NCBI RefSeq assembly: GCF_018729255.1
Contig: NZ_CP076060.1
Span: 1 to 64,000 of the forward strand
From: Cupriavidus sp. EM10
GTDB taxonomy: Bacteria; Pseudomonadota; Gammaproteobacteria; Burkholderiales; Burkholderiaceae
DNA length: 64,000 nt
Reading direction: 5' to 3'
The translations under genes and the position numbers were made by a program. The notes under the pieces are model-generated. The model did not search any database and was not told where the DNA came from. It saw only the letters and a list, made by a program, of their open reading frames with translations. Of this stretch, positions 1 through 64,000 are shown piece after piece; the first letter of the stretch is position 1; each line of letters starts with the position of its first letter.

Positions 1-1029
1 GTGCACGAGCGTTCGCGCCTGAACCCGATCCTGACGTTCGACAACTTCGTGACCGGCAAGGCCAACCAGCTGGCCCGCGCCGCGGCTATCCAGGTGGCCA
101 ACAATCCGGGCAAGTCGTACAACCCGCTCTATCTCTATGGCGGCGTCGGCCTGGGCAAGACCCACCTGATCCACGCCATCGGCAATTTCATGCTGATGGA
201 GAACCCGCGCGCGCGGATTCGCTACATCCACGCGGAACAGTACGTTTCCGACGTGGTGAAGGCGTACCAGCGCAAGGCGTTCGACGAGTTCAAGCGCTAC
301 TACCACTCGCTGGACCTGCTGTTGATCGACGATATCCAGTTCTTCTCGGGCAAGAACCGTACGCAGGAAGAGTTCTTCTACGCGTTCGAGGCGCTGATCG
401 CCAACCGCGCGCAGGTGATCATCACCAGCGATACCTATCCAAAGGAAATCACCGGCATCGACGACCGGCTGATTTCGCGCTTCGACTCCGGCCTGACCGT
501 GGCGATCGAGCCGCCCGAGCTGGAAATGCGCGTGGCCATCCTGATGAAGAAGGCCGCCGCCGAGAACGTGAGCGTGCCCGAGGAAGTGGCTTTCTTCGTA
601 GCCAAGCACCTGCGTTCGAACGTGCGCGAGCTGGAAGGCGCGCTGCGCAAGATCCTGGCGTTCTCGAATTTCCACGGCAAGGACATCACGATCGAGGTTA
701 CGCGCGAGGCGCTCAAGGACCTGCTGACCGTGCAGAATCGCCAGATCTCGGTGGAGAACATCCAGAAGACCTGCGCCGATTTCTACAACATCAAGGTCGC
801 GGACATGTACTCGAAGAAGCGGCCGGCCAACATCGCGCGGCCGCGCCAGATCGCGATGTACCTGGCCAAGGAACTGACGCAGAAGAGCCTGCCGGAGATC
901 GGCGAGCTGTTCGGCGGACGCGACCACACCACGGTGCTGCACGCCGTGCGCAAGATCGCCGACGAGCGTGGCAAGGACGCGCAGCTTAACCACGAGCTGC
1001 ACGTGCTGGAACAGACGCTCAAGGGCTGA
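1..1029 (+). CDS. dnaA: Chromosomal replication initiator DnaA, 3' part (5' end outside window)
   Basis: DnaA binds DnaA boxes at oriC, melts the DNA unwinding element and loads the replicative helicase. The visible 342 residues cover the AAA+ domain III and DNA-binding domain IV; domains I-II lie before the window. Walker A GGVGLGKT is at residues 47-54, Walker B LLIDDIQF near residue 110, sensor 2 near [12 protein letters not shown], and the domain IV signature [11 protein letters not shown] is near the C-terminus. The GTG at base 1 is only the window edge, not the true start. The stop is TGA at 1027-1029. dnaN follows on the same strand after 329 bp, the usual arrangement. No frameshift is seen. 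The identification is secure. Confidence 0.98.
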
Positions 1030-1358
1030 TTCGGGTTTTTGACGGGCGGCCGTGCCGGGCTGGCATACTACTGGGTGCGCGTCCGGCGGCAAGCGGGCGC
1101 CCAAGCAACTGTTGCATCGCGGGAAACCGGCCTCAGATAAGGCTTTGCGGTGAGTCGGGACGAATTGGCGGAAGTTGACGCCCGGAGCGTGGCATTTTGT
1201 GCACAGCCCGGCGCCCCGCCGGATTCGCCCCGCTTCACCGCAGCGGCTTATCCTTGGTACAATCCGGCATTAACTCTTTGATTCCAAAGTGGAAATTGGA
1301 TATCGGAGTTTCACCTGATTCCGCGGTCGCCGACGACAAACGACGAAGGATAAATTCA
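1030..1358 (+). promoter_or_regulatory. dnaA-dnaN intergenic region with possible dnaN promoter
   Basis: 329 bp without a convincing gene. A TACAAT hexamer at 1258-1263 could be a -10 element for dnaN, about 95 bp before its ATG, but I see no strong -35 partner. I found no clear DnaA-box cluster (TTATNCACA), so the origin is probably upstream of dnaA, outside the window. The promoter is a weak inference. Confidence 0.3.
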
Positions 1359-2474
1359 ATGCAATTGGTCAAAACCTCGCGAGACAATCTGCTGCGTCCG
1401 CTGCAAATCGTGAGCGGCATCGTGGAGCGCCGCCACACCCTCCCGATCCTGGCCAACCTGCTGATTCGCAAGTCCGGCTCGAACGTATCCTTCCTCTCGA
1501 CCGATATCGAGATCCAGATCACCACGCACGCCGAATGCGGCGTGGGCAGCGACGACGTGGCCACCACCGTGGCAGCGCGCAAGCTGCTGGACATCCTGCG
1601 CGCGATGCCTGACGGCGACGTGGCGCTGTCGCTCAACGACAAGCGCATGACCGTGCAATCGGGCAAGAGCCGGTTTGCACTGCAGACGCTCGCCGCCGAG
1701 GAATTCCCCACCGTCGCCGAAGCCGCCGAATTCAACGCGAGCGTGAGCCTGCCGCAGAAGACGTTCAAGCATCTGCTGGCGATGGTGCACTTCGCGATGG
1801 CGCAGCAGGACATCCGCTACTACCTGAACGGCATGCTGCTGGTGGTGGACGGCAAGAAGGTCATGGCCGTGGCCACCGACGGCCACCGCCTGGCGTATTG
1901 CGGCGTCGAGCTGGAAAACGAAGCCACCGGCGTGGGTTCGCGCCAGGAAGTAATCATTCCGCGCAAGACCATCCTTGAACTTCAACGCCTGCTGGAAGAC
2001 AACGACGATCCCGTGCAGGTGCAGCTGGCCGCCAACCAGGTCAAGTTCTCGTTTGCGAATGTGGAACTGATCAGCAAGCTGGTGGAAGGCAAGTTCCCCG
2101 ACTTCCAGCGCGTGATCCCGAAGGGCTACAAGAACGCGTTCGCGATCGATCGCGTGCAGCTGCAGCAGGCGCTGCAACGTACCGCGATCCTGACCACCGA
2201 CAAGTTCAAGGGCGTGCGCTGCATCCTCGACACGCACGTGCTGAAGATCAGTTCGACCAACGCCGACCAGGAAGAGGCGCAGGAAGAGCTGGAACTCGAT
2301 TATTCGGGCGACGCGCTCGATATCGGCTTTAACGTGACCTACCTGCTCGACGTACTCGGCAATCTCAAGAGCGAGCAGGTGCAGGTCAGCCTCGGCGACT
2401 CCAATTCGAGCGCGCTGATTACCGTGCCGGAAGACGACAACTTCAAGTACGTCGTGATGCCGATGCGCATTTGA
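1359..2474 (+). CDS. dnaN: DNA polymerase III beta sliding clamp
   Basis: The beta clamp is a ring-shaped dimer that tethers DNA polymerase III to the template and recruits many repair proteins. The product is 371 residues, the usual family length, beginning MQLVKTSRDNLLRPLQ and ending in the typical VVMPMRI tail (family consensus MPMR). The ATG at 1359 is chosen over an upstream in-frame start because a GAAGGA ribosome-binding site at 1345-1350 precedes it and residues before it do not match the family. The three clamp domains are present without interruption. It lies between dnaA and gyrB on the same strand. Confidence 0.98.
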   Translation: MQLVKTSRDNLLRPLQIVSGIVERRHTLPILANLLIRKSGSNVSFLSTDIEIQITTHAECGVGSDDVATTVAARKLLDILRAMPDGDVALSLNDKRMTVQSGKSRFALQTLAAEEFPTVAEAAEFNASVSLPQKTFKHLLAMVHFAMAQQDIRYYLNGMLLVVDGKKVMAVATDGHRLAYCGVELENEATGVGSRQEVIIPRKTILELQRLLEDNDDPVQVQLAANQVKFSFANVELISKLVEGKFPDFQRVIPKGYKNAFAIDRVQLQQALQRTAILTTDKFKGVRCILDTHVLKISSTNADQEEAQEELELDYSGDALDIGFNVTYLLDVLGNLKSEQVQVSLGDSNSSALITVPEDDNFKYVVMPMRI

Positions 2475-2524
2475 TGGCCAGCACCGAGTCGCCATCCATA
2501 CACAATCGGGCACACACCGCAGCA

Positions 2525-2564
2525 GGGGCCGGGTCCACGGGATCCGCCCCTTTTGCCGTTTTTA
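2525..2564 (+). terminator. Possible intrinsic terminator after dnaN
   Basis: A GC-rich stem (GGGGC near 2525 pairing with GCCCC at 2546-2550, inner arms GGTCC/GGATCC with a bulge) is followed by TTTTGCCGTTTTT. It lies between dnaN and gyrB. The stem is imperfect, so this is tentative. Confidence 0.4.
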
Positions 2565-2658
2565 AGTAACCCGCGAATGCGGATGTTCCGCACCCGTCGC
2601 CGTCCGGCGCAGGTTCGGATTTTTCCGTATTTGCCGTGAGTATCGTGAGTAGGAAAAC

Positions 2659-5181
<2,523 letters not shown>

Positions 5182-5189
5182 GGGTGATG

Positions 5190-5194
5190 ACCGC
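5190..5194 (+). repeat. Target-site duplication, left copy (ACCGC)
   Basis: ACCGC directly precedes the 5'-TGT terminus of the transposon and is repeated exactly at 35874-35878 after the other terminus. A 5-bp duplication is the hallmark of TnsB/TniA-type transposition. Confidence 0.88.
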
Positions 5195-5263
5195 TGTAGG
5201 AAACCGGAATTGGCTGGACTACATGCGCTTTTGCTGGACTAGAAATCCGGAATTGATTGGACT
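5195..5263 (+). repeat. R-like transposon end with three clustered transposase-binding motifs
   Basis: Three copies of one motif lie within 69 bp: 5195-5220 (AACCGGAATT...GGACT), 5227-5240 (a partial copy, TTTTGCTGGACT) and 5243-5263 (ATCCGGAATTGATTGGACT). The outermost begins with TGT at the insertion junction. Closely packed sites are typical of the Tn7 right end, the end next to tnsA. Confidence 0.75.
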
Positions 5264-5865
5264 GCCGTGACGCCGCGTCGCGAGTGCCATAGGCACTTCA
5301 GTTCATTTATAAGTTTCTGGTGGCGAGTTCGAATCTGCAGCTATCGCCAATAAATCAAGGGGTTACAGAGATTTTCTGTAACCCCTTGTGCATTCTGCGC
5401 TTGTCCATTTTGATCTATATCCAGCTCGCTCCTCGCCGCAGCTCGATGCTCCATTTGCTCGTGTGGTACATCGGTCCTGGGCGATCGCTGTATTGAGTCA
5501 TTCCAAGAATCAAATGTCGGCGGCACGACGGCTCTACACGAGTCTCCAACATACTGGACTACCTCCGAACCCGGCTTCAGGCAAGAAAAGTGGCATCAAT
5601 GGCGCTCGTTGCTGCCCAGGGAAAGCGGAGATGAGAGAGGCCTGGGCGGAACGCCAGATCGGAAGCAGCGGCGCTCTCGCGAGGCCAGCCAAGACAGAAG
5701 ACCACGCCAAGACTGGAAGTGTCGGGGAAAAATCGACGGAGAACGGTCTCTCGTCTATGCAGCAGCCATCCTGTGGGAAAATTGGCGAATTTTGGCAATT
5801 TCCATCCATAACCTCGGAGGCCCCGTGAACGCACACCGAATCATGCCTTCGGGGAGAAGCGCCTG
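5264..5865 (+). other. Non-coding stretch inside the transposon with tRNA-3'-end-like sequence and hairpin
   Basis: No convincing gene. At about 5333-5350 the sequence GTTCGAATC, nine bases, then CGCCA followed by AATAAATC looks like the 3' end of a tRNA (serine type), but the T-stem does not pair well and no acceptor 5' half is present. A perfect 13-bp inverted repeat (AAGGGGTTACAGA, 5-nt loop) lies at 5357-5387. This could be a remnant attachment site of an older island or a terminator. The rest, 5390-5865, shows only low-quality open frames. Confidence 0.35.
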
Positions 5866-8800
5866 ATGGAACTGATCGACAACATCAGCCGTTTGCTCGG
5901 CGACGACCTCAAACAAACCGTTAGCCCCGGGGCCCGACTGAAGATTGCGGCGTCGTGCTTTTCGATGTACGCCTACGAGGCACTGAAGGCTGAGCTGGAG
6001 AAGATCGAGGAGCTGGACTTTGTCTTTACGTCGCCTACCTTTGTGGCCGACGAGGTTACCGACAAGATCCGTAGAGAGCGCAAGGAGTTCCACATCCCCA
6101 AGCTCGATCGGGAGCGCAGCCTCTTCGGCAGCGAGTTTGAAATTCAGCTGCGCAACAAGCTCACCCAGCGGGCGGTTGCCAAGGAGTGCGCCGACTGGAT
6201 ACGACGCAAGGCCAAGTTCAGAAGCAACCGCACCAAAGCGCCAATGCAGCAGTTCGCCTGCGTGCAGGCTGGCGTTTCCGACACGGCCTATATGCCTCTG
6301 CACGGCTTCACCGCCGTCGATTTGGGTTACCAACAGGGCAATGCAATCTCCAATCTGGTCAACAAGATGGACGAAGCCCCTTTGCGGCCACGTACGTGAG
6401 CCTGTTCGACCAGATCTGGAATGACCCCGAGAAGCTGGAGGACGTGACCGCACAGATTTGCGAGCACATCGCCTCGGTCTACCAAGAGAACTCACCCGAG
6501 AGCATCTACTTCCTGATGCTCTACAACATCTTCAACGAGTTCCTCGACGATATCGATGAAGACGTCCTACCGAACGACCGCACCGGCTACCAGGACACTC
6601 TGATCTGGAACAAGCTCTTCAATTACCAGAAGGATGCCGCGACCGGGATCATCAACAAGCTGGAAACCTATAGCGGCTGCATCCTCGCCGACAGCGTCGG
6701 CCTCGGCAAGACCTTCACGGCACTGGCCGTCATCAAGTATTACGAGCTGCGAAACCGCTCGGTGCTGGTGCTCTGTCCCAAGAAGCTCGCCGACAACTGG
6801 CTCAACTACAACCGCAATCTAAAGACCAACATCTTTGCCCGCGACCGCTTCAACTACGACGTGCTTTGCCACACCGATCTGAGCCGCACTAGCGGCGAGT
6901 CGTTTGGTACGCCGTTGAACCGCATCAACTGGGGCAACTACGATCTGGTCGTCATCGACGAGTCGCACAACTTCCGTAACAACGACGCCTACAAAGACAA
7001 GGAAACGCGCTACCAAAAGTTGATGCGCAAGGTGATCCAGGAGGGCGTAAAGACCAAGGTGCTGATGCTCTCGGCCACGCCGGTCAACAATCGTTTTAAT
7101 GATCTACGCAATCAGCTGGCGCTGGCCTACGAGGGCGACTCGGAAAATCTCAGCAAGATGCTTCGCACCGGCAAGAGCGTCGAGGAAATATTCCGAGGCG
7201 CGCAGGCTGCCTTTAACACATGGTCAAAACTTCCGCCGGAAGAACGTACCGCGCGCGCGATTCTGGATTTGCTCGATTTTGATTTCTTCGAATTGCTCGA
7301 TAGCGTCACCATTGCGCGTTCGCGCAAGCACATTCAGACCTTCTACGACACCCGAGACATCGGTCAATTCCCTGAGCGCCGCAAGCCGCTGTCATTCCAC
7401 TGTCCCTCACCGAGCGGTCGGATGTGCTGGGCTTCAACAAGATTTTCGAGCAGCTCTCCCTGCTCAAGCTGGCGGTGTATGCGCCCATCAGCTACATCCT
7501 GCCCAGCCGCCTGAAGAAGTACGAGGAAATCTACGACACCAAGGTCGGCGGCAAGGGCACGCTGCGCCAGGCTGACCGGGAAAAGAGCCTGCAAGCCCTG
7601 ATGACGGTCAACCTGCTTAAGCGCCTAGAAAGCTCGGTGGAATCCTTCCGTCTCACCCTACAATCGCTTCGAGCCAACAACGAAAACACGCTGGCCAAGA
7701 TCACAGCCTTCAATCAAGCCGGCGGCCCGGCCACGGTGGGCGATCTCACCGAAGTGTTGGAAGTGCTGGATGCCGAAGACGATGACCTGCCGATACTGGG
7801 CGGCGACGCTGGAGAGATCGGTGGGAAGGTCAAGATCAGCCTTGCCGATATGGACCTGCCGTCCTGGGAACACGAACTCAAGGTGGACTTGCAGGTCATC
7901 GATGCGCTGCTGGCCTCGATGAACAAGATCACACCGGAGGAGGATGCCAAGTTGCAGCACCTCAAGGCGCACCTGCTCGGAAAAATCGCCAACCCGCTCA
8001 ACCCCGGCAACAGAAAGGCGCTGATTTTTACCGCCTTCGCCGACACCGCGGATTACCTGTACGCCAACCTCGCACCGGAGCTGCTGGCCAAGCTCTCCAT
8101 TCACAGCGCCAAGGTCACCGGCAAGGGTGCGCCTCAATCCACCATCAAGAGCGCCACGCCGAAGCGCAGCTACGACTTTCAGGAGCTGCTCACCCTGTTT
8201 TCGCCGCGCTCAAAAGAGAAAGCCGTGGTGCTGCCGGATGAGCTCCACGAGGTCGATCTTCTGATCGGCACCGACTGCATCTCCGAAGGCCAGAACCTAC
8301 AGGACTGCGACTACCTCATCAACTACGACATCCACTGGAACCCGGTGCGCATCATCCAACGCTTTGGACGGGTGGATCGCATCGGCTCGCCCAACAGCAG
8401 CATCCAGCTGGTCAACTACTGGCCCGACATTTCACTCGACGAGTACATCAACCTCAAGGAGCGCGTCGAGAGCCGGATGATGATTGCCGACGTTACCGCC
8501 ACGGGCGACGACAACGTGTTGTCCGCGCAGGCCAACGATGTGTCCTACCGCAAAGAGCAGTTGCGTCGCCTACAAGAAGAAGTCATTGAGCTAGAGGATC
8601 TGAAAACCGGCGTATCCATCACCGACTTGGGCCTCAACGACTTTCGCATGGACTTGCTCAACTACGTTAAAGCCCACGGCGAATTGAGCAGTGCGCCCAA
8701 TGGGATGCACGCCGTGGTTGCAGCTAGGCCAGAGATGGGGCTGCAACCGGGGGTGATCTTTACGTTGCGCAACCGCGATTCTGGTATCAACGTCAACCAG

Positions 8801-9154
8801 CACAACCGCCTGCATCCGTACTACCTCATCTACATAAACCGTGAGGGGGAAGTCATCCACGACCACACCGAGGTCAAGCGCCTGCTTGATCTGGTGCGTA
8901 CCTGCTGCAAAGGGCAGGAGATGCCAATTCCAGAGATTTGTCAGCGCTTCAATGACGAAACGGCGGATGGCCGCCGGATGCAGGCGTATTCAGACCTCTT
9001 GGGAAAATCCATCCGCTCGATGATCGAAGTGAAAGAAGAAAAGGATCTCGACAGCCTATTCAGCGGTGGCAAGACCACGGCGCTGACCAACACCATCTCT
9101 GGCCTGGATGACTTTGAACTCATCAGCTTCCTTGTAATTCAGGAGGCGGGATGA
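5866..9154 (+). CDS. SNF2-like helicase with N-terminal PLD-like domain (two apparent frameshifts)
   Basis: This large superfamily 2 helicase is the first gene of a four-gene restriction cassette. Residues 1-180 resemble a phospholipase-D-like module (conserved K and MPLHGFTAVDLGY region). The helicase core has motif I ADSVGLGKT, motif II VIDESHNF, motif III MLSATPVNNR, and C-terminal motifs LIGTDCISEGQNLQDC and IIQRFGRVDRIGS. The frame breaks at about 6377-6380 (CCCC for expected CCCCC) and 7403-7405 (CCC for CCCC); repaired, the product is about 1,096 residues. The ATG at 5866 has GGGGAGAAG upstream. The stop overlaps the next start as ATGA. The helicase assignment is firm; its role in restriction is inferred from neighbours. 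Confidence 0.85.
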
Positions 9155-9852
9155 GTCAGGGCGCGACCACACAACAAGAGCCCGCGCTGATCGCTTATCC
9201 CAAGCAGGCAACCTTTGGGCGAGTTCTGCCCAAGAACAAGATCTACGAGCGCAGTGGGGCCAATACACGACTGAAAGACTTGTTTGTCGAGCAGGTGGAG
9301 CAGATAGTTTGGCAGCACAAGCTCGCACCGGAGACCATCAACCTGCCTGCACGGCCCGGCGTACCGGAGATTCAGATCTTCAGGATCCAGCTGAAAACGC
9401 CTGAGCTGCACAGGGATGTTCTGCGCTGCATCGACGGTGCTGTGCAGTTCCCCATTGTCTTCGAGCTGCACCGAGGCCAGGGCGATCTTGGGCAAACACA
9501 GGTGGTCGCGGCTTACAAGCGTCCAAGCGAAGTAGATGGCAGCCGCTGGGTGCTATCGGACTACTTCGCCACCAACTGGCTGCCGGCTGCGGGTCTCCGC
9601 ACCCCGATGCCGCTGGCACTCGACATGGCTCATCTCTATACGGCCTTGCTACAACACATGATCCCGTTGCCGGCACGTCCTCAGGAATCGATGGCAGATT
9701 GGGTGGCCCGTGTTGAGCTGGCAGCTGCCAAGCGCCGCGAGGTAGAGAAGACTCAAGACAAGCTGGCCAAGGAAAAGCAGTTCAACCGCAAGGTGGAGAT
9801 CAATGCGAACTTGCGGCAACTGAAAATCGAACTTGAACAATTGAGCCGATGA
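9151..9852 (+). CDS. DUF4391-family protein of the restriction cassette
   Basis: A 233-residue protein that I recognise as DUF4391, a family commonly found between a helicase gene and a type III methyltransferase gene; its biochemical role is not known to me. Features are an N-terminal mixed region ending near the NKIYERSGANTR stretch, a central region with ADWVARVELAAAKRR, and a strongly charged C-terminal coiled-coil-like segment (EKTQDKLAKEKQFNRK onward). Its ATG overlaps the helicase stop (ATGA at 9151-9154), and mod begins 27 bp after its stop, so all three are probably translated from one transcript. No frameshift is seen. Confidence 0.72.
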   Translation: MSQGATTQQEPALIAYPKQATFGRVLPKNKIYERSGANTRLKDLFVEQVEQIVWQHKLAPETINLPARPGVPEIQIFRIQLKTPELHRDVLRCIDGAVQFPIVFELHRGQGDLGQTQVVAAYKRPSEVDGSRWVLSDYFATNWLPAAGLRTPMPLALDMAHLYTALLQHMIPLPARPQESMADWVARVELAAAKRREVEKTQDKLAKEKQFNRKVEINANLRQLKIELEQLSR

Positions 9853-9878
9853 GCGGACATCGGCCCAAGGAAGAGAAC

Positions 9879-11837
9879 ATGGAAAAATTGAAAATGCACT
9901 CACCCAATTTCGCACAGGACAACGTCGCGCGCATTCGTGAACTGTTTCCAGGCTGCGTGACAGAGGCCAAGGGCAAGGATGGTGACGTGAAAAGAGTAGT
10001 CGATTTTGACCAACTCCGGCAGGAACTAAGCGAGGTCATTGTTGAAGGTCCGCAGGAGCGTTACCACCTAAACTGGCCCGGCAAGCGCGAGGCGCTGCTG
10101 ACGGCCAACGCGCCGATCGCCAAGACTCTGCGCCCCAGCCCCGAAGAGAGCGTGGACTTCGAAACGACGAAGAACCTATTTATCGAGGGAGACAACCTCG
10201 ATGCGCTCAAGCTGCTGCAGGAGACATACCTCAGCAAGGTCAAGCTGATCTACATCGATCCACCATACAACACCGGCAAGGACTTTATCTACGACGACGA
10301 CTTCCGCGACGACGTGGACAGCTACTTGCGTCAGTCAAACCAGACCGACGATGCAGGGGGCGGCTGGTGGCCAATACAGAAGCCAACGGACGCTTTCACT
10401 CTGACTGGCTTAGCATGATTTACGCTCGCCTGAAACTGGCGCGCAACCTGCTGCGCGAAGACGGGGTTGTCTTCATCTCAATTGACGATAATGAAGTCGA
10501 CAATCTGCGAAAGATTTGCAGCGAGGTGTTTGGCGAGGAGAATTTTGTGGGCCAGGTCGTTTGGCAACGGTCGAAGAAAGGTGATTCAAAGCTCATCGCC
10601 AAGGTGCATGAATACATCCTCTGCTATGTGCGGGATAAGGCGACGGTGCTGGCGAGTGGCGTGTGGCGACGCCCGAAGGAAGGGCAGATCAGGTCTTAGC
10701 GAAGTACGCAGAGTTGAAGGCATCCTTGGCTGGTAACCACGAAGCCATCCGTACGGCGATGATGGCCTGGTATCGCCAGTTGCCGGAAACGGACCCGCGC
10801 AAGGCGCACAAGCACTACAACTGGTCGGATGATCGAGGCCTCTACTTCGCTGCTGACTTTGCTGGGCCTGACGACGGTCGTGAGTCGCGGCCTCGCCATG
10901 ACATCCTCCATCCAGTGACAGGCAAGTCCTGCAAGAAGCCCTCAACTGGCTGGCGCTGGGACGAGGAGAAAACCAAGTGGGCACTGGAGCAGACGCCGCC
11001 ACGCATTCACTTCGGCCCGGATGAGATGACCATTCCAACACGAAAGAGCTACCTGTTCGAGATCGATAGCGAGCCCTTCTCGTCGGTTTTCTATCGTGAT
11101 GGCCGCTCGGCAACGCTGGAAGTCGAAGAGCTAGTCGGTAAAGGATGGTTCCAGTTTCCCAAGAACACTGATGTGCTGGCGGAATTGATTGAATTGACGA
11201 CCAAGCCTGATGACATCATTCTGGATTTTTCGCTGGCTCAGGCAGTACGGGACATGCTGTATTGAATGTGAACGTTGCACATGGCTCTAAGCGCCGCTAT
11301 GTGCTCATCCAGCTTCCAGAGCCGACGGGCCGAACTGGCTATGCGACGATTGCCGAAATCACCAAGCGGCGTTTGCGCCAGGCTGGCAGCAAGATTGCGG
11401 CGAGTCTCACAAGGGTGGGTGTGGACAATGGCTTCCGCGTCCTCAAGGTCGACACGTCCAACATGGCAGACGTCTATTACGCGCCAGACGCATTGGACAA
11501 GACAAACATTGACCTGTTCGTCGACAACATTAAACCCGACCGCACACCTGAAGACTTGCTGTTCCAGGTAATGCTGGACTGGGGCGTTGATCTGGCGCTG
11601 CCGATTTCCAAACAGGTCATCCAGGGCAAGGACGTGTTCTCTGTCGACGACAACGCGCTGGCCGCTTGCTTCGACGCGCACGGCGGTGTCGATGAGGCGT
11701 TCGTGAAGGAACTGGCCAAGCGTCAGCCTCTGCGCGTGGTGTTCCGCGATGCCGGTTTTAAGGACAGTGCCGTAAAGATCAACGTGGAACAGATTTTCAA
11801 GCTGCTGTCGCCTGCCACCGAAGTGAAGTGCATCTGA
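9879..11837 (+). CDS. mod: Type III restriction-modification methyltransferase Mod (three apparent frameshifts)
   Basis: An adenine-N6 DNA methyltransferase that provides sequence recognition for the type III complex and protects host DNA. The beta-class order is visible: motif [14 protein letters not shown] in the N-terminal half, then motif I DFFAGSG (after repair) toward the C-terminus. The start at 9879 ([15 protein letters not shown]) is the usual Mod N-terminus and has AAGGAAGAG just upstream; an in-frame ATG 30 bp earlier is less likely. Single-base losses occur at about 10356-10360 (G run), 10682-10684 (G run) and 11226-11230 (TTTTT for TTTTTT). Repaired length is about 653 residues, normal for Mod. 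If real, the breaks would leave Res without a partner. Confidence 0.87.
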
Positions 11838-11847
11838 GGGGGCCGCG

Positions 11848-14800
11848 ATGAAGCTGAAATTCAAGACGCAGGCCTATCAGACAGCGGCCGTGCAGGCAGT
11901 GGTGGACTGCTTCAAGGGACAGCCCCCGGCATCTGCCGAAGCCATGAGTTACCGCATCGACCCGGGTAAGGCCCGACAAGGTGTGGAGGATTTGTTTGGC
12001 GGGGATGGTTTCAAGAACGCCGATCTTGCGCTTTCCGAATCGGCATTGATCGACAACATCCTGGCGGTGCAGCACGGCCAGAACCTGCCGCTGTCAGATG
12101 CGCTGGTCAAGACCAAGGTGGCCAAGGTCAATCTCGACATCGAGATGGAGACCGGCACTGGGAAGACCTACTGCTATATCAAGACGATTTTTGAGCTGAA
12201 CAAGCGATACGGCTGGAGCAAGTTCATCATCGTAGTGCCCAGCATCGCCATCCGCGAAGGCGTGGCCAAGTCGCTGGAGATTACCGCCGAGCATTTTCTG
12301 GAGAACTACCAGAAGAAGGCACGCTTCTTCATCTACAACTCCAAGCAACTGCACCACCTGGAGAGCTTCTCTTCCGATGCGGGCATCAACGTGATGGTGA
12401 TCAACGTGCAGGCATTCGCTGCACGAGGAGCCGACAACCGTCGTATCTACGACGTGCTCGACGACTTCCAGTCGCGCAAGCCCATCGATGTGATTAGTGC
12501 CAACCGCCCCATCCTGATTCTGGATGAGCCGCAGAAGATGGAAGGCGCAGCGACGCTCAAGTCGCTGGAAGAGTTCAAGGCGCTAATGGTGTTGCGCTAC
12601 TCGGCCACTCACAAGACCACGCACAACAAGATTCATCGGCTCGATGCGCTTGACGCCTACAACCAGAAGCTGGTGAAGAAGATCGCAGTGCGCGGCATCG
12701 CAGTGAAGGGGCTGGCGGGCACGGCGGGTTACCTGTACTTGCAGTCTATCGAGATATCAAGCAAAAAGCCGCCCGAGGCGCGCATCGAGTTCGAGCAGAA
12801 GCTGGCGGGCGGTAACATCAAGCGCGTGCTGCGCAAGCTGGGCAAGGGCGACAACCTGTTCGATCTGTCCAACGGGCTCGATCAGTACCGTGATGGTTTC
12901 GTCGTGGCCGACATCAACGCCAACTCTGACACCCTGAGCTTCACCAATGGTATCGAGCTCACCGTAGGGGATGCGACCGGTGATGTGACCGAGGCCGCGC
13001 TGCGCCGTATCCAGATCCGCGAGGCCATTAAGGCACACTTCGACAAGGAGCAGGCGTTGTTCCAGCAAGGGGTGAAGGTGCTCACGCTCTACTTCATCGA
13101 CGAAGTAATCAAGTACCGCGACTACGCTACGCCCGATGAGAAAGGCGAATACGCCCGCATCTTCGAGGAGGAATACCAGCTCTACCTCAACGAGGTGTTG
13201 GATCTGGATGAGACACCGTACATCAAGCACCTCAAAGGCATTTCCGCCGACAAGACCCACAGCGGCTACTTCTCCATCGACAAGAAGAGCAAGCGGTTGG
13301 CCGACCCCACAGTCGCGGCGCGCGGTGAGAACGCCGGGCTGTCCGACGACGTGGACGCTTACGACCTGATCTTGAAGGACAAGGAGCGGTTGCTATCGTT
13401 CGCCGAGCCGGTGCGCTTCATCTTCTCGCACTCGGCCCTGCGCGAAGGCTGGGATAATCCGAACGTGTTTGTGATCTGCGCCCTTAAGCACAGCGACAAC
13501 ACCATCTCGCGCCGCCAGGAAGTGGGCCGCGGCTTGCGACTGTCCGTAAACCAGAGTGGTGACCGGATGGATCACCCTGCCACAGTGCACGATGTGAACG
13601 TGCTGACTGTGGTGGCCAGTGAGAGCTACAAGGACTTCGTCGCCGCGCTACAGAAGGACATCAGCGAGTCGCTGTCGGCACGTCCACGTATGGCGGACGA
13701 GGCCTACTTCACCGGCAAGGTGCTGAAGACGGCGAGTGGCGATGTCGAGGTCACGCCGCAGCTCGCCAAGCAGATCTACAAGTACCTGCTCAAGCACGAC
13801 TACACCGACGACGCTGACCGCATTACCAGCGCCTATCAAGAAGCCAAGAGGGACGGCGCGTTGGCTGCTCTGCCCTCCGAGCTTGCGCAACACGCCGAGC
13901 AGGTCTTCAAGCTGATCGATAGTGTCTTCAGCGAAAGCCAGTTGCCGGAAATTAGTGACGACCGCAAGCCCAAAAAGAACCCGCTCAACGCTAACTTCGA
14001 GAAGCAGGAATTCAGGGAGCTCTGGAATCGGATCAATCGCAAGGCAGCATACAGCGTCGAATTCGATTCCGACGAGCTGGTGCAGAAGGCGGTCAACACC
14101 CTCAACGACAGAGATGTCGGGCTGCGGGTTACTCCGTTGCAGTACACCATCCAACATGGCGAACAGGCTGCCGCAGTGACCTACGATGGGATCAAGGGCG
14201 GCAATGCGTTCGAGTTGAAGGTCACTGAGACGGAGATCAACCGTGCCTCAATCCATTCTGCGGTCAAGTACGACCTGATCGGCAAGCTGAGCGAAGGAAC
14301 ACTGCTGACGCGGCGCACGGTGGGCGAGATTCTCAAGGGGCTCAACGCCGCTGTATTTGCGCAGTTCAAGACCAACCCAGAGAGCTTCATTGCCGAGGCT
14401 GTGCGTTTGATCAACGAGCAGAAGGCCACCGTCATCATTGAGCATTTGGCCTACGACCCAGTCGAGGATAAGTTCGACCTAGACATCTTCACCGCCGGGC
14501 AAACCAAGCAGGACTTCAACAACGCGGTCAAAACGCCTAAGCACCACATCTACGATTTTGTTCTGCCAGATTCCGGGTCGAAGCCAGAGCGCGATTTTGC
14601 GGAGGCGTTGGAGGCTAGTGCTGAAGTCGTTGTGTACGCTAAGTTGCCGCGCGGCTTCCTGATCCCGACGCCGGTTGGCGACTATAACCCCGACTGGGCC
14701 ATTTCCTTCAAGGAGGGCTCGGTGAAGCACATATACTTCGTGGCGGAAACCAAGGGATCGATGTCGTCGATGGATCTGCGTGAGATCGAGAAAACCAAGA

Positions 14801-14910
14801 TCAAATGCGCCCGCAAGTTCTTCGATGAGATGAACCGCCGCTTCGCCTCAGAGAACGTCAAGTATGACGTGGTGGACAGCTTCGGGAAGTTGATGGAAGT
14901 GGTGAAGTAG
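11848..14910 (+). CDS. res: Type III restriction endonuclease subunit Res
   Basis: Res is the ATP-dependent helicase-nuclease of a type III system and cuts DNA when two unmodified sites are engaged by Mod-Res. The 1,020-residue frame is uninterrupted. Walker A METGTGKT lies near residues 100-107, motif II ILDEPQK near 224-230 (DEPQ/DEPH is typical of Res), motif III YSATHK near 251, motif [11 protein letters not shown] near 553, and a C-terminal PD-(D/E)xK nuclease signature NPDWAI...VAETKG near 946-970. The ATG is preceded by a GAGGGGG stretch and follows mod by 10 bp. It is the last gene of the cassette. Confidence 0.93.
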
Positions 14911-15379
14911 TCGTTGCAAGAGCACGACATCGACTGCACGCCGGGCCTCAAGGGCCCGGCAACACCAGCCCTACACCGAATTCCGATCGCTGCAGTTCAA
15001 TGGCCGCTGACGCCTGGTCTGGCTGCACACGCCGCCGCAGGATGGGCGTTTGCGGACGCTCGGACCGGAGATCGAACGTGAAGTCCACGATGGCTAGCAG
15101 CCTCGAGGCAGTCTACAAGGCGTGGCCCGATGCGCGGGCAAGCAGCGAGTGTCACCGTGAGCTGGACGTTCTGGAGGCCCCGAAGCATGACGCGCCGCGC
15201 CGTACGGGTTCCGCGCTCGACACGATTTGGTCGGCGCGGCGCATGCTTGAAGAGCCGAGGTTTGAGGCCGTCGCCCTACCGTGCTCGGTAGCCCCGAGCA
15301 AATGCTGGAGAACAGCCACAGCCAGCGAGGTTATAGCCGCGCATTTTCAGTACTCTAAATCTACCCTCACGCGACCACG
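14911..15379 (+). other. Intergenic stretch between res and the unknown minus-strand operon
   Basis: About 470 bp. A GCCGGGCC/GGCCCGGC hairpin at about 14942-14962 follows res and may act as a weak terminator, although it lacks a T run. An open frame at 15000-15383 has no recognisable domain and arginine-rich, low-complexity content, so I do not call it a gene. Confidence 0.3.
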
Positions 15380-16346
15380 TTAGAGTTGATATGAAGCCTT
15401 CCCAGATTCATAGAAATCGGACAGCTCGTCTAGTCGTCGGTAGTAGGACAGCAGATACTTTGCTGTGTAATCCCATTTCCCGCCTGTAAGCGAGTGCAAA
15501 TGTTGAAGTTGTTTAAACTCAATAGCTCTCGCCAGCTCTTGGCAAGATGCAGCCACAAATGCCTTGCCGGCCTCATCTAGATCTACTTCCCACGGAGCCT
15601 TGCCAAGTACTTTGAGATTGGATAAGCCGCGGCGCAGCTCTCGATAGCTGTCGCGCGCCACTTTGTCATTCACATGCGCGACTGAAGCATGAAGACCCGT
15701 CATTACCTTCTCCATGGCCTGAAGAGTGATGGTGCCTGGAGATGCATAATGGATCTTTTGGATGACAACCCTCTTTCCCTTTGGTATTGCATCGTATAGA
15801 TCTTTGAAGAACATTACGGTGCTGTAGCCCCCCGCCACGGATAGCGCCTAAAGGTGGTACTAACGCGATTGGTGCCGTCACGAGTCGCATGTACCAGCGC
15901 ATAGAGGAAACCATAAGGTGCAGAAAGCTTCTGAGGGTAGTCAGCCAAGTCTTCAATGTCCCAACGACCGTCGATTCCAATGTCGACAGTAGTGCGCGCC
16001 GCCTGCGCCCCCTCATCGAGCTCCAGGAAGAACCCGCGCTCAGGCAACCATTCCGGCGGAATAGCTTTCTTGAACGCGCTAAATTTTACGAGCGTTGAAC
16101 TTCCATCGAAAGAAAAAGTGATATAGCGTGGCCGCTTCGCGCTCGTCACTGCGAAGTAAAGATCGATGCGTCCCGTCTGCAGTTCATCTAGATGCTCATC
16201 GCTTATCCGAGCGCCAAAAAACATATGTGGATCTTGGGGGCGGGCACTGCGATGCCAACGAACGTGACCTCTGAAGGATCTTTCGCTATTAGAAGTTGCG
16301 GACCCTCATATTCGAGTAGGACACTCTCAATTCTTAACTTGGTCAT
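15380..16346 (-). CDS. Unknown protein, second gene of a two-gene operon (two apparent frameshifts)
   Basis: I do not recognise this family. Repaired at two C runs (about 15828-15833 and 16236-16240) it encodes about 322 residues starting MTKLRIESVLLEYEGPQ. It then has a beta-rich region (YITFSFDGSSTLVKF), a WDIEDLADYPQ segment, and an alpha-helical C-terminal half with KGKRVVIQKIHYASPG and YLLSYYRRLDELSDFYES. The ATG at 16346 overlaps the upstream gene's stop (ATGA), so the pair is translationally coupled. No signal peptide or membrane segment is seen. Its position among restriction genes inside a transposon suggests a defence-related or immunity role, but that is speculation. Confidence 0.55.
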
Positions 16347-16804
16347 GCGACACCATCAATAAGTGCATGGACGTCACAAGTTGAAGACAACCACCAATCG
16401 TGGTGGTCCCCATCTTTCGTATGCACCCGACCACTGTCGGGGGTCAGCGTTAGCTTCACTACGTGCTGCAAGTGTTTGAGCTTGGGAAGCTTCTGCGCTC
16501 GTCGTGCGCTGGTCAGCTTCGTAAAAACGGAGCAGCCAAATGCGCGACACACCAGTTGGTCTGGCTTCCCGTTGATGTTGAACGATCCTAACTTCGCTTG
16601 GGAGTCAAAGTCCGCATCGGACGGGGGTACTTGGGAGACCAGTCGAAAAACTACAAGCTCCGACGGCGGCTCAGAACCGTCCATGGGACAACTGGGGGGA
16701 AGATTCTCCCGATACATGCAGACTCCGATGTCATTATTTATTTTGGCGGAGTGTACTTTGGCACCACGGAAGGTCGCTACCCCCCCAACGCCGGACTGCC
16801 ACAA
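16343..16804 (-). CDS. Unknown protein, first gene of a two-gene operon
   Basis: A small protein of unknown family. Two starts are possible: ATG at 16804 (153 residues) or ATG at 16717 (124 residues, MYRENLPPSC). It contains SELVVFRLVSQVPPSDADFDSQAKLGSF and ends with HHDWWLSSTCDVHALIDG. Evidence for reality is the exact ATGA overlap with the next gene on the same strand and sensible amino-acid composition; an overlapping plus-strand frame looks less coherent. It may form a complex with the product of 15380-16346. Confidence 0.45.
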   Translation of the reverse strand: MWQSGVGGVATFRGAKVHSAKINNDIGVCMYRENLPPSCPMDGSEPPSELVVFRLVSQVPPSDADFDSQAKLGSFNINGKPDQLVCRAFGCSVFTKLTSARRAQKLPKLKHLQHVVKLTLTPDSGRVHTKDGDHHDWWLSSTCDVHALIDGVA

Positions 16805-17194
16805 AAAAGCGACATATTCGTCACCGATATAAATTCTCTTAAACTAAGATAAAAGCCGCGTTGAATGTAAGGGAATCTACTAAGGCATTTCGCGCCGCTG
16901 GTTCCGGCCTTGGTCTTGGCCTGGGGCAAGCGCGAGCGCGGGATGCCTATTGGCAAGGGGTGCGACGCACCCACGGCGTGCGTCCGTAGCCACATCAAAA
17001 TGCCGATCGGGCTCCACTACTCGCGGGATGTCAGGTGCCATTAGACTACATTCGAGTACTGATAAACAGTACAAAAATCTTATATATCAATAAGTTAGCC
17101 AAAATTGTCCTTGGCATGTAGCTCGAAATGTACTCAAATAGCTGCAGAGTACAGTCACTGGGTGGTACTTACTGCCTCTTCCAGGTCCGGCCAG
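16805..17194 (+). promoter_or_regulatory. AT-richer regulatory region upstream of the XRE regulator, with repeated GTACTC/GAGTAC motifs
   Basis: About 390 bp between the divergent unknown operon and the XRE gene. Copies of GAGTAC or its complement occur at 17054-17059, 17130-17135 and 17147-17152, with related AGTAC at 17068-17072 and GGTACTT at 17164-17170. The segment GCTCGAAATGTACTC (17121-17135) recurs almost exactly at 28922-28937 upstream of another cargo gene. These are candidate operators for the adjacent regulator. Confidence 0.4.
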
Positions 17195-17619
17195 ATGAGT
17201 AGCCCATTCGCCACATTTCTCCGTACGTTACGTTTGCGTAGTGGCATGCGTCAGCATGAGCTGGCGAAGCTATTGGGGTACGAGCAGGCCTATGTCTCAG
17301 CCATTGAACTGGGCACCAAGCCGCCGAGTGAAGAGTTTTGGGAAAGCTCGACGAAGGGCTATCTCTCAATGACCGAGACAACCTTGAAATGCGGCTTGCT
17401 GCAGAAAGGTCGCGACGGCGATTTGTGCTGCCGGCAGATGTGCCAACCGAGACCTACCTGCTGTGCCACGAGCTCTGGAAGAAAATTGACCGGTTGTATC
17501 CGGCTCAAATCCGGGCTTTACGCGAATTGGTGCGGATCGATGAGCTTCTTGCGGATGAGCCTACGTATGGCCCGCCACGGCTGCGCCGACGTAAGTCAAA
17601 GGAGGACGCCGAAATGTAA
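17195..17619 (+). CDS. XRE-family helix-turn-helix regulator (one apparent frameshift)
   Basis: A small DNA-binding repressor-like protein. The N-terminal HTH_3 domain reads FLRTLRLRSGMRQHELAKLL then GYEQAYVSAIELGTKPPSEEF. The frame breaks at 17336-17339, where TTTT should be TTTTT; repaired it is about 141 residues, ending in a basic, lysine- and arginine-rich tail. It lies 266 bp upstream of tnsA and reads in the same direction, so it may control transposition genes. XRE regulators are known next to other Tn7-like elements. The repeated GTACTC motifs just upstream are plausible autoregulatory sites. Confidence 0.72.
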
Positions 17620-17885
17620 AAACGGGACAAACCTTGGCGGCTTGCCCCGTCGCTGACCTCGTTGGGAGGCCGATACTTCCAGTTGGCGCTTGAAGTATCC
17701 CTCCTCGCGGTTGGCTGGTCAAGGTCGCCCTTCCATCGATCATCGTCTAGTTGCGGTTTCGCTTTGGGGATAACTACCCAAGGGTGGGAGTTATTACGCC
17801 CGAAAACCGGAGTCTTGTTGGCGATGCCCTAGCTTGGGGTGTTGCTCGACGGTGGTCGCCTCGAAAAAGCGACTAGGGACACTAC

Positions 17886-18586
17886 ATGTCAGACCATACT
17901 GCGCCTACCCCGCATATCTCGGGGCGGCATCTCTTCCCCTCCCAACTTCCATATCACAGCACTCGCAACCCAGTGCGCCCTTCGGGGCGCGGGTTCAGGG
18001 GAAAATTCGCGTCGCGCAAAATGGGCCGAATGGTGCGATGCGAGAGCCTACTCGAGATGACCTGCCTCTACCTGGCGGAGTTCGCTCGCACGATCACGTC
18101 TTTTGATGAGCAGCCCCTATCGATTTCCTATGTGACTGGTGGGCGCCGGCGGCGCTATACACCTGACTTCAGGTTCGCCTGGGCGGATGGGCAAGAGTGG
18201 TTTGTTGAGGTCAAGCCTGCGGGAAAGCTCGCCACACCGGAGAACATTGAACGCTTCGCTGCAATCGCCAGTTACTTCGAAAGTACAGGCGCACGTTTTG
18301 TCGCACTCACTGAGGAGCACATCTTCCAACCCGGCCGATCGCAGTTGGTTCCATACCTGCTGCACCTGCGCCCTCCTGAACCGGTGCCGAGCGTCGCCGC
18401 GTATAGACATTGGCAAGGTGCGGACCAGCTTAGCTTTGCGGAAGCAGCAAAATACTCGGCAGCCCCAGAAGCGTGTTGGAAGCATTGGCCTTCCGCGACC
18501 TTGTGTGTGACCTCCATCAGCCACTGACTGCCAAAACTCTGATTCGACCATTCGCGGAGGCTGATGATGACGCGCTGTTCGTTTAA
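17886..18586 (+). CDS. tnsA: TnsA-type transposon endonuclease (one apparent frameshift)
   Basis: TnsA cuts the 5' ends of Tn7-like transposons so that, with TnsB, the element is excised rather than replicated. The restriction-like fold is recognisable: CESLLE carries the first acid, YTPDF the catalytic Asp, and WFVEVKPAGK the catalytic Lys, with FRGKFASRKMGRM just before. The frame changes at 18463-18466 (CCCC for CCCCC); continuing in the restored frame gives SVLEALAFRDLVCDLHQPL and a stop at 18584-18586. The product is about 233 residues, normal for the family. The restored end overlaps the tnsB start by 23 bp, supporting the repair. A hairpin (GTCGC/GCGAC) lies just upstream at about 17855-17875. 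Confidence 0.82.
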
Positions 18587-18654
18587 GCGAGGATCAATTT
18601 TGACGATCGACGCTGTCTATCATCGTATCGTTGAAATCATCGGTGACCGCTTGC
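18564..18654 (+). pseudogene. tnsB: tnsB 5' fragment, interrupted by IS21-family element
   Basis: ATG at 18564 starts a frame MMTRCSFKRGSILTIDAVYH and continues to GDRL, where the IS begins at 18655. It overlaps the end of tnsA, as tnsA and tnsB do in Tn7. Removing the IS and one copy of its CGCTTGC duplication joins this fragment in frame to the open frame at 21346. That in-frame continuity is the evidence that it is the true N-terminus of tnsB. Confidence 0.72.
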
Positions 18655-18855
18655 TGCGTATTTCGGGGCGCGTGATCAGCGATTTCGGGGGAACGTGATC
18701 ACCTGTTTCGGGCGGATGCTGATCGCTGGTTTCGGCGGAACGTGATCACTTCGGCGATGCCGCCGAAATCGGTGATCAGCTTCCCGAAACGAGTGATCAC
18801 GTTGCCGAAATAGGTGATCAAGCAGCCGAAATGGGTGATCACGCACCGCAATGGG
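18655..18855 (+). repeat. Array of transposase-binding repeats at IS21 left end
   Basis: About eight copies of a ~20-bp motif, TTTCGG followed by ~6 bases and GTGATCA, are packed before istA: four in direct orientation (near 18660, 18684, 18706, 18731) and four inverted (near 18763, 18784, 18807, 18830). Two more copies lie at the right end (21295-21340). Multiple terminal repeats are normal in IS21 elements; eight is many. Confidence 0.7.
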
Positions 18856-18932
18856 GCCGGGGTTAGGGGTGGGACTGCGCATGGACTAGAACGCCGGCGA
18901 TACGCTGCTTCCTTTTTCAAGGAAGCAAGCTG

Positions 18933-20486
18933 ATGCCGGCCAACCGGATGACCATGCGCAAAATCAAGGAAGTGCTTCGCCTGAAGTGGGCGTGTGGCCT
19001 TTCGCACCGGCAGATCGCTAGGGCGACGGGTGTGAGTGTTGGCGCCGTTTCGCAGTACGCGGCAATGGCGAAGGCAGCGGGGCTGGATTGGCCGCAGGCG
19101 GACAGCCTGAACGAAGATACGCTGGAGCAGCGGCTGTTCGGCGCGCAGAAGCCGGCCAACAGCCCGGGCGGGCGGGTGATGCCGGACTTCCCCTATCTGC
19201 ATCGCGAGTTGCGCCGCAAGGGCGTGACACTGCAGTTGCTGTGGGAGGAATACCTGGAGGCGAATCCAAACGTCCCCATTTACCAATACACGCAGTTCTG
19301 CTGCCGTTACCGGGACTGGGCAGCGACGCTCAAGCGGTCCATGCGCCAGCAGCACCGCGCCGGCGAGAAGCTGTTTGCTGACTTCGCCGGTCAGATGGTG
19401 CCGATTCTGGATGCGGAGGGCGGCATTGCCTTCGAAGCCAGCATCTTCGTCGCTGTGCTCGGCGCTTCAAATTACACGTACGCGTGCGCCACCCGGGGGC
19501 AGACCACTGCCGACTGGATCGGGGGAATGGTCTGCGCGATGGAATTCGCCGGCGGCGTGCCCGAGCTGCTTGTTCCGGACAACCCGCGCGCGCTGGTGGC
19601 TCGCCCTGACCGATACGAGCCAGTGCTGTCCCGAACTGCAGAAGACTTCGTTCATCACTACGGCACGGCCATGCTGCCAGCACGGCCACGCAAGCCGCAA
19701 GACAAGGCCAAGGTCGAGACTGGCGTACTGATCGTCGAGCGGTGGATCCTAGCGCGGCTGCGCAATCACCGCTTCTACAGCTTGGGCGAGCTCAACAAGG
19801 CTATCAAGAAGCTCGTCGCCGACCTGAACGACCGACCGTTCAAGAAGCTGCCTGGCACGCGCCGGGAGTGGTTCGAGCGGTTGGACCGGCCAGTGCTGCG
19901 ACCGCTGCCGCCGCGGCGCTACGAAGTTGCAACGTTCAAACAGTGCCGCGTCAACGTCGACTACCACGTCGAGATCGACGGCCACTACTACAGCGTGCCG
20001 CATGCCCTGGTGCGCAAGGCGGTGGAGGCTCGCGTAACTCGCCACACCATCGAGATCCTGTACGGCGGCAAACGGGTGGCGCTGCACGCGCGCAATACCC
20101 GCAAGGGCAGCCACAGCACGGTCAAGGAACACATGCCGGTGGCCCACCGCGCGCACCTCGAATGGACGCCCGGCCGGCTGCTCAACTGGGCAGCCTCGAT
20201 TGGGCCCAACGTCGCCGTCATCGTCGAATACCAGCTCACCCACAAGAGCCATCCCGAGATGGGCTATCGCGCCTGCCTGGGTCTGCTGAGTCTGGCCAAG
20301 AAGTACAGCAAGGAGCGGCTCGAAGCCGCTTGCGCCCGCGCCGTCGCCATTGGCTCGCTCACGCGTAAGTCTGTGGTCTCCATCCTTGAAAACCATCTGG
20401 ACCGGCAAGCCACTCTGCCGGTATCGCAAACCGAGTGGCATTCCCCCATGCACGACAACGTGCGCGGACCCGACTACTACCATTAG
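18933..20486 (+). CDS. istA: IS21-family transposase IstA
   Basis: IstA is the DDE transposase that cuts and joins IS21 ends. The 517-residue frame has an N-terminal helix-turn-helix ([20 protein letters not shown]), a retroviral-integrase-type core with [12 protein letters not shown] (first Asp), [12 protein letters not shown] (second Asp) and [18 protein letters not shown] (catalytic Glu region), and a C-terminal domain with [11 protein letters not shown] typical of IstA. The frame is uninterrupted. istB follows 7 bp after the stop. I start at the ATG at 18933; GGAAGC upstream may serve as the ribosome-binding site. Confidence 0.95.
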
Positions 20487-20493
20487 GAAAACT

Positions 20494-21249
20494 ATGCTGA
20501 TGCAACACACCGTCGGCCAGCTCAAGGCCCTGAAGCTCGACGGGATGGCGCGGGCCTTCGAGGAACAGTCTGCCCTGACCGCCAGCTCCAGCCTGCCGTT
20601 CGAAGAACGCTTCTCCATGCTGGTCGACCGGGAGATTGCTTGGCGTGACACCAGGCGCCTGGAGCGGCTGCTGCGCTCGGCCAAGCTCAAGCACGCCCAG
20701 GCATGCCTCGAGGATGTGGTCTATGACGGCAGCCGCGGTCTTGACCAGCGGCTGGTCGCCAGCCTGGCCAGTTGCGACTGGATCCGCAATGCTCAGAGTC
20801 TCATCCTTACCGGGGCGACCGGTGCCGGCAAGTCCTGGCTGGCCTGTGCGTTTGCTCAGCAGGCCTGTCGGCAGGGATTCTCTGCGCTCTACCTGCGGGT
20901 GCCGCGACTGTTCGAGGAACTGCAGATCGCCCACGGCGACGGGAGCTTCACCCGCCGCCTGGCACAGCTCGCGCGCATCGATGTCCTGGTGCTGGACGAC
21001 TGGGGCCTACAGGAGCCTTCTAAAAGCGCACGCGGCGATCTGCTGGAAGTTCTGGACGATCGCGTCGGCACCCGCTCGACCATCGTGACCAGCCAGCTCC
21101 CGATCGAGCATTGGCACCAGTGGTTGGATGATCCGACGCTGGCTGACGCCATTCTGGACCGGCTGGTCCACCAGGCGCACAAGGTATCGCTCAAAGGCGA
21201 ATCCATGCGCAAGCGCTCGGCTACCGACGTCAAGAAACGGGCATCGTGA
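20494..21249 (+). CDS. istB: IS21-family helper ATPase IstB
   Basis: IstB is a AAA+ ATPase related to DnaA/DnaC that assembles on target DNA and activates IstA. The product is 251 residues. Walker [11 protein letters not shown] and Walker B VLVLDDWG are present, followed by the sensor-like TIVTSQLP. The start at 20494 ([13 protein letters not shown]) is the usual IstB N-terminus and is preceded by TAGGAAAAC. It is the second and last gene of the IS. No frameshift is seen. Confidence 0.95.
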
Positions 21250-21345
21250 TCACCTACGCTACAATCTCCTGACCGCGCAGTACCACCTTCCTTCCCTGAT
21301 CACGTTCGCCGAAACCGCTGATCACCTTCACCGAAATCCGCACGC

Positions 21346-23277
21346 TTGCAGCTACGCGCTGCTAACGACGGCGCATTGCATGAGTACTCGAGTCTTGAAC
21401 TTTTGAGCTTGTATGAGCGAGCCCGTCTAAAGGTCACGGTTCTCAGTGAAATTCCGGCAGAGGAGGCCGGATGCTCCGTACATGCCCCTATCGAGCGAAG
21501 TCTCGCGGACTTCTCCGAGCCGATACGTAACAAGGCCATTCGGAAGTGGAAGTACCTTACCGCCATTTGTCCAGACGGCCGACTTGGACTCAGCCGAAAT
21601 GCTCTCCGCGAATCGCTCCGCATATGCGCAGAACAAATTGAGCCTGGCAGAAGGCCGCCGGCGGTCGCGAGCTTCTATGGCTGGCGACGGAGATGGGTGT
21701 TTGGTCACATGGACATTCGAGCGTTGATAGACAAATGGGAGCTTCGAGGGCGACGCCCGCACGCTGATTACCCCGAACTTCTCGGCCAACTGATCACGGA
21801 AGGAATTGAGACAGTCTATCTAACCGAGCAGCGCGAATCCAAGGTGGCGCTTCGTGATTGGATAAATGCGAGGATTAGGAAGGCGAATTTAGGAAGGCCG
21901 CCGGAAGAGGCGATGCCCGACGTCTCAATGCGATTGATCAACAGATCTCTCGATCAGTACGAAAAATACCATGTATTAAAGCGCCGCTATGGCCAGCGGA
22001 TTGCGGCACAACAACTCGCCATGTATGGTAAGGGGCCGGAGTGCAAGCGGCCATTGCAGCGAGTCGAAGTTGATAACACGCCGTTGGACGTCCTTGTAAT
22101 TGATGAGGCCACATCGCTGGTTCTCGGGCGCCCGTGGGTGACTGTCATGATTGACCGATATTCGCGTATGGTCATTGGATACCATTTGAGCTTCCGAAAG
22201 CCAAGTGTCCACTCGGTACTTCGATGCTTGCATCACGCGATGCTTCCAAAGACGTACATGCGCGAGATGTATCCCGAGGTCAAAGGCGCCTGGCCTTGCT
22301 TCGGGCTGATCGAGTTGATCGCTTGCGACAACGGCCTGGAGTTTCACGCTAAGGCGCTAGAAGCTGCATGCGCGGACATTGGCACACATCTGGTCTATTG
22401 TCCGCCGCGTTCACCGCATCTAAAAGGTGTCATAGAACGATTTTTAAAAACACTCAATTACAACTTTCTACATCTGGTTCCGGGGACCACATACTCGACG
22501 TATGCAAAACGGCTCGACTACGACTCCGTTGCCAAAGCCGTGCTTACGCTCGGCGAACTTCAACTAGGCCTTCACAAGTGGATTGTGGACGTGTATGGGG
22601 CAACGTTTCACAGAGGTATGAGCGCAGCCCCGCTACAACGATGGAACGAGGGCGTTGAAATCGATCCGCCTGAACTTGCACCTGACCCACAGCGCCTCAA
22701 GGTATATCTAGGGCAAGTCGAAACGAGGAGGTTGGACAAGAACGGCGTCCAACTGAACAACTTGCAGTACACCTCGCCCGAGCTACAGCGTATTCGCCGA
22801 GACAAGAAATCGCTAGAAGTCACGGTCAGATATGACCCAGATGACCTGGGTGTCGTACATGTCTTGGATCTGGAGCGCAAAGAGTATGTCGTCGCAAGCT
22901 GCACGACGCCGGAAGTCGCAAACGGCCTGTCATTGGAACAACATGCTCTTCTCACCAAAAAGGCGAAAGAGGACTACGCCGCATTGCCGCTACAAGAAGC
23001 CATGCTGAGTGCGAAGGTAGAGCTTCGGGAATTTACCGAACGTCTCCTCCAGACCCGGATCCCGCCGGGCCAGCGGAAAAGCCGGCAATCCCATATGGCT
23101 AAGGAAATGCTCAGACAAAACGCTGAAGCTCCCTCAGTTGCTGCGGATGCAATCGAAACGCCCGCTTCCGCGGAGAGGGATTTTTCCGGCTACATCGTGT
23201 CATGGCTTTCCGACCAAGAATTCCCGAGATACGAGGTTGAATACCGCCCGATGCAGAGAATCCATCTTGAGGAGTGA
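21346..23277 (+). pseudogene. tnsB: tnsB 3' part: DDE transposase of the Tn7-like element, separated from its start by IS21
   Basis: TnsB binds the transposon ends, cuts the 3' strands and joins them to the target. The 643-residue remainder contains the whole catalytic core: RVEVDNTPLDVLVID (Asp near residue 243), LIACDNGLEFH (Asp near 328) and PHLKGVIERFLKT (Glu near 364), followed by the Mu-type C-terminal beta-barrel. Only about the first 31 residues are displaced by the IS. A TTG at 21346 could restart translation, but no ribosome-binding site precedes it, so activity is doubtful. tnsC starts 3 bp after the stop. Family assignment is strong; loss of function is inference. Confidence 0.88.
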
Positions 23278-23280
23278 GCC

Positions 23281-24306
23281 ATGACATCAAGCGTTAGCAA
23301 CGATAGGAAAAAGCCCATTTCCGTTACACGGCGAGCCAACTCGCAGATCGATATGTTTGCCAGTAACGCACAGTCACTTCACCTCGCCGACGCAGCCGTA
23401 TTTGAGTTCAGGCGAAAGCTCATCCGATACCCCGCATTCACGAAAGCAGTGCAGGCCATCGAGAGGTGTCACCTATATGGCCGTCACCTGGTCGAAGAGC
23501 CGGATTGTCTTCTCATTACGGGTGTCTCGGGTGCGGGAAAATCAACGCTTCGCAGGACATATGCAGCCAGATATCCGCGACAGGAGTTCGAGGACCGTAC
23601 TGTGATAAAGGTGCTGCAGCTAGAACTTCCGTCGGCGCCGACGATCAAAAATGTCGCAGAGAGGATACTGATGGCCCTAGGCGATCCTCACGCCGACAAG
23701 GGGTCCGCCGAAAGCAGGACGGCACGCATAATTACCCTGTTTAGGGAGTGTCGCGTTGAACTCGCGATGTTGGATGAGTTCCAGCAGTTCGTCGATAACG
23801 CGGGTGGGAAGATCGAGTACAAGGTCGCCGATTGGCTCAAACAATTGATCAACGCCACACGTGTTCCCTTCGTGCTACTCGGTTTGCCTCGCTGCAAACG
23901 GATTCTCGAAGTGAACGAGCAGTTGCGCCGGCGGTTTCTTCCCCAAGCTAACTTGTCACCATTTTCCATCAAGACGAAGGCGGAAGCGATCAAGTTCGCA
24001 GCGTTCCTTAACACACTGCATGCCCAAGCCCCGCTTCGCAGACCATCAGTGTTTATTGAGCCTGCAGTAGTCCCTCTCATGTACTACGCGACCCATGGAC
24101 TTATTGACTATCTGATGAAGCTTACAAGTGTCGCAATAAAGATCGCCCTGGACGAGGAACGCGACTGCATAGATCTCGATGTGTTAAGAAGAGCATTCGA
24201 AAACGCGATATGGGCCCAGGCTGACCGTGAGCGGAACCCGTTTGATGGCAGCTTCATACCTAGAACGCTCAACAAAACTGGCGAGCCATTCAGTGGCTAC
24301 TCTTAA
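23281..24306 (+). CDS. tnsC: TnsC-type AAA+ ATPase of the Tn7-like transposon
   Basis: TnsC is the regulator that links target-selecting TniQ/TnsD proteins to the TnsAB transposase by forming ATP-dependent filaments on DNA. At 341 residues it is the short TniB/TnsC type. Walker A GVSGAGKST is at residues 81-89, Walker B LAMLDEFQQ around 161-169, and sensor/arginine region GLPRCKRILEVNEQLRRRF follows. It is tightly packed after tnsB and overlaps the next gene. No frameshift is seen. Confidence 0.92.
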   Translation: MTSSVSNDRKKPISVTRRANSQIDMFASNAQSLHLADAAVFEFRRKLIRYPAFTKAVQAIERCHLYGRHLVEEPDCLLITGVSGAGKSTLRRTYAARYPRQEFEDRTVIKVLQLELPSAPTIKNVAERILMALGDPHADKGSAESRTARIITLFRECRVELAMLDEFQQFVDNAGGKIEYKVADWLKQLINATRVPFVLLGLPRCKRILEVNEQLRRRFLPQANLSPFSIKTKAEAIKFAAFLNTLHAQAPLRRPSVFIEPAVVPLMYYATHGLIDYLMKLTSVAIKIALDEERDCIDLDVLRRAFENAIWAQADRERNPFDGSFIPRTLNKTGEPFSGYS

Positions 24307-25111
24307 TCGACTGCTTCCGGCAAAGCTCCTTGTCCGGCCGTTGCCGTACAAAGGTGAGAGTCTATTCAGCTATGTCCACAGAGTAGGGGAGCTGAACGGT
24401 CTGACCTCACTAAATTGGGCACCTACGGTGTTGAGCAAGCTAGTGTCCTTCGGGGTCCAGAGCCATCTGCCTATGCTGCTGCTCGCGGAATCGGTCGGAA
24501 TCGACCCCGATCTCCTCTCAAGTATGACCTGCCGGCCAAGATCCACGGCGCTGGGACACGTTGTGGAGTTCATGAATGTTGACGTGCCGAAGAAGCTTTT
24601 CCGCAGAACACGTTCGGCGATTTGCGCAGAGTGCTTGCGCGAGCGAGAAGCTACGCCAGCCGTTCGGGATTTGCGCGTGATCTGCGCGTGTGTGCGGCAC
24701 CGGAAATGGTTGATCGATATGTGCCAGGAGTGCCGTTGCACTCTGGATTGGCGCCGAGAACAATTGGCCAGATGCGGGTGTGGCAGCGATCTTACGCGTC
24801 GTATTCGAAATGATATCGAGCCGCCTGAGAGTGTATTGGTCTTTACCAAAGCGCTGGAAGATTGGCTCAGAAACGATCTTCCGCCAGCTGAGGAGCGCTC
24901 TCGAGGTTTTCAGCGCTTCATGGAGGACTGGCTAGTTGCTGATTCCATACAGCTCTTTCAAAGTGCCGAACGATACGTTAGACGATACGACGGTGAGCAA
25001 ATGACACAACTAGCTTCCACCGAAAATCATTGCTTTGATATACGCGCAGTCCTAACCATTTCGTACATGGCTAGCGGGAGACGGGGGCTTGCTCAAACCG
25101 AGGGGCGTTGA
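24293..25111 (+). CDS. tniQ: TniQ-family target-selection protein (first of two)
   Basis: TniQ proteins connect a target site to TnsC. The TniQ core starts LLVRPLPYKGESLFSYVHR and continues to paired zinc-binding motifs: ICAEC, then CACVRHRKWLIDMCQEC, then RCGCG. I choose GTG at 24293, inside the end of tnsC, because the N-terminus then matches TniQ; earlier in-frame ATGs (24227 region, 24245) would overlap tnsC by up to 80 bp. Length is about 272 residues, much shorter than Tn7 TnsD (about 500), so it may be a simple TniQ without its own DNA-recognition tail. The second tniQ follows 81 bp later. Confidence 0.85.
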   Translation: MATLNRLLPAKLLVRPLPYKGESLFSYVHRVGELNGLTSLNWAPTVLSKLVSFGVQSHLPMLLLAESVGIDPDLLSSMTCRPRSTALGHVVEFMNVDVPKKLFRRTRSAICAECLREREATPAVRDLRVICACVRHRKWLIDMCQECRCTLDWRREQLARCGCGSDLTRRIRNDIEPPESVLVFTKALEDWLRNDLPPAEERSRGFQRFMEDWLVADSIQLFQSAERYVRRYDGEQMTQLASTENHCFDIRAVLTISYMASGRRGLAQTEGR

Positions 25112-25192
25112 AGCGGAAGCTAGTCGCGCTATGTCGGCGTACAGTAAATTCTGCCGCGCTTCGCCATTGAACCGACTTTTGGAGGCTTAAAT

Positions 25193-26539
25193 ATGTCGCT
25201 ATTGATTCGGCCCTTGCCGCTGGCACATGAGTCAAGGCAAGGTTACGTCTTTCGCCTGAGCTCATTGAACGGTTTCGATCATCCTCGCTGGTGCATATCC
25301 CTTGCGAAGCCCGGCAATGAAACTGTCGAACGGCGAGCATTTCTGAGTGCGCTTACTGGGCATGACGATGCCGCGCTTTCGATTCTTCGCGGGCCAATAT
25401 TTGGCCTCGGAGCTCTGAATGTCCGCGATAGTGGCAACGTGGCATTGCGGTATTGGAACACCCGCTTTCAGCGCTATTGCCCAATCTGTCTGGCGGAGCA
25501 ACGATATCACCGTGCAACCTGGGGCGTGACGTTCGGCGTTGCTTGTCACAAACACGCGGTCTGGTTACGTGATGATTGCCCTCGATGCAGGCAGACCGTC
25601 CGATGGACCAGCGCGTCGCTCGGCAAGTGCTCATGCGGGACCTTACTTGAGACCGCCGCGGCGCTCCCATGCGCCGAGTATGCTCGCTCATATGCACACT
25701 TGCTAGCCAGCGCACTGAATTCTGGCACTTCAGTAGCGCAAGTGCCTTCGGTGAACTTGCCAGCTCTTAAGGCCGAGGAGTTACTTCGCCTTACTTGGTT
25801 TGTCGGCGCGTATGCAATGCGACAAACAGAAAAAGCGCAGAAAATTTCTGGCGTCACGCAGCTCGACCGCGCTATCTTCATGGTCCAAGCTACGAGTGAA
25901 TTGCTTTTCGATTGGCCGGGCAACTTTCACCGCTTACTCGATGTGATTAGCGCCGGAAGAATGTCGGGTGAGAGCGGCAACAAGCTATCTGCTCACTTTG
26001 GCCGCTTTTATCACACTCTCTATAAGAACTTCCCGGAGGCGACGTTTGGGTTCCTGCATGATGGATTCGAGAGTTACATAGGCCGAAACTGGACTGGCCA
26101 GCTAGCAAAGAGAAACCGCAGGTTCTCGCCGGAAGCCCGTGACTTGCACGAGTGGATCTCGGTCAAGGAGGCTGCAAAGATCCTACGTATTCGAACCGCA
26201 AAGGTGACAGAGCTTGTAGAGAACGGGGAGCTTGTCGGCCGGTTCTTTCCGACGTCAAGTGGGCGTCGAATGGGCTCGATCTTGAAGGACAGCGTTATTG
26301 TCGCCGCTGGGCGGCAGGCAAAGTTACTGACGCTGGCAGATGCCAGGCGAACCTATGGGCTTTCCAGGAAGCGGCTCTACAAGTTGATAGCAGATGGCCT
26401 ACTCCGTGCAGTAAGCGGACCACAAGTCGACGGGCGTCCGGTCTGGCAGCTCGAAGAGGCCGCACTGAAGGACGTCGTTAGACTGGTAGAGCGCAGCAAA
26501 AATCGAAGCGGCGAGCAGAAGGAGAATGAACGGCTGTAG
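25193..26539 (+). CDS. TnsD/TniQ-like protein with C-terminal double helix-turn-helix; candidate gyrB target selector
   Basis: A 448-residue TniQ-type protein. The N-terminal TniQ core begins MSLLIRPLPLAHESRQGYVF and has zinc motifs CPICL, CHKHAVWLRDDCPRC and CSCG. A helical middle follows, and the last ~130 residues hold two excisionase/MerR-like HTH units: WISVKEAAKILRIRTAKVTEL and then LTLADARRTYGLSRKRLYKL. Tn7 TnsD has the same general plan, with a TniQ core and a sequence-specific C-terminal region that binds glmS. The position at the end of the tns operon and the insertion point next to gyrB make this the likely protein that reads the gyrB 3' end. That role is inference. Confidence 0.82.
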   Translation: MSLLIRPLPLAHESRQGYVFRLSSLNGFDHPRWCISLAKPGNETVERRAFLSALTGHDDAALSILRGPIFGLGALNVRDSGNVALRYWNTRFQRYCPICLAEQRYHRATWGVTFGVACHKHAVWLRDDCPRCRQTVRWTSASLGKCSCGTLLETAAALPCAEYARSYAHLLASALNSGTSVAQVPSVNLPALKAEELLRLTWFVGAYAMRQTEKAQKISGVTQLDRAIFMVQATSELLFDWPGNFHRLLDVISAGRMSGESGNKLSAHFGRFYHTLYKNFPEATFGFLHDGFESYIGRNWTGQLAKRNRRFSPEARDLHEWISVKEAAKILRIRTAKVTELVENGELVGRFFPTSSGRRMGSILKDSVIVAAGRQAKLLTLADARRTYGLSRKRLYKLIADGLLRAVSGPQVDGRPVWQLEEAALKDVVRLVERSKNRSGEQKENERL

Positions 26540-26693
26540 AGTTCGATGGTTCCTGGTCGCGCCTTCCTGTTGCGCCGTACCGGGGGCTCTTTCAACGACG
26601 GGCGGATGGTGTTGTGCGTACAGCCGCTCTGTGGGATGAACAGTTTGGGCCACGGCAATAAGTCATCGCAGCACATTGAACACTGGAGCGATA

Positions 26694-26940
26694 ATGGTAG
26701 ATCCGAGGTTTTGGACAACGCCTCCCCTGCGAGGAGGAACGTTTCTTCGCAGAGTTCGAAGACGTGCTCGCCAACGACAATGGCTGTGAGGCATCACGGC
26801 ACCTAAGCGAGGGGCGTGCCATTTACATATCGGATCGGCGTTATCCGGGCCGAGCGGTGCGAGTGCACCCAAACGGCAGGCGTGAGCTGATGCGCCTAGA
26901 TCTAGTAAGCGGCCGGTTAGTGGTGGAGCGAGACGTTTAA
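26694..26940 (+). CDS. Small unknown protein downstream of tns operon (one apparent one-base insertion)
   Basis: Starts MVDPRFWTTPP and, after removal of one C in the run at 26724-26728, continues CEEERFFAEFEDVLANDN to a tail LVSGRLVVERDV. The repaired product is about 81 residues, acidic in the middle and with a compact basic strand-rich C-terminus (RAVRVHPNGRRELMRLDL). No family is recognised. It reads in the same direction as tns, 155 bp after the second tniQ. The coherent composition after one repair is the main support. Confidence 0.4.
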
Positions 26941-27175
26941 CTCTATCGAAAACCGGTGTGCTGCGCGCCAAGGGCCCTCTGAAGAATTGGGCTTTACCAT
27001 CCCTCTAAGGAGTGATGTGAAAGGGGCATAAGGTAACGCGATTTTTCCGGTGGGTGCGGCTAGAATCTGAACCATTCCGGTCATCGATAATTTCAGAATC
27101 TATGCTAAGCCAGGTATCGGGAGGCGTTTTTCCACGCTGGGCAACTTTCTCTCGTGGATTGCACGTGAACACTGC

Positions 27176-27708
27176 ATGCGAAATCCGGAGGCTGTCGCTA
27201 AAGCGTGGGAATCCTTAAATCCAGAAGCCCCGACTTTGGCCGATGCCGGTCGTATGTTCTCCGCCTACGGGGTCGATTATTCGCTTGAAGAACTGCGGTA
27301 TATCGCACGGCATCCCGAGGCATTGTTGCTGGCAAGAGCGGTCGCAGGCGGCTCGACGCACCTGGAGTTCCTGGGGACTGATGGCTACGTTGCGGATGGT
27401 GGCTTCGTGCCTCCATCTCCAGACCACATTAGCAAGTCTGCGTGGATAACGATCCTGTGTTCGCAATCACCCTCGGGTGGTCTTTCTATCAGGGGGCGAC
27501 TGGATCTCTACGTAGCTGTGTGGTGTACCTGGCCGTAGCAGCGCTTCTGTTTATGATGACCGTACTCGAAGTTGTTGATATGAGAGGGAAGCAGCGAGCA
27601 AGGAGGGCGATTGAACTGTGCAATGATTTGAAGAGGCCCGTTGAAACGCCAGCCGACAGAAACACCGATGTCAATCAAAATATGACGGCTTGCACGACTT
27701 CCGCGTAG
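27176..27708 (+). CDS. Unknown protein with one membrane segment (one apparent frameshift)
   Basis: The first part, MRNPEAVAKAWESLNPEAPT to HISKS, is soluble and helical. After a one-base repair at about 27440-27443 it continues into DNDPVFAITLGWSFYQGATG and a hydrophobic helix CVVYLAVAALLFMMTVLEVV, then a basic tail. The repaired length is about 177 residues. The frame is open about 100 bp upstream of the ATG without another good start. The function is unknown. A soluble domain anchored by a single helix would suit a membrane effector or sensor in a defence island, but nothing proves it. Confidence 0.45.
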
Positions 27709-27766
27709 CGCCCTCCAGGAATTGAGGGTGGGCCACAGGATGTGAGTGCCGTTGACTGGGAGCCTA

Positions 27767-28893
27767 CTATGAGCGGATCGCCTTTAGCCGCGCCCTGTAG
27801 TCGATGGGCTCCAACTGAAGATTGTTGGTGATGCTCCCGCGTAGGATGAAGAGCTTGGGGGCAGTCGCAAACTCAAAGACGCGATAAAGACAAAAGGTAT
27901 CACCGGCTTCGTCGGAGAACTCCTTCTCATTTCGCGTAATCATGAATGGGGTTAGTGGTCCTCCATTCGTCGTCTTCACTTCGATGAAGCGTGCAAGTTC
28001 TGACGCTTCAAATGAAAGAATGTCGTAGCCAGTGCCATCACCAAGCCTATCCGAGAGCCAGTCAACCCTGAGCGCGAGATCAGGCCGTTGCTCCTCAACC
28101 AATCTGCGCTGCTCGAAGCCTATAACCCAGCCTTCTCCGCTGTGACCAAGTCGACGATTTCGTTCGTCGCGAGCCGCATAATCAAATTTCGGGGCAAGCG
28201 GCTCTTTGCGGCAGGTGACCGTAGTGCTTCGACTACGGGTGGGTCGACCAACACCCCTTTGAATAGTTGATCGGCGGGGGCAGTTTGAGCTTCCAAGTTA
28301 TCCAGAACAGACTCAACTTGCCTTCCATGAGTTTGTACATGTTCAAGAACGACCTGGCGAAGCAAATCCTGTAGGTTCGGCCGTGGCTTGTATCCCTTAA
28401 TATAAGGTAGGCCGACCTGATCAAGGACAGCAGAGATATTCTGATGCTTCAGTTCTACGGCGCCCTTGCTTCTTATCTTCAGTATGGCGCGCAGCTTGGC
28501 GTTGTGGTCGCTTTTGTTGTAAGGGGTCTGCTTGGATTCCAGTATCAACATCCGGAAGTAATCCCGTACTGTCGCCTCAACTTCCTCACGAGTCCAATCT
28601 TGGCCAACGCGAACCACATCGAAACCAAGGTCTAACAGCAGCTTTTGCACCGTAGCTTCCCCACCGGAGAAGCTGTCGGAGCCTAGTGGGCCATGATCGG
28701 GAAATGCGTACCCATATGCCGCTCCAACAATCGCCTTGGAGTCGTAGAGTTGGCCCGTCGCGGCGTCCCGCAGCATGTACTCACGTGAGCGCCCGTAACC
28801 ATACTTTTCCAGGAATGCGGTTCGGCCGAGCTCATCAAATTCTTTAAGCGCCAATCTGACGGCAGCAGGATCAGCTAAAGTTCTAATGCCCAT
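27767..28893 (-). CDS. ScoMcrA-head and DUF3883 restriction-like protein (one apparent frameshift)
   Basis: A candidate modification-dependent or otherwise DNA-directed restriction protein. The N-terminal ~100 residues, from LADPAAVRLALKEFDELG to VQKLLLDLGFDV, look like the ScoMcrA N-terminal head domain found on McrA-type endonucleases. The C-terminal ~120 residues are DUF3883, a PD-(D/E)xK-like nuclease relative: GHSGEGWVIGFEQRR, then GYDILSFEAS, RFIEVKTTNGG and FMITRNE. The frame breaks at about 28148-28151 (missing C in GACCTT); repaired length is 375 residues. It follows the proteasome-like gene by 90 bp on the same strand. A GCTCGAAAGTGTACTC motif lies just upstream at 28922-28937. Confidence 0.72.
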
Positions 28894-28983
28894 AGGTGCC
28901 CATCTAAGGCAATGAGAATATGCTCGAAAGTGTACTCGATTGCATGCATTCTCAATCTGGGTCGCTAGCAGCTCTCAGGAGAC

Positions 28984-30213
28984 TCAAAGCCTTGCCGCGA
29001 TGGCAAGCGCGGTTTGTTTGAGTTTGCTGCTCAGCTGCAAGCACAACTGACCGCCCACGAAGCCAAGTAGCGCATTTGAAAGCTCACCCACGTCCGTGTA
29101 CATACCTTTGGCCATTGCTGAGCCATCTTTTCGCACAGTCATCCGAATTCTATGAACTTCGATCGGCGCTGAAAATAGATCCATTAAAACCTCGGAGGAT
29201 AGCGGACCCCATAGTCGCGAGGTGCCCGAGCCGTCTTCGGATTGCTCATAGAGTTTGAATGTGGGCTCGATGATGACACCATGAACTTCGTCCGGAGTGA
29301 TTTTCCATCCCCCGCATTCGTCGACCTCCGGTGTTAGCTCATACGGGTCAAGCCCGAGGTTCAGGACGGTGAGAGAATATCGCTGGGATGGTAGGGTTGA
29401 GCGGGGAGGGTCTATGAGTTCAAACATCTCAGACAAATGAACACGAGTTGCGAAAACTCTGTGATCTTCGACCTTCAGGTGAAGATCTATGCGTGGACGC
29501 ATCGGCCGTATGCCGAACGTCTCGATGCCGTACCACTCATAGAAGCCACCGCATTGAGCGCCAATTGGAGTAGTCTTGTTGAGGCCATTACCGACGAGGC
29601 TCTCCTCGTATAGCATATCGGATGAAATCTGCTCAGCGAGGTTTTCAGTAGCGGATATCCGAATGGTCGCTGGCCACCCACCATCCTTAGAGATCCTTAT
29701 GTCCGTGGATTGAATGAGATTGGCCACCAGTGACGCTCCTGTGCCCGCAACGTAGCACGAGCCGAAGTTGACTGTGTCGAGTCTCGTCGCGTTGTGCACG
29801 TAAGCTTCGCGTCGGCCATTTTCATCAATAAGAACACCCAACAGCGCAATATCGGCCGCACCAGCTGTATGTGCTAGCACTCTATCCACCAGAGCGCGAC
29901 GCACACGTACTGAGCTGTCGTAGAGCGCGACATTCGCTATAGCGTCAGACAGCTCCGCCCAGAAGTTGAACGCAGTGCGACAGTCACCTGCGAAGACTAG
30001 TACTCCGGAGGAATTTGGCAGAAAGAATGATTTACGCCCTAGGCGCGTGATGTGCCATGGCTCATCATCGCTTCCCCATTCGGAACGGATGCTACCTAGG
30101 GCGGGAAGCCATACTATTTTGCTCTGGCGAGGATCTCGGCCTGAAGCTGACAGTAGTGAGTCCGCTACTACATGGGGCGACGATTCGGGGTTCAGTAGTG
30201 CGATTGCCGTCAT
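28984..30213 (-). CDS. Predicted proteasome/HslV-like Ntn-hydrolase with large C-terminal extension
   Basis: The first ~180 of 409 residues resemble the HslV/20S beta fold. After Met removal the chain would start with Thr; VVADS puts an Asp at mature position 17, as in proteasome beta subunits, and a Lys lies at 31 (usually 33). VFAGDCRTAFNFW parallels the HslV FAGGTADAF segment, ALLGVLIDENGR the next strand, and CYVAGTGASLVANLI the GSGG helix start. The remaining ~230 residues are of unknown fold. Thus a peptidase or self-processing amidase is likely. No HslU-like unfoldase is nearby. It precedes the ScoMcrA/DUF3883 gene and may form an operon with it. The fold call is my pattern reading, not a search result. 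Confidence 0.6.
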   Translation of the reverse strand: MTAIALLNPESSPHVVADSLLSASGRDPRQSKIVWLPALGSIRSEWGSDDEPWHITRLGRKSFFLPNSSGVLVFAGDCRTAFNFWAELSDAIANVALYDSSVRVRRALVDRVLAHTAGAADIALLGVLIDENGRREAYVHNATRLDTVNFGSCYVAGTGASLVANLIQSTDIRISKDGGWPATIRISATENLAEQISSDMLYEESLVGNGLNKTTPIGAQCGGFYEWYGIETFGIRPMRPRIDLHLKVEDHRVFATRVHLSEMFELIDPPRSTLPSQRYSLTVLNLGLDPYELTPEVDECGGWKITPDEVHGVIIEPTFKLYEQSEDGSGTSRLWGPLSSEVLMDLFSAPIEVHRIRMTVRKDGSAMAKGMYTDVGELSNALLGFVGGQLCLQLSSKLKQTALAIAARL

Positions 30214-30652
30214 CAGTCAGTGGAGCGAAGTTTGGTGCGGGCTAGTTTGCGATGCGAAGGTAGCAATCTGCCTTTGATCATTGGAAACTGTGTCAGGTCG
30301 GGGGTATTCGACGGTGATGCCGGTTAGCGCTTAGGTTCCGCTCGCGAACGGCTTTACGAGCCTATCGGCCAAATCGACCTTCCCTCATACCCCACCGAAG
30401 AGCGGACTTCCAGCATCCTACGATACGCAGTCGCGATTGCCGTCGGTCGTCGCTCAGCCATGATGATCGGCGCCTTGCGGCCAGCCACAAACATCGGACC
30501 GCCAACGTCATCGGTATAGCTCGATCTGAATTGAAAAGACTGGGCATCAGGGCTTCGACAATTTGGGGGCTTGCTTCTCATGTTGCGCACCCGCTCGCCG
30601 GGTCCGGAGGGGTTGATCGACCGTATTGCTTCCGCATCATTGGAGCCTGCTT
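30214..30652 (+). other. Cargo stretch without a confident gene
   Basis: About 440 bp upstream of the proteasome-like gene. A minus-strand frame at 30354-30590 (78 codons, ending RSIWPIGS) contains MFVAGRKAPIIMAERRPTAI and could be a degraded gene, but no family is recognised and there is no clear ribosome-binding site. Promoter sequences for the minus-strand operon are expected here but I cannot place them. Confidence 0.25.
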
Positions 30653-31099
30653 ATGTCACGACTTGTCCGGAACAGAAGGAGCGACGAATTACTACAGCGC
30701 TGGGGAAGAATCTTACGGATTCGCGCCAGCCTCAATGTTCGTGCAGACAGACCTCGCTCATTGCCGCCAAAAAGGGAGGCCTTGCTTACCATGCACATCG
30801 AAGGAGAATTTACAGAGCTAGTCGCAGGAATCTCGCAGTTTTCGATCATGGCCTACGTTGATTCGAATCCCGTCATAGGGCAAGCGGATGTGCCATCGGT
30901 CGGTGCGTTCACTGCTATCAAGCCAGTGCTACAGGGTGCAATCGAATTGTCTCCGAGCGAATTCCAGTCTCTGCTAACGATGGCCTCTGCTGGATTGCTT
31001 CGATCCTGCTATTTCGCCTTCACCAAGCCGCACTACCGTTCCGCCCTAATAGTCAACGCGGACTTTAGTTCCAGGACAACAGATGAACCCGTCGCATAG
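30653..31099 (+). CDS. Unknown small protein
   Basis: The coherent part is the C-terminal ~102 residues from an internal ATG at 30791 (MHIEGEFTELVAGISQ), with FSIMAYVDSNPVIG, a ELSPSEFQSLLTMASAGLL helix and AFTKPHYRSALIVNADF. Upstream residues from the ATG at 30653 are arginine-rich and may not be translated. No domain is recognised. It stands alone between the proteasome-like operon and a zinc-ribbon protein. Confidence 0.4.
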   Translation: MSRLVRNRRSDELLQRWGRILRIRASLNVRADRPRSLPPKREALLTMHIEGEFTELVAGISQFSIMAYVDSNPVIGQADVPSVGAFTAIKPVLQGAIELSPSEFQSLLTMASAGLLRSCYFAFTKPHYRSALIVNADFSSRTTDEPVA

Positions 31100-31319
31100 C
31101 TCATGATGAGGAAACTCGGCATAAAAATCACTGGGAAGTCCGCCGGCTAGCTCGAAGCAATTCGAGATCTGTGGATATCACGTGCAGCTCAAATGCTGAT
31201 AACGCAGATTGGTCTGTGACCCCAATGGGCGATGCGCGCCTTGGACGATAGGTTCATGATCCATGGACGAGAGCCCACAGTAGCAGGTCTACTGGGTACT
31301 CGGAAATCAAGGAGCGACC

Positions 31320-31613
31320 ATGAACTACATTGAGCCCGTCACATGCAGCTGCGGCGTTAGGGTCCAGATTCATGAGTACCGGATGAATCTTGGTGAGAAC
31401 GAACCCAGAGATCGGGCGTATTGTCCTATGTGTGGTCGGTTCTTCCTTGAGATGGAAGCGCCCGGCATCTTGGTGACTGAGCTCATCCTGCCGGGAGACA
31501 GAACAAAGTGCGGGGACGGTGATCGTCACCTCGGTCTGCCACCGGGATACGAGGACGAAGAGTGGCCCTTTCCAACGTTGGCGGAACTGCTCAAGCGACA
31601 AGAGGGGCGCTGA
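31320..31613 (+). CDS. Small zinc-ribbon-like unknown protein
   Basis: 97 residues with CSC near the N-terminus and CPMCG near residue 35, a spacing that could bind one zinc ion. The rest includes LVTELILPGDRTKCGDGD and an acidic C-terminus ending in PTLAELLKRQEGR. No family is recognised. Base composition fits its neighbours. The ATG is preceded by GGAGCGACC, a fair ribosome-binding site. Confidence 0.5.
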   Translation: MNYIEPVTCSCGVRVQIHEYRMNLGENEPRDRAYCPMCGRFFLEMEAPGILVTELILPGDRTKCGDGDRHLGLPPGYEDEEWPFPTLAELLKRQEGR

Positions 31614-31734
31614 CTTCAGCGAATCGATCCGTGACTGATCAGTTTGCTACTGGACAGGTTCCCTTGTGCTTCGGTCGGTCGACTCCGACGGAGCAGGATG
31701 GAAAGGTACCGCCATGACTGGCACTTTCACGCGA

Positions 31735-32616
31735 TTACTGATCCAGCGATACTGTCTGCACAATCAGTTCAAACTCCGAAAGCAGGTCAGGTTGCCGCTG
31801 CCGGAGGAAGTTTGCGACGGACTCGTTCTCTAGTAGCCTCGCCAGATACCCTTTGGCGAGAACAAGGTTGAGGATATCTTGCCCATATGTTTGCTCCACG
31901 AGACGATATTGGCCCTGAAGGTTGGTCATTTCCCTTTCCATTTTGGCCATTTGCTCCTGACTAATGCCAAGGAGTTTGCTGGGCTTCTTCCCATCGATTA
32001 GCAGTTCGACCGGTGTGGCGACGAGCAATGCCTCTGCATAGGCGACTGTGAGGTTGTTGGCGGATACCATCAACTCAAGACATTCCACTTGTCTCGTGGG
32101 CTTCATCTTGCGAATCACGCGGCCTAGCTCTGGCGAAAACTGCTGATCCCTGAGCAACTCCGTCGCCTCTGGACAAATCCCATTCAGCAGATTGATCTTC
32201 TTCTGAATGTGGGTGATGTCCACGCTGAAAGCTCGCGCCAAGCGTTCGGGAGACACACCTCGCTCGATCGCCCTCCGCAACATGAAGTGCTCCTGGATTG
32301 TGGACAGTCGATTGATTCGATTGTTGTACGTGTAGGCTTCGTCATCGGTCGCAATCAGGCAGGCCGCCTCAACGAAGCCCAGATCGCGTAGAGCGATGAG
32401 TCGTATGTGACCGTCGAGCAGGACATGCTGCCCGGACTGTTCGTTCGCGGGCGTTACGGTCAATGGCTCGATGAGGCCGACCTCTTCAATGGAGGATTTG
32501 ATCTGCTTGAACTTCCTAGAAGTGTCCAATCCCTCGGGAATGCGACGTGACGGAAGGATGCAGGCAACCGCCAGGCAGCGAGGTTCCGGAATGAAGCCGA
32601 GTGTGATGCCACTCAT
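31735..32616 (-). CDS. RepB/ParB-like partition protein, third gene of recombinase module
   Basis: A 293-residue ParB-superfamily protein. The N-terminal ParB/Srx domain has SSIEEVGLIEPLTVTP and VLLDGHIRLIALRDLGF, with the catalytic-type DGH(I)R in place of the usual GE/HRR. The central HTH has GVSPERLARAFSVDITHIQKK, and the C-terminal region resembles the RepB family of partition proteins. Its ATG overlaps the stop of the upstream ParB gene (ATGA). Such proteins may bind DNA as CTP-dependent clamps or be nucleases; which applies here is unknown. Confidence 0.78.
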   Translation of the reverse strand: MSGITLGFIPEPRCLAVACILPSRRIPEGLDTSRKFKQIKSSIEEVGLIEPLTVTPANEQSGQHVLLDGHIRLIALRDLGFVEAACLIATDDEAYTYNNRINRLSTIQEHFMLRRAIERGVSPERLARAFSVDITHIQKKINLLNGICPEATELLRDQQFSPELGRVIRKMKPTRQVECLELMVSANNLTVAYAEALLVATPVELLIDGKKPSKLLGISQEQMAKMEREMTNLQGQYRLVEQTYGQDILNLVLAKGYLARLLENESVANFLRQRQPDLLSEFELIVQTVSLDQ

Positions 32617-33518
32617 TTTGAGTACCCTCCTGCCAGAACTCGCTCCGACAAGTACCTAGGCAGCGTTGCAAGATCTTCCGCCCGAAGGAGGTTGACGAAA
32701 TTTTCGTCGGCAAATAGTTGACGCAGTGCGCCTACTACGAACAGTAATCTCTGTTGTGCGAACTCTGCCTTTCGCACCATAGCCCGCTGGCGCTCCACTT
32801 CGTTCTGATACGTTCTAACCAGGCTGGAAGTTGACACGTCTGTTCCCGATCCTCGAGGCATACGGCGAGTCGCCGTACGGCCGAGCGTTTGTCGACGCTC
32901 AATGATGCGACGGGCATCCATCAACTGCTTCCCCCGCAGCTTGCCTGTCTCATACGCGTCTTGAAGGGCGGCCTGGATGGCCTTGTCGTCGTCGCCGGCT
33001 CCAACAATGGTCATGGCAGCGCTGAGAGGAATCGTTCCCTTTTCAACGGCTACAAGCAGTCGCTCTTCTCCCTGCTGCAACAGCGTGAGGATGCCATGAA
33101 CATAGGATTGTCTAAGGCCAGTCTTCTCCGCAATTACCTTTGGTGCATACCCTTGTTCATGCAGTTGCCGGATACCTGCGAGTAGTTCCAATGAACGACA
33201 CTGCCGTCTTGCTATGTTTTCAGCCAGACTCATGATGAAAGCGTCTTCATCACTCACATTGACGACCAGAGCCGGGATCATCGTTTCGCCAAGAGAGCGA
33301 AAGGCTTTCAATCTGCCCTCACCACAAACCAGCATGTACCGTTCACCGCCGTCCGGGGCTGGCCGTGGAGTCACGGTGATGGGCTTCTTCAGTCCGATGG
33401 TCTTGATGTTGGTGACAATCTCTTCAAAGACCTTGCCGTTGCGCTCTCGGGTATTGAGCACCTCCACACGGTCAATCGGTACCATGCGTACTTCACCAGG
33501 TATGGGACGCTCGATCAT
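32613..33518 (-). CDS. ParB N-terminal-domain protein, second gene of recombinase module
   Basis: A 301-residue ParB-family protein starting MIERPIPGEVRMVPIDRVEV. The ParB/Srx domain shows IVTNIKTIGLKKPITVTP and LVCGEGRLKAFRSLG (GEGR motif), then the DNA-binding helix-turn-helix APKVIAEKTGLRQSYVHGIL. The start at 33518 is chosen because it overlaps the recombinase stop as ATGA and has a GGAGGGCAGC site. Coupled overlaps at both ends mean the three proteins are made together, probably as one functional unit. Confidence 0.8.
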   Translation of the reverse strand: MIERPIPGEVRMVPIDRVEVLNTRERNGKVFEEIVTNIKTIGLKKPITVTPRPAPDGGERYMLVCGEGRLKAFRSLGETMIPALVVNVSDEDAFIMSLAENIARRQCRSLELLAGIRQLHEQGYAPKVIAEKTGLRQSYVHGILTLLQQGEERLLVAVEKGTIPLSAAMTIVGAGDDDKAIQAALQDAYETGKLRGKQLMDARRIIERRQTLGRTATRRMPRGSGTDVSTSSLVRTYQNEVERQRAMVRKAEFAQQRLLFVVGALRQLFADENFVNLLRAEDLATLPRYLSERVLAGGYSK

Positions 33519-35097
33519 GCTGCCCTCCTGAGCTTTGCACGGGCAGCCATGCCATAAAGATAGTCGAGAGTATCGAATCGATAGCTCTCGAATTCTGCGG
33601 GGTTCCTTTCCGCGAGATTGATGCGTTGCCTGGAGAAGTCCAGGTGAGGCAGGAGGTAGTAGTCCATCGGCGCGGTGTTTTGCTGGTCGAGTCGAACGGC
33701 AACAGTCACATCGGGCAGCAGACTGGTGTCGAAGCGAACTTTCCATCGATTGCGCCCGCTCAAGGACGTTTGGCAACGAGCAAGGACAATTGAGACCGAG
33801 AACTCTCCATTGATGGCGAGTATGTCCGTTGCGGGATCTCGCTTGACGCATCCGCCAAGATCGGCGATTCGATGCTCTGTGTCTTCGACAATATCCGGAT
33901 GAAGCTTCCTTAGGAAGCGGTTTGCCTCAATGTAACGGTAGTCGCGCGCTGGCGTGAAGCCAACGACTTGGTAAGCGCGAATTAGGCTTCCGAACCGGTA
34001 GGTGTAGACGGACGAAGACGGCATGCCCTCGGTCTCATCAATGATCAGGCCAGAAAGAATCCCCCGGCTCTTGTACAGAGCGCGCAGACGCTCAATCAGC
34101 TCGTCTTCGGAATACGGGCCCGTGCTCGCATGATTCCTTGCGCGGTGTAGAAGATATCTGCAGGCACGATCGGCTCGAACGCATGCTCTTTCCTGATCCA
34201 CATCTCAGGTGTATTTACAACGCGAGCCTTCTTTAGCTTGTAGGAAACGCGGTTATAGACGTTGTTGCCAATGTACTTCTCGTTCGTCAGTACCTCCCTC
34301 ACAGTTGATCGGCTCCAAGGTCGACCGAAGTCGGTCTCGATGCCCATGCTATTCAAGCGAGCAGCGATTTCGTATTCGTTGAGTGCTTCATTGATGAACC
34401 AGGTGTAGACGAGGTTGATGGTGCGAGTCTCGCTTTCCGGCCCCGGCATCAGAATGACGCGGTCTGTTTGAAGGCTTTTGTGTTCACCCCTGTCTAAAAC
34501 CCCCTTCATGACACCATGTTGATCCACAAGTACGCGACGAAGGCCAAAACCTGCAGGACCGCCTTGGCGAAAACCGAGCTCGATTAGACGGCACTGGCCG
34601 GCGAATACCTTGGACGACAGCTCTCGGCTGTACTCGCCGGCCATCGCACGTTTCACACCTTTGACGATGGTGGAAACGGGCGATCCATCATTCTCGAACT
34701 GCTCAGCGCAATATGCGACCTGCATACCCGCGCGGCGGCAGATGTATTCGTAGTAGGCGCTTTCGTCGGCGTCTTGGAATCGGCCCCAACGACTTACGTC
34801 GTACACCAGAATGACTTGGTAATCCGCGGATCCGGATTCGACGTCGTGGATCAGCTCTTGGAGAGCTCGGCGTCCATCAATGCGCAGCCCACTTTTACCT
34901 TCGTCAGCGTAGGTCTTGATGATGGACAGTCCCCGATTCGTGGCGTATTCCTGGATCTTGGCGCGCTGATTTTCCGTCGAGTACTGCTGGTGCTCCGTAG
35001 ACATGCGAACGTACTCTGCCGCGCGAACGGTGGATTCTGGTGCCGCGTCAGCTTGTATGGCGCACGACTGCATGATGTCGACTCGCTGCTTTCGCAT
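33515..35097 (-). CDS. Large serine recombinase (one apparent frameshift)
   Basis: A resolvase/invertase-type recombinase with long C-terminal region. AAEYVRMSTEHQQYSTENQ carries the catalytic Ser (in VRMST) and the conserved Arg; VYDVSRWGR and AMAGEYSRELSSKVF follow, and the Recombinase domain includes LVYTWFINEALNEYEIAARLN and NEKYIGNNVYN. The frame breaks at about 34110-34113 (one T missing in CGTTATTCC); repaired it continues YSEDELIERLRALYKSRG to a DNA-binding tail, about 527 residues. I place the start at ATG 35097; GTG 35112 and ATG 35073 are alternatives. It is the first gene of the ParB-RepB module. Confidence 0.82.
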
Positions 35098-35165
35098 GCT
35101 CACAAGGATCACGCCGGGCGATCAACGGGCATACGAACTAGTTTTAGCAAAACGCCGCAGCCGCG

Positions 35166-35618
35166 TTACACGTCTTCTCTTTGCAATCGATAGTCCGACG
35201 CTGGAACATACTGTAAGGCAACGATTCGGACCAACCAGACGTCCATCTTGCGACGAGGGTGAATGAAGGCCGGGGCTAGCATGTAAACGTTAGCGAGCGA
35301 GGATGATGACGGCTTACAGGCGTCCATCTTTGCAAGACGTTTCGTGGATGTGCGCCGAATCTGTTGCGCGCGATTGCGGGCACTATAGTCGGGGTGTAGC
35401 TGACGGTACGATTTCCAGTAGTCCGGATGACGTTGTACCCAAGCCGCCTGAGCTCGAGCTTGGTTCTCTTTGTAGTCGGGATCCGACGCTCTGCGCGCTC
35501 GCTGCCATTCGGCGCGCCGGCGCCGCTGGCATTCCGGCGATGAGCAATATTGCTGGGCTGGTGACTGCGGGCGAACGTCAAAGAAACAGCCGCAATTGGC
35601 GCACTTTCGGATCTCCAC
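35166..35618 (-). CDS. Small zinc-finger protein next to the recombinase
   Basis: About 150 residues. It starts MEIRKCANCGCFFDV and continues with QQYCSSPECQRRRRAEWQRARR, a C-x2-C...C-x4-C zinc finger followed by a basic helix, then tandem HPDY motifs (ASDPDYK, RHPDYWKSYR, LHPDYSARNR) that suggest a short repeated DNA-binding element. The GTG at 35618 is preferred; the frame is open slightly upstream. It precedes the recombinase operon on the same strand by about 70 bp and probably belongs to it. Function unknown; DNA binding is inferred from composition. Confidence 0.6.
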   Translation of the reverse strand: MEIRKCANCGCFFDVRPQSPAQQYCSSPECQRRRRAEWQRARRASDPDYKENQARAQAAWVQRHPDYWKSYRQLHPDYSARNRAQQIRRTSTKRLAKMDACKPSSSSLANVYMLAPAFIHPRRKMDVWLVRIVALQYVPASDYRLQREDV

Positions 35619-35738
35619 GGTTACCCCCGTCTGCAACGAACGGAACAGGCAAAGCGCCGGTGATCTGGCTGTGGGCGTGGCGGATGCCGCACGCGATGGT
35701 TCTAAGCCGAAAAGTGGCCTAAGATACTCTTGTCCGGC

Positions 35739-35873
35739 AGTCTCACTAATTCGTGCATGAAATCACGCCAGTCTCACTTTTTCCGTTCTTTGCCAGGCAT
35801 AGCCAGGACGGATTAAGTTGGCAAGTCCTTGATTTTAGGGGAGGTCCAGTCTCACGAATTCCGGTTCCCCACA
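35739..35873 (-). repeat. L-like transposon end with three spaced transposase-binding motifs
   Basis: Read inward on the minus strand: outermost copy 35873-35848 (TGTGGGGAACCGGAATT...GAGACT), second near 35788-35770 (GGAAAAAGTGAGACT), third near 35753-35739 (CGAATTAGTGAGACT). Spacing over 135 bp resembles the Tn7 left end, where TnsB sites are separated. The terminal TGT abuts the ACCGC duplication. Confidence 0.75.
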
Positions 35874-35878
35874 ACCGC
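35874..35878 (+). repeat. Target-site duplication, right copy (ACCGC)
   Basis: Identical to 5190-5194 and directly adjacent to the right terminus. Removing the element and one copy restores a continuous sequence from the gyrB stop to its terminator. Confidence 0.88.
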
Positions 35879-35890
35879 CTGCGCATAGGA

Positions 35891-35917
35891 AATCCCGGCT
35901 TCGGCCGGGATTTTTTT
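35891..35917 (+). terminator. Intrinsic terminator, originally of gyrB
   Basis: Perfect 9-bp stem AATCCCGGC/GCCGGGATT with a TTCG loop and a run of T. It lies 13 nt past the transposon, and in the empty site it would be about 26 nt downstream of the gyrB stop. Transposition has moved it 30.7 kb from its gene. Confidence 0.85.
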
Positions 35918-36038
35918 GGCGCAAATCCTATGCCGCTGGGTAACGTCGGGCGGGCCTGCCAGCGCCGAACCATGACGCTCAAATGGGACAATGCCTCGCT
36001 CGAATTCACCCCCTTTATACTTTTTGCACCCAAACACC

Positions 36039-36370
36039 ATGGCCCTCATCGATCTCAAGAACCTCCAGCAGGCCGCCCTTGCCTTTGGCGAGGCGCGTGG
36101 CTGGGGAAGTATCACAGTCCAAAGAACCTGGCGATGGCGCTTAGCGTGGAGGTGGCCGAGCTGGTGGAGATCTTCCAGTGGCAGACCGAGGAGGAGTCGC
36201 GCGGCGTCATGTCGACGGCGGAGCGGGCGCATGTCGAGCAGGAACTGGCAGATATTACGATCTACCTGACGCAGCTGGTGACGGCGCTCGGTGTCGACCT
36301 GGATGCGGCGGTTCGCGCCAAGATGGAAATGAATGCGCGCAAGTATCCGGCGCCGGGCGAAGGGGCGTAG
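36039..36370 (+). CDS. MazG-like nucleotide pyrophosphohydrolase (one apparent frameshift)
   Basis: Small all-alpha NTP pyrophosphatase of the MazG/dCTPase (RS21-C6-like) group, which hydrolyses nucleotide triphosphates, often non-canonical ones, to monophosphates. It begins MALIDLKNLQQAALAFGEAR; after a one-base repair at 36103-36106 it continues KYHSPKNLAMALSVEVAEL. The metal-binding pattern EVAELVEIFQW then EQELADITIYL (ExxE...ExxD) is intact. Repaired length is about 110 residues, normal. It is the first chromosomal gene past the transposon and in the ancestor would have followed gyrB. Confidence 0.85.
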
Positions 36371-36481
36371 GCCGTCGCCTGGCGGGGCATGCCGCGCACG
36401 AATCACGTGTCCGCATCCTGACAGCCGTGTGTGGCAAATGCGGCTAGACTTGCTGCATCGTCTCTTGCGGAGATCGTAGCC

Positions 36482-37564
36482 ATGGCAGTGCGCAAGCAGG
36501 GCAAGTCATCGGAGAACGTCCACATCGGGATCGGCGGGTGGAATTTCGCGCCGTGGCGCGACAATTTCTACCCGGCCGGTCTGCCGCAGGCGCGCGAGCT
36601 GGAATATGCGAGTCGCCATCTGACCGCAATCGAGATCAACAGCACGTATCACGGCACGCAGAAGCGCACGTCCTTTGCCAACTGGCGCGACGCCACGCCC
36701 GATGATTTCGTGTTCGCCGTCAAGGCGTCGCGCTTTGCCACCAACCGGCGCATCCTGGCCGAGGGCGCCGATTCGATTCATCGCTTTATCGATAGCGGCA
36801 TTGCCGAACTGCGTCACAAGCTTGGGCCTGTCGTCTGGCAATTTGCCCCAACCAAGCAGTTCGTGCCCGATGACTTCGAAGCGTTCCTGAGCCTGTTGCC
36901 AGCCTCGGTGGAAGGCGTGGACTTGCGACACGTGCTGGAAGTGCGCCACGCCAGTTTCATGTGTGGCGAATATCTGAAGCTTGCGCGCAAGTTCAATGCC
37001 GCCACGGTATTCACCGATTCGCCAAAATTTCCGTCGTTTGCCGACCTGACGTCGGACTTTGTCTATGCGCGGTTGATGAACGCGCAGGAAAAGCTGGCGA
37101 CCGGCTACGCGCCCAAGGATCTGGATGCGTGGGCCGGCCGCGTGGCGAGCTGGGCGGGGGCAAGACACCCGATGACCTGCCGGCGGTGGAAGACAAGCCG
37201 GGGGCGAAGCGCAAGCCGAAGGCGGTCTATCTATTCTTTATCAACGGTGCCAAGGAACGGGCACCGGCCGCAGCCGGGGCGTTGCTGGAGCGGCTGGGCT
37301 GGGCCCCGTCCGAGGAACTGCCGGTGAAGGTGGCAGTGTCGAAGCCGGCGGCCGCCGATGGGCCGGCCAAGGCCCCGGCGAAGAAGGCGCCCGCAACGAA
37401 AGCCGCAATAAAGAGCGCCGCAACAAAGAAGGCTGCAGCAAACGCTGCCAAGAAAGCCACCACAAAGCCGCCACCAAAGCCACCAAAGCCACAACCACCC
37501 CACCACCCCAAAACCCGCCAGGAAGGCCGCTGCAACAAAAACCCCCAGCCGCGCCGGCGCGTGA
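36482..37564 (+). CDS. DUF72 (YecE-type) protein with Lys/Ala/Pro-rich tail (two apparent frameshifts)
   Basis: A TIM-barrel DUF72 protein; biochemical role unsettled. HIGIGGWNFAPWRDNFYP opens the domain, then EINSTYHGTQKR, FAVKASRFATN and LEVRHASF follow. The frame breaks at 37156-37160 (G run) and once in the low-complexity tail at about 37495-37512. After repair the C-terminus is VYLFFINGAKERAPAAAGALLERLGW plus a basic tail of Lys, Ala and Pro residues ending TPSRAGA at 37562-37564. The start at 36482 (MAVRKQGK) is chosen because the domain begins soon after. The tail resembles histone-H1-like nucleic-acid-binding extensions. Confidence 0.78.
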
Positions 37565-37569
37565 AGCCC

Positions 37570-38265
37570 ATGCGTGCCAGTCCGCCCTCATCCCCTGCGA
37601 TAGCGCCACGGCGCGAACCCTTTTCGGCGCTGCCGCTGGAGCCGATGTGGCTCGACGCGCTGGCCCAGGCTGGCCACGTCTCGATGACGCCGCTGCAGTC
37701 CGCCGCCCTGCCCCTGGCGCTGGCCGGGCACGACCTGATCGTGCAGGTGCGGCAAGGCGGCACGGCCACGACGCTGGCGATCGCCCTGCTGCACCGGCTC
37801 GATCCGCAGCGGTTCGACGTGCAGTCCCTGGTGCTGTGTCCCACGCGCGAGCGCGCCGAGGTGGTGGCGCGACGCATCCGGCGGCTGGCCGGGATAGCGG
37901 GCCAGGTGAAGGTGGCCCTGCTCTGCTCCGGCATGCCGATCCGGGCACAAATCGATAGCCTGATCCACGGCGCGCATATTGTTGTGGGGACGCCGGGACG
38001 GATGCTCGACCATATCGATGCGGCAAGCCTGGACCTGCGCGCCGTGAACACGCTGGTTTTCGAAGCCGCGGACACGATGCTCGACATGGGATTTGCCGAC
38101 GACATCGCGTTTGTGGCCAGCCGCTGCCCAAAATCGCGCCAGACTCTGCTGTTCCATGCGTCGCCGGACGCCGATCCGCCACCCGACATCGCCCGCCTGG
38201 CCCGGCTATGGCAGCGCAAGCCGCGCGCCGTCCGGCTGGCGGCGACCCAGGCGCCCACCGCGTGA
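37570..38265 (+). CDS. DEAD-box-helicase-like protein, N-terminal domain only, degenerate motifs
   Basis: 231 residues resembling RecA-like domain 1 of a DEAD-box RNA helicase: SMTPLQSAALPLALAGHDLIV (Q-motif and lead-in), LVLCPTRERAEVVA (Ia, PTRE), VVGTPGRMLDHID (Ib, TPGR). But motif I is RQGGTATT rather than A/GxxGxGKT, motif II is VFEAAD rather than LDEAD, and SAT is HAS. The second RecA domain is missing. It therefore probably cannot hydrolyse ATP. The frame is intact, so this looks like real divergence rather than error. It starts 5 bp after the DUF72 stop, so the two may be co-expressed. Confidence 0.72.
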   Translation: MRASPPSSPAIAPRREPFSALPLEPMWLDALAQAGHVSMTPLQSAALPLALAGHDLIVQVRQGGTATTLAIALLHRLDPQRFDVQSLVLCPTRERAEVVARRIRRLAGIAGQVKVALLCSGMPIRAQIDSLIHGAHIVVGTPGRMLDHIDAASLDLRAVNTLVFEAADTMLDMGFADDIAFVASRCPKSRQTLLFHASPDADPPPDIARLARLWQRKPRAVRLAATQAPTA

Positions 38266-38452
38266 CGCCATGCGCCCGGGCCCAACACTGTCGCCAAAGA
38301 TTCGTGAAAGTCACCCTGTAAGGCAACGCTTTCCTTTGCTAATCTGGTTAGACGCGGCCAGACCCCCGGGGGCGCGGGCTTTTGCGCGGCACCGCAGATC
38401 GATCGGGTCTGGGCAGCGACTGTTTCCAAAACGGCAACAAGGAGTCGGTGAC

Positions 38453-38893
38453 ATGAAGACCGCACGGCAGGTTCTGGAAAACAAGGCCAATCAAGCCATC
38501 TTCGGCATTCCACCCACGGCTACGGTGTACGCGGCACTGCAGCTGATGGCCGACAAGGGTATCGGCGCCCTGCTGGTGATGGAGCACGACAAGATCGTCG
38601 GCATCCTGAGCGAACGGGATTACGCGCGCAAGGTGATCCTGATGCAGCGCACGTCGCGCGAGACGCTGGTCAAGGAGATCATGACCACGGCCGTGATCTA
38701 CGTGCGCGCCGACCAGAGCACGGACGACTGCATGGCGCTGATGACCAGGCATCGCCTGCGTCACCTTCCTGTCATGGATGGCGATACATTGCTCGGCATG
38801 CTGTCGATCGGTGACCTGGTCAACGACATCATCAGCGAACAGCGCTTCACGATCGAACAGCTGGAGCACTACATCACCGGCGGCTCGCGCTAG
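38453..38893 (+). CDS. CBS-domain protein
   Basis: 146 residues made almost entirely of two CBS repeats, the Bateman module that usually binds adenosine nucleotides. Repeat 1 runs from ATVYAALQLMADKGIGALLV to ILSERDYARKVIL; repeat 2 from MTTAVIYVRADQSTDDCMAL to GMLSIGDLVNDII. The ATG at 38453 has AAGGAGTCGGTGAC upstream, a strong ribosome-binding site. It is a stand-alone sensor-type protein; its partner is not evident from neighbours. Confidence 0.88.
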   Translation: MKTARQVLENKANQAIFGIPPTATVYAALQLMADKGIGALLVMEHDKIVGILSERDYARKVILMQRTSRETLVKEIMTTAVIYVRADQSTDDCMALMTRHRLRHLPVMDGDTLLGMLSIGDLVNDIISEQRFTIEQLEHYITGGSR

Positions 38894-39061
38894 CCGGCGC
38901 GCTCCTCCCTCGGAAATTTCTTCTCCCTCCCCGGACATGTGATCGGAAGTGTCCGGGGCGTCGCTCGGCCTGTAGTTTTTGTCCCATCGGCCCGCCCTCC
39001 GGCGCAAACCGTCCCAGCGCCAAATACTAAGCATGCATATAATTATGCGGATACTGAATAA

Positions 39062-39092
39062 GGCCGCATCGATGTCATGCGGCCGGTTTTTT
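39062..39092 (+). terminator. Intrinsic terminator after the CBS-domain gene
   Basis: Perfect 8-bp stem GGCCGCAT/ATGCGGCC with a 7-nt loop followed by GGTTTTTT. It lies between the CBS gene and the DHA2 transporter gene. Confidence 0.75.
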
Positions 39093-39144
39093 GTGGTCTC
39101 CACGGCACCTTGGCGCCGCTCGTACCCCATCCGCACCCAATCGC

Positions 39145-40707
39145 ATGTCATCGCCCTCGCCTTCCCAGTCCGCCACGCTGGACGCCGCTCCTATCGTCCA
39201 CGATCACGCCGCGATCATGCGGGTAATCGGCGGCATCGTGCTTTGCATCCTGCTGGCCGCGCTCGATCAGACCGTGGTGATTCCGGCCGTGCCGGCCATC
39301 GCCAACGACCTGAACGGCTTTGGCCACCTGTCGTGGATCGTCACCGCCTACCTCATCGTGTCGACGGTGACCACGCCGCTGTACGGCAAGCTGTCGGACA
39401 GTTTTGGCCGGCGGCGCCTGCTGATGTTGGCGATTTCGCTATTTATTGCCGCGTCGGTGGCGTGCGCGCTGGCGCAATCGCTGACGCAGCTGATCCTGTT
39501 CCGCGCGCTGCAGGGGGTGGGCGGCGGCGGGCTGATGTCGCTGGCGCAGGCCGCCATCGCCGATGTGGTGGCGCCCCGCCAGCGCGGCCGGTATCAGGGC
39601 TACCTGGCGACGGTATGGGCGGTGTCGTCGATTGCCGGGCCGCTGGTGGGCGGCTGGGTGTCCGACCACATGTCGTGGCGCTGGCTGTTCTGGATCAACG
39701 TGCCGCTGGGCCTGCTGGCCATGGCCATGTGCTATCGCGGGCTGGCGCACCTGCGCGCGCGGGGCGGCCGGCCGCAGGTGGACTGGCTGGGCGCCAGCCT
39801 GCTGGCGGTGGCCATCGTCGCCTTCCTGCTGGCGATGAGCTGGGCCGGCGAGGCCTTCGACTGGATTTCGCTGGAAATGGGCGGCCTGTTGCTGCTGACG
39901 CTGGCGGCCGTGGCGCTGCTGGCCTGGCAGGAACGGCGCGCCGCCGATCCGATGCTGCCGCCGCGCCTGTTCCGCAACCGTGCCTATGTGATGGGCACGG
40001 GCGCGTCGGCGCTGGCCGCACTCAATATCTTCCTGTGCATCTTCGCCCTGCCCCTGCACTTCCAGCTGGTGCGCGATGCCGATGCGTCGCTGTCCGGCCT
40101 GCTGGTGGTGCCGTTCCTGCTGTCCACGGTGGCCGGCAATTTCGTGGTGGCGTGGCTTGCGCCGCGCCTGGGCCGCATGCGCGAGATCCTGACCGGCGGC
40201 TACGTGGCCGCCGCCGTGGGGCTGGTGTCGCTGGCCACCGTCACGGCTGCCGTGCCCACCGCTATGGTGCTGTTGGCGATGACGATTGCCGGCATCGGGC
40301 TGGGCATGTCGATGGTCGGCACGCTGATTTCGGTACAGAACGCGCTGGAGCGCCGAGACATGGGCGCTGGCACCGGCGCGCTGCTGGTGATCCGGTCGCT
40401 GGGCAGCGCGCTGGGCGGCGCGCTGGCCGGGACGCTGCTGGCGATGGAATTCCGCGATGCGCTGGCGCGCTCGGGCGTGACTCAGGCGCTGGACCTGGGT
40501 TCGCTGCGCCATGGCAGCGAGGCGATGGCCCATCTGTCGCCGGCGGTGCGCCAGGTGCTGGCGGGCGGCGTGGAATCGGGCTTCCACCTGATCTTCGCGG
40601 CGGGTGCCGTGGCGGCCATCGTGGCGCTGATCATCGTGCGCCGGATGCCGGACCTGGAACTGCGCAGCAGCGTCACCGAACACACTGCCAAGATCCATAT
40701 GGAATGA
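39145..40707 (+). CDS. DHA2-family MFS drug efflux transporter
   Basis: A 520-residue inner-membrane drug:H+ antiporter of the 14-helix DHA2 (EmrB/QacA) family. The motif D1-like LDQTVVIPAVPAIANDL in helix 1 and motif A GKLSDSFGRRRLL between helices 2 and 3 are clear, and RALQGVGGGGLMSLAQA marks motif B. Fourteen hydrophobic segments can be counted. The start at 39145 (MSSPSPSQSATLD) is preferred over an in-frame upstream start because helix 1 begins soon after. No membrane-fusion partner gene is adjacent, so it may act alone. No frameshift. Confidence 0.88.
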   Translation: MSSPSPSQSATLDAAPIVHDHAAIMRVIGGIVLCILLAALDQTVVIPAVPAIANDLNGFGHLSWIVTAYLIVSTVTTPLYGKLSDSFGRRRLLMLAISLFIAASVACALAQSLTQLILFRALQGVGGGGLMSLAQAAIADVVAPRQRGRYQGYLATVWAVSSIAGPLVGGWVSDHMSWRWLFWINVPLGLLAMAMCYRGLAHLRARGGRPQVDWLGASLLAVAIVAFLLAMSWAGEAFDWISLEMGGLLLLTLAAVALLAWQERRAADPMLPPRLFRNRAYVMGTGASALAALNIFLCIFALPLHFQLVRDADASLSGLLVVPFLLSTVAGNFVVAWLAPRLGRMREILTGGYVAAAVGLVSLATVTAAVPTAMVLLAMTIAGIGLGMSMVGTLISVQNALERRDMGAGTGALLVIRSLGSALGGALAGTLLAMEFRDALARSGVTQALDLGSLRHGSEAMAHLSPAVRQVLAGGVESGFHLIFAAGAVAAIVALIIVRRMPDLELRSSVTEHTAKIHME

Positions 40708-40803
40708 ACTCGCCCGCGCTGCGGCCCCGCGTCATGACGCGAACCGCCCGAAAGCGTAGACTCTGCTGCACTGACCATCCCTCTTAAACCGGAGCCTGAA
40801 CCC

Positions 40804-41457
40804 ATGTCTCGCCAACGCACCCTGGCCACTGCAGTGAAAGCGGATCGCATGCGGCAACATCTCCAGCGCATGGCCCTGACGGCAGCGCTGGGGCTGGCCG
40901 CCCTGGCCGCCTTGCTGCCGCACCCGTCCCGCGCTGCCGAAAAGTCCGCCGCGGTGTCGGCGCAACCGGCCGGCAATTGCCCGACGACGCTGAATTTCCG
41001 GTTCCCGCGCCTGCAGGACGAATCGCCCCAGAACCTGTGCCAGTACGCCGGCAAGGTCGTGCTGATCGTCAACACCGCCAGCTATTGCGGCTTCACGCCG
41101 CAGTACGAGGGCCTGGAGGCGCTCTACGCCAAGTACCGCGAGCGCGGCCTGGTGGTGCTGGGCTTCCCGTCGAACGACTTTTCGCAGGAGCCCGGCTCGG
41201 CGAAGGAAATCTCGGACTTTTGCTACAACACCTACGGCGTCAAGTTCCCGATGCTCGGCAAATCCCACGTGCGCGGCGGCGAAGCCAATCCGATGTACGT
41301 GATGCTGGCGAAGGAGACCGGCACGGCGCCGAAGTGGAATTTCTACAAATACCTGATCGACCGCAAGGGCCAGGTCGTCGGCAGCTACAACAGCATGGTC
41401 AAGCCCGACGACAAGCAGTTCGTGGCCAAGATCGAAGAGCTGCTTTCCACGCGCTGA
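40804..41457 (+). CDS. Glutathione-peroxidase-family protein, exported
   Basis: Reduces peroxides with thiol reductants. The thioredoxin-like fold has the catalytic Cys in NTASYCGFTPQYEGLEALY, the Gln near FPSNDFSQEPGS and the Trp-Asn pair in APKWNFYKYL, so the tetrad is intact with Cys rather than selenocysteine. An N-terminal leader with hydrophobic stretch ALTAALGLAALAALL and cleavage-like SRAAE suggests periplasmic location. Translation may start at 40804 or at the second Met (MRQHLQRM), which gives a more typical signal peptide. Length 217 residues. Confidence 0.87.
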   Translation: MSRQRTLATAVKADRMRQHLQRMALTAALGLAALAALLPHPSRAAEKSAAVSAQPAGNCPTTLNFRFPRLQDESPQNLCQYAGKVVLIVNTASYCGFTPQYEGLEALYAKYRERGLVVLGFPSNDFSQEPGSAKEISDFCYNTYGVKFPMLGKSHVRGGEANPMYVMLAKETGTAPKWNFYKYLIDRKGQVVGSYNSMVKPDDKQFVAKIEELLSTR

Positions 41458-41622
41458 TACGCCCGGCGGCCGGCGCCCGTCCGGCCGCTTGCAGGCCGCT
41501 TGCCGGCCGCTGTCTGGTCGTTTCGCGCGCTTTCATCGAATCTTGATAAACATCAACTAAGAACACTGCGCTTCTGAGTACTTTCGCCGCTTAAAAACAA
41601 TCACAAGCGGAAGAGGGCGTTC

Positions 41623-42408
41623 ATGAGCAAGGTGCTTTACGAATCCGACGGGCACGTCTGCCTGGCCTTTACGGACCTGGTAGACGATTCTCACGGCGAA
41701 GCGGTCCAGAGCAACCAGTTCCTGGTGGTCGACCACGGCCACGCGGCGCTGATCGATCCCGGCGGCCAGATGACGTACAGCGAGCTGTACATGACCATCA
41801 GCCGCTATTTCCCGCCCAAGCAGCTCGACTATGTGCTGGCGTCGCATGCCGATCCCGACATCGTGGCGTCGGTGGGGCGCTGGCTGACGTCGTCGGACAG
41901 CCGCGTGCTGATTTCCGAGGTCTGGGCCCGCTTCCTGCCGCACTTCTGCCAGACCGGCAAGACGGCCGGCCGCATCGTGCCGATTCCCGATGCGGGGATG
42001 ATCGTGCCGCTTGGCCAGTCGTCGATCATGGCCGTGCCGGCCCACTTCCTGCACTCCGAAGGCAATTTCCAGTTCTACGATCCGGTCAGCAAGATCCTGT
42101 TCTCGGGCGATCTTGGCGCGTCGATGACGTCGTCGGGCGAAGCCTGCGGGGAGGTGAGCAACTTCGACGCCCACGCCGCCCGCATGCTCGCCTTCCATCG
42201 CCGCTACATGAGTGGCAATCGCGCCTGCCGGCTGTGGGCCGCCATGGCGCGCACGCTGGATATCGAGCGGATCGTGCCCCAGCACGGGCCGTCGTTCCGC
42301 GGGCGCGAGATGGTGGCGCGGTTCATCAACTGGGTCGATCAGCTTCAGTGCGGGCTGGACCTAATCGACGCCAATCACTATCGCGTGCCCACGCAGATCA
42401 TGCGCTAG
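41623..42408 (+). CDS. Metallo-beta-lactamase-fold protein of the ODP (oxygen-binding diiron) type
   Basis: 261 residues resembling the diiron domain of flavodiiron proteins and the ODP sensors. LASHADPDIVASVGRW carries the HxDxD-like motif, PAHFLHSEGNFQFYD the next ligands, LFSGDLGAS the bridging Asp, and IVPQHGPSF the last His. There is no fused flavodoxin or GGDEF domain. Oxygen binding or reduction is a likely role by family; no partner flavoprotein is nearby. GGAAGAGGGCGTTC precedes the ATG. The frame is intact. Confidence 0.82.
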   Translation: MSKVLYESDGHVCLAFTDLVDDSHGEAVQSNQFLVVDHGHAALIDPGGQMTYSELYMTISRYFPPKQLDYVLASHADPDIVASVGRWLTSSDSRVLISEVWARFLPHFCQTGKTAGRIVPIPDAGMIVPLGQSSIMAVPAHFLHSEGNFQFYDPVSKILFSGDLGASMTSSGEACGEVSNFDAHAARMLAFHRRYMSGNRACRLWAAMARTLDIERIVPQHGPSFRGREMVARFINWVDQLQCGLDLIDANHYRVPTQIMR

Positions 42409-42435
42409 CCCCGGCATGCGGGTCCGAATCAGGAA

Positions 42436-43062
42436 TCAGTCGCGCACGAGGCCCTCGGCGCGCATGGCGGCCTGCACGGCCGGCCGGGCGGCCACGCGGG
42501 ACAGGTATTCCTGCAGTTTCGGGTACGCGTCCAGCGACAGGTGCAGCAGCCGGGCCCAGCCGACGATGGTGAAGCAGTACGCATCGGCCACGCTGAACTG
42601 GCTGCCCAGCAGGTAGTCGCGCGACGCCAGATGGCTGTTCAGCTCCGCAAAGCGCTTGTGCAGCTTGGCCTTGCAGGCCTCGGCGGTGCTGGGGTCGGTT
42701 TCCTTGTGCCACAGCCACGGGCTGAACACCTTGTGCAGCTCGGTCGAGATCAGCGTCAGCCAGCCCACGGCCTCCAGCCGGCCCGGCGTGCCCGGCGCCG
42801 GCAGCAGATGGCGCTCGGGCACCTGGTCGGCGACGAACTGGAGCAGGGCGGATGCCTCGCTGTGGCGCGACCCGTCGTCGAGTTGCAGCAGCGGAACGTA
42901 GCCGCGCGGGTGGATGGCGTAGTAGTCGTTGGTGCCGTTCTCGGGCTCGGCCAGCGTGTGGTGGATCAGGTCGACGCGGGCCAGCGTGACGGGCAGGCCG
43001 GCCTCGCGCAGCGCGATATGGACGGCCATCGAGCATGCGGCGGGCGAGTAGTAGAGCTTCAT
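42436..43062 (-). CDS. gstA: Glutathione S-transferase, GstA/beta-class type
   Basis: A 208-residue cytosolic glutathione transferase. The N-terminal thioredoxin-like domain starts MKLYYSPAACSMAVHIALRE, where the Cys-Ser at positions 10-11 is typical of beta-class enzymes; PLLQLDDGSRHSEASALLQF includes the glutathione-binding E-S pair. The C-terminal helical domain has LLGSQFSVADAYCFTIVGW with the conserved N-cap/Asp. It is transcribed on the minus strand, opposite to both neighbours. Confidence 0.9.
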   Translation of the reverse strand: MKLYYSPAACSMAVHIALREAGLPVTLARVDLIHHTLAEPENGTNDYYAIHPRGYVPLLQLDDGSRHSEASALLQFVADQVPERHLLPAPGTPGRLEAVGWLTLISTELHKVFSPWLWHKETDPSTAEACKAKLHKRFAELNSHLASRDYLLGSQFSVADAYCFTIVGWARLLHLSLDAYPKLQEYLSRVAARPAVQAAMRAEGLVRD

Positions 43063-43293
43063 GGGGTTCCTTGAGGGATGGGACACGGCGCGGGGTGCGG
43101 CGTGCGGTGAAGCCAGTCTAGGCAGCGGGCGCCGCCCCCACAATGCGTGGCGATGCACAGCGGGTATGCAAAGATGCATGGGCTGCATGGTGTGGCCGAT
43201 GGAAGCCGGGGGAGGGCTGGGCTTTCACGGCTGCACGTGCCCTGCTGGCTTGCGATATGCTCGCGAGGCTGACCTGACCCCCGAGGAGACAAG

Positions 43294-44142
43294 ATGAAGC
43301 TAGTGCGCGTAGGAAACCCCGGAAGCGAGCGTCCGGGCCTGGTTGACCGTGACGGCCGCGTGCGCGACCTGTCCGGCGTGATCGGCAATATCGGGCCCGG
43401 CGAACTGGCCCCGGCGGCGCTGGCCAGACTGGCGGCGATCGACCCGTCCACGCTGCCCGTGGTGGAGGACCAGCGCCATGGCGTGCCCTGGACTGGCATC
43501 GGCAAGATCATCGCCATCGGCCTGAACTACGCCGACCACGCCGCCGAGGCCGGCATGCCGCTGCCGGCAGAACCCATCGTGTTCCTGAAAGCGAATACGT
43601 CGCTGAACGGCCCGAACGACGCCGTGATGCTGCCGTTCGAGTCGCAGAAGTCCGACTGGGAGGTGGAACTGGGCGTGGTCATCGGCACCACGGCGCGCAA
43701 TGTGTCGAAGGCCCAGGCGCTGGAGCACGTGGCCGGCTACTGCGTGGTGAACGATGTGTCAGAGCGCGAATTCCAGCTGGAACGCGGCGGCACGTGGGAC
43801 AAGGGCAAGGGCTGCGACACGTTCTGCCCGGTGGGCCCGTGGCTGGTGACCCGCGACGAGGTGCCCGACGCCCAGAAGCTGGGCATGTGGCTGGACGTCA
43901 ACGGCGAGCGCATGCAGAAGGGCAGCACCGCGACGATGGTCTTCGACGTGGCCACCGTGGTCAGCTACGTGAGCCGCTTCATGACGCTGGAACCCGGCGA
44001 CCTGATCGCCACCGGAACGCCGCCCGGCGTGGGCATGGGCTTCAAGCCGCCGCGCTACCTGAAGGCCGGCGATGTGATGCAACTGGGCATCCAGGGCCTG
44101 GGCGAACAGCGCCAGAAAGTGGTGGCGTACAGCGAGCGTTAG
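43294..44142 (+). CDS. Fumarylacetoacetate-hydrolase-family protein
   Basis: 282 residues of the FAH superfamily, which hydrolyse C-C bonds in 2,4-diketo acids using a divalent metal. The typical elements are KIIAIGLNYADHAAEAG, PIVFLKANTSLNGPND, SDWEVELGVVIG (metal-binding Glu) and LIATGTPPGVGMGF. The closest subgroup by feel is ureidoglycolate lyase / 2,4-diketo-3-deoxy-L-fuconate hydrolase, but substrate cannot be decided from sequence alone. GAGGAGACAAG precedes the ATG. The frame is intact. Confidence 0.87.
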   Translation: MKLVRVGNPGSERPGLVDRDGRVRDLSGVIGNIGPGELAPAALARLAAIDPSTLPVVEDQRHGVPWTGIGKIIAIGLNYADHAAEAGMPLPAEPIVFLKANTSLNGPNDAVMLPFESQKSDWEVELGVVIGTTARNVSKAQALEHVAGYCVVNDVSEREFQLERGGTWDKGKGCDTFCPVGPWLVTRDEVPDAQKLGMWLDVNGERMQKGSTATMVFDVATVVSYVSRFMTLEPGDLIATGTPPGVGMGFKPPRYLKAGDVMQLGIQGLGEQRQKVVAYSER

Positions 44143-44366
44143 ATTCTGCGATGTGAAATGCGCGGGGCGAACTCGTGGCTCCACGAGGTTCCCCGCTGAA
44201 ACATGGTCTTGCAAACCGTCGCGTTTTCAAACAAAGCGTCCGTTAAGGGCAACAGTTTTGGCACGATTTGGGGCGCTTTCGCACGAAATCGGCATTCGGG
44301 GTTTTACCTCTTGGGGGTGCGTGAAATACTGTTCCTACATGATGTCTGCCAAACAAGAGCAATGCC

Positions 44367-45614
44367 ATGTCTGAACACGCCCCCGAAATCGAGTCGATAT
44401 TGAAGACCGTCTCGGTCAGTCTTGCCAAGACCGGTCCCACTCGCACCTTCTGCACCCTGCATGACACGCTCGACTCGCGTGACGAACTGCAGGACATCCG
44501 CCGCAGCATCCACCAGCATCCCGAACTCGCCTTCAACGAAGTGCGCACCGCCGAGCTTGTCGCCAGCAAGCTCGAAGGTTGGGGCTTCGCCGTGACGCGC
44601 GGCGTGGGTGGCACCGGTGTCGTGGCCACGCTGCGTTCCGGCAGCGGCAAGCGCAGCGTCGGCATTCGTGCCGACATGGACGCGCTGCCGATCCACGAAC
44701 GCACCGGCCTGCCGTACGCCAGCGTGAACGAGGGCAGGATGCACGCCTGCGGGCACGACGGCCACACCACCGTGCTGCTGGGTGCCGCGCGGCAGCTGGC
44801 GCGCACGCGGCACTTCAACGGTACCGTCCACCTGATCTTCCAGCCCGCCGAGGAAATCGGCGCGGGCGGCGGCGCCGAACGCATGCTGGCCGATGGCCTG
44901 TTCGAGCGCTTCCCGTGCGATGCCATCTTCGGCCTGCACAATCACCCCGGCGTGGAAGCGGGCACGTTCATGTTCCGCGCGGGGCCGTTCATGGCCGCGT
45001 GCGACACGGTGACGGTCACCATCCGCGGCAAGGGCGGCCACGCGGCGCGTCCGCACCAGTCGATCGACCCGATCCTGGTGGCCGGCAGCCTGGTGATGGC
45101 GCTGCAGTCCATCGTGGCGCGCAACGTCGACCCGAACGAGACCGCCGTGGTCACCATCGGCACGCTGCACGCTGGCCATGCACCGAACGTGATCCCCGAC
45201 AGCGCGCGCATGGAAATCAGCGTGCGGTCGTTCAACCCCGAGGTGCGGGCGTCGATGGAAGCACGCATCCGCCAACTGGTGACGGCGCATGCCGAAGGCT
45301 ATGGCGCCACGGCCGACATCGACTATGTGCGCGGCTACCCGGTGCTGGTGAACAGCGAGGCCGAGACCGAGTTCGCCCGGCAGGTGGCCGAGGAACTGGT
45401 GGGCCCGGAGCGCGCGATCGCCAACTTCCATCGCATTGCCGGCAGCGAGGACTTCGCGTATTTCCTGCAGCAGCGCCCCGGCTGCTTCGTGCGGATGGGC
45501 AACGGCGCCAACCAGCCGCTGCTGCACAACGCCGGCTACGACTTCAACGACGACAACCTGACCGTCGGCGCGGCGTACTGGACGCGGCTGGTGGAACGCT
45601 ATCTGGCGGAATAA
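44367..45614 (+). CDS. M20D-family amidohydrolase (hippurate hydrolase-like)
   Basis: 415 residues, a zinc- or cobalt-dependent aminoacylase/carboxypeptidase. Metal ligands lie in RMHACGHDGHTTVLL, LIFQPAEEIGAGG and the C-terminal GSEDFAYFLQ; the lid domain has GKGGHAARPHQSIDPI. It removes acyl groups from N-acyl amino acids; hippurate is the family's common substrate but is not proven here. The first ~30 residues (to FCTLHDTL) precede the usual start of the domain, so a later start is possible. The frame is intact. Confidence 0.88.
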   Translation: MSEHAPEIESILKTVSVSLAKTGPTRTFCTLHDTLDSRDELQDIRRSIHQHPELAFNEVRTAELVASKLEGWGFAVTRGVGGTGVVATLRSGSGKRSVGIRADMDALPIHERTGLPYASVNEGRMHACGHDGHTTVLLGAARQLARTRHFNGTVHLIFQPAEEIGAGGGAERMLADGLFERFPCDAIFGLHNHPGVEAGTFMFRAGPFMAACDTVTVTIRGKGGHAARPHQSIDPILVAGSLVMALQSIVARNVDPNETAVVTIGTLHAGHAPNVIPDSARMEISVRSFNPEVRASMEARIRQLVTAHAEGYGATADIDYVRGYPVLVNSEAETEFARQVAEELVGPERAIANFHRIAGSEDFAYFLQQRPGCFVRMGNGANQPLLHNAGYDFNDDNLTVGAAYWTRLVERYLAE

Positions 45615-45661
45615 CCATCTGATATCGACCGGCCGGCTCAGCGCCGGCAGGGCAGGCCGGG

Positions 45662-46606
45662 TCACTTGAAGAAGGCGCTCGGCGGCACGCCAAACTGCCG
45701 CCGGAACATCGTCGCGAACGCGCTCGGGCTCTCGTAGCCCATGTCCAGCGCCACATCCACCACCTTGTCGCCCGCCGCCAGGCGCTCCAGCGCGGCCAGC
45801 AGCCGCGCCTGCTGGCGCCACTGGCCAAAGGTCATCCCCGTTTCGCGAGCAAAACGCCGCTGGATCGTCTTCGGATCCAGGCCCAGGCGCGTGCCCCAGT
45901 CGGCCAGTGTCAGGTCGGTATCGGGCTCGGCCACGATCTGGTCGCAGATCGTGCGCAGGTCCGCATTGGCAGGGCTTGGCAGGTGCAGCGGCAGCGTCGG
46001 CACCAGCTTCACTTCATCGAGCAGCAGCCGCATCAGGCGGCCATCGCGCGAATCCATCTCATAGAGCGGCGGCACGTCGATGGCGGCCAGGATCAGTTCG
46101 CGCAGCAGCGGGGAAATGCCCAGGACGGTACATTGCGTGGGCAGGTCGGGCGCCGCATCGGGGCGGATATAGGCGGTGCGCATCTGCACGCGGCCCACCA
46201 TGCGGATCCAGTGCGTGGTGCCGCCGGGCATCCACATGCCGCGCGTGGGCGGCACGGTCCATTGGCCTTCGGCGGTGGAAACCACCATCACGCCATGCAT
46301 CGCATGGATCAGCTGGGCGTGCGGGTGCTGGTGGCGCTTGGTGACGTGGCCCGGCACGTAGTCGGCGGCCATCGCCGTGACCGGCATCGGGCTACGGTCG
46401 TACTGGACGTAGGCGGGACGCTCGGCATAGGTGTCGGCGCGGGCGTCCATGGCGGGGTCGCGCGGCGCGTCGGGGGGCAGGGGTTTGCTGCCCGGGGCGT
46501 CGCGGTCGACCCAGGCGACCCGGGGTGCGGGCGACCCCGTGGCGTTGGCCGATCCCACGGATTCGGACGGCTTGCGGCGTTGCGGCGGTCGCTGGGTACC
46601 CGGCAT
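45662..46606 (-). CDS. AraC-family transcriptional regulator
   Basis: 314 residues. A disordered Pro/Arg-rich N-terminal ~60 residues precedes a cupin-like sensory domain (KRHQHPHAQLIHAMHGVMVV) and a C-terminal double HTH: LTLADWGTRLGLDPKTIQRRF and KVVDVALDMGYESPSAFATMFRRQFG, the AraC signature. It is divergent from the Fsr-type transporter gene, whose start is 141 bp away, so it probably controls that gene. The N-terminal extension may mean that the true start is later. Confidence 0.88.
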   Translation of the reverse strand: MPGTQRPPQRRKPSESVGSANATGSPAPRVAWVDRDAPGSKPLPPDAPRDPAMDARADTYAERPAYVQYDRSPMPVTAMAADYVPGHVTKRHQHPHAQLIHAMHGVMVVSTAEGQWTVPPTRGMWMPGGTTHWIRMVGRVQMRTAYIRPDAAPDLPTQCTVLGISPLLRELILAAIDVPPLYEMDSRDGRLMRLLLDEVKLVPTLPLHLPSPANADLRTICDQIVAEPDTDLTLADWGTRLGLDPKTIQRRFARETGMTFGQWRQQARLLAALERLAAGDKVVDVALDMGYESPSAFATMFRRQFGVPPSAFFK

Positions 46607-46747
46607 GTCCTTTTCTCCAAGGTTGCGGCCTCATTCTCGCAGGACAGGCGCCGATTTGCCAATTAGCATCGTCACACTTCCCGAATGCCGTGCGAAATGG
46701 CGTGTGGAAGATTCCAGACAAGAGAACCGGCCAATGCGCCCCCGACC

Positions 46748-47965
46748 ATGAGCACAACCGTCAATTCCGCCGCTTCCCCGGCGCCTCGCCAGGAAGGCAC
46801 GCGCTTCCGCGTGCTGTACGCGATCAGTTTCGCGCACTTCCTCAACGACATGATCCAGTCGCTGATCCTGGCCATCTATCCGATGCTCAAGGGCGGCTTC
46901 AACCTGAGCTTTACGCAGATTGGCCTGCTGACGCTGACGTACCAGATCACCGCGTCGCTGCTGCAGCCCATCGTGGGCCTGTACACGGACAAGCATCCGA
47001 AGCCCCATTCGCTGGCCATCGGCATGGGCTTCACGCTGGGCGGCCTGCTGCTGCTGTCGGTGGCGCCCACCTATGGCGTGCTGCTGGTGGCGGCGGCGCT
47101 GGTGGGTACCGGCTCGTCGATCTTCCATCCGGAGTCGTCGCGCGTGGCGCGGCTGGCGTCGGGCGGCCAGCACGGCCTGGCCCAGTCGATCTTCCAGGTG
47201 GGCGGCAATGGCGGCAGCGCCATGGGCCCGCTGCTGGCCGCGTGGATCGTCCATACGCAGGGCAGCGTGGCGTGGTTCTCGCTGGCGGCGGTGCTGGCGA
47301 TTGCGGTGCTGTGGCAGATCGGCGGCTGGTACGGCCGGCATCTGGCCGAGCGCGCCGCCAAGAAGAAGGCCGCGGCCGGTGCAGTCCGCAAGCTGCCGAC
47401 GTCGACCGTGGTGCGCGCCATGACGGTGCTGCTGCTGCTGATTTTCTCGAAGTATTTCTACATGGCCAGCCTGAACACGTACTACACGTTCTACCTGATG
47501 GAGAAGTTCGGGCTGGAGCGCCAGACGTCTCAGGTGTACCTGTTCCTGTTCCTGTTCGCCGTGGCCGCGGGCACCATCCTGGGCGGCCCGATCGGTGACC
47601 GCATCGGTCGCAAGCGCGTAATCTGGGCGTCGATCCTGGGCGTGGCGCCGTTCACGCTGATGCTGCCGCACGCCAACCTGTTCTGGACGGCCGTGCTGAC
47701 GGTGATCATCGGCTTCATCCTGGCATCGGCGTTCTCGGCCATCCTGGTGTTCGCCCAGGAGCTGATCCCGGGCAAGGTAGGCATGGTGTCGGGCCTGTTC
47801 TTCGGCTTCGCGTTCGGCATGGGCGGCATCGGCGCCGCGGTGCTGGGCAAGCTGGCCGATGCGCATGGCATCGAATCGGTCTACCACCTCTGCGCCTACC
47901 TGCCGCTGCTGGGCCTGCTGGCGGTATTCCTGCCGGACCTGCGGGAGCGGGCGAAAGTCGCCTGA
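46748..47965 (+). CDS. fsr: Fosmidomycin-resistance-type (Fsr) MFS transporter
   Basis: A 405-residue, 12-helix inner-membrane MFS exporter resembling Fsr. LYAISFAHFLNDMIQSLIL and YPMLKGGFNLSFTQIGLL are characteristic of Fsr helix 1-2, followed by VGTGSSIFHPESSRVAR. A mid-loop AERAAKKKAAAG joins the two halves, and GGPIGDRIGRKRVIW is motif A of the second half. The ATG at 46748 is chosen because helix 1 follows at a normal distance. The divergent AraC gene is the likely regulator. Actual substrate unknown. Confidence 0.88.
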   Translation: MSTTVNSAASPAPRQEGTRFRVLYAISFAHFLNDMIQSLILAIYPMLKGGFNLSFTQIGLLTLTYQITASLLQPIVGLYTDKHPKPHSLAIGMGFTLGGLLLLSVAPTYGVLLVAAALVGTGSSIFHPESSRVARLASGGQHGLAQSIFQVGGNGGSAMGPLLAAWIVHTQGSVAWFSLAAVLAIAVLWQIGGWYGRHLAERAAKKKAAAGAVRKLPTSTVVRAMTVLLLLIFSKYFYMASLNTYYTFYLMEKFGLERQTSQVYLFLFLFAVAAGTILGGPIGDRIGRKRVIWASILGVAPFTLMLPHANLFWTAVLTVIIGFILASAFSAILVFAQELIPGKVGMVSGLFFGFAFGMGGIGAAVLGKLADAHGIESVYHLCAYLPLLGLLAVFLPDLRERAKVA

Positions 47966-47972
47966 TTGGTTT

Positions 47973-48003
47973 CTCCCCTCTCCCGCCAAACGGGAGAGGG
48001 GAG
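47973..48003 (+). repeat. REP-like palindrome (CCCCTCTCCCG type)
   Basis: Perfect 13-bp arms CTCCCCTCTCCCG/CGGGAGAGGGGAG with a 5-nt loop, between two convergent genes. Related palindromes occur near 57340, 62540 and 62610. Confidence 0.8.
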
Positions 48004-48028
48004 CAAAACCAAGGGGAGCAAAACCACC

Positions 48029-49330
48029 TTACTTCCCCGCCTTGTCCTGCGAAACATCCATGATCATGCGCGTCACCAGGTACAGGCGCGGCGTTACCGA
48101 GTTCAGGTCTACGTATTCGGCGTCGTTCGAATGGGCGCCGAAGCCGCGCAGCCCGAAGCGCTCGATCACCGGGGCCTTGGTGGCCGCTGCGGCAAACGCG
48201 GCGTCGGTGCCGCCGCCTTCGGCAGTGTCATACACCGCCAGCTTCTCGCCGATTTCCGCGTAGATGCCCTGGGCATGGGCGGCCAGCGCACGCGAGGCCG
48301 GCGTGACTTCCAGCGGCGGACGGCGGCGTTCGAACTTGACCTCGACCTTGGCGTCGGGAATCAGCTTTTTCTGCGTCCGCTCCTGCAGCGTCTTCTCCAG
48401 CCCGTCGTAGTCGGCGGTGCGCAGCACGCGCACGTCGGCCTGGGCGGTGGCCACGGCGGGAATCACGTTGCGGTTGGTGCCGGCCTGCGACAGCGTCCAG
48501 TTGACCTTGAGCCCGGTATCGGGATTCGACAGGTCGCGCATCTGCAGGATCTGGTGCGACATCTCGTACAGCGCGTTCCGTCCCAGCTCGGGCGAGCTGC
48601 CGGCGTGCGACGACTTGCCGTCCACCTTGAGCGCGATGGCCCCGATGCCGCTGGTGGCCAGCGACAGCCGGTCGCCAGTCACCCGCGTGGCCTCGCACGA
48701 GAACACGGCGTCCTGCTCGGCCCCCAGCTTGGTCATCATGGCGCGGGCGCCGGGCGAGCTGATTTCCTCGTCGCCGTTGATCAGCACGGTCAGCGTGCCG
48801 TAATCCTTGAAATTCATCTTCTGCAGGATCGCCACCGTGTGCAGGATCACGGCCACACCGTTCTTGTCGTCGGCGATGCCCAGGCCATAGGCCTTGTCGC
48901 CTTCCACGCGGAACGGCTGCTGGGCCAGCATGCCGCGCAGGTACACCGTGTCCATGTGGGCGATCAGCATGATCTTGCGCTTGCCCGTGCCCTTGAACGT
49001 GGCATGCACCATCTTGCCCACCTTCTCGGGCGTGTCCGCCATGCGGTAGATCTCGGTGGGCTCCACCAGCTTTGCGTCGCCGCCCATCGCGGCCAGCCGG
49101 CCGCGGATCAGGTTGGCGATGCGGTCCAGGCCCTCGATGTCCTTGCTGCCGGACTCGATCGACACCAGGTCCTTCATGGTGTTGATCAGGGCGGGCTTTT
49201 CCTGCTGGGCCAGCTGGTAGGCCGGCTCGACGGGCGCGGCGGCGGCTGCACCGGCGAACAGCGCGGCGGCCAGTGCCACGGAGGAAAGGATGACGGGACG
49301 ATGACGAAACACGGTGCGGGGGACGGACAC
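48029..49330 (-). CDS. M20-family metallopeptidase, exported (glutamate carboxypeptidase-like)
   Basis: 433 residues. A signal peptide (AVILSS-type hydrophobic core VILSSVALAAALFAGAAAAA) targets it to the periplasm. Metal sites are MLIAHMDTVY, LGIADDKNGVA, LINGDEEISSPG and the C-terminal GLRGFGAHSNDAEY; TSGIGAIALKVDGKSSHAGS is the dimer/lid segment. This pattern fits Cpg2-type carboxypeptidases that release C-terminal glutamate. GTG at 49330 is chosen because AGAGGAG lies 8 bp upstream and the signal peptide then starts normally; an ATG further upstream adds an unlikely extension. Confidence 0.87.
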   Translation of the reverse strand: MSVPRTVFRHRPVILSSVALAAALFAGAAAAAPVEPAYQLAQQEKPALINTMKDLVSIESGSKDIEGLDRIANLIRGRLAAMGGDAKLVEPTEIYRMADTPEKVGKMVHATFKGTGKRKIMLIAHMDTVYLRGMLAQQPFRVEGDKAYGLGIADDKNGVAVILHTVAILQKMNFKDYGTLTVLINGDEEISSPGARAMMTKLGAEQDAVFSCEATRVTGDRLSLATSGIGAIALKVDGKSSHAGSSPELGRNALYEMSHQILQMRDLSNPDTGLKVNWTLSQAGTNRNVIPAVATAQADVRVLRTADYDGLEKTLQERTQKKLIPDAKVEVKFERRRPPLEVTPASRALAAHAQGIYAEIGEKLAVYDTAEGGGTDAAFAAAATKAPVIERFGLRGFGAHSNDAEYVDLNSVTPRLYLVTRMIMDVSQDKAGK

Positions 49331-49435
49331 GAAACGACTCCTCTTTTCTTCCTGGTGGTGTGAAGCCCACATGTTGCGCGCGCAACGCGCACGGGTCCAG
49401 TACCCTGGCACCGGTTTTGCGGCATCATCTCGGTC

Positions 49436-49726
49436 ATGAAGTCCGCCGTGCCCCAGCCCTCAGCCCAGCTCCCTGCAGCACCCGCCATGTCTGCCCGTCC
49501 CGCCTGCGCCCACTGCCTTGCCCTGGCCGAAGATTCGCGCCGCCGCGAGCCGCATCCATGCCTGGCGCTGCGCAATACCGCGCCGCTGGTCAGCCAGAGC
49601 GCGGCCGGCGTGCCGTTCAGCATGATGTCGTTCACCTGCCGCGAATGCGGCACGGCCTGGCGGCTCTACGACCGCGCCAACGAACTGTTCGTGTCGTGGG
49701 TGCCCGAGCACCCGCTGGTGCGATAG
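49436..49726 (+). CDS. Small zinc-ribbon-like unknown protein
   Basis: Up to 96 residues with two Cys pairs: CAHC near residue 24 and CRECG near 69, which could together bind one zinc. The segment SMMSFTCRECGTAWRLYDR resembles short zinc-ribbon proteins of Burkholderiaceae. It may start at 49436 or at ATG 49487. It is divergent from the M20 gene and 148 bp upstream of the Bug-type gene. No function can be named. Confidence 0.55.
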   Translation: MKSAVPQPSAQLPAAPAMSARPACAHCLALAEDSRRREPHPCLALRNTAPLVSQSAAGVPFSMMSFTCRECGTAWRLYDRANELFVSWVPEHPLVR

Positions 49727-49873
49727 CCGCCCGCCCGACCAGGGCGACATAGCCGATCAGCTAAAATGGCGGCTGGCTGATATCGCCGACGCCTGCCGTC
49801 CGGCTGCCAGACGCTGTTCCCCACGCGCCGCCTTGGCGCCCATCCCACGTATTCCCGCTTCCGAAGCCCGACC

Positions 49874-50863
49874 ATGGCCGTTTTCCGCCTTTTGCCGCTG
49901 CGCGCCGCCTGCCTTGCCGTCACGCTGATGGCCTCCTCCGCCGCGCCCGCCCTTGCCGCCGACAACTATCCGAGCCGGCCGATCCGCATGATCGTGGCCT
50001 ATCCCACCGGCGGCATCAGCGATGCCGTAGCGCGGGCGCTGGGCGAAAAGCTGTCGGTGCAGATGGGTACGTCCGTGGTGGTGGAAAACAAGGCCGGCGC
50101 CGGTGGCAGCATCGGCATCGACGCCGTGGCCAAGGCCGCGCCCGATGGCTACACGCTGGGCTTTGCCTCGACCAGCCCGCTGACGCTCAACCCACACGTG
50201 GGCCGCGTCAACTACGATCCGCAGCGCGATGTGGCGCCGGTCATGAGCGTGATGTACTCGCCCGTGCTGGTGGTGGCCACGCCCAGCTTCACGGGCAAGA
50301 CGTTCCAGGACCTGATCGCGCAGTCGAAGGCCAAGCCGGGTTCGGTGCGATGGGCCACGTCGGGCCTGGGCACCGTGGGTCATGTGATGCTGGAGCAGAT
50401 CCGCTCGAAGTCCAAGGCCGATATCACGCTGATCCCGTATAAGGGCGCGGGCCAGCAGATGAACGACGCGCTGGGCGGCCAGTTCGAGGTGATGAGCACC
50501 AACGCCAGCCCCATGCTGACCCAGCACATGCAGGCCAACCGCCTGCGCGCCATTGCCGTGGGCGCGCCGAAGCGGCTCGACAGCCTGCCCAACGTGCCCA
50601 CCTTCGACGAACTTGGCTATCCGAAGGCCAACCTGACGTCGACGTTCGGCATCTTCGCACCGGGCAAGACGCCGGCGGCCATCGTCGAGAAGCTCAACGC
50701 CGAGCTCAACAAGGCGCTGGCCGAACCCGACGTGCGCGACCGCCTGCTGCGTGGCGGCGAGGTACCCACGGGCGGATCGGCGGCGCAGTTCGCCAAGGCC
50801 ATCCACGCCGAATCGCAGGAGAACGCCCGCATCGTCAAGGAAGCCGGCATCAAGGCGGACTGA
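49874..50863 (+). CDS. Bug/TctC-family periplasmic substrate-binding protein
   Basis: A 329-residue tripartite-tricarboxylate-transport binding protein. A signal peptide (ACLAVTLMASSAAPALAA) is followed by the family opening NYPSRPIRMIVAYPTGGISD, then VVENKAGAGGSIGID and DGYTLGFASTSPL, and PYKGAGQQMNDALGGQ near the middle. These proteins are greatly expanded in Cupriavidus, Bordetella and relatives. No TctA/TctB membrane genes are adjacent, the usual orphan state. Ligand unknown. Confidence 0.92.
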   Translation: MAVFRLLPLRAACLAVTLMASSAAPALAADNYPSRPIRMIVAYPTGGISDAVARALGEKLSVQMGTSVVVENKAGAGGSIGIDAVAKAAPDGYTLGFASTSPLTLNPHVGRVNYDPQRDVAPVMSVMYSPVLVVATPSFTGKTFQDLIAQSKAKPGSVRWATSGLGTVGHVMLEQIRSKSKADITLIPYKGAGQQMNDALGGQFEVMSTNASPMLTQHMQANRLRAIAVGAPKRLDSLPNVPTFDELGYPKANLTSTFGIFAPGKTPAAIVEKLNAELNKALAEPDVRDRLLRGGEVPTGGSAAQFAKAIHAESQENARIVKEAGIKAD

Positions 50864-50922
50864 GCGGGATAGCCGGACCTGGCGCGGGGCTCCCTGCGCC
50901 ATCGTATTTTCTTCAAGCCACA

Positions 50923-51645
50923 TCAAGCCACATCAAGCCGGCTGCCCAGCCGGTACACCGTGCGCAGCATCACGCCGTTGAACGGCCATAGCGCCAGCTT
51001 GGTGCGGATGCGCGACAGATGGCTGTCGATGGTGCGCGACTGTTCGCTCATGTCGGCACCGTGCCAGACCCTGTCGATCATCGTCCGCCGTGCCACCAGC
51101 ATGCCGAGATGGCGGAACAGCAGCAGCGCCAGCGCAAATTCCTTGGGCGACAGCGTCACCGGCACGCCCTTCAGCCACACCTGCCGTTCCGCCACCGAAA
51201 AGCGGTATTCGCCGCAGACCAGCTGGTCGGGGCCGTTTTCCAGCAACCCGGCTGGCGCCGTGGCCGGCCGCACCGGTTGCGCGGCGGCGCGCCGGCCCAG
51301 CGCCTCGATGCGCGCGAGCAGTTCGCCGTCGCGCACGGGCTGGGGCACGTAGGCGTCGGCGCCCGCCATCAGGCAGCGCGCCACGTCCGATTCGGCATCG
51401 CTGGCGCCGAACATCATCACGGGCAGGCCGTGTCCGAGCGTGCGTCGGACCCAGTCGAGCAGTTCCTCGGCATCGGTGTCCGCCACATCGCGGTCCAGCA
51501 GCAGCATGTCGAACGGCTCTGCATGGATGGCGTCCACCAGCGGCATGCCGCAGCGAAAGCGTGCCAGATCGTGCCCGCCCCGTTGCAGGGCGCGCTCCAG
51601 CACCATGATGCGAGCCGGATTGTCTTCAAGCGCGGCGATCTTCAC
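50923..51645 (-). CDS. Orphan OmpR-type response regulator lacking the conserved receiver Lys
   Basis: 240 residues: receiver domain (acidic pocket E7-D8, phospho-acceptor D51 in FDMLLLDRDVAD) and C-terminal winged helix (VTLSPKEFALALLLFRHLG, SRTIDSHLSRIRTKL). The usual D-Y-x-x-K-P ending of the receiver reads DAYVPQP, so the invariant Lys is Gln (residue 102); phosphorylation-coupled switching may be altered. No histidine kinase is adjacent. A similar regulator lies divergently at 51833, suggesting an old duplication. Confidence 0.85.
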   Translation of the reverse strand: MKIAALEDNPARIMVLERALQRGGHDLARFRCGMPLVDAIHAEPFDMLLLDRDVADTDAEELLDWVRRTLGHGLPVMMFGASDAESDVARCLMAGADAYVPQPVRDGELLARIEALGRRAAAQPVRPATAPAGLLENGPDQLVCGEYRFSVAERQVWLKGVPVTLSPKEFALALLLFRHLGMLVARRTMIDRVWHGADMSEQSRTIDSHLSRIRTKLALWPFNGVMLRTVYRLGSRLDVA

Positions 51646-51832
51646 GTTTGTTCCTTGCAGGTCCTTGCAGTCGTTCAGTGCGGCCCATGGTAGGACGCAG
51701 CGCCTTCAGGGCGAAGTAAACATTTGTGGCGGACACAAAAATGAGCATCGTCTTATAGGGTTTGTGCACAACTCCGCATCTAATGGTCGTCGGATTCATT
51801 CAACGGCGCCCCGCTGCGGGGTGCGACGACGC

Positions 51833-52630
51833 ATGACGAAGACAGGACTGAGGGTGGCTTCGCTGGAGAGCGACAGCGCCCAGGCGGCGATGATCCGCGC
51901 CATCGTGAACGGGGCCGGCCATGAATGCGTGACCTTTACCGATGGCCGCCGCATGTTGCTGACCTTGCGCAAGGTGACGTTCGACCTGGTGCTGCTGGAC
52001 TGGGACGTGCCGCACGTGTCCGGGCTGGAGGTGCTGCATTGGGTGCGCATGCACCTGGACCCGAGCCTGCCCGTGATGTTCGTGGCCAGGCGCTCCGCCG
52101 AAGCCGATATCGCGGCCGCGCTGGCCGCCGGCGCCGACGACTACATGGTCAAGCCGATCCGCCCGGTGGAGCTGTCCGCGCGCATCCAGGCGTTGCTGCG
52201 GCGGGTCTATCCCGACACGCGCCAGCGCGACGACGACCGGCTGGCCTGGGGCCGCTACGCGTTCGACATCGTGACCCGCCAGACCACGCGTGACGGCGCA
52301 CTGGTGCCGCTCACGCCCAAGGAATTCGACCTGGCGCTGCTGATGTTCCGCAACGCCAACCGGGTGGTGCCGCGCGAGCACATGGTGACGGCGGTCTGGG
52401 GGCGGGAGTTCTCGCCGATGTCGCGCACCATCGACACGCATATCTCGCGCGTGCGCAACAAGCTCGGGCTGTGGGATGAAAACGGGGTGCGCGTGGTGCC
52501 GGTCTACACCTACGGGTACCGGCTGGAACTGCTGGGGGAGGGGGTGACGGCCAAACCGGAGGCGCCGCCAGGGCGCAGGACGAAAAAAAGGCACCCGAAG
52601 GTGCCTTTCCCAGCACAGCCGATCGGGTGA
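51833..52630 (+). CDS. Orphan OmpR-type response regulator
   Basis: 265 residues. Receiver domain with phospho-acceptor D56 (FDLVLLDWDVPHVSG) and intact DDYMVKP Lys; winged-helix output with LTPKEFDLALLMFRNANRVV and SRTIDTHISRVRNKLGLW. It is divergent from the related regulator at 50923-51645, with 187 bp between, so the two may be cross-regulated. The last ~20 codons (GRRTKKRHPKVPF onward) overlap the porin's terminator on the other strand. No kinase gene is adjacent. The ATG at 51833 fits the receiver start. Confidence 0.87.
   Translation: MTKTGLRVASLESDSAQAAMIRAIVNGAGHECVTFTDGRRMLLTLRKVTFDLVLLDWDVPHVSGLEVLHWVRMHLDPSLPVMFVARRSAEADIAAALAAGADDYMVKPIRPVELSARIQALLRRVYPDTRQRDDDRLAWGRYAFDIVTRQTTRDGALVPLTPKEFDLALLMFRNANRVVPREHMVTAVWGREFSPMSRTIDTHISRVRNKLGLWDENGVRVVPVYTYGYRLELLGEGVTAKPEAPPGRRTKKRHPKVPFPAQPIG
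52583..52608 (-). terminator. Intrinsic terminator of the porin gene, inside the 3' end of a convergent CDS
   Basis: Perfect stem AAAGGCACC/GGTGCCTTT with CGAA loop; on the minus strand it ends in a T run. It lies 27 nt past the porin stop and within the coding sequence of the response regulator. Confidence 0.85.
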
Positions 52631-52634
52631 CCGA

Positions 52635-53762
52635 TCAGAAAATGTGGCGGATGCCAGCGCCGAAGCTGGTCTGGTTGCCACGACCCGGCAGTTCGGTCTG
52701 GGTCGCGCCCGAAACCTTGTTCCAGTCGGCGGCACCGTAGACCTGGGTGCGCTTGGACAGCGAGTACTCGGCGATGAACGCGGCGGTGTAGCGACGACCG
52801 TTGTTGTCGTTGATGCCGTTCTTGTTCTCGACGTAGTCGCCGTAGAAGGCGCCGGTCAGGGCCAGGGCCGGCGTGACGTTGTACGTCACACCTGCGTAGC
52901 CCAGCGTGTCCTTGCGCGGGTTTGCCGGGGCCAGGCCAGCCAGCTGGGCGCCGGTCGGGTTGTTCCAGCGGGTGGTCGACACCACCAGGGCATTGTTCAG
53001 CGTGTTGTCGATCACGCCGGTCTTGTCCTTGCCGCCGATGTAGCCGACGAAGATCTTGGCCGGACCGACGGTGTACTTACCGGCAGCGCCCCACATTTGC
53101 TGCTTGTTGCCGTTGGTGTCACGGATTTCCTGGTACACGCCGCCCACGCCCAGGGGGCCCCAGTTGTAGGCCACGCGTGCGCCGAAGTACGGCGAGTTCG
53201 TGCCTGCACCCGAACCGCTGGCCTTCGTGAAGCTGCCCGGCGTTTCGCCGAAGCCGTAGCTCAGGCCGACGTCCAGGCCGCTGAACGAGCCGCTGTAGCT
53301 GATCACGTTGTTACGGCGCAGCTGCGTGAGGCTGTAGTACATCCACGAGTTGCCGTTGTAGTTACCGATGGTCAGCGGATCGTAGTCGCCGAAGAAGTTA
53401 AACCCTTCGGTGTACTGACGGCCCAGCTTGACCGAGCCGAAGTCGCCGGCCAGGCCGACGTAGGCTTGACGGTTGAAGATCTGACCCGACGAGCTCATCG
53501 TGCCGTCCGGGCCGTTGAAGCCGTTTTCCAGCTGGAAGATCGCCTTCAGGTTGCCGCCCAGGGCTTCCGCGCCCTTGATGCCCCAACGGCTCTGGGTGAT
53601 GGCACCGTTGTCCACTTCGGTGCGGCTGTGGTTCTGCGCGTCGGCGTTGTTGGTGTAGTGGATGCTGTTGTCAACGATCCCGTACAGCGTGACCGACGTT
53701 TGAGCGAAGGCGCTGCCTGCGCACAGCGAACCCACGGCGAGGGCCAGTAGCGATTTCTTCAT
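52635..53762 (-). CDS. Gram-negative outer-membrane porin (Burkholderia type)
   Basis: 375 residues forming a trimeric 16-stranded general porin. Signal peptide MKKSLLALAVGSLCAGSAFA is cleaved before QTSVTLYGIVDNS, the standard start of mature betaproteobacterial porins. LGGNLKAIFQLENGFN and GSVKLGRQY are family motifs, and the chain ends GAGIRHIF with the C-terminal Phe needed for Bam recognition. The ATG at 53762 is preceded by AGAAAAGGAGCAAC. The frame is intact. Confidence 0.94.
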   Translation of the reverse strand: MKKSLLALAVGSLCAGSAFAQTSVTLYGIVDNSIHYTNNADAQNHSRTEVDNGAITQSRWGIKGAEALGGNLKAIFQLENGFNGPDGTMSSSGQIFNRQAYVGLAGDFGSVKLGRQYTEGFNFFGDYDPLTIGNYNGNSWMYYSLTQLRRNNVISYSGSFSGLDVGLSYGFGETPGSFTKASGSGAGTNSPYFGARVAYNWGPLGVGGVYQEIRDTNGNKQQMWGAAGKYTVGPAKIFVGYIGGKDKTGVIDNTLNNALVVSTTRWNNPTGAQLAGLAPANPRKDTLGYAGVTYNVTPALALTGAFYGDYVENKNGINDNNGRRYTAAFIAEYSLSKRTQVYGAADWNKVSGATQTELPGRGNQTSFGAGIRHIF

Positions 53763-54153
53763 GTTGCTCCTTTTCTGTCTTGTGGTCGGATCGCCCCGGA
53801 TCACGGCGCGTCCGTCTTTGTGGATAACGTTTCTACTAAACGCCGCGAAAATTTAACAAAACGCCGATCTTTCCGACATAAATCCGGGGCGCCCGCGGCG
53901 TTTGGGGAGACATTTGGTGCAATTCCGTTGGTTTGCCGCTACAGAATGGCGGAACGCCTATGAAATGGTGCAAGGCACCATGCGCCAGGGCGGTGCAAGG
54001 CAGGCGGAGAGCGGGAAAGCGGGCGGAAGGCAGCACGCGCCACAACCGCCATACGCGGCGGTTGCTGCGGTGCAATATCCCCAACGAACGTGGGGAAGGG
54101 TTATCCCTTGGAAGGGATGGCAGGCGGCTCGCAGAGGCGAGCCGCGCGCAGGT
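53763..54153 (-). promoter_or_regulatory. Intergenic region between minE and the porin gene
   Basis: 391 bp without a gene. It should hold the porin promoter; an AT-rich stretch around 53830-53885 is the likely place, but I cannot fix -35/-10 boxes. A perfect 9-bp hairpin (GCGGCTCGC/GCGAGCCGC, AGAG loop) at 54124-54145 follows minE and may end the min transcript, though without a T run. Confidence 0.4.
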
Positions 54154-54408
54154 TCAGGCCTGCGGAATCTCGATCTTGACCTCGAGCACTTCCAGGTTGT
54201 CCTGGCGCTCCAGGCTCACGCGCAGATCCTGGTCGCTGATCTTCACGTACTTCGAGATGACGGCCACCAGCTCGCGCTGCAGGGCCGGCAGGTAGTCGGC
54301 CGGCGCCGAATGGCCGGACCGTTCGTGGGCGAGGATGATCTGCAGCCGTTCTTTCGCGACCGACGCGGACTTCTTCTTCTCCCCGAGCAGGAAGGACAGG
54401 ATCGACAT
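54154..54408 (-). CDS. minE: Cell division topological specificity factor MinE
   Basis: 84 residues. MinE stimulates MinD ATPase and drives pole-to-pole Min oscillation, so that the FtsZ ring forms at mid-cell. The N-terminal membrane/MinD-contact segment [12 protein letters not shown] and helix [17 protein letters not shown] are followed by the dimerisation domain ([19 protein letters not shown]). It is the last gene of minCDE, 17 bp after minD. Confidence 0.96.
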
Positions 54409-54425
54409 ATGGATGAGCCCTCCTT

Positions 54426-55238
54426 TTACTTGTTGCCGAAGATGCGCGACAGCAGCCCCGGCTTCTGGTAGTCAGTGAAACGCAGCGGCTTGTCCTTGCC
54501 CAGGAAGCGGTCCACCACGTCGCCATAGGCGTCGGCCACGTCGGTGCCTTCCAGGTGGATGGCCGGCGTGCCCTGGTTCGAAGCATGCAGCACGGCTTCC
54601 GATTCCGGTACCACGCCGATCAACTTGATGCGCAGGATTTCCTGGATGTCGGTCAGCGACAGCATCTCGCCGCCATGCACGCGCTTGGGGTTGTAGCGCG
54701 TGATCAGCAGGTGCTCCTTGATCGTCTCGCCCTCGCTGGCGCGCTTGGTCTTCGACGCCAGGATGCCCAGGATGCGGTCCGAGTCGCGCACCGACGACAC
54801 CTCGGGGTTGGTCACGATCAGCGCCTCGTCGGCAAAGTACATGGCCATCAGCGCGCCGGTCTCGATGCCGGCCGGCGAATCGCAGACGATGAACTCGAAG
54901 TCCATGGCCTTCAGGTCGTTGATGACCTTTTCCACGCCTTCGCGCGTCAGCGCTTCCTTGTCGCGCGTCTGCGAGGCCGGCAGGATGAACAGGTTCTCGC
55001 ACTTCTTGTCCTTGATCAGTGCCTGGTGCAGGTTGGCTTCGCCCTGTACCACGTTGATCAGGTCATACACCACGCGGCGCTCGCAACCCATGATCAGGTC
55101 GAGGTTGCGCAGGCCGACGTCGAAATCGATCACGGCAGTCTTGTGGCCACGCAGGGCCAGGCCGGCGGCGAAGCTCGCGCTGGTGGTGGTCTTGCCGACG
55201 CCTCCCTTGCCGGAGGTCACTACGATGATTTTTGCCAT
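54426..55238 (-). CDS. minD: Septum site-determining ATPase MinD
   Basis: 270 residues. MinD is a membrane-cycling ATPase that carries MinC to the poles. The deviant Walker [12 protein letters not shown] (signature Lys 11 and Lys 16), the [13 protein letters not shown] switch I region, and [14 protein letters not shown] switch II are intact. The C-terminal amphipathic membrane-targeting helix is [12 protein letters not shown]. The start at 55238 ([10 protein letters not shown]) is standard. It lies 49 bp after minC and 17 bp before minE. Confidence 0.97.
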
Positions 55239-55287
55239 GGCTCTTGGTCCGGTATGAAAGTTGTTCGTCGTGATGGGCGCGGCGGCG

Positions 55288-56100
55288 TTATCGCATCCGC
55301 AGCGGTTCAAGGATCAGCTTCTCGTCGGCCAGGCGCACCTGGGCCGACTTGCCGAGCACGTCGGCCGGGAGCGTCTGCTCGGCGGTCCGGTAGATGCCGG
55401 CGATGGAAATCAGTTCGGCCTCCAGGCACGTGCAGAAGATGCGCGCGTCCGGGTTGCCCTTGACGCCCGCCAGCGCACGGCCGCGCAGCGGGGCGTAGAT
55501 ATGGATGTTGCCTTCGGCGATGACCTCGGCGCCGTAGCTGACCAGGTCCAGGATCACCACGTCGCCCTGCGCGTACACCTGCTGGCCCGAGCGCAGCGGC
55601 TTGTCGATCAGCAGGGTGGGAATGGCGCGCGGCGTGGCGGCCGCGGCGTTGGCGGCGGCCATGATTTCGGCGATTTCCGATGCCTTGCCGTCGGCCGAAG
55701 CCGAATCGGCGGCAGCCGGTGCGTCATCGGCAGCCTTTTCGGCTTCGGGCTTGTCCTTTGCAGCGTCGTCCCGGCCGCCGCGCCGGCTCTGGCTGTCGAG
55801 CAGCGGCAGGCCGAAGCCGCCCGCCCAGCCGCGCTGGTCGGGGCGTGCCACCACGCCGATGGCGCGGGCCTTCAGGGTGGAAAGGGTGTCGATGACGCGG
55901 TCCAGCGCCAGCGCGGCGTCGCCTTCCACGCGGCGCAGGTCCAGCGCCACCACGTCATCGGAGAAGAAATCGGGGGTCGATTCGAAGCGGGAGAGGAGGT
56001 CATCCCGCAGTGCGTCCATGTCCGCGGTCTGCAGGGCGAGAAGGAGGGCGTCGACATTGCCACTGCGCAGCTCGAAACGTGGCGATTTCTTCTGGGACAT
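55288..56100 (-). CDS. minC: Septum formation inhibitor MinC
   Basis: 270 residues. MinC, recruited by MinD, blocks FtsZ polymerisation away from mid-cell. The N-terminal domain runs from [15 protein letters not shown] to [10 protein letters not shown]; an Ala/Asp-rich linker ([18 protein letters not shown]) follows; the C-terminal beta-helix domain has [18 protein letters not shown] and [20 protein letters not shown], the MinD-binding face. The start at 56100 (MSQKKSPRF) is favoured over an in-frame ATG 27 bp upstream. It is the first gene of the operon. Confidence 0.95.
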
Positions 56101-56349
56101 AGCCGGGTGACCGTGGAAATGGGACATTCTAACGTCGGATTTCGCGGGAACTGTAACAAATCTTGGTCATCGTGCCGGGGGTGGACCATGCGGACCATAT
56201 GCCCCGCACAAGGGCGCGCGCATGTGGCGGCCGGGGCGGTATGGATGCGCGTGGCGCAGGGATGCGGGTACACCCTGATGTCAGCGCAACGCCTATCGCA
56301 CGGTTATTCCGGCCTTGTTACGATTGCGCATCTCGAAAGCGGAGGAGCC

Positions 56350-57321
56350 ATGGGCGCCATCGTCAACTGTGCCGCCTATCGCACCGGCAAGAAGCTGGGC
56401 AAGGTCGATTTCGCCGATATCGGCCATGTGCTGACGGAACCGGGCACGTTCGTCTGGCTGGGCCTGCACGAGCCCGACCTGACGCTGCTGCGCCAGGTGC
56501 AGCAGGCGTTCGGGCTGCATGACCTGGCCGTGGAAGACGCGCTGGACGCCCATCAGCGGCCCAAGCTCGAAACCTACGGCGATTCGGTATTCGTGGTGCT
56601 CAACACCGCGCAACTGGTGGACGACGACGTGGTGGTGGGCGAAACCCACCTGTTCGTTGGCCCGAACTACGTGGTCTCGGTGCGCCACGGCGCCAGTTCC
56701 ACCTATGCGCCAGTGCGCGAGCGCTGCGAGGAAGATCCGCAGGGGCTGGCCAACGGCCCTGGCTACGTGCTGTACGCGCTGATGGACTTCGTGGTCGACC
56801 ACTACCTGCCCATCGTCACGCGGCTGGAGGATGCGTTCGAGGATCTGGAACGGGGCATTTTCCGCGACGAGTTCGACCGGGGCGCCATCCAGCGGCTTTA
56901 TCACGTCAAGCACCAGGTGCTGCGGCTGCGCAATGCCGTGTATCCGGTGGAGGATATGTGCGGCCAGCTGATCCGGCTGCACGAGGACCTGGTGCCCAAG
57001 GAACTGCGCGCCTATTTCCGCGATATCGAGGATCACTGCAGCCGCATCGTGCGGTCGCTGGACGTGGTGCGCGAAATGCTGACCACGGCCGTCCAGGTCA
57101 ATCTGGCGCTGGTGACCGTAACCCAGAACGAGGTGGTGAAGCGCCTGGCCGGCTGGGGCGCCATCCTGGCGCTGCCGACGGTGGTGTTCTCGCTGTACGG
57201 CATGAACTTCAGCTTCATGCCGGAGCTGAAGTGGCACTACGCGTATCCGGTGGTGATTGGCGTTACGGCTACGGCGTGTGGATTGCTCTGGCGGAAGCTG
57301 CACAGGGCCGGCTGGATTTAA
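56350..57321 (+). CDS. corA: CorA-family divalent metal transporter
   Basis: 323 residues. Pentameric Mg2+/Co2+ (or Zn2+) channel-type transporter. A cytosolic alpha/beta domain and long stalk helix (to VTQNEVVKRLAGWGAILALP) precede two C-terminal membrane helices, with the selectivity motif YGMNF between them. The start at 56350 (MGAIVNCAAYRTGKK) has GGAGGA upstream. It is divergent from minC. Which metal it carries cannot be read from sequence. Confidence 0.92.
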   Translation: MGAIVNCAAYRTGKKLGKVDFADIGHVLTEPGTFVWLGLHEPDLTLLRQVQQAFGLHDLAVEDALDAHQRPKLETYGDSVFVVLNTAQLVDDDVVVGETHLFVGPNYVVSVRHGASSTYAPVRERCEEDPQGLANGPGYVLYALMDFVVDHYLPIVTRLEDAFEDLERGIFRDEFDRGAIQRLYHVKHQVLRLRNAVYPVEDMCGQLIRLHEDLVPKELRAYFRDIEDHCSRIVRSLDVVREMLTTAVQVNLALVTVTQNEVVKRLAGWGAILALPTVVFSLYGMNFSFMPELKWHYAYPVVIGVTATACGLLWRKLHRAGWI

Positions 57322-57336
57322 TCTCCCCGCTGTTTT

Positions 57337-57368
57337 CTCCCCTCTCCCGCGTCGCGGGAGAGGGAGAA
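57337..57368 (+). repeat. REP-like palindrome (CCCCTCTCCCG type)
   Basis: Stem CCCTCTCCCGCG with its complement and a one-base loop, 16 bp after the corA stop; may also help end transcription. Same family as the repeats at 47973 and 62536. Confidence 0.75.
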
Positions 57369-57522
57369 AAACAGCGCGAAATTCGCACGCTCCACATCGC
57401 CATCCCGCCATTTTTATATTTCGTTTACACCCCCTCTCCGCCTCTCTACCCCGTTTTTACCCCCCGGTCCCTAACCTCCTATCCGTGAATCACTCTGCAG
57501 GCGCGCTGCCTGCAAACACATC

Positions 57523-57693
57523 ATGGACGGGATCTATTTCCTCGTATTGCTGGCCTTTGGCGCGTTGACGGGCGCGCTGCTGGCCCTGTGCGCCGCGCTG
57601 GGCGCGAACTTGCCCACCGGCCGTGGCGGCGCCGACGACACCGGCGTGTCATCCGCCCAGCCCAAGCGTTCGGCATCGGACCGGAGCCTCTGA
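57523..57693 (+). CDS. Small membrane protein upstream of kdpF
   Basis: 56 residues starting MDGIYFLVLLAFGALTGALL, one hydrophobic helix, then a polar tail ending SASDRSL. Its stop overlaps the kdpF start (TGATG at 57691-57695), so it is translationally coupled to the potassium-pump operon. I do not recognise a named family. A small accessory subunit of the Kdp complex is possible but unproven. Confidence 0.6.
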   Translation: MDGIYFLVLLAFGALTGALLALCAALGANLPTGRGGADDTGVSSAQPKRSASDRSL

Positions 57694-57782
57694 TGGACTG
57701 GACCGACCTGCTTAGCGGCGGCCTGGCCGCCGCCATCTTCATCTACCTGCTGGTAGCCCTGTTCCGGCCGGAGAAATTCTGA
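57693..57782 (+). CDS. kdpF: K+-transporting ATPase small subunit KdpF
   Basis: 29 residues, [20 protein letters not shown] then VALFRPEKF: a single membrane helix with the PE(K/R)F ending typical of KdpF, which stabilises the KdpABC complex. Overlaps at both ends (ATG with the preceding stop; its TGA with the kdpA ATG at 57782) show tight coupling. Confidence 0.9.
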
Positions 57783-59614
57783 TGCCATCGCCGAACTATT
57801 CTCAATTTGTCGGGCTGCTCGCCCTGTTCCTCGCCGTGCTGTTCGTGGTGGGGCCGTTCCTGGGGCGCTACATGCGCCGCGCCATCGAGGAAGGCAACTA
57901 TGGGTTGACGGCCTGGGGCCGTCCGCTCGAACGCGGGCTGTACCGCCTGGCAGGCGTGCGCGCCGATGCCGAAATGGGCTGGAAGCAGTACGCCATCGCC
58001 GTGATCGTGTTCAACGTGATTGGCGTGATCGCCGTGTACGCCATCCAGCGCCTGCAGGGCATGCTGCCGCTGAACCCGCAGGGGTTTGGCGCGGTGTCGC
58101 CCGATTCCTCGTTCAACACCGCCGTCAGCTTCGTCGCCAACACCAACTGGCAGGGCTATGCCGGCGAATCGACGATGAGCTACCTGACGCAGATGCTGGC
58201 GCTGACGGTGCAGAACTTCGTCTCGGCGGCCACCGGCATCGCGGTGGTGTTTGCGCTGATCCGCGGATTTGCCCGCCACAGCGCGCAGACCATCGGCAAT
58301 TTCTGGGTCGATCTGGTGCGCAGTACGCTGTACGTGCTGCTGCCGCTGTCGATCGTCACCGCCGTGGCGCTGGTGGGCCAGGGCGTGATCCAGAACTTCG
58401 ACAGCTACAAGGATGTGTCGATGGTCTCGGCCGTGGAATATACGCAGCCGAAGGTCGACGCCGCCGGCCAGCCCGTGCTGGACAAGGACGGCAAGCCCGT
58501 GACCGAAGACGCCAGGACGGGCACGCAGACGCTGGCCATGGGCCCGGTGGCGTCGCAGGAGGCCATCAAGATGCTGGGCACCAACGGTGGCGCCTTCTTC
58601 AACGCCAACTCGGCCCATCCCTACGAGAACCCGACGCCGCTGGCCAACCTGATAGAAATGCTGGCGATCTTCCTGATCCCGGCCGCGCTGTGCTTCTCGT
58701 TCGGCGAGATGGTCAGGGACCGCCGCCAGGGCGTGGCCGTGCTTGCGTCGATGACCGTGATCTTCGTGGTCATGGCGCTGGCCGCGATGGTGTCCGAGCA
58801 GCAGGTCAACGCCGCGCTGTCGGCGCTGCCAATCGACCACGTGGCATCGGCGCTGCAGGCGGGCGGCAACATGGAAGGCAAGGAAGTGCGTTTTGGCATT
58901 TCGGCCAGCGCGCTGTTCGCCACGATCACCACGGCCGCGTCGTGCGGCGCCGTGAACGCCATGCACGACTCGTTCACGGCCATCGGCGGGCTGGTGCCGA
59001 TGCTGCTGATGCAGCTGGGCGAAGTGGTGTTCGGCGGCGTGGGTTCGGGCCTGTACGGCATGCTGGTCTATGCGGTGCTGGCGGTGTTTATCGCCGGGCT
59101 GATGATCGGCCGCACGCCCGAGTACCTGGGCAAGAAGATCGAGGCGTACCAGATGAAGATGACCGCCGTGGCCATCCTCGTGACGCCGCTGCTGGTGCTG
59201 GTCGGCACGGCCATCGCAGTGATGGCCGATCCGGGCCGCGCCGGGGTGTTCAACCCGGGCACGCACGGTTTTTCGGAAATCCTCTATGCGCTGTCGTCGG
59301 CAGCCAACAACAACGGCAGCGCCTTTGCCGGCCTGTCCGCCAACACGCCGTTCTACAACGTGCTGCTGGCTGCGGCGATGTGGTTTGGCCGCTTCTGGAT
59401 CATCGTGCCGGTGCTGGCCATGGCCGGATCGCTGGCAGCCAAGCGCCGCACGCCGGCCACGTCGGGCACGATGCCCACGCATGGCCCGCTGTTCGTGGTG
59501 CTGCTGGTGGGATCGGTCCTGCTGGTTGGCGCACTGACCTATGTGCCCGCACTGGCCCTGGGCCCGGTGGCGGAACAACTGCAGCCCGCCGCAGTCACGG
59601 CGGCTGCCAAGTAA
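57782..59614 (+). CDS. kdpA: K+-transporting ATPase subunit KdpA
   Basis: 610 residues. KdpA is the potassium channel-like subunit of the high-affinity KdpFABC pump, related to the Trk/Ktr superfamily. Ten or so membrane helices and four pore loops are visible, including [37 protein letters not shown] and [21 protein letters not shown], each with the selectivity-filter glycine. The frame is intact. kdpB starts 16 bp after the stop. Confidence 0.96.
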
Positions 59615-59629
59615 TTCGCGGAGATTCTC

Positions 59630-61868
59630 ATGCAACAACAATCCCGACGACGCGTAACACCCCGGCCGCGCCGTCGCGTTCCACCGGCCCGGCAGCTACC
59701 CCGGCCAACGCCAGTACGGCGGGCGGCAGCGTGCCCCGTCACCCGCGTCCGGCGCGTGGCATGTTCTCGCCGGAGCTGGTCAAGCCGGCCATGATCGATG
59801 CCCTGCGCAAGCTCACGCCGCGTGCGCAGTTGCGCAACCCCGTGATGTTCGTGGTCTACGCGGGCAGCGTGCTGACGACGATCCTGTTCCTGCGCGCCTG
59901 GCTCGCCCCCACGCAGGGCGGCGAGTCGGCGGGCTTCATCCTGGCCGTGGCCGTCTGGCTGTGGTTCACGGCGCTGTTCGCCAACTTCGCCGAAGCGCTG
60001 GCGGAAGGCCGCAGCAAGCAGCAGGCCGCCGCGCTGCGCGGGCTCAAGACCACCACCATGGCGCGCGTGGTGCGCCCCGGCCGGGGCGATGCGCGCGCCG
60101 TGGGCGCCACCCAGCCGGTAGTCGCCACCGACCTGCGGCGCGGCGACATCGTGCTGGTCGAGGCGGGCGAGATGATCCCCGGCGACGGCGATGTCATCGA
60201 AGGCGTGGCATCGGTCGACGAAAGCGCCATCACGGGTGAATCGGCACCGGTGATCCGCGAATCGGGTGGCGACTTCTCGTCGGTCACGGGCGGCACGCGG
60301 GTGCTGTCCGACTGGATCGTGGTGCGCATCACGACCAATCCGGGCGAGAGCTTCATCGACCGCATGATCAGCATGGTCGAAGGCGCCAAGCGTCAGAAGA
60401 CGCCGAACGAGCTGGCGCTGACCATCCTGCTGGTGGGCCTGACGCTGGTGCTGCTGCTGGCCACCGCCACGCTGCAGCCGTACTCGCTCTACGCGGTGCT
60501 GGTGACCAAGGCCGGCGTGCCGGTATCGGTGACGGTGTTGGTGGCGCTGCTCGTGTGCCTGATCCCGACGACGATTGGCGGCCTGCTGTCGGCCATCGGC
60601 GTGGCCGGCATGAGCCGCATGATGGAAGCCAACGTGATCGCCACGTCGGGCCGCGCGGTGGAAGCCGCCGGCGACGTCGACGTGCTGCTGCTGGACAAGA
60701 CCGGCACGATCACGCACGGCAATCGCCAGGCCGCGCGCTTTATCTGCGCGCCGGGCGTCAGCGAGCGCCAGCTGGCCGAGGCCGCGTGGCTGTCGTCGCT
60801 GGCCGACGAGACGCCGGAAGGCCGCAGCATCGTCACGCTGGCACGCCAGCAACCGGGCGCGACCGCGCCGGAGATGGGCGCACGTGGCCTGGCCGCGCCG
60901 GTCTTCGTGCCGTTCACCGCGCAGACGCGCATGAGCGGGGTCGATGTGGCGCAGGGCAACATGGTGCGCAGCGTGCGCAAGGGCGCGGCCGATGCGGTGC
61001 GCCGCTACGTGACCGAGCGCGCCGGCAAGTTCCCGGAGGCGGTGATGCAGGCCGTCGACGATGTGGCGCGCGCCGGCAGTACGCCGCTGGTGGTGGCCGA
61101 GGCGCTGTCAGAAGGCACCGAGGACAGCGTGCGCGTGCTGGGCGTGGTCGAGCTCAAGGACATCGTCAAGACCGGCATCCGCGAGCGCTTTGGCGAACTG
61201 CGCAAGATGGGCATCCGCACCGTCATGATCACCGGCGACAACCGTCTGACGGCGGCGTCGATCGCAGCCGAGGCGGGCGTCGACGACTTCCTGGCCGAAG
61301 CCACGCCCGAGGCCAAGCTGGCGCTGATCCGCGAATACCAGGGCAGGGCCGCCTGGTGGCGATGACGGGCGACGGCACCAACGATGCCCCGGCGCTGGCG
61401 CAGGCCGATGTGGCGGTGGCCATGAACAGCGGCACGCAGGCGGCGCGCGAGGCCGGCAATATGGTCGACCTGGATAGTAATCCGACGAAATTGATCGAGA
61501 TCGTCGAGATCGGCAAGCAGATGCTGATGACGCGCGGGTCGCTGACCACCTTCAGCGTGGCCAACGACGTGGCCAAGTATTTCGCGATCATCCCGGCCGC
61601 GTTCGCCACCACGTATCCGCAGCTGAACCTGCTGAACGTGATGCACCTGTCCACGCCGGCGTCGGCCATCATGTCCGCAGTGATCTTCAACGCGCTGATC
61701 ATCGTGGCGCTGATTCCGCTGGCGCTGCGCGGCGTGGTGTACCGCCCGCTGGGCGCCGCCATCCTGCTGCGCCGCAACCTGCTGATCTACGGGCTGGGCG
61801 GCATCCTGGTGCCGTTCGTCGGCATCAAGCTGATCGACATGTTCCTGACGATGTTCGGCTGGATCTGA
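59630..61868 (+). CDS. kdpB: K+-transporting P-type ATPase subunit KdpB (two apparent frameshifts)
   Basis: The catalytic P-type ATPase of the Kdp pump. The phosphorylation motif [12 protein letters not shown], actuator TGES ([10 protein letters not shown]), hinge [20 protein letters not shown] and transmembrane segments are all present. The frame breaks at about 59635-59641, just after the ATG (one base lost near CAACAACAA), and at 61341-61345 (GGCAGG for GGCCAGG, splitting [14 protein letters not shown]). Repaired length is about 746 residues; a low-complexity Thr/Ala/Pro/Ser N-terminus precedes [18 protein letters not shown]. Probable sequencing errors, as KdpB is otherwise perfectly conserved. 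Confidence 0.92.
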
Positions 61869-61883
61869 TTTCGGAGAATTACG

Positions 61884-62500
61884 ATGTCTTCACAAGCCCA
61901 AATCAAACTGCCGGCCGAGCCGGCGCACCAGACCGGCATGCTGCGCCCGGCGCTGACCGTGTTTATCGGCCTGTCCATCGTCACCGGCCTGCTCTATCCG
62001 GCCGTGGTCACCGGCATCGCCAAGGCGGTATTTCCGCACCAGGCGGCGGGATCGCTGATCGTCCAGAACGGCAAGACCGTCGGCTCCGAGCTGATCGGCC
62101 AGCCGTTCTCGGACCCGAAGTACTTCTGGGGCCGCCTGTCGGCCACGGCGCCGATGCCCTATAACGGCGCGGCCTCGGTGGGGTCGAATCTGGGGCCGAC
62201 CAATCCGGCGCTGACCGATGCCGCGAAGGCGCGCATCGATGCGCTGCGGGCGGCCGACGCCGATAACCAGGCGGCGGTGCCGGTGGACCTGGTGACGGCA
62301 TCGGGCAGCGGTCTTGACCCGCATATCAGCCCGGCGGCGGCGCGATACCAGGCGGCGCGCGTGGCGCGGGTGCGGGGGTATCCGTGGACAAGGTGGAGGC
62401 GCTGATCGCTGCCAATACCGAAGGCCCGGGGCTGGGTGTGCTGGGTGAACCGGGCGTGAATGTGCTGAAGCTGAATCTGGCGCTGGATGGTGCGAAGTAG
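61884..62500 (+). CDS. kdpC: K+-transporting ATPase subunit KdpC (one apparent frameshift)
   Basis: Single-span KdpC acts with KdpB in ATP binding. [19 protein letters not shown] is the membrane helix; [21 protein letters not shown] and [16 protein letters not shown] are the conserved periplasmic motifs. The frame breaks at 62374-62378 (GGGGG for GGGGGG); restored, it continues [20 protein letters not shown] and stops at 62498-62500. Repaired length is about 205 residues, normal. Confidence 0.92.
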
Positions 62501-62522
62501 GGTGGTGGCGGCTGACAGGCTG

Positions 62523-62639
62523 GCCCTCACCCCCGCCCCTCTCCCGCAACCGGGAGAGGGGAGCAAACCGACAGCATTCGAGACACCGTGTGTGGTCTCC
62601 CCTCTCCCGCGCGCGGGAGAGGGGCCGGGGGTGAGGGCA
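62523..62639 (+). repeat. Compound REP-like (BIME-like) element between kdpC and kdpD
   Basis: Two palindromes of the CCCCTCTCCCG family (62536-62561 and 62599-62624) lie inside an outer inverted repeat (GCCCTCACCCCCG near 62523 and its complement ending at 62639). No gene is present. The element may attenuate transcription from kdpC into kdpD. Confidence 0.75.
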
Positions 62640-62686
62640 AGCGTCCCCATACCCCGCCTGCGCCTGCGTGGCACAATCCCCGCACG

Positions 62687-64000
62687 ATGATCGACACCCA
62701 CCGCCCGGACCCCGACGCCCTGCTGCAACGCATGCAGGCGGAAGGCGCGCGCGCGGCGCGCGGCAAATTGCGGGTCTACTTTGGTGCATCGGCCGGCGTG
62801 GGCAAGACCTTTGCCATGCTGGCCGCCGCGCGCGCCTTGCGCGAACAGGGCGTGGACGTGGTGATCGGCGTGGTCGAAACCCACGGTCGTGCCGAAACCG
62901 AATCGCTGGTCAACGGCCTGGAGCGCCTGCCACTGCGCGATGTGCCGTATCGGGACCGCGTGCTGCACGAATTCGATCTCGACGGCGCGCTGGCGCGGCG
63001 TCCGGCGCTGGTGCTGGTCGACGAACTCGCGCATTCCAACGCGGCGGGCAGCCGCCATCCCAAGCGCTGGCAGGACATTCAGGAACTGCAGGCCGCCGGC
63101 ATCGACGTCTGGACCACGGTCAACGTGCAGCACCTGGAGAGCCTGAACCAGGCCGTGGGCGGCATCACCGGCGTGCGCGTCTGGGAAACCGTGCCCGACG
63201 CCGTGTTCGATGGCGCCGACGAAGTGGTGCTGGTGGACCTGCCCGCCGACGAACTGCTGCGCCGGCTGCGCGAGGGCAAGGTCTACCTGCCCGAGCAGGC
63301 GCGCCACGCCGCGCGCAATTTCTTCCGCAAGGGCAACCTGATCGCGCTGCGCGAACTGGCGCTGCGCCGCACCGCCGACCGCGTGGACGACGACGTGCGC
63401 GCCTATCGACACGCCGAGGCCATCCAGCCGGTCTGGCGCACGCGCGAGGCCGTGCTGGCGTGCATCGGCACCGGCGACGATGCCGAGCAGGTGGTGCGCA
63501 GCGCGCGGCGCCTGGCCAGCCAGCTCGATTGCGACTGGCACGTGGTCACCATCGCCACGCCACGGCTGATGCCGCTGGCCGACCCGGTCCGCACGCGCGT
63601 ACGCGCCGCCATGCAGCTGGCCGAGGAACTGGGCGCGCGCACCGAGACGCTGGCCGGGCACGACATGGTCAAGTCGGTGGCCGGCTACGTTCGCCGCCAC
63701 AACCTCACCAAGGTGCTGGTGGGGCGTGCCCGCGCCGACTGGCATGCCGAGGGCAGTCTGCCTGACCGGGCGCGCATGTGGCTGGCGCGCGCGCTGTCGC
63801 CCGTGGTGGGCGCCGGCAACCGGCTGATCGGCCGGCAGACGTTTGCCGATGCGCTGGCCGCCGGGTGTCCCGAAATCGACGTGATCCGCGTGGCAGCCGA
63901 CACCACGCGCGCCGACCTGCGACCCCGCGCCCCACAGGTCGCCGAACCTCGGCCCGAAGCCGATGCCCAGGCGGCGGCCGAACTGGCGCGCCAGCGCCGG
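62687..64000 (+). CDS. kdpD: Sensor histidine kinase KdpD, 5' part (continues beyond window)
   Basis: KdpD senses potassium limitation and turgor and phosphorylates KdpE to switch on kdpFABC. The window contains 438 codons without a stop. The N-terminal KdpD domain begins GKLRVYFGASAGVGKTFAML (Walker A-like), with LVLVDELAHSNAAGSRHPKRW and WTTVNVQHLESLNQ. It continues through the ARNFFRKGNLIALRELALRR helix and then a universal-stress-protein-like domain (AVLACIGTGDDAEQVVRSAR to NLTKVLVGRARADWHAEG). The membrane and kinase domains lie beyond the right edge. ATG at 62687; no strong ribosome-binding site is seen. Confidence 0.95.
   Translation, partial: MIDTHRPDPDALLQRMQAEGARAARGKLRVYFGASAGVGKTFAMLAAARALREQGVDVVIGVVETHGRAETESLVNGLERLPLRDVPYRDRVLHEFDLDGALARRPALVLVDELAHSNAAGSRHPKRWQDIQELQAAGIDVWTTVNVQHLESLNQAVGGITGVRVWETVPDAVFDGADEVVLVDLPADELLRRLREGKVYLPEQARHAARNFFRKGNLIALRELALRRTADRVDDDVRAYRHAEAIQPVWRTREAVLACIGTGDDAEQVVRSARRLASQLDCDWHVVTIATPRLMPLADPVRTRVRAAMQLAEELGARTETLAGHDMVKSVAGYVRRHNLTKVLVGRARADWHAEGSLPDRARMWLARALSPVVGAGNRLIGRQTFADALAAGCPEIDVIRVAADTTRADLRPRAPQVAEPRPEADAQAAAELARQRR

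Follow-up and report, generated by a model that had tools for sequence, protein, structure and literature searches.

A Tn7-like transposon with two TniQ proteins, probably directed to the 3' end of gyrB and later interrupted by ISRme9

The stretch of Cupriavidus sp. EM10 DNA analysed here (64,000 nucleotides, contig NZ_CP076060.1, positions 1 to 64,000; hereafter the window) carries a Tn7-like element of 30,679 bp (5195-35873) directly behind gyrB. With high confidence we read it as a transposon employing two TniQ proteins, the second of which, TniQ2, would direct it to the 3' end of gyrB, and whose present copy was later frozen by the insertion sequence ISRme9. Attachment behind gyrB recurs in other genomes, a fact overlooked in the preliminary description of this DNA. 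On a broader scale, we consider it likely that a large group of Burkholderiales Tn7-like elements, apparently without a name so far and defined by a TniQ with a tandem winged-helix reader, has its common home site at the 3' end of gyrB; elements with different ends would converge there and stack in tandem, many bringing their own terminator, and the reader would be retargetable, as at an msrB-like gene in genome G429.

Results

Boundaries of the element

The following features delimit the element:

4684..5181, + strand: 3' end of gyrB (stop codon 5179-5181; NCBIfam), the presumed attachment site
5190..5194, no strand: target-site duplication ACCGC, gyrB side (comparison of flanks)
5195..5220, + strand: gyrB-proximal terminal inverted repeat, starting TGT (end-pair search)
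5195..5266, + strand: a tight cluster of three TnsB-site-like repeats, arranged similarly in G345, G387, G288 and G313
5356..5388, no strand: 14-bp hairpin within the gyrB-proximal end (hairpin search)
35738..35861, - strand: three TnsB-site-like repeats of the distal end, more widely spaced (repeat search)
35848..35873, - strand: distal terminal inverted repeat, starting TGT (end-pair search)
35874..35878, no strand: target-site duplication ACCGC, distal side (comparison of flanks)

The terminal repeats are identical at 20 of 26 positions. Three pairs reached this score in an end-pair search (3.1 x 3.5 kb), and only the 5195/35873 pair combined a TGT start with identical 5-bp flanks; no pair with both properties appeared in 30 dinucleotide shuffles. 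The TGT ends and ACCGC flanks of the preliminary description are thus borne out as a unique boundary, and its assignment to the Tn7-like family holds as well, TGT ends, 5-bp duplication, TnsA, TnsB, TnsC and two TniQs all being present. The three TnsB-site-like words at each end are putative TnsB binding sites.

Insertion took place 8 bp 3' of the gyrB stop codon. An apparent indel, which probably reflects an assembly error, leaves gyrB divided between two reading frames. The genes dnaA (1-1029) and dnaN (1197-2474) lie upstream of gyrB (NCBIfam), which suggests that the element is situated near the origin. The genes parE and gyrB are paralogues, and parE models also match the gyrB of the window (NCBIfam).

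The tns operon and nested ISRme9

Pfam matches inside the ends give the order TnsA, TnsB, TnsC, TniQ, TniQ:

17105..17656, + strand: HTH regulator directly upstream of tnsA, as in five of five relatives with tnsA sequence
17886..18527, + strand: tnsA (PF08722)
18567..18654, + strand: first 29 codons of tnsB, truncated by the insertion sequence (alignment)
18655..21342, + strand: ISRme9 (IS21 family) with 34-bp ends; istA 18933-20486, istB 20350-21249
21346..23277, + strand: remaining tnsB frame, 643 aa (rve and Mu-transpos_C)
23281..24306, + strand: tnsC (TniB/AAA)
24227..25111, + strand: tniQ1, a short TniQ of 294 aa (PF06527)
25193..26539, + strand: tniQ2, a TnsD-like selector of 448 aa (PF06527)

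The preliminary description had recognized the genes of this operon and their order, and had overlooked the insertion sequence that splits tnsB after codon 29. This sequence is identical to full-length ISRme9 (100% over 2,688 bp) and shows the istA/istB genes, own ends and duplication of an IS21-family element, the duplication being CGCTTGC (18648-18654 and 21343-21349). Because tnsB is split, the present copy is probably immobile. The TnsA translation contains a PD...EVK motif; the last 45 codons of the TnsA of G009, an intact relative from Cupriavidus sp. 2SB, align in a different frame (18449-18583). Candidate DDE residues of TnsB (D243, D328, E364) are invariant in all six aligned TnsBs.

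Cargo

The remaining identified genes are:

6186..9154, + strand: SNF2-type helicase in two overlapping frames (PADLOC C3a139; HKD and Snf2)
9151..9852, + strand: DUF4391 protein (Pfam)
9849..11837, + strand: type III methyltransferase, across several frames
11848..14910, + strand: type III restriction endonuclease subunit
27767..28893, - strand: NO VEIN C-terminal ORF and PDC-S36 / methyl-directed-restriction-like ORF, candidate defence genes
28984..30213, - strand: conserved protein, function not assigned
31735..35636, - strand: RepB-like gene, ParB, serine recombinase and a conserved ORF (35166-35636), a module that recurs at the distal end

Restriction genes and a recombinase module had been announced earlier; both are found, the latter as a recombinase/ParB module. 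The proteasome-like gene listed with them is not among the 38 distinct ORFs scanned with Pfam, a subset of those in the window; nor do these 38 contain a TnsE or cas family. RNA-guided targeting of the CAST type was considered and rejected, as cas genes are absent from these ORFs, no CRISPR array occurs among the 20 largest of 50 direct-repeat families, and Rfam gave no match.

Recurrence of the gyrB site

Relatives sharing the operon have similar ends at the same place after gyrB, which supports the earlier view of one mobile unit. The element of G223 was delimited independently (27,562 bp, flanked by perfect copies of GTTGT); in G009, G345, G313 and G288 the two outer flanks could not be paired by an identical 5-bp duplication, partly because other elements adjoin there.

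Within the host's family, at least 34 of 50 genomes bearing TniQ2-like genes have such a gene in the same orientation as gyrB and 4-66 kb downstream of it. Seven more cases come from beyond this family, namely one Rhodocyclaceae MAG and six of the 39 genomes from other families that carry a TniQ, so that the gyrB 3' end serves as fixed attachment site in at least 41 genomes (gyrB positions of 23 genomes were obtained separately, and the counts of gyrB-adjacent TniQs are lower bounds). G574, likewise outside the host's family and by position alone a seventh case there, encodes a 371-aa TniQ 35.6 kb past gyrB in the same orientation, lacking the C-terminal module described below; it was not counted among the six and entered the profile test as undetermined. 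Transposon-type ends of several sequence types start 2-14 bp after the gyrB stop, as located in part by end-motif patterns picked post hoc, whose first match may be due to chance. A scan of named genomes gave five loci; the locus L103 has no placement relative to gyrB.

In a tree of 53 rows, the gyrB label requires 8 changes against a shuffled mean of 15.2, with none of 500 shuffles as low, on a topology with weak deep branches and long branches meeting. Two fragments (the second hit of G191 and TniQ1 of G288) were left out of the tree, and the broken hit of G351, which gave no ORF, was dropped.

Six relatives that look uninserted were compared. In four of them gyrB is followed by a terminator, as the preliminary description had anticipated for an empty site, and then by the window's downstream gene; for G001 and G182 the alignment ends at or just beyond the gyrB stop. 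An empty site carrying just one ACCGC, also anticipated, was not seen, no relative available for comparison being close enough.

The C-terminal module of TniQ2

The structural model of TniQ2 consists of a TniQ core (1-314) and two winged helices (about 319-376 and 377-440). A profile of the C-terminus matches all 41 counted gyrB selectors, six of which are not independent matches since they fall in the window's own lineage, which together with the window's sequence and a 612-aa relative had served to train the profile. It also matches six of 11 undetermined or secondary rows; the weakest matches have E 5.6e-4 and 12 bits. None of ten TniQs located away from gyrB matched in a first control, nine of these being short proteins (324-378 aa frames) with no room for the C-terminus. 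The second control is for this reason the better one: of 20 stretches, 13 yielded 17 TniQ ORFs by profile (the seven without any were dropped), and two of the 17 matched, from G429 and G472, neither at gyrB. The TniQ of G429 adjoins the 3' end of an msrB-like (SelR) gene; the C-terminal module is hence not confined to gyrB. Location of the G429 and G472 genes at parE was rejected, as the parE-like match lies on another contig in both.

Discussion

Proposed mechanism and alternatives

Our best reading, by analogy, is that TniQ2 reads the gyrB 3' end as TnsD reads glmS. As site selector, it would bind the conserved gyrB 3' end through its two C-terminal winged-helix domains, while its TniQ core may recruit TnsC; TnsC would in turn bring TnsA and TnsB holding both ends. 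Cut-and-paste transposition by TnsABC would then insert the element 8 bp past the gyrB stop, duplicating ACCGC and, by landing just past the stop, sparing the essential gene. A later insertion of ISRme9 into tnsB would have frozen the copy.

It is unlikely that TniQ1, or TniQ1 and TniQ2 jointly, target gyrB rather than the C-terminus of TniQ2 alone. Both are TniQ proteins, and relatives of TniQ1 sit between TnsC and TniQ2 in five relatives (G009, G345, G223, G313, G288); TniQ1, however, is little more than a TniQ domain, and whereas the nine short TniQs of other elements lie elsewhere, the long C-terminus tracks gyrB.

That the region accreted from separate elements (a Tn7-like core, ISRme9 and a serine-recombinase/ParB unit), with outer ends not forming one unit, we hold to be improbable. 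ISRme9 did arrive later, the serine recombinase has relatives on plasmids, and its module is better conserved between elements than TnsB (81% for SerR against 50% for TnsB in G288). Nevertheless the two outer ends resemble one another, are flanked by the same duplication and enclose everything, and the same core order is found in relatives; nested cargo is compatible with an outer unit.

There is very little probability that the gyrB 3' end attracts insertions passively, DNA structure or near-origin replication drawing elements in without a specific selector. Its several end types and tandem insertions would fit a passive hotspot; the same strand in 41 of 41 counted selectors, the small offset from the stop codon, the association of one selector type with gyrB and the location of other TniQ genes of the same genomes elsewhere speak against it.

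IS21 elements also carry multi-repeat ends, but assigning the outer ends to such an element is refuted by the full-length ISRme9, whose 34-bp ends and 7-bp duplication are its own. The objection that the tns operon might have nearer ends fails as well, for the closer pair of ends that was found belongs to ISRme9.

Relation to known elements

Like Tn7 (TnsABCD, attTn7 at glmS), the element has TnsA, TnsB, TnsC and a TniQ-family selector, TGT ends with several TnsB-site-like repeats, a 5-bp duplication, and a position just past a conserved gene. Unlike canonical Tn7, it is inserted at gyrB rather than glmS, has two TniQs and no TnsE among the 38 scanned ORFs, and its 448-aa selector has two modelled winged helices; the TniQ2 model matches the Tn7 TnsD-TnsC-DNA structure (8v32) loosely (TM 0.31). 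TniQs of I-F3 CASTs (6lnd, 6v9p, 9gs9) share the core fold of the TniQ2 model, but they serve Cascade, and their alignment stops at about 314-319, before the winged helices.

According to the available part of PMC11406308, Tn7017 (EasCAST), an I-F3 CAST, has a TniQ-targeted parE site; by this description it is alike in having a TniQ that directs it to the gene for a type II topoisomerase B subunit, and unlike in also having CRISPR-Cas, none of which was found in the window's element. The few chromosomal sites that this review lists for elements of this kind are glmS, parE and tRNA genes, all read by TniQ-family proteins, as well as comM, for which a partner protein is needed, and yhiN, for which details are lacking. 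The island CMGI-E of C. metallidurans CH34, in the available part of PMC3384475, is likewise a Tn7-like island of a Cupriavidus with tnsABC and two tnsD genes; it differs in lying on chromosome 2, and not at glmS.

We did not find gyrB described as a Tn7-like site in the passages and main texts consulted. The word "gyrB" is absent from the main texts of PMC10293859, PMC8649781, PMC10702557 and PMC3384475, and "gyr" from PMC11406308. In the accessible portions of papers combining tniQ with gyrB, or tnsD with gyrB and Tn7-like, gyrB is a typing, phylogeny or resistance gene with no Tn7-like site, and in that of PMC11915867 a mere neighbour in a contig description.

A widely used gyrB site offers many natural selector/target pairs, making the DNA-reading code of TniQ directly testable; if the reader group is indeed retargetable, it forms a natural series for decoding how TniQ chooses DNA. 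The gyrB-homing elements are candidates for harmless insertion beside an essential gene, and the site may account for defence-gene islands beside the origin in these bacteria.

Hairpins at the element borders

Beyond the distal duplication, at about 35890, a GC-rich hairpin with a T run was spotted by eye and is absent from the list of the hairpin scan. The hairpin at 5356..5388 may stand in for the gyrB terminator that the element displaced. A terminator-like hairpin occurs in 26 of 41 gyrB-proximal ends versus 11% of 820 shuffles, the window's own end scoring negative.

Ends and transposition genes of the element

The contig bearing the window is 3.6 Mb long, and the window, its first 64 kb, opens with dnaA, dnaN and gyrB. 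The gyrB stop codon is followed by 8 bases, ACCGC and a 26-bp end starting with TGT. This end matches the reverse complement of 35848-35873 at 20 of 26 positions, and a second ACCGC lies directly past the latter; the inverted termini and flanking repeats claimed in the preliminary description are thus confirmed, as is the enclosed operon, where tnsA, tnsB, tnsC, tniQ1 and tniQ2 follow in this order and in one direction, pointing away from gyrB. When 3.1 kb was searched against 3.5 kb, three end pairs reached 20/26, of which this pair alone has TGT and identical 5-bp flanks; no pair combining both traits appeared in 30 dinucleotide shuffles. Candidate catalytic residues of TnsB (D243, D328, E364) are kept and are invariant in all six aligned TnsBs. 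Each end carries three copies of a GACT-centred word, which lie close together in the gyrB-proximal end and further apart in the distal one. Loosely, this agrees with PMC11406308, by which the end with overlapping sites apparently adjoins the recognised site.

gyrB as a recurrent target site

In the family sample (398 genomes from the window's family, Burkholderiaceae by named loci), a TniQ2-like protein was found in 50 genomes. Its gene lies on the contig and strand of gyrB, 4.2-65.9 kb downstream, in 34 of them; in the remaining 16 it is located elsewhere, or contig breaks make the position undecidable. The genus sample contains a TniQ gene in 36/60 genomes, with same-strand location downstream of gyrB in 9/60. 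TniQ is present in 42 of 220 genomes of the order sample, 39 of these outside the family, and seven of the 39 have it on the gyrB strand and downstream of that gene: six encode a long TniQ 4.3-21.9 kb away, the seventh (G574) a short one lacking the C-terminal module, 35.6 kb away. One further case comes from a Rhodocyclaceae MAG.

At 41 counted junctions, a transposon-type end motif (patterns picked post hoc) starts 2-14 bp past the gyrB stop; several distinct types of end sequence occur there. Among 30 gyrB loci from the genus, picked irrespective of TniQ, 14 have TG[TC]AG or TGTCG, likewise post hoc patterns, within 30 nt of the stop, compared with 84 of 900 control windows.

The gene parE is a paralogue of gyrB. 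PMC11406308 gives parE as a known TniQ-read site, in Tn7017. Dual TniQ/TnsD loci and TnsDs bearing C-terminal HTH domains are already known, according to PMC10293859. The word "gyrB" does not appear in the main texts of PMC10293859, PMC8649781, PMC10702557 and PMC3384475. We class the element as a Tn7-like transposon whose attachment site is gyrB. This site is apparently new: the literature searches led to no paper that names gyrB as a target of Tn7-like elements, though supplements or further papers may do so.

In one genome (G429; loci L201, L219-L220), the start of a Tn7-like element that encodes a TniQ2-like selector coincides exactly with the 3' terminus of an msrB-like (SelR) gene, possibly a natural retargeting of the gyrB reader.

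Insertion of the element separates gyrB from its own terminator. A terminator-like hairpin lies within 220 nt of the gyrB stop at 26 of 41 gyrB-proximal ends, versus 11% of 820 shuffles; the window's end, with a 14-bp hairpin at 5356-5388, was counted as negative, having no T run on the gyrB strand. We infer that the elements bring a replacement terminator for gyrB.

Relatives, uninserted sites and tandems

The same operon is found at gyrB in G009 and G345, with TnsB and TnsC 76-81% identical to those of the window, and in G223, G313 and G288, with TnsB about 50% identical. The G223 element was delimited to 27,562 bp, with GTTGT at both sides. Uninserted relatives had been expected to join gyrB to the terminator. 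In four of the six compared (G227, G011, G010, G013), gyrB leads into a terminator, and the window's downstream gene follows; in G001 and G182 the alignment reaches the gyrB stop or just beyond, and no further.

G387 contains a tandem, in which TGTAG and then the near end of a second element come after the far end of the first; the gyrB junction of this genome, on a different contig, has the same end type.

Another type of end (GTAGGGCGCCAGAGTA... or similar) occurs at L149, L150 and L159-L161 and to the right of the elements in G223 and G288, where it immediately follows either gyrB or a window-type element; these are stacked insertions. A second gyrB 3' end, a 107-codon frame about 1.1 kb downstream of gyrB in contig G208:C112 (L207, L212), may have been left behind by an integrating element of a different kind.

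Nested ISRme9 and apparent frameshifts

ISRme9 (2,688 bp, 18655-21342, CGCTTGC duplication) is 100% identical to the copy on a 171-kb plasmid of C. metallidurans CH34. Aligned with the window, an intact TnsB frame from G009 falls into two blocks, 18480-18653 and 21343-23274; ISRme9 therefore interrupted tnsB behind roughly its 29th codon. The frame of the catalytic part is still open, its own start being lost. Judged from sequence, this copy of the element is probably immobile.

Apparent frameshifts affect gyrB, the helicase, the methyltransferase, the HTH gene, tnsA and the MazG-like gene. Since gyrB is essential, those in the first five look like assembly errors, and the whole set suggests an indel-prone assembly.

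Cargo

The cargo includes a type III restriction-modification system, an SNF2-type helicase and candidate defence ORFs; its far end encodes a serine recombinase plus two ParB/RepB-type proteins. Restriction genes and recombinase module thus stand as first described; the proteasome-like gene also listed then was not found in a Pfam scan of 38 distinct ORFs. Two cargo features are:

28984-30213, protein without assigned function; no Pfam domain; homologues in Pseudomonas, Citrobacter, Pectobacterium and Stutzerimonas
31735-35636, RepB-ParB-serine recombinase-ORF module at the far end of the element

This module also occupies the far end in G009, G345 (two copies), G387 and G288; it is missing from G223, and G313 has its last ORF only. 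Because the module is more conserved than TnsB in G288 (serine recombinase 81%, TnsB 50%), it has probably been exchanged between elements. Matches to its serine recombinase occur on 219 plasmid records.
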